A DNA stretch of 27,994 nt. It comes from Mitosporidium daphniae. Taxonomy: Eukaryota; Microsporidia. The position numbers were made by a program, and so were the translations under genes. Where the stretch lies: contig NW_013546162.1 of the NCBI RefSeq assembly GCF_000760515.2, positions 1-27,994 on the forward strand, given 5' to 3'. Shown one piece after another: positions 1 to 27,994 of the stretch; positions within the stretch are counted from its first letter, which is position 1; each line of letters begins with the position of its first letter. Below the pieces are notes generated by a model. That model saw only the letters and a list, made by a program, of their open reading frames with translations. It searched no databases and was not told the origin of the DNA.

Positions 1-75
1 TCTGACACCTGGGATTCATGTTCTGACACCTGGGATTCATGTTCTGACACCTGGGATTCATGCTCTGACACATGG
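1..75 (-). repeat. 21-bp tandem repeat coding for SEHESQV
   Basis: At least three near-identical 21-bp units begin at the window's first base and continue beyond it; a diverged copy lies at 64-84. On the minus strand they read in frame with the PMT gene as the heptapeptide SEHESQV. The 21-bp period preserves the reading frame, so copy number can change without breaking the protein. Confidence 0.95.
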
Positions 76-1708
76 AATTCTTCGTTATCAACGGATTCGT
101 GCTCAGTATTGACATCTTGGTCTTGTTCGTTCGGACCGGCTTGATCTTGTTCTTTTGGGCCGGCTTGATCTTGTTCCATAACAGGCGAGACTTGGTCGTT
201 TAACAAGCTTTGCCCCGGTTCATCAGAACCGTCCCCAGAAACGCTTTCTGAATATTGGTCTGGAAGTGCAAATATGTACTGAGAGGCAATGGGCATTTCA
301 TCGTATCTATTTTTAGCTCTGAATGCGTTGAATACTTCATCTTCATCCGCATCGTTTAGCTCGTTCCCCTGGCTATCTGTAATCCGAATGATCCAGTCAT
401 CATTGGTATCGCCAAAAGAACGCACATCGTCAAGAAGACCGTAACACGAGACTTCCCAATGGTGCTCCTTGTTTGAAAGAGGCGGAGAAACTACATGCGA
501 ATGCAGGCTTCTTCGAGTAAGGTGATGCACCAGTCGTATTCGATCCCCGTTTCGAAGTGGAACAAATGGATCAAGATCGTGAGGCGCGCTGAGATTTCCA
601 GGCCACATGTTCCACCTGTATTGCTTCCTAAAGGGATCCGGGTATCGAGGCAAAACTATCCATTCATTGTTCAGATCGGAAAAAGGATACAATGTCACTT
701 GCTGCTGCTCAGAACCTTCTGGGTAAAGATGCGAGTGCGAGTGAAGAAAACTCTTTTGAGAAAAATGGCGGATAGTCACTATGCTTCCATATCCCACGGG
801 AGCGTTGGTCGGTGGGAGAATGTGGCTACCTTGCAGAGACTGCTGGAATAGCAAAGACATGGACGAGGCTCCTGGACCGGCCTTTGTCAGCATCTTGAAA
901 TGCATCCAGAAAGAGCCAACGTAGATTAGCACCGGGACAACAAGCAGGGCAAAAAATCTGGCCAAAAAATGGAGCGAGAAACGATTAATGGAAACTACTC
1001 GCGGGCTGCTGAACAGCTGCCAAAGATCAAACAGCGTGGCAAGACCAACGGTGGCCACAGTAAACAGACCTGCCCATTTACAACTGGAAGCGCATCCGAT
1101 GCAGATGCCTGTCCCCATCAAGAAGATCCACCAACCCGGTGAGAATGGATCCCTTCTCTTTTTCTGAAAATACATGTAGAAACAAATGGCAGCTGCAGAC
1201 GAAAATATAAGGTACGCGTCCAGAAAGACAAACCGAAATTGCGTTGTCAGTGCATTTTCGAACAAAACTAAAAGAGCGCCAAAAATCGAATATTCCACCT
1301 CAAGGCCCAGCCCAACACAAGTCAAAAACATCACGGGCACAAGCAGAGTGCCCAAAACGGCAGGCAGTAGCCGCAACCCAACATATGGAACATCTGCTTC
1401 CAAGTAATCGAGGCCAATGAGGTCGAAATTGAAATCTTCCGGAAGACCTAAAAGCCAGGAAAGCCCTGCAATCAGCATCTTGGCTCCGGGGGGGTGCACA
1501 TCCAAAAAAAAGGTGCCCTTTTGATATTGCTGTGCAAATCCGCCAAAATGGACCTCATCAAACCTAGCAACAATTAGAATACAGATTCCTACACCACAGA
1601 TGAAGGATGGCTCAACAATGCCAGCTTAAATATGGCAGCAATGCCGGTCAATACAATACAAATATAAAAGCTCTGAAATCCTTTCCCAGAACTTCCCTCC
1701 TTGGTCAT
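1..1708 (-). CDS. Protein O-mannosyltransferase (PMT family), partial at left edge
   Basis: Transfers mannose from dolichyl-phosphate mannose to Ser/Thr of secretory proteins in the ER membrane. Exons are 1593..1708 and 1..1563, joined across a 29-nt intron (1564..1592, GTAGGA...CTAG, branch-like TTCTAAT). Splicing creates the family signature HPSSVV-FDEVHFGGF, with the catalytic-loop DE pair at residues 41-42, followed by DVHPPGAKML. Several hydrophobic membrane segments follow. Two MIR repeats are visible: one with YGSIVTIRH, LHSH and YPEGSEQQQVT near residues 290-345, the other with GDRIRLVH and LHSH near 370-440. Where a third MIR is normally found, a long acidic Gln/Glu/Asp/Ser insert begins and runs off the window, ending in heptad repeats. 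The ATG at 1708 is the first in frame and gives a short cytosolic tail before the first membrane helix. The subfamily (PMT1/2/4) was not resolved. Confidence 0.93.
116..185 (-). repeat. 24-bp imperfect repeat coding for EQDQAGP(K/N)
   Basis: Two full units and a partial third code for the octapeptide EQDQAGP followed by K or N, in the same acidic insert of the PMT gene and just before the SEHESQV array. The repeat type differs from the neighbouring array, so the insert seems to grow by independent local duplications. Confidence 0.8.
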
Positions 1709-2155
1709 GATGGCGAGAATTCAAAACGACCTTTGATGCATGAAAGATGCAATGCACTTTATTTACCAGTTGGTGATCCACTATCGGCAACAGATGTCTT
1801 AAACAAGCGATCATCATTATCAATGATCGCCAAACAGATCATATTTCGAAAATTAAAATTACAGGCTAGCATTAAAATTAAACTTTGGCGCATTAACAGA
1901 ACAATTTGTCGATATCAGCTGATTGGATAATTTTATCCCAGCAACAGAATGCTAGGCGACGAAATGTATGTGCGCCAAATGGGTATTAGAAGCATGGTAT
2001 GGCTGTCCTCAGTAAAGTTAGCGAGCGGCGCAGAAGGTAAAGATGGATGTTTAATTTTTTGTTATTTCATGTTTTTTACGCAAAATGTGATGTTTAAATG
2101 TCTCTCTTCCCATTAGAACCCTTGTCGTTGCACCCGCACATTGTAAAGATCGCTA

Positions 2156-2166
2156 CCTAACCCTAA
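2156..2166. promoter_or_regulatory. Telomere-like (telobox) motif CCTAACCCTAA
   Basis: About two TTAGGG-type units on the minus strand, roughly 300 bp upstream of CDC25 and 450 bp upstream of PMT. In fungi, TTAGGG-type boxes in promoters can bind Tbf1-like factors; that role is inferred here. It could also act as the branch region of an unproven intron. Confidence 0.35.
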
Positions 2167-2206
2167 GACCATTTATCAGACTCGAGTGATTATCATCTCC
2201 GAACGT

Positions 2207-2327
2207 TCCTCATCATCCTCATCATCGTAATCATCCTCATAATCGTAATCATCCTCATAATCGTAATCATCCTCATCATCGTAATCATCCTCATAATCGT
2301 AATCATCCTCATCATCTCCATCATCAA
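2207..2327. repeat. Imperfect 18-bp/trinucleotide repeat (TCATCC/TCGTAA)
   Basis: Repeated CATCCTCATAATCGTAAT-like units occupy about 120 bp. The plus strand reading is interrupted by stops. On the minus strand the tract is open and would code for an Asp/Glu/Tyr-rich chain (DDYDYE units) from a stop at 2424-2426 down to a TGA at 2176-2178, but without an ATG. It is probably non-coding or UTR. A small spliced acidic protein cannot be excluded. Confidence 0.7.
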
Positions 2328-2464
2328 CACTGTATCTTATCTGTATCTGCCCAGCTGCTTGATTCTGTTGATAAAAAGATACATCCCTAATTTGCTTATA
2401 TAGTAATTCGGAACTTGATCTGCTTAATCATTTGCACAGATATATCGATCGATCAAGCGATCTA

Positions 2465-3847
2465 ATGGATAGCCGCGAGCTTTTTGGAAGTGACCCGGAG
2501 AATTTTGGGAAACCCCATGGGCACTGCCATTTATACCTGGGTTCGGTACTTTGCCTTCCGCGTACCCCTTTGATCCCGAGGAGTCATTCCGTTTCTGACC
2601 ATGTTGAGTGTGAAAATCTTTTGCATGCACCCAGTTTTGGGAATGAGGAGGACCCTTCAGACCTTTGTATGGCGTCTCCCAGTGCCCGAAAAAGATGTAT
2701 CCCAGAGGCCGAACTCATCAATAGAACGACCCTCCTTTCGCACTGGAGCATTACAAAGTCAGCCCCTTTGTTTGCCAAATGTTCATCCTCTTTACCTTCG
2801 CTGTGTACGCCTGAGGATTCCCCAAAGTCCACTTTGGACACCCTTTTTGCATATTTCCGGCGCTCTTCGCCAAAGTCTCCAATTACGGGCGTCTCTTGTA
2901 ACGCCAGCGAGGAAACCTTGATACCGCTTCGCCCCATTTCAATGAATCTCACCCATGCAATGACACCAGAAATGTCACCTTCGAAAGCCGAAGCAGGCAC
3001 CATGCATTTGCAGCAAAACTTCGGAATTCCAGCCAAACTTGCAGCCAAGGCGGTTTCGCAATCAATTGCATTACCACGGTACGCAAAATCGCTTACGCGC
3101 TCGCCCCTGAAAACGGCGACGCAACGAAAAGTTGTCCGTCCTGCATGCAGATCGCCGATGCCACGACGACTTATCTCGTCGCTCGATAACTATGCCACAC
3201 CATCTTGTGTGGAGCTGCAGGATGAGGCGATACCGTTGGGACTACCCATACTCGATGTCAGATCAAAGGAAGCGATCCCACGGATTTCGCCAGAAACTCT
3301 GGCTAGCTTACTTGAGGGCGAATATGCGACGACCTACTCTACAATCCATATCATCGACGCTCGTTTCCCGTACGAGTACCATGGCGGACACGTTGCAGGA
3401 GCACTTTCTTGCTCGTCCACAAACACTTTGGAGTCGATTTTCTTTAACGAGACCATTCTAAATCAGCAGGATGCCGTTCAAAATCGGACAGCAATTATAT
3501 TTCATTGCGAGTTTAGCTCACATCGGGCACCTTCGCTTGCCCTTTTTATGCGCAAGCGGGACCGTTCTCTAAATGCATATCCAAAGCTTTTCTATCCGGA
3601 GCTTTACATCCTGCATGGAGGATATCGCGAGTTTTTCAGGCGGTACGTGGGATATTGCCAGCCACCACAATATCGTCAGATGCATGATCCTGCATTCAAA
3701 GACGAGCTCCGGATTGAGATGCGGCTCTTCCGAGCAGCCTCCGCGCGCCATGCAAGGCATTCCTTCCTACTGGATCCAGCCATAGAGGATCCTACTAGCG
3801 AGGAGGAAGATGACCATAGCCTTTCTCTCGCGTTCGATGCGAGCTAA
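2465..3847 (+). CDS. CDC25: CDC25-family M-phase inducer dual-specificity phosphatase
   Basis: Removes inhibitory phosphates from cyclin-dependent kinase at the G2/M step. The 460-aa protein has a long Ser/Pro-rich N-terminal regulatory half with several SP/TP sites (for example SPKSP and SPSK), and a C-terminal rhodanese-like catalytic domain. Diagnostic motifs in order are IDARFPYEYHGGHVAGAL, the CX5R loop HCEFSSHRAP (catalytic Cys348, Arg354), and FYPELYILHGGYREFF. An acidic tail follows. I chose the ATG at 2465; the frame opens slightly upstream but only with TTG. There is no intron. It lies head to head with PMT across a long gap and 130 bp ahead of NAA15 on the same strand. The phosphatase assignment is secure; regulation by phosphorylation of the N-terminal half is inferred from the family. 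Confidence 0.94.
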   Translation: MDSRELFGSDPENFGKPHGHCHLYLGSVLCLPRTPLIPRSHSVSDHVECENLLHAPSFGNEEDPSDLCMASPSARKRCIPEAELINRTTLLSHWSITKSAPLFAKCSSSLPSLCTPEDSPKSTLDTLFAYFRRSSPKSPITGVSCNASEETLIPLRPISMNLTHAMTPEMSPSKAEAGTMHLQQNFGIPAKLAAKAVSQSIALPRYAKSLTRSPLKTATQRKVVRPACRSPMPRRLISSLDNYATPSCVELQDEAIPLGLPILDVRSKEAIPRISPETLASLLEGEYATTYSTIHIIDARFPYEYHGGHVAGALSCSSTNTLESIFFNETILNQQDAVQNRTAIIFHCEFSSHRAPSLALFMRKRDRSLNAYPKLFYPELYILHGGYREFFRRYVGYCQPPQYRQMHDPAFKDELRIEMRLFRAASARHARHSFLLDPAIEDPTSEEEDDHSLSLAFDAS

Positions 3848-3946
3848 AGACCTTGGGTCAATTTTGTTTTTGGGGCTTGGGACTGTATATACATTATACC
3901 ACTAGAGACGCATCATCAAATCCTTTCATTAAATTCTAAATTCCAA

Positions 3947-3962
3947 CTTTAAATTTTAAAGC
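3947..3962 (+). promoter_or_regulatory. A/T core motif CTTTAAATTTTAAAGC upstream of NAA15
   Basis: A near-palindromic TTTAAATTTTAAA lies 16 nt before the NAA15 ATG. The same type of motif is found close to the starts of several other genes here. A core-promoter or transcription start role is inferred. Confidence 0.45.
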
Positions 3963-3977
3963 TCCACATTATTTGCC

Positions 3978-6240
3978 ATGAGCTCTGGGAGCTCATTGTC
4001 CAAGCCTCCTCTTGCGGCCAAAGACGCTGCCGCGTTTAAGTCGCTGCTGATGCTCTTTGAAAACAAGCTATACAAAAAGGCTCTGAAACAAGCCGAACAA
4101 ATCCTGCGTGCACATCCCGAACATGGCGGTATTTCCCCATTTTTATTGTAGAGACACTTGCTGTAAAGGGGCTGGTGTTGGCGCACCTTGCAATGGACTC
4201 CACATCCTCCACAGACAAAGATTCTTCTGCAGCCAAAAATGAAGCCGCGGCCAGGGTTACACCAGAGGTGGACCCGCTGGAGTTGATCAAGGCCGGAGTA
4301 AGACTTGATACAACATCGTTCATATGTTGGCAGGTGCTCGGTCTTTATCATCGTCTGAAACGGAATTTTGCCGAAACTTTACGCTGCTACAAAACTGCTC
4401 TTCGTTTCGAACCACATCAACCTACCATTTTAAGGGACTCTGCGCTTCTCCAAGCGCACGAGCGTCAGTTTGCAGCTCTTGTTGAGTCACGTAACATGCT
4501 TTTGAGGATCAACGCCAGTGAGGGTGGCGCTGCAAATGCTGGCCAAATGTGGCGTGCGCTTTCCATCGCCTATGCTATGGCCGGCCAGCCGGAGGCCGCC
4601 TTGCGCGCACTTGAGGCCTCCTTCGCTACAAAGGAACAGCAGCAAGACACTCACTGTGCCCCGGGGACGCGTTCAGAGTTGATGCGGTTTAAATGGAAGC
4701 TAGAGGCTCTCGCTGGCCACCCTACTACGGCCAGGGTCACTGATAATGTAAACATTGAGGACGCCCCCATTGCAGACGCGGACTTACAGGACGAGGCTGT
4801 TGCGCTATATAGCCCGGATGAAACCCTCCGAGCATTGGCTTGTTCACGGCGCCTTGAGCGCAATCCAGATTTGCCCGTCAGTTCGGCCTTGGTCGAGCAC
4901 CAGAATGCTGTTGTGGGGCACACTTCAGATGCATTGGCACTCGGTCGAAAACTAGAGGTTGCCGTCAAGACTGGCAACATCGAATCTTTTGGTCTTGTTT
5001 TCACTTCACTGTTGAATGAGGGTTTACTGGAGAGAGCCCCCATTTCTCTATTCAAGCTGGTGACCATCGCGGCGTTTGATCAGAAACCTTCGCACATCGA
5101 TGTGCGGACCATACACCAAACCATCTCGAATCTGCTTTCCGAACGCCAGTCATCACTTGCTACTGTGATTTTTCAAGCGCTACTACTGGACGCCATCGGA
5201 AACAGCATTGAAGCTCTCGGTCTGATTTCTAGCGCAATTGGCCCCCACCACCCCAAAGGCGTCGTTGCCGAGGGCGATACCCAAGTTTCTGTCGACAATG
5301 ACACCGTGAACGCTATTGCCCCGGCTACGGAAAACATTCATTTGCTTGTAGATGCCTTCACAGTGCGTGCCAAAATACACAAGGTATTTTATTTTGTTAA
5401 CGCTAGCACCTGGGACTGTATCGTGCAGCAGCAGATGATGCTATCGCGGCTTCAAAGCTTGCTTGTGGCGATCGTTCGCTCACGATATTTGCAATTCGGC
5501 ATTTGCTTCGTGCAGACAAAGTCTCCGAGGTGGAGCATATCCATCTTCCAATTCTTTTCAAGAAGCCTATGGAAGAAATCCGCGAACTTCAAGTGGCATG
5601 GTATCTCGTTCGTGCAGGCGAGGCATTTTGGCGCTTGGGACGCACCGATGAGGCTGTCGAGGCATGGTCCTTTGTCGCATTGTCCTTCCTTGGCACTTCG
5701 CTTGCTGATGATGTTTTTGATTTTCATGGCTATGCGCTTCGCCGATGCGCCCTTGTGGGGTACATGGAATTGCTCACGGCAACGCCGCCTTCCAAAGCCC
5801 CTATACTCCACAAACATCCCACCTGGCAGCGTGCAGCATGCAACCTGCTGCATGCTGCAATTGTGTCCACTAACAAAGACTCCACTGGAGATGCCATAAT
5901 TGATGGAGCATCATCCCGTTCAAGCTCTTTCCCCAGTTGTCAAACGAGCAGCTCAAAAACGACAACAAACGGCTCCGTCGTTGCAGACCAAATAGCAAAG
6001 CTCGTTCAAGAGCTCGCTCATTTTGAGCACGAGGCGTNCCCGTCGATACCGCCAAAATTGGCTCTACGCCGCCGGATTCTTCTTTGGCTATACGAGGATA
6101 ATGGACATCGCATCCTGCCGTTTTTGCGCACGGAACGCTTCCCTAAAAAACTCGCCACGCGCGTTGAACCCTTAATTTCTGAGCTACAAAAGCATGGTTG
6201 CGGCACGGGGCTCCTGCCCCTCATATTTACACTTGTCTAA
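3978..6240 (+). CDS. NAA15: N-terminal acetyltransferase A auxiliary subunit (NAA15/Nat1)
   Basis: Tetratricopeptide scaffold that holds the catalytic subunit NAA10 at the ribosome to acetylate protein N-termini. Exons are 3978..4128, 4152..5383 and 5407..6240 (738 aa; the family is usually about 850). Both introns are 23 nt (4129..4151 and 5384..5406, each GTATTT...TAG). Splicing restores family sequence: HG-ETLAVKGLVLAHL at the first junction and RAKIHK-HLGLYRAAADDAI at the second. TPR-like helices run throughout, for example WQVLGLYHRLKRNFAETLRCYKTAL. The C-terminal mark DVFDFHGYALRRCALVGYMELL matches the conserved DFH-Y-R segment of NAA15. A charged, Ser-rich region replaces the usual Lys-rich linker. 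One ambiguous base (6038) makes one residue uncertain. The gene converges on CorA with an 81-bp gap. Confidence 0.88.
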
Positions 6241-6244
6241 TAAA
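6239..6244 (+). terminator. AATAAA overlapping the NAA15 stop codon
   Basis: The stop TAA at 6238-6240 runs directly into TAAA, forming TAATAAA. This is a probable polyadenylation signal implying a very short 3' UTR. Similar overlaps occur at other genes in the window. Confidence 0.5.
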
Positions 6245-6321
6245 TCTCAAGCCAAATTGGATTGATCGCGCTCCTGGTGCCGATGGGCTTCCTCATTAAC
6301 TTTATAATAAATTTAAACACT

Positions 6322-7623
6322 TCAGAACATGCGCGAGCGCCACGCAACATAGGCAAGGCATCCGAAAAGCCCAAACATCGTCATCATGACCAGAGCAAAG
6401 GGTCCCAGCTGCGTGATGCCGACACCCGGCTGCAGAGGCAACGGCACATTCATCCCCATGATGCCGGCAAGCAATGTCAATGGAAGGAAGATCACAGTAA
6501 AGACTGTCAGCCGTTTGACGACTTCATTCATCCGATTAGAGGCATCCGTTAGTTCGATCGATATTTGTGCAAGGTAGTTGGAGTGCGCCGTGTTAAGCGT
6601 ATCGCGAAAGTGTTCCAGAGACTGTCCCAGGGACAGTACATGGTCTTGTGCGTCTCGCATGTAAAGCAGTGTCCGTGGCGTGCCGCGTACCGGCACGGGG
6701 GCGCCTGTTCCGGGGGCCCCCGGGTATTTTGTTTGCCCCACATCACCAAGCAATTTGAGCCCGACAGACTTGAAAAGCTCGCGCTTTGGAAGCAGAATCC
6801 GTAGCAGCGCTGTCGTTGCCTTGCGTGCGATGCCGATTCGCNGGACCATGTCTGATTTGTCCGCCTGAGAAAGCAGCAGAACCAGATCATCGATGGAATC
6901 GACTTCAAACTCTAGCGCTTTGGTAAGGGGAATCAGTGCGTCTACAAAGTCGTCCAAAAGTGCATATAGGATCCAATCTGGCGAGGCAGGAGCCGAATTC
7001 GAGCCGCCGGTTGCAGAGATCGCTGGAGGGGCGAATGGATTGTTTGAAGCAATCGCAGCATCCAGGCGCCGCAATACGCGCGAGACATGGTGCGAAATAG
7101 GGCGTGGGTGCATCGAAATGATGCCCCGCTCAGAAATGCCAATGTAAATGTAGGCCGGGTCCACGGTGCTGCTTGTATCTCCGGCTGTGGCAATTGTTGA
7201 GACAACAATAAAAAGGTAATGATCAAACAGCTCGCATTTTTCGCGCGTATCCATCTCCACAATGTCTTCAATGGTAAGCGGGTGAAAGCCGCCTCCGGGC
7301 ACCATCGCCTGGCCACAGGTTATGATATCCTCCCTACTCGGAGAGGTCATGTCGATCCAAAAGGAGGCCTCTTCCGGCAACGTGTGTAGCGCAGACATGA
7401 GCCCAGTGCAGTCTTCAAAAAATTGAGCCTTTATGGAGTCCGAGTACAGCGTAAATCGTGGTTGCCCACCAAGATACGAGGAAATAGCGGTACGCCGACC
7501 GCCACTGGTCTTCCGATCCAAATAGTCGTCTGCCTGCTTCACGTTTGTACCTCCTCCGTTTCCATCTGTGAAGAGGCTCTTGGTAGGGTGTGGGCTCTGC
7601 TGGGGATTGGAGGAAGGATGCAT
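6322..7623 (-). CDS. CorA-type Mg2+ transporter (ALR/MNR2-like)
   Basis: Magnesium channel of the CorA superfamily. The 433-aa protein has a hydrophilic N-terminus and a soluble funnel domain with HPLTIEDIVEMDTREKCELFDHYLFIV, typical of eukaryotic ALR/MNR2-type CorA proteins. A long helix region ends in ISIELTDASNRMNEVVKRLTVFTVIFLPLTLLAGIMGMN (described by its key residues: the selectivity motif G390-M391-N392 at the end of TM1). A second membrane helix near residues 412-427 ends in a basic tail. Plasma membrane versus vacuole cannot be decided. The ATG at 7623 is the first in frame after upstream stops. One ambiguous base (6842) leaves one residue undefined. A telomere-like motif lies about 70 bp upstream. 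Confidence 0.92.
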   Translation of the reverse strand: MHPSSNPQQSPHPTKSLFTDGNGGGTNVKQADDYLDRKTSGGRRTAISSYLGGQPRFTLYSDSIKAQFFEDCTGLMSALHTLPEEASFWIDMTSPSREDIITCGQAMVPGGGFHPLTIEDIVEMDTREKCELFDHYLFIVVSTIATAGDTSSTVDPAYIYIGISERGIISMHPRPISHHVSRVLRRLDAAIASNNPFAPPAISATGGSNSAPASPDWILYALLDDFVDALIPLTKALEFEVDSIDDLVLLLSQADKSDMVXRIGIARKATTALLRILLPKRELFKSVGLKLLGDVGQTKYPGAPGTGAPVPVRGTPRTLLYMRDAQDHVLSLGQSLEHFRDTLNTAHSNYLAQISIELTDASNRMNEVVKRLTVFTVIFLPLTLLAGIMGMNVPLPLQPGVGITQLGPFALVMMTMFGLFGCLAYVAWRSRMF

Positions 7624-7695
7624 TGGTGAAACGAAAATGAATTTGGATGCCGAAATTCAACATAAATTGGGGGTTCCACCAATGGGAATCCGGGC

Positions 7696-7707
7696 AGGGT
7701 TAGGGTT
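7696..7707. promoter_or_regulatory. Telomere-like motif AGGGTTAGGGTT upstream of CorA
   Basis: Two TTAGGG-type units lie in the 249-bp space between BRR2's 3' end and the CorA start, about 73 bp before the CorA ATG. A Tbf1-like binding role is inferred from fungal precedent. Nothing else in this gap was recognised. Confidence 0.4.
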
Positions 7708-7872
7708 GCAATGAAACACCAACTGCTCAAATCTTGATGCCATTGCAAGGTTCGGCGGCGCCATGCTACGCGCATCAATAGGCCGTTTAAATACTGCCGT
7801 TGCCTTAACGCGGCTCACACATCCCAATACATTTTTCCATTAATTTACTATAAGTTTGGTTGGGATTCGCGT

Positions 7873-10800
7873 TTAATGTTCCGGTTCGCGTACATAAAGA
7901 GCGAGCTCGTAAAGCGAGGGGGTCTCGCCCAGAGGAACAGCCGAAATCAGCGATTGCACTTGATCCGGGGTAAGCCCTAGCTGCCGTCGTATCACATCAA
8001 CAGGATCTGCTCGTCCAGGCTTGCAGCCCTGGCGCAGAGCTTGGACTAGGTCCATTGCCGCAAGGGCTGTGGACAAGTAATTGGCATCCTCCCCACAACT
8101 GCTCTTCAGTAAGCAAATGTCGACAACCGCGCTCAGCAGCGAAACGCCAAATTTGACGTCCAAGGGCCCAGTTGCGTTAATAAAATCAACGCATGGCACC
8201 CTGATGTGACCAGCAGCACACGTGACCGTTGCTTGGGACAGAATGGCAAGCAGAGATTTGGCCCTCGTTGTTGGTAAAATGTTCGGCCAAACCATGGTGC
8301 GCAAAAGCTCGTCGCTCAGCCCATAATGAGTAGCCACACGTGCAAGTGTGGCAGGGGCATGGTCTGCGTGAGATTCTTTCTGCTGTGCCTCCTCGTCCAT
8401 GTCTAGTGCGCTCTCAAGCGCCTCGGAAAGCCGCTCGGCAAGGACAATCTCTGAACGCTCTGTCAAATGGTAAAAGTTTGGATTTGCCCGCATCCGTTCA
8501 AGCAACCAACTGTGCTGACATATGTAATCCATAGCCGCCTGCAAGGTTGCTTCATCCCCAGCATTAGATGCGAGAAGTGCAGCTGGAAGTGCCATGGCTA
8601 GTGATGGCATCAGGACAGATTCTCCAGGGGACATCATCATGCTTGTCGAGAGACCTTGGCTCTCGCAACTAAAGAGCACCGGGCCCATAGTGGCAGGTGC
8701 ACCCATGGCTAGTCCCAATCCGAACATACAGGCATTTTCCAACACGGCCGCCGTTTGCCATGCAATGATTTGCTTCAATCGGCAAATTTCGGTGGAGGCG
8801 ATGACCTCTCCTACCATCGAAAGTGGGGTGATGAGAATCGGGAGAAGCCCTCTATTGAAAGCCGTCCATCCAAGCGGATCGGCAGCATATGCGATGCCAG
8901 CTGCAAGCCATTCGAGATAATCGCATTTGACATCAGCCCCATCGCCAATCAATTCTGCGATGGCATCGGCATCAGTAGCCAAGGAAAGCTTGTTGCAACG
9001 AACATGGCGCATCAATGTGGCGGCCAGCGCGTTTGCAGCGTCCTCATCAGCGACGCAGAGTAACACGCTATCACGACTCGTTTGTGGGCCATTGTCTTCG
9101 ATGAGCGGAAGCAATGGTAAAAAAGCACTGTTTTTCTCTTCATTCTGGTCAACTCTCCAAAAGCGCACAACAGATGCCTGCGGTCGGCGATGCGGCAGGC
9201 GGAGAAGTCGGCCAGGGCTTGTCCCAACCCAGCGTCCAAGCGATCGTAATGAGGGCATGGTGGCAGGGGCCACAAGTAGCGACACAGAAGCATCTGCCAG
9301 AGCATGTATTTCTGTAAGCAAAAGCTCTTGGTACAGCATTTGAGACTCACTTATCACCCCCCATTCCATCACCAAGCGGACGGAAAATGGGAAAGAAGAC
9401 GCAGATACAGCACGAAGTAGTCCAAAAAGGAACGTGACTTCGCCCACTGCGACTACAGGCTTTTGGTGATCCGCATTTTCAAACAAGGAGGCAAGGGCCG
9501 ACGGAAGCGAATGCTTCTCATCCAAGAGCAACTGCCCGGGTTCAAAGAGCGCAGCCAAAGTGCGGCCCAACGCCACGCGCCTGCCACGCCATGGTGATGT
9601 GGCCAAAACCAGTTGCCTTTTCACTTTAGGTGTATCATCGATAAGAGCTACCTCTACAGGCTGTTCGCAAGCAATGGTCAAGCCTATGCCAAACTCCAGC
9701 AAACGCACCATAGTGGCTGCATCGGCAAGCAGCGAAAACGGTAACCCCACCACCAATGGCGAACACTCCAATCTTAAAAGCCACAGAACATGCCGCTCTA
9801 CGGCACTGAGCATGACGGTATGATCAGGGGAAGTGGTATCGGTTTTCATGCAATCCGTAACATTGGCCTGGCACATATAAAGGGCGCGAACCTGCTCCAA
9901 AGAGACTGGCGCAAGCTGTTCGATGCGCTTTAGTGGCACTTCCTCATCCGCAGGGAGTTGCAAGGCACGGAAAGAAATAGGTAGCCTCACGTCGCAGTGA
10001 TGAAACCTGTCTGAAAGCACGTGAATCATAATGGCTGGCGGCACAGGACGACCAATGGGTACACGAAGAGTGGCTGTTGTCACAGTTTCACGTAACAAGA
10101 GCCGTTGGTGGTGCAGGATTTTCTCGTCCTCCAGGTCGGTCAGAAACAGCCAAAATGCAATCGAATGGGATTCCGTACGCTGGATGGCAACATCAACGCG
10201 AAGAATATCTTGTGTCAAGGGGATCGCAGAGGCTGTGATCTCAATGCTCGGCAACACGCTCAAATCAATCTTCTGCGGGATCAAGGCAGCTAATTCACCG
10301 GGAGTCAGCAATCGTAGCTGTGCCAGGTTCAATTCGCGACGTTCAAGACGCGCAAGATCTGCTGCTGCGGTGGTTTCTTTGTCAAGCAGCTGGATGACTG
10401 GCGAACAAGTGGGCCAACACCGCAGTTCTACTGAGCGCGCAAGCAGCAAGGCGGTACGGGCCACTGCAAACAGACCCGCTCCACCGCCTCGATTTCCTCT
10501 CTCCATCACCGCAATTTCAAAGATAGCGCGAAGTAATCGCGGAGCTATTGCCGCCACATGAGCAGCATCCATTGCCATAGGCCCATCCTCCAATCCAACG
10601 CGACTGATTACGGCCTGCAGAAGCAATGCTGCTTTGTGTGTACGCTCCATAGGCACAGGTAGAAGCGAGGCAAGGCGATCGAGCGCCCCTTGTTCTTCCT
10701 CGCGGATTCGCGAAAGGGCGGCAAGCTCCATGGTGCGTGAAAGCAAAGAAAGCACTCGTTCATATGCCGATACGGCAGCAATCGATGCTCTTTCGCCCTG

Positions 10801-13800
10801 TGGGCGGAGCTCATGGAGGATAGTCCGAATGGTGGCTGGTGCTATATAGAAGAAAGACGCAATCTCGCCCAGTGGAGTTGCGTGAAACAACGAAGAGGAC
10901 GCTGTGGCGCCCTCCACTAGTCCAAGGAGGCGAATCAGCGCCATAGATGCTGACGCCAGCGTCACAATCCACTCTCGGGGATCCCCCCCTTGAGGGTCTA
11001 TCCCAAGCGCAGCTGGGTCGTCACGAACCATTTGCCCCAAAAACAATCGATCTGAAATCCATGCACATGCGTCGTCCATACTTCGTATAAGCGTAGAACG
11101 AGCAACTTCCGCAGCAAGGTGAGGAAGAATTCGCATCATCATAGAACAGGAGGAGGAAGAAAAGGAAGAAGCCGATGATGTGATGCCGTCGGCTTCCCCA
11201 TCTGTCGCTGCCGTGGTGAGCATCTGAGAAAGCACCGGCTGTGCCGTGACAGCTACATACCGTGAGAGGTTCTCGTGCGAGGTCAGCAGCAATGCCTCGC
11301 CATGGCGGTCAAATTGAGGCCGCCCGGCACGCCCCCACATTTGAAGCAAGTCTTGGGAGCTTAGCAATGTCCATGCAGGGCCACTTCCTGATTCCGTGCC
11401 TGGATCGTATATTTCGGTGCCCTTAATGATGACCGTGTGTGCGGGCAAGTTAACGCCCCATGCCAATGTGGCTGTGGAGACGAGCACAGAAAGCTGTCCG
11501 CTGCCAAAGAGCCGCTCAACAGTACCGCGGTCTTGCCGCGAAAGTCCAGCATGATGGATGCCGATTCCCGCCGGCATCAGCTCGCCAAGCTCTGCCGAAT
11601 CGAAAGCAGAATCGTTAGCATCTTCGGCGTCATTCCCGCCCGCGCGATGAAAAAGAGCAAGAAGGCCACGAGTGGCAGCTCCATCGCGCAGCAGCCGTGC
11701 CGTACGTGCTGTTTCCCGCCGCGAGTGCACAAACACAAGGATAGGGCCCTGCGGCAATCGTTCAATGACCTCTTCAAGCAGAATCTCATTCATCTTCGCC
11801 ATGCGCTTGGATACCTTTCGTTCCATGACACCATAAAAGGAAAGGGATAAGGGACACGGGCGCCATTCGCCGCCAAAGCAATGAACGCGGGCTCGAAGCC
11901 AGCTACCCACTTGCTCAGCATTTGGAAGCGTGGCTGAAAGCGCCACAATACGCGCCTCGCCCAAAGAACGCGCTACGATCGCCTCCAGCGCAGTACCTCT
12001 TGGTGCATCTCCAATCAAATGCACTTCGTCTACGATCAGCAAATCAGGGATCAGTGCCGCCGGTTTTCTGGAAACGATGTCCCACTTTTCTGGCGTGGCC
12101 ACTATTAGACGGCATGAGGCAAAGCCTTGTTCGGCGAGAAGAGCACCTAAACCACCTCCCGATTCTCCTGTGAGTTCGGAGATGGCGAGTTCGTTGGAAT
12201 CCCAAAGCCCACTTTCCAAAAAGCGGGATCGAAACGTAGCCGTAATTTCACTTACAAGCGCACGCATAGGGGCTATGTAAACGGCAATGGTGGACCGCTT
12301 GCTTGCGACGGTCTCGCCGTCAGAAGATTCTATAATCGTGCTGCAGCCTGGAAAGTCGATTTTACGCCCACAAGCAGAGCCAAACAGGCGTAACAAGGCA
12401 AGGATGGCAATTCCGGTCTTTCCAGCACCAGTGGGCGCAGAGACCAATAAATTTTGATCCGAAAAAAAGGCGTGCGCAAGTACGGCAGACTGAATGCGAT
12501 TGAGGGTCGGTTGGCCCTCCCAGGCCCCATGGGTCCATGAGGGGAGAGCCTCTACAACGCAAAGTGAAGGAGCATCGCGAACGTGAGCAGGAATCGCCGG
12601 AGGTGCTGGAACGTGAATCAGCTCATAGCCAGCATGAGCACGTCGCCAAGAACCTGGCGGTAGTGGCAGTCTACGCGCAGCAAGCGTCTGCGCGTCGCGG
12701 GCATCACGCGCCATCGCCGCAAGTGTTTCCGCTGACGAGCTAGAACTTGATTTGGAAGGGGCAGTCGATGCTATTACAGAGGACGCGTCGACAGTAGAAT
12801 TTTTTTCAAACGGCGCTACCGCAGATGTCGTCCTTGGGGTATCAACAAGCGCTGCAAGAACAGCGCCCTCTGGGCCTTCAGCGATGAGCTGCTGAAGAAT
12901 AGCTTCTTTGGCCTCGCCATCTCCGCCGAGAGGGTCTGCCTCTGCAAGGGCTATCCCCGCCACCAATGCCATACGATTGCTCACTAAAAGCGACAGAAGC
13001 TCAAATGGATTTTCGTGGCGTGAATGGTGCTTGCACAATTCTTTAAGGATCCGGCCTTCGAGGATCCAACCCTCGAGGGTACGGTCTTGCAACAAGGCGA
13101 GAACAGCTTTAGATCTTGAGTGAGAAACCCAGGCATCTTCTCCTGGCAAGGAGAGCAGTCGTTGTAGATAATGTACATCGATATCTCGAATGTCTATTCT
13201 CGGAATAGAACTTTTTGGCAGGTGCATGTCTCCTTGTTCCTCTTCAGAGGGTACCACATGCGACAAGTAGAAGGGGTCGATTTCCGTTTCCTCATCGCCC
13301 CTAAATTGCCCGATATTTTCTTCGGGATCTTCCTTGATATCTGGGAGATACTGGCTTGCTTCGCCGCCGCCGTCATCATCATCATCATTGAGGAGATGGT
13401 CTGGTTCCACTACAGTTAGACCGAAAGATTCCTCTTCTGCCTCTGCAGTATTTGCTTCCGTAGATGTCGATGCCGAGGCATTCCAGTCTACCAGGCGTTT
13501 TGAGAGTGCAAGAAGCTGCGAAAATGCAAGACTTTCCATGGGGCGCATTAACAGGGCCTCCAGAGAGCTCCTCTGCTCAAGCTCACGTAGTTCGGAAGAG
13601 CAGAGAATGATCAGAGCCTCGTCAAGAAGCGCCCGTCCCATTTCACCCGACTCTTCTTCGGCAAGGTCCATCACCAGCTTTAGCATGCGCTCGTAAATGG
13701 AGCGAGTCTCCTGAGTTCGTGGCCGATATTTTAGCGTCGCAAGCTCACTTAGGGTCAAAGAAGAAGATTGTGATAGCGCATCGCTCATATGACCGCCACC

Positions 13801-14028
13801 ATTTGTAGATTCATCAGAGGGAGGCTTCCTTTTCGTGCTAGGCAACTTCGGCCGTTCCCTCTCCGCCTTTGCGCCGAATTCTAAGGGGTTGATGCGACCC
13901 CAAAGAGAGCCGATCTCACTGCCGTCCTCTACATCGTGCTCGCCTCGTTTTTTGCCGTCTGAATGAAGAACCAAATTCGCATTTCGGGCATAATCAAAGC
14001 GGTGTACATGCTCATCGTCGCCAGCCAT
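7873..14028 (-). CDS. BRR2: U5 snRNP RNA helicase BRR2 (SNRNP200), single exon
   Basis: Unwinds U4/U6 during spliceosome activation. The 2051-aa protein starts MAGDDEHVHRFDYARNANLVL, which matches the N-terminal start of BRR2 proteins; the frame stays open to 14277 but the extra part lies in A/T-rich promoter sequence. The first helicase cassette is intact: SAPTGAGKT (about residue 527), APMRALVSE, TPEKWD, DEVHLIGD (about 664), ALSATLPN, VFVHSRRETA, STATLAWGVNLPAHTVIIKG and QMWGRAGRPQFD (about 897). A Sec63 unit with its Ig-like part (FWLFLTDLEDEKILHHQ) follows. The second cassette lacks a recognisable Walker A (GLPFSLLAD where GAPTGSGKT is expected) and DExH box. A C-terminal Sec63-like remnant ends the protein. 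No intron was detected. Confidence 0.95.
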   Translation of the reverse strand: MAGDDEHVHRFDYARNANLVLHSDGKKRGEHDVEDGSEIGSLWGRINPLEFGAKAERERPKLPSTKRKPPSDESTNGGGHMSDALSQSSSLTLSELATLKYRPRTQETRSIYERMLKLVMDLAEEESGEMGRALLDEALIILCSSELRELEQRSSLEALLMRPMESLAFSQLLALSKRLVDWNASASTSTEANTAEAEEESFGLTVVEPDHLLNDDDDDGGGEASQYLPDIKEDPEENIGQFRGDEETEIDPFYLSHVVPSEEEQGDMHLPKSSIPRIDIRDIDVHYLQRLLSLPGEDAWVSHSRSKAVLALLQDRTLEGWILEGRILKELCKHHSRHENPFELLSLLVSNRMALVAGIALAEADPLGGDGEAKEAILQQLIAEGPEGAVLAALVDTPRTTSAVAPFEKNSTVDASSVIASTAPSKSSSSSSAETLAAMARDARDAQTLAARRLPLPPGSWRRAHAGYELIHVPAPPAIPAHVRDAPSLCVVEALPSWTHGAWEGQPTLNRIQSAVLAHAFFSDQNLLVSAPTGAGKTGIAILALLRLFGSACGRKIDFPGCSTIIESSDGETVASKRSTIAVYIAPMRALVSEITATFRSRFLESGLWDSNELAISELTGESGGGLGALLAEQGFASCRLIVATPEKWDIVSRKPAALIPDLLIVDEVHLIGDAPRGTALEAIVARSLGEARIVALSATLPNAEQVGSWLRARVHCFGGEWRPCPLSLSFYGVMERKVSKRMAKMNEILLEEVIERLPQGPILVFVHSRRETARTARLLRDGAATRGLLALFHRAGGNDAEDANDSAFDSAELGELMPAGIGIHHAGLSRQDRGTVERLFGSGQLSVLVSTATLAWGVNLPAHTVIIKGTEIYDPGTESGSGPAWTLLSSQDLLQMWGRAGRPQFDRHGEALLLTSHENLSRYVAVTAQPVLSQMLTTAATDGEADGITSSASSFSSSSCSMMMRILPHLAAEVARSTLIRSMDDACAWISDRLFLGQMVRDDPAALGIDPQGGDPREWIVTLASASMALIRLLGLVEGATASSSLFHATPLGEIASFFYIAPATIRTILHELRPQGERASIAAVSAYERVLSLLSRTMELAALSRIREEEQGALDRLASLLPVPMERTHKAALLLQAVISRVGLEDGPMAMDAAHVAAIAPRLLRAIFEIAVMERGNRGGGAGLFAVARTALLLARSVELRCWPTCSPVIQLLDKETTAAADLARLERRELNLAQLRLLTPGELAALIPQKIDLSVLPSIEITASAIPLTQDILRVDVAIQRTESHSIAFWLFLTDLEDEKILHHQRLLLRETVTTATLRVPIGRPVPPAIMIHVLSDRFHHCDVRLPISFRALQLPADEEVPLKRIEQLAPVSLEQVRALYMCQANVTDCMKTDTTSPDHTVMLSAVERHVLWLLRLECSPLVVGLPFSLLADAATMVRLLEFGIGLTIACEQPVEVALIDDTPKVKRQLVLATSPWRGRRVALGRTLAALFEPGQLLLDEKHSLPSALASLFENADHQKPVVAVGEVTFLFGLLRAVSASSFPFSVRLVMEWGVISESQMLYQELLLTEIHALADASVSLLVAPATMPSLRSLGRWVGTSPGRLLRLPHRRPQASVVRFWRVDQNEEKNSAFLPLLPLIEDNGPQTSRDSVLLCVADEDAANALAATLMRHVRCNKLSLATDADAIAELIGDGADVKCDYLEWLAAGIAYAADPLGWTAFNRGLLPILITPLSMVGEVIASTEICRLKQIIAWQTAAVLENACMFGLGLAMGAPATMGPVLFSCESQGLSTSMMMSPGESVLMPSLAMALPAALLASNAGDEATLQAAMDYICQHSWLLERMRANPNFYHLTERSEIVLAERLSEALESALDMDEEAQQKESHADHAPATLARVATHYGLSDELLRTMVWPNILPTTRAKSLLAILSQATVTCAAGHIRVPCVDFINATGPLDVKFGVSLLSAVVDICLLKSSCGEDANYLSTALAAMDLVQALRQGCKPGRADPVDVIRRQLGLTPDQVQSLISAVPLGETPSLYELALYVREPEH

Positions 14029-14071
14029 GAACGCGATTTGTAAGCTCTGTAAAATTCGGTTGTGCTTGGCC

Positions 14072-14085
14072 GTTAATTTAAAATG
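14072..14085 (-). promoter_or_regulatory. A/T core motif upstream of BRR2 in a divergent promoter
   Basis: GTTAATTTAAAATG, with a second TTAAATTGTAAAG just beyond, lies about 45 nt before the BRR2 ATG. The 267-bp space 14029-14295 must serve both BRR2 and the lectin-like gene. Confidence 0.4.
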
Positions 14086-14295
14086 TACGTTAAATTGTAA
14101 AGTTGTGTTTAAATGTTTACGATAAACATTTACAACCCTGCGATTGGATATGAATCGATCAGCAAAACATGGGATTGCTGGATATTTGTTTTGACAACGT
14201 CGAATGCTAATCAGAAACAGATGGCTGCATGTAAACAAAGGAAGTAGCCTGAACTCTTTAAAAGGGACGCAAATCATGTCGCCAACATATTCCGA

Positions 14296-15210
14296 ATGAA
14301 ATTGAATTTGTATCTCACCTCATTTCTTGCTACTGCATTGGCACTTTCGAGCGTCGGAGAGGCCAAAGAAGAAAGACTTTTTGGAATCGAAACGATCCCC
14401 ACGTATAATGGCCGCACCCAATACGTTTACATTTATGGCCCCAACAAGCGTTCCCGCTGTGAGGCCGTCAAGGCATGCAAAGCTCTTTCTGGCGGCCATC
14501 TTGCCAGCATTCCATCTCAACATGTTTTGAAATATCTGGAAAAGTTTGTCAAAAAGAGTCCCGCATTTATCGGATCATGGGAGGGAAATGATTACCAAGG
14601 TGCTGCTATTGCAATCTACCCCGGCGGAGCCATTGCAATTGCCAACCCCGAACTTGGCGATTTTATCTGCGAGGTACCTTTGGATGGCGCGTGTACGTGC
14701 TCAGAAAGCTCAAGCACTGAAGACTTGGAGACTTCCACTACATGGTGGTCCACCACGGATAGCAGCGAGCCCACTACATGCTCGTCCACTTCAAGCGACT
14801 CTACCAGCTGCTCAACTAGCTCTAGCACCAGCTCAACTAGCTGCAGCACCAGCTCAAGCGACTCTAGCAGCACTACCTGCACGAGCTCGACATCATCAAG
14901 CAGCTGCCCATTCTACTTTAGTTCTGACATTCAAGAGTCAACTTCCACCTGCGATCATTCCTCATATAACTCGTGCGATTTGTTCGCTCCGATTAACTTT
15001 TCCTTTTCAGCCGACTCCTCGTCTGAACCTTTTTGTGATATGAACTTTGGCTATAAGAACGCTGGAGACAATGCAATCGGTAATGATGACATGCCAAGCC
15101 CCCCCGTAGATAATGATCCTGATAGCACCCTCTCCACCATATCTGAAAATTCTAGTGAATATGTCCCAGATGTGGAAGAATACTATAAGACGTGGCCACT
15201 TTATGAATGA
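14296..15210 (+). CDS. Secreted C-type-lectin-like protein with Ser/Thr/Cys-rich stalk
   Basis: The 304-aa protein starts with a clear signal peptide (MKLNLYLTSFLATALALSSV, cleavage probably after GEA). Residues 30-128 resemble a C-type lectin fold: C55 and C61 in RCEAVKAC, GGHLASI at 67-72, AFIGSWEG at 90-97 in place of WIGL, and DFICEV at 122-127. The paired penultimate cysteine and the usual calcium-binding residues are not visible, so sugar binding is uncertain. Residues 133-200 are almost all Ser, Thr and Cys in CSTSSS-like units, like a mucin stalk and a likely O-mannosylation target. The acidic tail ends EEYYKTWPLYE with no GPI signal or membrane helix. A secreted wall, adhesion or infection-structure protein is plausible but inferred. 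Confidence 0.72.
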   Translation: MKLNLYLTSFLATALALSSVGEAKEERLFGIETIPTYNGRTQYVYIYGPNKRSRCEAVKACKALSGGHLASIPSQHVLKYLEKFVKKSPAFIGSWEGNDYQGAAIAIYPGGAIAIANPELGDFICEVPLDGACTCSESSSTEDLETSTTWWSTTDSSEPTTCSSTSSDSTSCSTSSSTSSTSCSTSSSDSSSTTCTSSTSSSSCPFYFSSDIQESTSTCDHSSYNSCDLFAPINFSFSADSSSEPFCDMNFGYKNAGDNAIGNDDMPSPPVDNDPDSTLSTISENSSEYVPDVEEYYKTWPLYE

Positions 15211-16204
15211 ATTTAGCGGTTAATAAACTCTAGATTTTATTAGTGCTGCTTGTCAATCAAATGTGTTGATTTTGATGCACTCAAAGTTAGGGTTAGGGTT
15301 CAATCAGTCTGGCCAGGCGCAATTTTCCAAATTACATACGATGATCAGCAGCGGTGCGTTATTTACACTTACCACTTGGGAGAAGCGTGAGAAAATCCAA
15401 GTAGCTTGTGACAATATGCATCCCAATTTGGGTCAACATCGCTTATAAGGCGTACAAATCACTAAATATTGAGTTTATTAAAAATGAGCCTATCCAGACG
15501 CATCTTCAACCTCCATTTGTTTTTTAAATCACCGCACTCGCACGATCGCTCGAATCTCAATATGTTTTAGAAAGAGTTACAGAATGATCTCAAGAGAAAT
15601 TTGCAAAAAATTCAATCAAATCGGTGCAAGCCCGTGGTTTAAGGGAGTTAGCTAACCCCTACAGGCACAAATCGAAATTAGTAATATGCCATTGCGAAAT
15701 ACTTGCTTTGGCCACAAACGTTCAGAGAAAAGCCTGCACCTGCGAGAAACTCAACGCGATCGATTTCTTTGCGGATAACCACGAAATCACTCAATCAATT
15801 GCCAATACATTGCGATTTCATTAAATAGGGCCAAACGACTTTATGTATAGGCCAAGTTAAAGGGAACCAAGGGTTTGTGCTTGTGGCATGACGCTCGAAA
15901 AGGTATTTGAAAGGCAAAGATGGCCACAATAAACTTGTAAAGCATGCTCAGGTAAGTTCCTGATCAACGGACGGACGTTCAGGAAATTTCATGTCAAATC
16001 GCTGAGATATGCAAAATAAAATGCCAATTACGGTGTCCAGCATCCATAAAAGAGCAAATTGAGCTTTAATTGGGGTCTGCGTCAACATGGTCGCGTTCTT
16101 TCTACTGATGGTTAGGTTCGAAAGCTTGCCAATGGATTTGGCTGACTCCTGACTTTGACCTATGTGATGGATGACATCCAGGGACACCATTAAATGTTAT
16201 TTTT
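15211..16204. other. Long low-coding interval
   Basis: This 994-bp stretch has no recognised gene. It starts with AATAAA (15222-15227) for the lectin-like gene and a telomere-like run at 15286-15301. The rest is A/T-rich, with only reading frames below about 80 codons on both strands. On the minus strand 15948..16190 is open for 80 codons and includes a hydrophobic stretch (FALLWMLDTVIGILFC). On the plus strand a textbook GTAAGT...TTCAG element lies at 15952-15982. No tRNA, 5S rRNA or snRNA was recognised. Confidence 0.5.
15286..15301. promoter_or_regulatory. Telomere-like motif GTTAGGGTTAGGGTTC
   Basis: About 2.5 TTAGGG units lie 75 bp downstream of the lectin-like gene. This is the longest telomere-like run in the window, but too short to be a telomere. 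It may be a protein-binding box or a relic. Confidence 0.4.
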
Positions 16205-16909
16205 ATGAATTTGAGTGATTCTATTGCAGTTGTGATACCTAGGATTTTTGATGAATATAGCTCTGAACGTCTATGTTCAGAATATGTGTATCTGGGGCAA
16301 TTAAAACGCAAATCAGACCTCTGTTATGTCGACATAGGCCTATGCAATCAAAAGAGCCCCAATCAGACCCCCAAAAACAGAGGCCATGGAATTGATTTTT
16401 ATTCGTACGTTAGCAGTGATGGGAGTTTTCGAAATTTTAGCTCCAATAGGCGCTCCTCTGCTAAAGACACATCAATATGTTCCTCAGAAAGGCTATATCG
16501 GCGAAACAAAGGGAAATGCACTTTCCTACCTAGCCGGCAGCACATGCGCTCCGCCGGCTTGGAGTTATCTGATGCACTGTGTAGAAAAAGTCAATTACCG
16601 GCTACGTCTGAGGAAACCCTACTACCTGGCCTGGTTGAGCTGCCTTTTTATAATCCTTTGCGAAAATTTAAGCGCAAATGTTCGGAATTTCGGGATGCAA
16701 TGTCTGTTTTGAAACCTGCTTTTGCAAGCGTAGGCCTCCCACCAACTGGAAAATCGCCCTCCGTTATATCGGTCGAGATAATTCGACCTAGTAGCCAGCA
16801 TCCTGATCAGCTCTACCGAATGTGGCTTTCGCAGCAAACTTCACACAGATCATTGAAGTCAACTTTGCTGAATTTCACAAACTGTGCGTCGAAAGTGCCT
16901 GCATTATAA
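16205..16909 (+). CDS. Unrecognised 234-aa reading frame
   Basis: I do not recognise this protein. It is the only uninterrupted frame above 200 codons in the low-coding interval, which is unlikely by chance in A/T-rich DNA. The product is basic and Ser/Arg-rich (for example SFRNFSSNRRSSAKD), with no signal peptide or membrane helix. A more ordered part is EETLLPGLVELPFYNPLRK and following residues. Against it: the same DNA on the minus strand can be read as a spliced 29-nt-intron protein (see findings), and another plus frame is open for 108 codons at 16386..16712. The ATG at 16205 may itself lie in an intron-like element (GTTATT...TTGCAG, 16196-16229), so the start is uncertain. Confidence 0.4.
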   Translation: MNLSDSIAVVIPRIFDEYSSERLCSEYVYLGQLKRKSDLCYVDIGLCNQKSPNQTPKNRGHGIDFYSYVSSDGSFRNFSSNRRSSAKDTSICSSERLYRRNKGKCTFLPSRQHMRSAGLELSDALCRKSQLPATSEETLLPGLVELPFYNPLRKFKRKCSEFRDAMSVLKPAFASVGLPPTGKSPSVISVEIIRPSSQHPDQLYRMWLSQQTSHRSLKSTLLNFTNCASKVPAL

Positions 16910-17218
16910 ATACTTGACTTGCCAATTTGGCTCCACGGGGTATTTTTATTTGGATGGCGAGATTCAAGCTGCAGCGCATCAAAAGAGACATAGGCCAAGT
17001 TGTTTTGGTGCGCTCGGGACGTGTGTTTGCTATGTATTTGCATTGCACATGCTTGATCTCCCTTTAAGAACAAAAAATAGGGTAGCAAATCGGTGTTTTG
17101 CAAGAGACTCTGATGTAAAAGTATCTTCGCATCTAGCAAGCACGCTGCTCCTCAAATGCACAGTCGCCCCTATGCTTTATACCATTACATGGAACGTGTG
17201 TACATTGATGCTCAAAAT
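16910..17218. other. Interval downstream of COX17
   Basis: This 309-bp stretch lies between the 16205 frame and the 3' end of COX17. It holds a 108-codon minus-strand frame (16813..17139) and a 37-codon plus frame (ATG at 16954), neither resembling a known family. I see no RNA gene in it. Confidence 0.4.
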
Positions 17219-17407
17219 TTATGAAAGTTCAAATCCAAATGAACGCATGCATGCAATATGGGCTTCAATGATATCCCTGCATGAAGTTTCGCCATCTTGG
17301 TGGGCCATCATGCATTCATCTCTCGCTTTTCGAGTTTCTTTGCAAACGCAACAAGGCTTTACGGGCGTCATGGATTCAGAGTTCGAGGAAACAGGGCATG
17401 ACTCCAT
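17219..17407 (-). CDS. COX17: Cytochrome c oxidase copper chaperone COX17
   Basis: Delivers Cu(I) in the mitochondrial intermembrane space for assembly of cytochrome c oxidase. The 62-aa protein contains KPCCVCKETRKARDEC, with the copper-binding cysteines C19, C20 and C22, and a perfect twin CX9C fold (C22-X9-C32 and C43-X9-C53). The end MRSFGFELS matches the GFE-type C-terminus of the family. Length is typical. The ATG at 17407 was taken, though an internal ATG at residue 13 would also leave the fold complete. It follows the CBS-PB1 gene on the same strand by 90 bp. A long plus-strand frame across this locus is antisense and is rejected. Confidence 0.96.
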   Translation of the reverse strand: MESCPVSSNSESMTPVKPCCVCKETRKARDECMMAHQDGETSCRDIIEAHIACMRSFGFELS

Positions 17408-17497
17408 AGGGTCAAGAATTCGAATTTATAAAAATTGCACCCTCTCCTCCCCCCAATTATTCATTTATTTGTCGTCAGCCCCAAAATTATTGGTGGT

Positions 17498-19206
17498 TTA
17501 TTTGAGCTTTCGGTACAAAAGAGCGGTACCAAGTATTCCGGCAATTCCGCAGGACACTGAAACCGCCAAGATATTGTCTTTAAAAAGGCTTCCAAACCAA
17601 TCCAATGCCTTTCCGCGCGACGCCACAGAAATATCTTTTGCATGGGCAACAAAAAGTGTGATCGGAGCATCAATGGATGCCCCGGAGCTCGATCCCAGTA
17701 TCATTTCGATAAGAGAAACCAGGTCGTCGTCATTAAAAATGGGTACAAGATCATTCTCGCTGTCTTTGAATGATATTGAAAACGGCTCGTCAAGGCAAAG
17801 CTTTTCTTTGACGGCCAAAACCAATGCCGAGTGAAGCGGCTGCTGAATGTGGACATAAACAACATTGCTGCCATTGCGGACTTTGAAGGACCATCTATTG
17901 CCCTTTGAAATTTTGGAGCTGGCATTGGTTTCTAGCGACGTGACGCTGGCAGTATCATCTTCCGTGAACTCATCCTGAATGTGAGGCGAAGAATTGTCTG
18001 TAACGCATGAAGATGGGGCCGAAAAAAACCCTTCAAAATCAATCTCCTTTTTCATCTACAAATAAAACAGTGCGAAACAAAGATACCTTTCCAATGACAT
18101 GGATGCAAATATCCAAAATGTCAATCAGGGATGAATGGCCATCCTCCTTGATCACAGGTAGATGCAAGTATTTTCCTGCATACATTTTCTCTAATGCCAA
18201 TAATAAGGAAGAATCTAAAGAGATGGTTTCTGGATTTGGCGTCATCACGCGGGTAAGGGTCGTCCTCAAAGGATCCAGCTTGCATGAGATTACGCGGCGA
18301 ACAATGTCCTTTGATGTGAAGATGCCGATAAGAGATCCCGATTCATCCAATACCAAAACAGCTGTGCTTGACGCTGCTTTCATTGTGATGGCTGCGCTTC
18401 TAATCGTTGTCTTTAGCAAGCACGAGGCAGACGTGTTCAAAAGTGATGAGGCAAAGATACCGGCAACTTCTGGGGTGGAGAGCTGCTTTTTGAGCAGCTG
18501 AGTAAAGCCCATCAACTGCTCAGTGCCTATCGTCGTTATGGACATGCAAAATACCAGCATAATGGTGGTCCTGGGTGACATGCCCAACTGCAGAAGTCAG
18601 GCTACGAGTTAGCTCTTCCGATTTGCGTAATTTCTCAATGGCACCTCGCATTGCAAGCGTAATATCCAACACGCCCTCGATTTCTCCAAACGCCGAAACA
18701 ACAGGCAAGTGGCGAAAGTGCTTATCAGTCATGATTTGAAGCGCATCATTCATCGAGGTGCCCGACTGTATGGTAATTGGGTTGGGGGTCATTATGGAGG
18801 AAATCAGCACGATTGCTGGGTCGAGCCCTTCTGCAATCACTTTGTAAGCAATGTCTTTGTCGGTGACAATTCCAATCAAAACAGAGGGCACCGTCGTCTG
18901 CACATCTTCGACAACTAGAAGCGAAGAGGCCCGCAGTGATGCCATTTTCTGGCATGCCTGTAAAACTGTGCTTGTGTGCGGAACGATAACAGATGGCTCC
19001 AGCGCATCTGCCCTGGTGATGGAAGACGCATTGCTTGCAAAGCCTTTTGAAGCGAATTTCTGAGGTGCCTGGGACGCCCGGTTTGCCGGCATTCCCTTTT
19101 TTGCGCCCTGAGAGGGCGCGAAATCGGAGGGTGAAGCAAGGCTTGTCTTGCGGCGATTGCCGAGCAGATCGACTGGCTCTCTCGCTGACCCCGCTGTGCT
19201 TGTCAT
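17498..19206 (-). CDS. CBS x4 - PB1 - tail-anchored protein (fungal Mug70-like)
   Basis: Exons are 18555..19206, 18087..18526 and 17498..18055 (549 aa). The introns are 28 nt (18527..18554, GTATTT...ATAG with CATAAC) and 31 nt (18056..18086, GTATCT...GTAG). The protein has a basic N-terminus, then two CBS pairs (about residues 70-195 and 225-360; ITRADALEPSVIV, VTDKDIAYKV and GIFTSKDIVRRV are typical), then a PB1 domain (about 417-482, with FSISFKDSENDLVPIFNDDDL as its acidic OPCA-like part), and a single C-terminal helix ILAVSVSCGIAGILGTALLY followed by RKLK. CBS pairs usually bind adenine nucleotides. The tail suggests anchoring in an organelle membrane. The same architecture is known in fungi as CBS-and-PB1-domain proteins, whose function is poorly known. 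The AATAAA overlaps the stop. Confidence 0.9.
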
Positions 19207-19313
19207 TTGGCAGATAAATATTGCCCCAATTTCGCTCCCAATTAAACATGTAATTTTACTTTCACATTAAAGTCAACAATTCCAAACTGCGGATTGCTGC
19301 ACATTTGGCCCAA
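19207..19313. promoter_or_regulatory. 107-bp divergent promoter between CBS-PB1 and HIG1 genes
   Basis: Both genes start outward from this short space, so it must carry both promoters. It contains A/T motifs around 19238-19270 (AATTAAACATG and TTCACATTAAAG). Confidence 0.5.
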
Positions 19314-19640
19314 ATGCCGCATTCGGTCTCGCAAGACGACACCGAAGCAATATCCCTGGTGCGCGGCCCCGCAAAGCTGGACGGGTTTCTCAAAGCCTTG
19401 GTGCTATTGGGCGTGGTGGGCACCGGATTTTCAATATTCCAAATGTCTATTTATTTGAAAAAGGGCAACAACGTAAAGCTCGATTTGTGGCAAAAGATGC
19501 GGTTGGTCGGCCAAGGCCTCACCATCAGCACAATCACAGCAGGCGTGTTTGGACCGATGCTATATGACCAGGTTTTGCTTTACTCCAGCATTCGACGCCA
19601 TGCTTTGGCCCAACCGCCGCTGCCAAATAAAGTGCAGTAA
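19314..19640 (+). CDS. HIG1-domain (RCF1-like) mitochondrial protein
   Basis: A 108-aa protein with two short membrane helices (about residues 26-46 and 68-86) joined by a basic loop. The loop-helix segment with MRLVGQGLTISTITAGV (residues 62-78) matches the HIG1 pattern in which MR and QG(F/L)T are conserved. Family members such as Rcf1 stabilise respiratory supercomplexes in the mitochondrial inner membrane. The frame is open slightly upstream with TTG, but the first ATG is at 19314. An AATAAA lies inside the last codons (19626-19631). COX17 nearby serves the same complex, although the genes are not co-transcribed. Confidence 0.8.
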   Translation: MPHSVSQDDTEAISLVRGPAKLDGFLKALVLLGVVGTGFSIFQMSIYLKKGNNVKLDLWQKMRLVGQGLTISTITAGVFGPMLYDQVLLYSSIRRHALAQPPLPNKVQ

Positions 19641-19822
19641 ACTTTAGCACCGGCCACGCCTGCTAACTTTAATGTTTGGCATCTGATCTGATGTGATCTG
19701 ATATTTGTCGCGAAGCTGATTAATGGCCCGGCAAAATGTCTTAATCGGGACATCAAATCTTCCAAATCTAATTTTCAATTGCGACCGGGCGTGCATCACC
19801 TTTGTCTGAAACCAACACCCAC

Positions 19823-21430
19823 ATGACGATTAACGAGGAATTTTTAGGAAGAGATTCCGGAATCGAAAGCCGCAATGTTTATCGCAATGCATCGCCCGCT
19901 GTCTTGTATGAAGAGGCCCTCACACACGAGTCCGGTACATTTATTACATCTACCGGAGCACTTGTTACAAGTTCAGGCTCAAAAACGGGTCGCTCGCCTT
20001 CTGATAAACGCATTGTAAAGGAGTCCAGTACGCAGGATGACATTTGGTGGGGCCCCGTCAACACAGCCATGAGCGAGCATGTTTTTGACATCAACAGAGA
20101 AAGAGCGGTCGATTATTTGAACACAAGGACTCGCCTGTTTGTCTTTGATGGGTTTGCCGGGTGGGATCCCAAATATCGCATAAAAATTCGTGTAATTTGC
20201 TCCAGCGCCTATCATGCGCTATTTATGCGGAATATGCTGATTCGCCCAACAAATGAAGAGCTGTCCCGATTTGGCAAACCCGATTTTACAATTTTCAATG
20301 CCGGCGAGTTTCCTGCAAACAAATTTACGGAGGGCATGACTTCAAATACCTCCATCGCAATCAACTTCAAGGCCAGGGAAATGGTTGTTTTGGGCACACG
20401 ATATGCCGGTGAAATGAAAAAAGGCGTTTTCACCGTAATGCACTACTTGATGCCCAAGGCGGGGGTTCTTTCACTTCACTCCTCTGCAAATGAGGGAAAT
20501 GATCCGTCGGACGTGACGCTCTTTTTTGGATTATCTGGAACCGGAAAAACCACGCTATCTGCCGACATTAATCGCCGCCTTATCGGCGATGATGAACATT
20601 GTTGGAGTGACAATGGGATCTTCAACATTGAGGGCGGCTGCTACGCCAAGTGCATCGATCTATGCCGCGAAAAGGAGCCGGAGATCTTTGATGCGGTGCG
20701 GTTTGGAAGTGTGCTTGAAAATGTCGTTTTGGACCCGCATTCGCGAGTCGTTAACTATGGAGATAAAAGCTTCACCGAAAATACAAGATGCGCCTATCCC
20801 ATTGAGTATATCCCCAATTCCAAGATCCCATGCATCGCTGGGCATCCGAAAAATCTTATTTTACTCACATGCGATGCTTTTGGGGTGCTTCCCCCGGTCT
20901 CTAAACTGACCTCAACTCAGGCAATGTACCACTTTATTTCCGGCTACACGGCAAAGATTCCAGGAACGGAGCAAGGAATCTCCTTGCCGACACCAATATT
21001 TTCTGCCTGTTTTGGCCAGCCATTCTTGGCTTGGCATCCCGTCAAATATGCCAAAATGCTTTCAGAAAAGATGAGCAGGCACAATGCTGACGCCTGGCTT
21101 ATAAACACCGGATGGTCTCAAGGGCCATATGGCATCGGGAAGAGAATACCGTTGGCCTGTTCTCGTGCAATCATTGACGCCATCCATTCGGGAGAGCTGT
21201 CCAAGCAAAAATACACCACATATCCCGTTTTCAACCTCCAAATTCCTACCGGTGTCTCCAAGGTGCCTTGTGACATACTTGACCCCCGAAAAGTGTGGTC
21301 CAAAGCCAATCCGATCAATGTCGATGAGGCCATTGTAAATGTTGCCAAACTGTTTGCCGATAACTTTTCCAAATATGCCCAAGATGCCGGCGATGAGATC
21401 CGTGCAGCTGGGCCAGTGATTTCGGCATAA
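19823..21430 (+). CDS. PCK1: Phosphoenolpyruvate carboxykinase (ATP)
   Basis: Converts oxaloacetate and ATP to phosphoenolpyruvate, CO2 and ADP, the committed step of gluconeogenesis. The 535-aa length is typical. Key motifs are [23 protein letters not shown] near the N-terminus (given by its key residues TG and GRSP-DKR), the P-loop [11 protein letters not shown] at residue 236, the metal-binding [15 protein letters not shown], and the substrate segment [14 protein letters not shown]. The C-terminal part with [16 protein letters not shown] is also intact. It is the ATP-dependent type of fungi, plants and bacteria, unrelated in P-loop to the GTP enzyme. The frame extends seven codons upstream with TTG; ATG 19823 was chosen. 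No intron is seen. AATAAA is at 21437-21442. It converges on MDM10 with a 51-bp gap. Confidence 0.98.
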
Positions 21431-21477
21431 AAGAAGAATAAACACCGCAACACGCTTGCGAATAGCCAAAACATTAA

Positions 21478-21483
21478 TTTATT
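21478..21483 (-). terminator. AATAAA overlapping the MDM10 stop codon
   Basis: The stop TAA (21484-21482) continues into TAAA, forming TAATAAA, so the probable polyadenylation signal starts inside the stop codon. The plus-strand PEPCK signal lies only about 40 bp away in the convergent space. Confidence 0.5.
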
Positions 21484-22640
21484 AAAAATCCAGCTGTATC
21501 ACCAGCGAGGGACGGCAAACGGTGATTTTTGGGAACGTGCAGATCATCGAAACGGTCAAAAAGTCCAAAACAGAGGAAATCTTATATACAAAGGAGGTGC
21601 CTGCACATTCAGAATAGCATGCACAAAGGTAGGAGGATGGCGGAGGCGATGCACTCTCGTTTACATTCGGTGGTTGCGCTACGCAATGCGTTAGTGCTTG
21701 TCATCGATACCTGATTTGCATATTTCGACTCCGGTTGCAAAGTTTGACTCCAAGCTGTGCACGTTAAAGTCAAACCTTGAAGACAGCTTGAGGTTTTTTA
21801 AGCGTGGCAGAGGGATCCCGGTCGAGTATGTAGACGATAGATGTCCCAGAAACGGATTGCACGCGACAATTAGGCTCGAATTGGAGTCCACAATGGCTCT
21901 CAGAACAGTGCCCACTTGCAAATAAGGTAACGTTAAAAATACCTCCGCCAATTTGGTCTTTCATTGAAAAGTATGCCTCGCCACCCATTGAGAACTCAAC
22001 CGAGCTGTATTTCTTAAAATGGAAAACACCCCTGATGCCGCCAATATGGCTTCCAGAGTTGTCGTATTGAAAAGAAGCCTCGGAATATATTGGAAGGCCG
22101 AAGGGTTCATTGATGTTGAAAAAGGATTGAATGGTGGAGAGCTCTTTTTTGGAAAAATTTAACGATGTATTAACTTGCAACAAAACTTTCGGGTTGATCA
22201 GAAGCAGGCTCTTGGTATTTACTTTGCAAAGCGCTTTGGAGGAGGACAGTGCAAACGCCCACTTTGGAAATGCCGGAAAGAACCCTAAAATCTGAAAAAA
22301 GCCAAAAAACGCGGTACCCTTTGCAGAGGATTGCTGGTGGTGTGCGACAAATGCGACGCAGAATTGATATTCGACGTGGTCAGCAAAAAGGACGGACAAA
22401 GAGACGGAAGCAACGTAAATTGCAGCAAGGATCGGGGCGCTATGGATGCAGTGGAGACTTTTACACACAATGGGGAAGATGGAACCTGAAAGTCATATAG
22501 ACCTAGAATGCGTAAATAGCGCTAGCCTCACTTTTGGACTCTGTACACAATGCCAAATAGAGCTTGTTGTTATGGATTGAAGAGAACGGTTTCAGTTCAG
22601 GGGCCGCCGAATACAAAAAGTTATCCAGGACAAAATCCAT
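21482..22640 (-). CDS. MDM10: Mitochondrial outer-membrane beta-barrel MDM10 (ERMES), five exons
   Basis: MDM10 links mitochondria to the ER in the ERMES complex and helps sort outer-membrane proteins. Exons are 22532..22640, 22318..22502, 21943..22291, 21711..21914 and 21482..21678 (347 aa, shorter than the 400-490 common in fungi). The introns are 29, 26, 28 and 32 nt; the last has a clear CACTAAC branch. Splicing gives a family-like N-terminus (NNKLYLALCTESKSLYDF, PSSPLCVKVSTASIAP), the segment GGEAYFSMKDQIGGVGTVLR, and the diagnostic NPFLGHLSSTYST followed by SSRFDFNVHSLESNFATGVE. The C-terminus SLVIQLDF resembles a barrel beta-signal without its glycine. A further 24-nt GT...AG stretch at 21601..21624, in frame and stop-free, may be a fifth intron, since it codes for an odd Cys-rich patch. 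AATAAA overlaps the stop. Confidence 0.88.
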
Positions 22641-22656
22641 CGTCACCGGTAAGTAA

Positions 22657-22672
22657 AGTTAAAATTAAAATC
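22657..22672 (-). promoter_or_regulatory. A/T core motif upstream of MDM10
   Basis: AGTTAAAATTAAAATC (plus-strand sense) lies 17 nt before the MDM10 ATG, in the 84-bp gap after the RRM gene. It is of the same type as the motifs before NAA15, RING and the 26174 gene. Confidence 0.45.
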
Positions 22673-22724
22673 CAACTGGCGCTGCCGCAGCGATAAACAA
22701 TTAAAAAGTTCAATTTATTGGGAA

Positions 22725-23210
22725 TTAGTAAGATCTTTCATGGCCTTCATAAGATGATGATCGGCCGGCTCCGTTTGAAGAAGATCTTTCATGAGAATAG
22801 GGTCTTGGCTGGTCGCTGGGCGTTCGCGGGGTGCGGCTTTCATAGTCACCGCCACGACGGCGACGATCTCCACCATTAAATCTGTCTGATCTCTCACCAC
22901 CAAATCGGTCGGATCTTTCACGGAAAGAACCGCCACTTCCACCAAAGGACTTTCCACGGGAAGATCTTTCGCCTGCAAAGTCGACTCTTATTTTGCGGCC
23001 ATCAAGGTCTTGGTTGTTGGTTTTCTCAACGGCATCACGAGCCTCATCAGTGTTGCTCAACGTAACGAACCCAAATCCACGCGAGCGATTTGAATCTCTA
23101 TCAAGAATCACCTCGGCATCGGTTACCTCGCCAAATTGTTCGAAATGAGAACGCAGAGACTCATTGTCTGTCTTCCAGGCAAGTCCGCCAACAAAAAGCT
23201 TCGTAGCCAT
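22725..23210 (-). CDS. Small RRM RNA-binding protein with Arg/Ser/Gly-rich tail
   Basis: A 161-aa protein with one RRM at residues 1-80: RNP2 is KLFVGGL (4-10) and RNP1 is RGFGFVTL (44-51). The start MATKLFVGGLAW is typical of glycine-rich or cold-inducible RNA-binding proteins, and I chose this ATG over an open upstream extension that runs into A/T-rich, repeat-bearing DNA. Residues 81-161 are Arg/Ser/Gly/Tyr-rich with repeated FRERSDRFGGERSDRF-like units, suited to low-affinity RNA binding and phase separation. A role in splicing, mRNA transport or stress cannot be separated from the sequence. It has no intron. AATAAA is 5 nt past the stop. It follows the RING gene on the same strand. Confidence 0.9.
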   Translation of the reverse strand: MATKLFVGGLAWKTDNESLRSHFEQFGEVTDAEVILDRDSNRSRGFGFVTLSNTDEARDAVEKTNNQDLDGRKIRVDFAGERSSRGKSFGGSGGSFRERSDRFGGERSDRFNGGDRRRRGGDYESRTPRTPSDQPRPYSHERSSSNGAGRSSSYEGHERSY

Positions 23211-23528
23211 AAAAATATTAATTACAACAGTGGTGCCCCTTGGTTTATAATGCGATGTGATTCGCATTAAAGCATTTTTAAATTTTTGTTTTATTTCCTG
23301 CTCAACTTTAAAATATAGTGCATTAATACGGTGCATTGACAAAGTGCATTAATACGCTGCATTGACAAAGTGCATTAATACGCGGCATTAATAGAGGGCA
23401 TCAATACGCTGCATTAACAGAGGGCATCAATACGCTGCATTAACAGAGGGCATCAATAGAGTGGCACAGGCAGTACATGTTGCAGTACATTACATGGATG
23501 CAGACTAAAGTTTAGCGATAAAATCTGA
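23211..23528. other. Intergenic region upstream of the RRM gene
   Basis: This 318-bp gap holds the 26-bp repeat array described separately and an A/T motif (AGCATTTTTAAATTTTTG, 23271-23288) about 60 nt before the RRM start. I see no gene in it. Confidence 0.6.
23318..23455. repeat. 26-bp tandem array built of 13-bp GCATT half units
   Basis: About five imperfect 26-bp units, each made of two 13-bp halves of the type GTGCATTAATACG and GTGCATTGACAAA. The first two units keep AAAGTG junctions and the last three GAGGGCATC junctions, which suggests duplication in two steps. There are no spacers, so it is not CRISPR-like. It lies 110-240 bp upstream of the RRM start. Confidence 0.85.
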
Positions 23529-24167
23529 TCAAATGTAAAGCCGCCTTATTTTTCTAACATGGGATCTTTGGCGACAAAGGGGGCAAAGAGGCTGCCGCTC
23601 CATCGCAGCCAGCAAGCAGGCCATGCAAAAAACATGACCACATTCTGTTGCTGCAGGCTCTACCAACACATCCATGCAAATTCTGCACTGTGGATTGTCT
23701 GAATGTTGCCCGTGGCCGCGGGGCGGAGATTTTGTCAAGTCTTCAACAATTCGCTCATCGGTGAGATCAAACATGGTATGGATATCTGAATCATGAAATG
23801 CTTTTTTGGTGTTTCTTCCGATTGAAGCAGGCAAAATCGATAGTTCGCCCATATCAGATTGATCGGTCAAAAATGTTATCTCTGGATTTCTTCTGTCAGC
23901 ATTAGGTCGTTGAGACCTTCTGTGATTTGACCTGCTTGAGCTTTCTAACTGGTCATTTGAAGTGGATGTCTCTGAATGGCTTAGGATCTCTAATACCTCC
24001 GGTTCAGAGCCACCACCGCCATCTTCACCATTGGCGCCATCATCGCTCTCATCAGAAAAAATATACACAATATTTTCCTTCAACGAGGCCGTGTTGAAGG
24101 CCTTGAACTCCCGTGCGATAGAACTGGTGAGCACGGCATTTTGTTTTCCTGCAGTGTCATCTGTCAT
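23529..24167 (-). CDS. RING E3 ligase with SUMO-interaction-like motifs (SLX8/RNF4-like)
   Basis: A 212-aa protein with a C-terminal C3HC4 RING: C161, C164, C176, H178, C181, C184, C195, C198 (CRICMDVLVEPAATECGHVF and CPLCRQ), ending RKIRRLYI much as RNF4/SLX8 RINGs end in an aromatic-Ile. The N-terminal half is acidic and disordered and carries hydrophobic cores beside acidic runs that look like SUMO-interaction motifs: IVYIFSDESDD (33-43), VLEIL (57-61), ITFLTDQSD (97-105) and FDLTDE (133-138). This layout is that of SUMO-targeted ubiquitin ligases, which ubiquitinate poly-SUMO proteins in the nucleus. RING identity is certain; the STUbL role is inferred. It sits 72 bp downstream of an E2 gene on the same strand. 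Confidence 0.85.
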   Translation of the reverse strand: MTDDTAGKQNAVLTSSIAREFKAFNTASLKENIVYIFSDESDDGANGEDGGGGSEPEVLEILSHSETSTSNDQLESSSRSNHRRSQRPNADRRNPEITFLTDQSDMGELSILPASIGRNTKKAFHDSDIHTMFDLTDERIVEDLTKSPPRGHGQHSDNPQCRICMDVLVEPAATECGHVFCMACLLAAMERQPLCPLCRQRSHVRKIRRLYI

Positions 24168-24196
24168 GCCAGAATTAAAGCCCTCTACAAGATGAT

Positions 24197-24216
24197 AAAA
24201 TTTAAATTTTAATTTT
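24197..24216 (-). promoter_or_regulatory. A/T core motif upstream of the RING gene
   Basis: A run combining AAAATTTAAATTTT and AATTTT lies 30-50 nt before the RING ATG, within the 72-bp gap after UBC8. Confidence 0.45.
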
Positions 24217-24239
24217 CTTAAACATTCGCTTCATAATTT

Positions 24240-24983
24240 CTAAATCTCATCCGAGTCGGAAATTAGCGACGACACCGAGCTAATATCATCTTCATCTGAC
24301 ACCAAACGCCGATTGCATTCGATTTCGGAGCCTTTGTCATTTCCGGCACCTGGAAAGGGGCTCAGTTTGTCGTTTGCTGGGTACATATCTGGCCTGGCAT
24401 ATTTTTTTATATACTCTGGAACAGTTAGCAGAGCGAAGCGCACCTTTTACTTGGTTTTCATATTTGATAGAGTCCCGGAGCAATAGTGCAGCGGCTTCCC
24501 CGTTAAGAGGATCCGAAGGATTTGGGTATCGAAGCAACTGTGGAAGGAAAACATCGAAAATATTTATCATTCCTAAAATAAAAGAAACACGCCAGTACCA
24601 AACATGGGGCTCCACGTTTGGTTGATCACGTCCAGACAGACGGTTCCACTTCTACAAAATAGGTTACCATACCGTACATTTCATCGATATTTGGATGAAA
24701 GATTCTGTTGACAAATCCGATCGAAGGGCTTTTGTACGGATATTGGTCTGGTATTTCGACCCGGACCTTCCATATGCCAGACTCAAAGGGCGCTTGAAAA
24801 TGACATGCAAAATATCTCCTACTCTCGCTTGGGCCGCTGAATTTTACATGGAATTCTTGCACATTATTGTTAATCAATTCTATTTCGTAATTGCTCATCA
24901 TCCTATTGCAGTTGGTGAGAACGAGCCGGATCTTACAGCTTCATCACATCAGCCTCGATTCTTTTCCTGAATGTATTCCTCAT
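24240..24983 (-). CDS. UBC8: Ubiquitin-conjugating enzyme UBC8/UBE2H, six exons
   Basis: E2 that in yeast works with the GID/CTLH ligase. Exons are 24937..24983, 24823..24902, 24678..24792, 24599..24651, 24444..24572 and 24240..24415 (199 aa). The introns are 34, 30, 26, 26 and 28 nt. After splicing the match to UBE2H is continuous: [30 protein letters not shown], the HPN motif in FHPNIDE, catalytic Cys86 in [33 protein letters not shown] and VKEYIKKYA. The acidic Ser/Asp tail ([13 protein letters not shown]) is also typical. The 30-nt intron (24793..24822, GTAGGA...CAAG) is a multiple of three without stops and would be missed by frame analysis; removing it restores the family spacing exactly. 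The start lies only 70-163 bp from DHFR, divergent. Confidence 0.96.
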
Positions 24984-25146
24984 CCACAGTGTCGGAAAGC
25001 TAAGAAAATGTTAATGCAGCATTCCGAAGTTTAATTGATAAAATTGCTATGAGATGACAACCAATCAACAGGTTCTGCACAATCTATCCTTTCAACAATT
25101 GCAATGTTGCAGATTTAAAATTTTGTTTTCATCTCAACTTGACCGC

Positions 25147-26013
25147 ATGGTGGACGTTACCATTGTGGCTGCGTTGTGTGCCAAAACCGGCGCAATTGGG
25201 TTTCAAAATAAGCTTCCCTGGCGTGATCGTTTGAACATTGATATGGCATTTTTCAGATTTGTTACCACAGTTCCTTGGTCTCTTTCGTGCGCCGCCGATG
25301 GCCATCATGCTAGGGCCCCAAAAGAGGCTGCCCCATCAACGGCGCCTTTGGAGCCGTACTGTGCCACCAATCGCTGGAGAGGCATCTTTGACACCGATGC
25401 TTGCTTTCCCCATATTGAGTGCACATTGGCGTTCGAAAATCTCACTTGCCCTCCGAACCCAAACAATGCAATAATAATGGGCCGTAAAACGGCAGACTCA
25501 ATCCCAGTTGCGCTGCCTTTACCCGGGCGTGTAAATGTTGTGTTGTCAAAAAGCCTTAATGATAGCGAAAATTGTCACGTGCCCGATTCTTCTATTTCCA
25601 AAGACCATAACGGCATATTATATTGCAAAGACATCCAATCCGTTTGTCGGGATCTATCTCGAATAACGGCATTGTCGAACATCTTGGTGATTGGAGGCTC
25701 CGAAATTTACTCTCAATTTCTCAAACTTGGCCTTGTAGATCATTTGCTTCTTACTTTTGTATCCCTACAAACGCCAAGCTCTTTCAAGGGGGCTGATGTC
25801 TTTTTCCCATCAATTCCAGCAAACTACCGGTTCGTTGCAAACATAAGCTATCAAGCTGCAAACGCCTTGTTGGAGTGGATTGGAACCCCACAAGATACAA
25901 AGCGTTTGTTGAGACACCAAATAGATACTGGCCTCATTCTGAAATCAGGCTCAATCAAAGAGTCTAGTGGCCATTTGCTGAACATTCTTTGGTTTCAAAA
26001 AATGCGTTGCTGA
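25147..26013 (+). CDS. Dihydrofolate reductase with a long insert
   Basis: Reduces dihydrofolate to tetrahydrofolate with NADPH for thymidylate and purine synthesis. From the ATG at 25147 the protein has 288 aa, against about 180-220 usual. Motifs are VDVTIVAALCAKTGAIGFQN and KLPW, the substrate-binding acid Asp32 in NIDMAFFRFVT, NAIIMGRKTADSIP (NADPH site), GRVNVVLS, LVIGGSEIY (given as ILVIGGSEIY) and GADVFFP. Residues about 43-106 form an insert rich in Ala, Pro and Cys between helix B and the MGRKT strand. The insert has no stop and is not A/T-rich like the introns, so it is probably translated. An ATG at 25054 in the same frame would add 31 residues without family resemblance. There is no fused thymidylate synthase. 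Confidence 0.93.
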   Translation: MVDVTIVAALCAKTGAIGFQNKLPWRDRLNIDMAFFRFVTTVPWSLSCAADGHHARAPKEAAPSTAPLEPYCATNRWRGIFDTDACFPHIECTLAFENLTCPPNPNNAIIMGRKTADSIPVALPLPGRVNVVLSKSLNDSENCHVPDSSISKDHNGILYCKDIQSVCRDLSRITALSNILVIGGSEIYSQFLKLGLVDHLLLTFVSLQTPSSFKGADVFFPSIPANYRFVANISYQAANALLEWIGTPQDTKRLLRHQIDTGLILKSGSIKESSGHLLNILWFQKMRC

Positions 26014-26136
26014 CAACCTGCGGTTTCCCAGGGAGTGAGTATCTAATTTAAACACGGTTTTTATTGGCTAAAGCACTATATTCTCAATTGGGGAGTTCAA
26101 CTTATCCGGCCAATTAAATAAATTTAAAACCGACCT

Positions 26137-26152
26137 ATTAAAATTAAAATAC
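26137..26152 (+). promoter_or_regulatory. A/T core motif upstream of the 26174 gene
   Basis: TATTAAAATTAAAATA lies 22 nt before the ATG at 26174; another copy of the type (AATAAATTTAAAACC) is at about 26117-26131. Confidence 0.45.
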
Positions 26153-26173
26153 ACGATGGTTTTTTATCTTTAA

Positions 26174-27730
26174 ATGGCATCTTTGCCGTTTTCCATTTCT
26201 AATAGAAACCGTGCGAAAATAGCACAGGTAACGGAGGAATTTGGGGCCGAATATCTGAAAAGCAATCTTTCTAGCAATATAAAAGAAATACCTGGGATTA
26301 GCAATCGGATCATGACAGATTTTGTCATGCCTGGTTCGTCTGCTCGCACAATGTTCCAACCAACTGTTCAATTCGGTAATTCCTACTTTAATTTTGGCTT
26401 TATCAAATCATTGTTTGGCTCTTTTGTTTTTGCAAACAAATCTGAACTTCATGTTCCGCTTGCAGGCATCAAGGCTGCAAACATGGGAGGATTTCATGAC
26501 GTGAATGGCCACCAAAACGCCTCCTCAAAGCTGCATAGCTTTTTGAAAGGCCCTTTTATTAAAAGAATTCTGTTTTTATCCTTCATTTTCACGTTTATCT
26601 TCTACATGCTTATGCTCGTCTTTATCTACCCGCCTTATCGGTATCAAATGACTTCAACTTCTCTCGAATTGTGCAACCACGAATGCAGCAATAAAAACAG
26701 CACTCTAGGGTCTTTTAACGGCAGTTTTTTGGCTTTAGATAGAAAAAACGAATTTTTATTAGAGTTCTATGCTTCAAATATAGAGGAACATCGTGAAAGT
26801 GCTGCTGATGATTCCATGAAAGTCTCTAGCTCTGTCACGCCGCATTACAGCGCGGTTTCATATAGACCATCTTTTTCGGTGTCTTTTTTCGATCCGAGCA
26901 ATATGCTTAATAATTTTCACTCAACATCTCCTTTTTGTAATACATTGGTTTTCCAGTGTATGCACCTGCTACAATCAACGCCGACCATCAACATTTTGTA
27001 TTTATGTGAATTGTTTCGTCTGGTGAAGGAAAAGGTCTCTGTATTGTTTCCATTTTCATACCTCAGTTTTGATTCGTCCTCTGTATCCTGCTTTTCTTCA
27101 TTCCCGCCATTTTATAGAATTGAGCAATGGTTCTCGACATTTTGGGATGATCCAGATGACCCAGAAGATCCTCCATTCGAGATCGTCTTTTCACTTCCCA
27201 TATTGGGCCTGGTACGCCTATCATTTGATGTTGCAGAATTAGATCAGCTCGTGATAGGAAACCCGTTTTTTTCAGAACAAAAGGGTAAACAGACATCAAT
27301 TTTGTCTCTTTCGAGGCTGTTTGCGTCTGCCACTGTAAATGTAAATTTGTCGACCAGGCTTTTTGAACGGTCCTTGGCCTCCATTAGATGTCTCGTTCAA
27401 AACGCCACACTTTTCCTTTTACAACCCACCGATTGTAAACTTCCTGTTTTTGACATATTGATCCCGGATTTTAGAATCGAAAGCTTGACCTCATTTGAGG
27501 CAACTAGGGGCATTTTCAATGCCGTACTAAATCGGTACCAGTATGTTTTGACAGAAAGAACGCAAAAGGTGCTTTCTCGAAGACTTAATAGGTCTCTTAG
27601 AGTGGCTACCAAGAAAATTTCACGGGCAATCAGCCTAGGATCTTTTTTAGAGTTTATCGTTAGCGTTTGTTTGAGGCATCCTTTGAAGTTTTGCGCAGAA
27701 AATATCAAGCTCTTTTTGAAAGGCAAATAA
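26174..27730 (+). CDS. Unrecognised type II membrane protein
   Basis: I do not recognise this 518-aa protein. About 130 N-terminal residues are followed by one strong membrane helix (about 131-153, ILFLSFIFTFIFYMLMLVF), with basic residues IKR on the N-terminal side, which predicts a cytosolic N-terminus and a roughly 365-residue lumenal or external part. That part has several cysteines, N-glycosylation sequons (KNST and FNGS), an unusual WDDPDDPEDPPFE acidic-Pro loop near 325, and an arginine-rich stretch (LSRRLNRSLRVATKK) near the end. The single long frame in A/T-rich DNA and the A/T motif before the ATG support a real gene. AATAAA overlaps the stop (27726-27731). A secretory-pathway enzyme or receptor is possible, but no family motif is visible. 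Confidence 0.68.
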   Translation: MASLPFSISNRNRAKIAQVTEEFGAEYLKSNLSSNIKEIPGISNRIMTDFVMPGSSARTMFQPTVQFGNSYFNFGFIKSLFGSFVFANKSELHVPLAGIKAANMGGFHDVNGHQNASSKLHSFLKGPFIKRILFLSFIFTFIFYMLMLVFIYPPYRYQMTSTSLELCNHECSNKNSTLGSFNGSFLALDRKNEFLLEFYASNIEEHRESAADDSMKVSSSVTPHYSAVSYRPSFSVSFFDPSNMLNNFHSTSPFCNTLVFQCMHLLQSTPTINILYLCELFRLVKEKVSVLFPFSYLSFDSSSVSCFSSFPPFYRIEQWFSTFWDDPDDPEDPPFEIVFSLPILGLVRLSFDVAELDQLVIGNPFFSEQKGKQTSILSLSRLFASATVNVNLSTRLFERSLASIRCLVQNATLFLLQPTDCKLPVFDILIPDFRIESLTSFEATRGIFNAVLNRYQYVLTERTQKVLSRRLNRSLRVATKKISRAISLGSFLEFIVSVCLRHPLKFCAENIKLFLKGK

Positions 27731-27876
27731 ATAAAATATTTATCCATTTTGAAGGGGGGCTTCCCCCATGCAATGTCCGATGCGTAGTCGATAGATGGTG
27801 CTTTACTTGGCATCTAGTAACAAAAGTTGCATTTATTAAAGGATAGAAGGGCTGTGTAGCAGTAGACACGGACCGT

Positions 27877-27994
27877 ATGGTGGGTTTATTCATTGGAATG
27901 GCATGCATGTGTTGCTTGTGTTTGTCTTTGTTTGGAATCATAGTTCTTGATTGCCTTATAGCTTTGGGAGCTCCATTAAAAACTTGTCCACAAG
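27877..27994 (+). CDS. Start of a small membrane protein, cut by right edge
   Basis: Open from ATG 27877 to the window end (39 codons). The product starts MVGLFIGMACMCCLCLSL and continues as one long hydrophobic helix, then GAPLKTCPQ. The Cys-rich first helix with LSLFGIIVL recalls the first hairpin of V-ATPase subunit f/RNaseK-type small proteins, but this is a weak resemblance over a short piece. The 146-bp gap after the preceding gene includes its polyadenylation signals. A chance frame is possible. Confidence 0.4.
   Translation, partial: MVGLFIGMACMCCLCLSLFGIIVLDCLIALGAPLKTCPQ

Follow-up and report, generated by a model that had tools for sequence, protein, structure and literature searches.

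Five interrupted genes in the window

The window, by which we mean the whole stretch of 27,994 nucleotides of Mitosporidium daphniae DNA analyzed here, contains five interrupted genes: a protein O-mannosyltransferase (PMT; 1..1708, reverse strand, extending past the contig end), the NatA auxiliary subunit NAA15 (3978..6240, forward strand), a CBS-PB1 protein (17498..19206, reverse strand), the mitochondrial outer-membrane protein MDM10 (21482..22640, reverse strand) and UBC8/Ube2H (24240..24983, reverse strand). A first-pass annotation had claimed 14 segments of 23-34 nt with GT...AG ends in these genes, and all 14 are present at the coordinates given below, with lengths, in the order of that annotation, of 29, 23, 23, 31, 28, 32, 28, 26, 29, 28, 26, 26, 30 and 34 nt. 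Its description of the 5' sites as loose also holds, with GTATTT occurring four times beside GTATC, GTAGGA, GTAC, GTAAGA, GTGAGG and GTGCGC. Once the 14 segments are removed, the five reading frames are free of internal stops; upon retention, a stop begins within the intron in six cases, and for the remaining eight the reading frame is first closed 4-490 nt beyond the acceptor. Ten of the 14 junctions are crossed without a gap in alignments to solved homologues, namely all five in UBC8, the one in PMT, both in NAA15 and two of the four in MDM10, these last two being weak and one of them very weak. Two further junctions, both in MDM10 (22292 and 21679), were placed by frame restoration alone, and those of CBS-PB1 were compared with the deposited protein, one being identical and the other off by 9 nt. 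A single length is divisible by three (UBC8 intron 2), but introns of such lengths tend to escape a search that relies on frame breaks.

The five introns of UBC8 all have gap-free homology: intron 1 (24903..24936, 34 nt, GTAAGA...TAG), intron 2 (24793..24822, 30 nt, GTAGGA...AAG), intron 3 (24652..24677, 26 nt, GTACGG...TAG), intron 4 (24573..24598, 26 nt, GTACTG...TAG) and intron 5 (24416..24443, 28 nt, GTGCGC...CAG). The spliced product matches Pfam UQ_con with 130 bits and the chain 8pmq_E with 217.5 bits, and no correctly spliced M. daphniae UBC8 was found among the best 120 of 4897 database matches. PMT has one intron (1564..1592, 29 nt, phase 2, GTAGGA...TAG), which brings in an internal stop if retained. 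The spliced protein matches Pfam PMT (222 bits), as well as MIR, and the yeast Pmt1 chain 6p25_A (278.9 bits), to which the residues around the junction, SVV/FDEVHFGG, align without a gap.

MDM10, whose stop codon was located by eye, matches Pfam MDM10 with 61 bits and 7btx_L with 33.5 bits when its four introns are spliced out. Intron 1 (22503..22531, 29 nt, GTGAGG...TAG), which introduces an internal stop if retained, is crossed without a gap, in a very weak stretch of the alignment (4.4 bits). Given that intron 2 (22292..22317, 26 nt, GTACCG...CAG) falls in this same stretch and near a small gap, it was not counted as homology-supported. Intron 3 (21915..21942, 28 nt, GTATTT...AAG) is gap-free at the junction in a 28.8-bit stretch, and intron 4 (21679..21710, 32 nt, GTATCG...TAG), which also yields an internal stop upon retention, falls outside the aligned part of the homologue.

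CBS-PB1, deposited as DI09_62p90 and matching Pfam CBS in four stretches along with PB1, has two introns. The first (18527..18554, 28 nt, phase 1, GTATTT...TAG) was called ab initio, and its junction is identical in the deposited protein. For the second, the claimed GT...AG segment (18056..18086, 31 nt, phase 0, GTATCT...TAG) is present, but its acceptor is uncertain: the trained model picks this TAG, as did the first-pass annotation, whereas DI09_62p90 is consistent with an AAG acceptor 9 nt downstream, which makes a 40-nt intron. This disagreement between the deposited protein and the trained model at one acceptor is relevant to gene-model accuracy.

Intron lengths and splice signals in the genome sample

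Intron lengths were surveyed in a genome sample of 310,891 bp. In a matrix-free run, in which GT-AG junctions were set against 40 control dinucleotide pairs with no splice-site model, the sample contained 29 GT-AG junctions of 25-29 nt against 7.9 (sd 3.0) for the controls and 21 of 30-34 nt against 8.2 (sd 3.2), with no excess at 20-24 nt (7 versus 7.5). With trained matrices, 113 of 132 junctions lay at 23-35 nt, compared with 10-43 (mean 21) for 15 control pairs, a control rate at which roughly a fifth of the trained calls could be spurious. A phase-specific Markov model was used in place of a codon-only gene finder, which was too weak and fused genes via long false introns. The gene finder was exact on only four of the 14 window introns, so the length histogram is that of a biased subset. 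Lengths divisible by three were seen in 25 of 90 called introns, 24 of them with an in-frame stop, the detector hardly seeing stop-free introns of such lengths. A CorA 'intron' at 6820..6846 was caused by an N base that the model could not read and was dropped before branch motifs were counted. Outside the window 111 introns of 20-40 nt were predicted in 283 kb, next to 14 per 28 kb within it; by extrapolation, M. daphniae introns would number roughly two thousand or more. In ValRS, PP2A-A, RPT5 and TPS, four genes located elsewhere in the genome, 15 short introns were predicted before the homology check, and all 15 were then found to lie within PDB-aligned regions.

Donors in the trained set are loose, with about 1.25 bits of information at +3..+6; AAG is the favored sequence ahead of them, and TAG the preferred acceptor. 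The motif yTnAy, with its A at -6..-9 from the intron end, occurs in 21 of the 56 introns of the matrix-free set against 7.6 expected (z 5.4), the value relied upon here because a z of 7.4 is inflated by an acceptor matrix that spans -8..-3. Among introns of the homology-checked genes the signal is weak, at 9 of 30 versus 3.9 expected (z 2.8); fewer than half of the introns, 56/125, have a branch motif with A at -6..-10, and the commonest branch-like hexamer is found in only 6/125. For several introns the branch had earlier been claimed to lie about 10-15 nt from the AG; CTAAY at -10..-14 is indeed above expectation (8 versus 1.6), but the most enriched class is this yTnAy nearer the end. As judged from sequence, yTnAy is a putative branch-site-like element at the level of the class, not one assignable to every single intron.

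Short introns could also coexist with a minority of conventional, longer ones that were missed. The gene finder covered introns of up to 120 nt, and under this limit some junctions of 40-120 nt were called; a 56-nt call in PP2A-A persists at the cut end of the stretch, beyond the aligned part. However, in the genome sample GT-AG exceeds the 40 control pairs in no bin between 35 and 120 nt, and no excess was detected in the usual fungal range of 50-70 nt. The 40-120 nt calls have neither an excess of yTnAy (8/79 versus 7.8 expected) nor a preference for TAG acceptors (25/79, versus 41/56 in the 23-35 nt set), and were set aside as mostly artefacts in view of the missing length excess and branch signal. 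The single traced case, a 66-nt call in TPS, left a hole of 13 residues, and a refit limited to 60 nt gave a 27-nt intron instead, the call being made up of a short intron and a small exon. We accordingly consider a missed minority of longer introns unlikely.

Independent evidence and the splicing apparatus

NAA15, which matches Pfam NatA_aux_su, contains two 23-nt introns of the form GTATTT...TAG, both with gap-free homology: intron 1 (4129..4151, phase 1), also found ab initio, and intron 2 (5384..5406, phase 0), with which the trained model agrees. In a newer public annotation, MDAP_002653 is the spliced NAA15 with both introns removed; the two proteins are collinear over 738 residues and differ at two positions, one of which is an N in the window. 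P0242, a protein from another source that begins downstream of intron 1, runs continuously through the intron-2 residues, and at residue 311 it differs from the window but has the residue of the newer annotation. P0243, a protein of a relative, has insertions of 10 and 12 residues exactly at the positions of introns 1 and 2, respectively; these are in-frame, worth 30 and 36 nt, and imply two stop-free introns of lengths divisible by three in the relative, for whose DNA a scan of viral contigs gave no match.

The frame breaks might instead be sequencing or assembly errors, or mark pseudogenes, with the 'introns' being patterns fitted to the breaks. There are two N bases in the window (6039 and 6842), which means that the assembly is imperfect, and NAA15 is one residue off the newer annotation even with the N set aside. 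Nevertheless, such errors would have to number one to five in each of five conserved housekeeping genes, and every one of them would have to be repaired by a GT...AG segment drawn from a single length class. The identically spliced MDAP_002653, the continuity of P0242, the insertions of P0243 at both sites and a genome-sample excess confined to GT-AG junctions of 25-34 nt all speak against this explanation, and we regard it as very improbable.

A search for the splicing apparatus recovered genes for the U1, U2, U5 and U6 snRNAs above the gathering score, and Slu7 and Prp18 above the cut-off. The recognition sequences read in the snRNA genes are canonical: ACUUACCU in U1, GUAGUA in U2 and ACAGAGA in U6. 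The SF1-HH, UPF1 zinc-domain and U12 models gave no match in searches run without a positive control, in view of which we do not claim absence of any of the three. The U2AF65 model gave 30 matches, none above the cut-off, and it responded to two bacterial controls as well; among its matches, a pair on C78 lies in the order expected of U2AF65.

Together, the homology, the independent annotation, the relative's insertions, the length distribution, the branch-like signal and the snRNA genes agree with the original claim of ultrashort introns. We conclude from these sequence comparisons that the 14 segments are almost certainly ordinary U2-type spliceosomal introns; they fall into a narrow size range of about 23-35 nt, which accounts for the majority of the introns called in the genome sample. 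In the proposed mechanism, the canonical 5' end of U1 would pair with a loose AAG/GTATNT donor and U2 with a degenerate yTnAy branch site, its A mostly 6-9 nt from the intron end, after which U6, U5 and the second-step factors would join the exons at TAG. The segments would thereby be removed from RNA; recognition may proceed by intron definition, with length itself serving as a cue, and about 23 nt could represent a functional floor. Bypassing of the segments by ribosomes, as known from the 'byp' elements found in some yeast mitochondria and from T4 gene 60, would involve a similar size range, but the GT...AG ends, the AAG before the donor, the TAG acceptors, the branch-like signal and the major spliceosome favor splicing and leave it a negligible likelihood. 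Equally negligible are minor-spliceosome introns, which share the short branch-to-acceptor distance, as the donors are unlike the U12 consensus, the U12 model, run without a positive control, found nothing, and U1 and U2 both carry canonical recognition sequences.

Evolutionary implications and comparison with known systems

Mitosporidium occupies a position close to the base of the microsporidia and retains a mitochondrial genome. No description of its intron lengths was found in the literature searched, the 2014 genome, 2019 microsporidian intron and 2017 Amphiamblys papers lying outside that search. We infer that in the microsporidian lineage introns shrank before they were lost en masse. 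Tentatively, and at somewhat less than an even chance, Mitosporidium could be a surviving early stage, in which introns had shrunk to a hard floor of about 23 nt with the branch at 6-9 nt while still numerous and loosely marked, loss and strict motifs coming later. In that case, the branch-next-to-acceptor layout seen in introns of Encephalitozoon cuniculi would be left over from this ultrashort stage. Irimia and Roy associate weak motifs with lineages having very short introns and describe species with weak motifs as separated from those with strict ones, with no intermediates (PMC2483917); an early-stage Mitosporidium would stand on the weak-motif side, directly beside strict-motif kin. If most introns measure 23-35 nt while remaining numerous and loosely marked, it becomes possible to test directly whether introns first shrank, were then lost and only afterwards had their motifs hardened. 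The organism would thus be well suited to studying how parasites shrank, then lost, introns, and would offer a fungal-side system for exploring the minimum of RNA that a conventional spliceosome requires. M. daphniae gene models would be wrong wherever the gene finder's minimum intron is longer.

Ultrashort introns as such are already known from other lineages, and M. daphniae resembles them in that its lengths form a narrow peak, without a longer class detected up to 120 nt. With usual fungal introns it has in common GT-AG ends, the U2 type and, in some genes, several introns per gene; its introns are far below the usual fungal length, as had been claimed, at about half the mean of 63 nt given for Cryptococcus neoformans (PMC8476143). 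Ciliate introns (about 25 nt in Paramecium) are described as a narrow length class with weak motifs and GT(A) donors (PMC5014332, PMC2483917, PMC10245619); M. daphniae likewise has narrow lengths, weak motifs and donors of this kind, though the lineages are unrelated. One account gives introns of 15-21 nt for heterotrich ciliates (15-16 nt), mikrocytids (16-17 nt) and chlorarachniophyte nucleomorphs (18-21 nt), the last two being very uniform (PMC10245619). The earlier comparison with a nucleomorph and ciliate limit is fair, but the M. daphniae class, though near the lower size limit, does not reach it. Nucleomorphs and mikrocytids resemble M. daphniae in their reduced genomes, intracellular settings and tiny introns, whereas its introns exceed theirs in length (23-35 nt) and vary more; furthermore, mikrocytids combine sequence-conserved introns with a strongly reduced spliceosome, in contrast to the loose motifs of M. 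daphniae and its U1, Slu7 and Prp18.

Among its kin, E. cuniculi carries about 37 introns, whose donor and branch motifs are relatively strict. M. daphniae shows neither the few introns nor the strict motifs of this canonical microsporidian class: its introns are numerous by extrapolation, its donors loose and its top branch-like hexamer rare. E. cuniculi introns are of 22-76 nt, GT-AG, with splicing confirmed by RNA-seq (PMC3629993), and TAAYTT is the branch motif in 13 of 13 introns counted (PMC2483917). These kin also counsel caution about the M. daphniae introns: several short introns of E. cuniculi are spliced at <15%, and in Trachipleistophora hominis only one of 85 motif-predicted introns was seen spliced (PMC4654818). 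The 3' end of the M. daphniae introns, with A at -7/-8, pyrimidines and TAG, nonetheless resembles the arrangement in E. cuniculi.

Candidate introns in the window genes

Examination of contig C106 (27,994 bp, in a genome of 4.66 Mb and 147 contigs) confirmed the fourteen tiny putative introns reported by the first-pass annotation: all lie where it had placed them, are 23-34 nt long and have GT...AG ends. Their removal leaves an open frame in PMT as far as the contig reaches, and frames of 738 aa in NAA15, 549 aa in CBS-PB1, 347 aa in MDM10 and 199 aa in UBC8. Each of the five spliced proteins was identified by Pfam. Comparison with solved structures revealed gap-free junctions for all five introns of UBC8 (8pmq_E, 217.5 bits), the single intron of PMT (6p25_A, 278.9 bits) and both introns of NAA15 (5nnp_A, stretches of 87.1 and 35.9 bits). 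The same holds for two of the four junctions in MDM10 (7btx_L, stretches of 28.8 bits and a very weak 4.4 bits), and the remaining two are based on frame restoration. The interpretation of these segments as real ultrashort introns, predicted from DNA, is supported.

The window CBS-PB1 protein is 99% identical to DI09_62p90, a hypothetical protein of Mitosporidium daphniae. Of the two introns proposed for this gene, the 28-nt one is also seen in the deposited protein, whereas the other junction there fits an acceptor 9 nt later than the one first proposed. The region 18047..18086 contains two possible acceptors 9 nt apart: TAG (31 nt), taken by the trained model described below, and AAG (40 nt), which fits the deposited protein; alternative splicing and an annotation slip are both candidate explanations.

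The spliced NAA15 has the same length as MDAP_002653, its counterpart in a newer annotation (275,546-bp contig), and differs from it at two positions, one of which is an N in the window; thus, its 23-nt introns are already annotated publicly. The MDAP_ annotation is probably that of the improved 5.83-Mb assembly of 2025, annotated with BRAKER and funannotate (PMC12449221), in the main text of which the word 'intron' was not found. The NAA15 protein of a relative (P0243; from ENA, contig of 32,446 nt) is 56% identical and carries 10 extra residues (30 nt) exactly at the site of intron 1 and 12 (36 nt) exactly at that of intron 2. The edges of the first insertion (G-M at the start, I|E at the end) and of the second (V and Q, respectively) are compatible with GT...AG, and we read both, from the protein alone, as putative conserved ultrashort introns translated by an open-reading-frame caller. 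No database protein among the best 120 of 4897 hits matched the spliced UBC8; the public annotations searched therefore probably lack the five-intron gene (24240..24983) or carry it in broken form.

With respect to gene size, the short UBC8 and MDM10 carry five and four introns, and some long genes are uninterrupted. Among the latter, single open frames encode a 2,051-aa DEAD-box/Sec63 helicase (7873..14028) and an ATP-type PEP carboxykinase (19823..21430); DHFR (25147..26013) is likewise a single open frame. The region 14296..15210 codes for a 304-aa Ser/Thr-rich protein with a hydrophobic N-terminus, as judged by eye, and no Pfam match; it is possibly secreted. Tandem arrays occur at 1..80 (21-nt unit, in the tail of the PMT gene), 2212..2316 (18-nt unit) and 23312..23466 (26-nt unit, about 5 copies, upstream of an RRM-protein gene). 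Short telomere-like stretches were noted by eye in the interior of the contig rather than at its ends, at 2157-2166 (CTAACCCTAA), 7697-7707 (GGGTTAGGGTT) and 15286-15300 (GTTAGGGTTAGGGTT).

Length class and splice signals in the genome sample

The sample, 310,891 bp in all, comprised 20 stretches of 10 kb, one 50-kb stretch and ten short loci in addition to the window. A run with a Markov coding model, no splice-site model and lengths of 12-120 nt equally allowed recovered 29 GT-AG junctions of 25-29 nt, as against 7.9 (sd 3.0, maximum 15) for 40 control pairs, i.e. other dinucleotide pairs run in place of GT-AG; of 30-34 nt it recovered 21, as against 8.2 (sd 3.2, maximum 16) for the controls. 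In this matrix-free run GT-AG was not above controls at 20-24 nt (7 versus 7.5), nor in any bin from 35 to 120 nt (40 control pairs). Splice-site matrices were then trained on the sample itself, for introns of up to 60 nt; of the resulting 132 GT-AG calls, 113 fall at 23-35 nt and 2 at 20-22 nt. Given that 15 control pairs trained likewise yielded 10-43 calls (mean 21) at 23-35 nt, about one in five trained calls may be false. Matrices started from the fourteen window introns gave 127 calls (116 at 20-40 nt, 108 at 23-35 nt). The sensitivity of the gene finder is low, with exact recovery of 4 of these 14. Outside the window (283 kb) there are 111 calls; subtracting the control rate and scaling to 5.8 Mb, we estimate a rough lower figure of two thousand or so introns.

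Short introns were predicted in 43 genes. As a check outside the window, four of the 22 for which the protein sequence was written out were compared with solved structures; having been picked since they were recognised, they are a non-random sample. These are valyl-tRNA synthetase (ValRS; six short introns), the PP2A scaffold subunit (PP2A-A; five), proteasome RPT5 (two) and trehalose-6-phosphate synthase (TPS; two). All 15 junctions (24-35 nt) fall inside structure-aligned regions and are gap-free in ValRS, RPT5 and TPS; PP2A-A aligns more weakly, with three of its five junctions a few residues or less from a small gap. A 66-nt 'intron' called in TPS left a 13-residue hole in the alignment, and a refit placed a 27-nt intron there. 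A candidate of 74 nt in PP2A-A, located where the stretch is cut off, was shortened to 56 nt by the refit and falls beyond the aligned part.

The matrix-trained set displays the donor consensus AAG|GTATNT, with about 1.25 bits in sum over +3..+6, and the acceptors TAG (107 of 125), AAG (10) and CAG (8); at the 3' end an excess of A at -8 and -7 gives way to pyrimidines. The motif yTnAy, with its A at -6..-9, occurs in 21 of the 56 introns of 23-35 nt from the matrix-free run, where shuffling predicts 7.6 (z 5.4); calls of 40-120 nt show no excess (8 of 79, 7.8 expected). Among the 30 introns of homology-checked genes (14 in the window, 16 outside) it occurs in 9, with 3.9 expected (z 2.8), and branch assignment is hence uncertain for any single intron.

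Splicing machinery and comparison with other short introns

Genes for the U1, U2, U5 and U6 snRNAs were found with scores above the Rfam thresholds, and their recognition sequences are ACTTACCT in U1, GTAGTA in U2 and ACAGAGA in U6. The second-step factors Slu7 and Prp18 were also found; in yeast they matter less where the branch site is close to the acceptor. Genome searches run without a positive control gave no match to SF1-HH, the UPF1 zinc domain or U12 snRNA. Three copies of the segment with the Prp18 gene exist on different contigs (gene at C56:50046-50384, C80:2158-2496 and C118:10369-10707); compared over 3,339 bp, two of the loci are identical and the third has one base different, which would fit either recent segmental duplication or assembly redundancy.

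Ultrashort introns as such are already known, and the M. daphniae case is partly in public annotations. Introns of about 25 nt are described in Paramecium (PMC5014332), and of 18-21 nt in nucleomorphs, 16-17 nt in mikrocytids and 15-16 nt in heterotrich ciliates (PMC10245619). In the survey of Irimia and Roy, the same branch hexamer is shared by 66-100% of introns in strict species and by <30% in the others (PMC2483917); in M. daphniae the commonest accounts for 6 of 125. Mitosporidium is classed as an early-diverging microsporidian (PMC7017984) and retains a restricted mitochondrial genome (PMC12534020). For Encephalitozoon cuniculi, introns of 22-76 nt are given, with motifs that are relatively strict (PMC3629993), and for other microsporidia it is reported that short introns may be poorly spliced and that motif-predicted introns are often not confirmed (PMC4654818). 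What is distinctive here, in a lineage adjoining the intron-poor microsporidia, is the mix of a uniform 23-35 nt class with a large number of predicted introns and loosely defined motifs, which is of relevance to studies of intron evolution and parasite genome evolution. This mix would fit a stage at which introns had shrunk and were not yet lost, and equally well a shrinkage within Mitosporidium alone.
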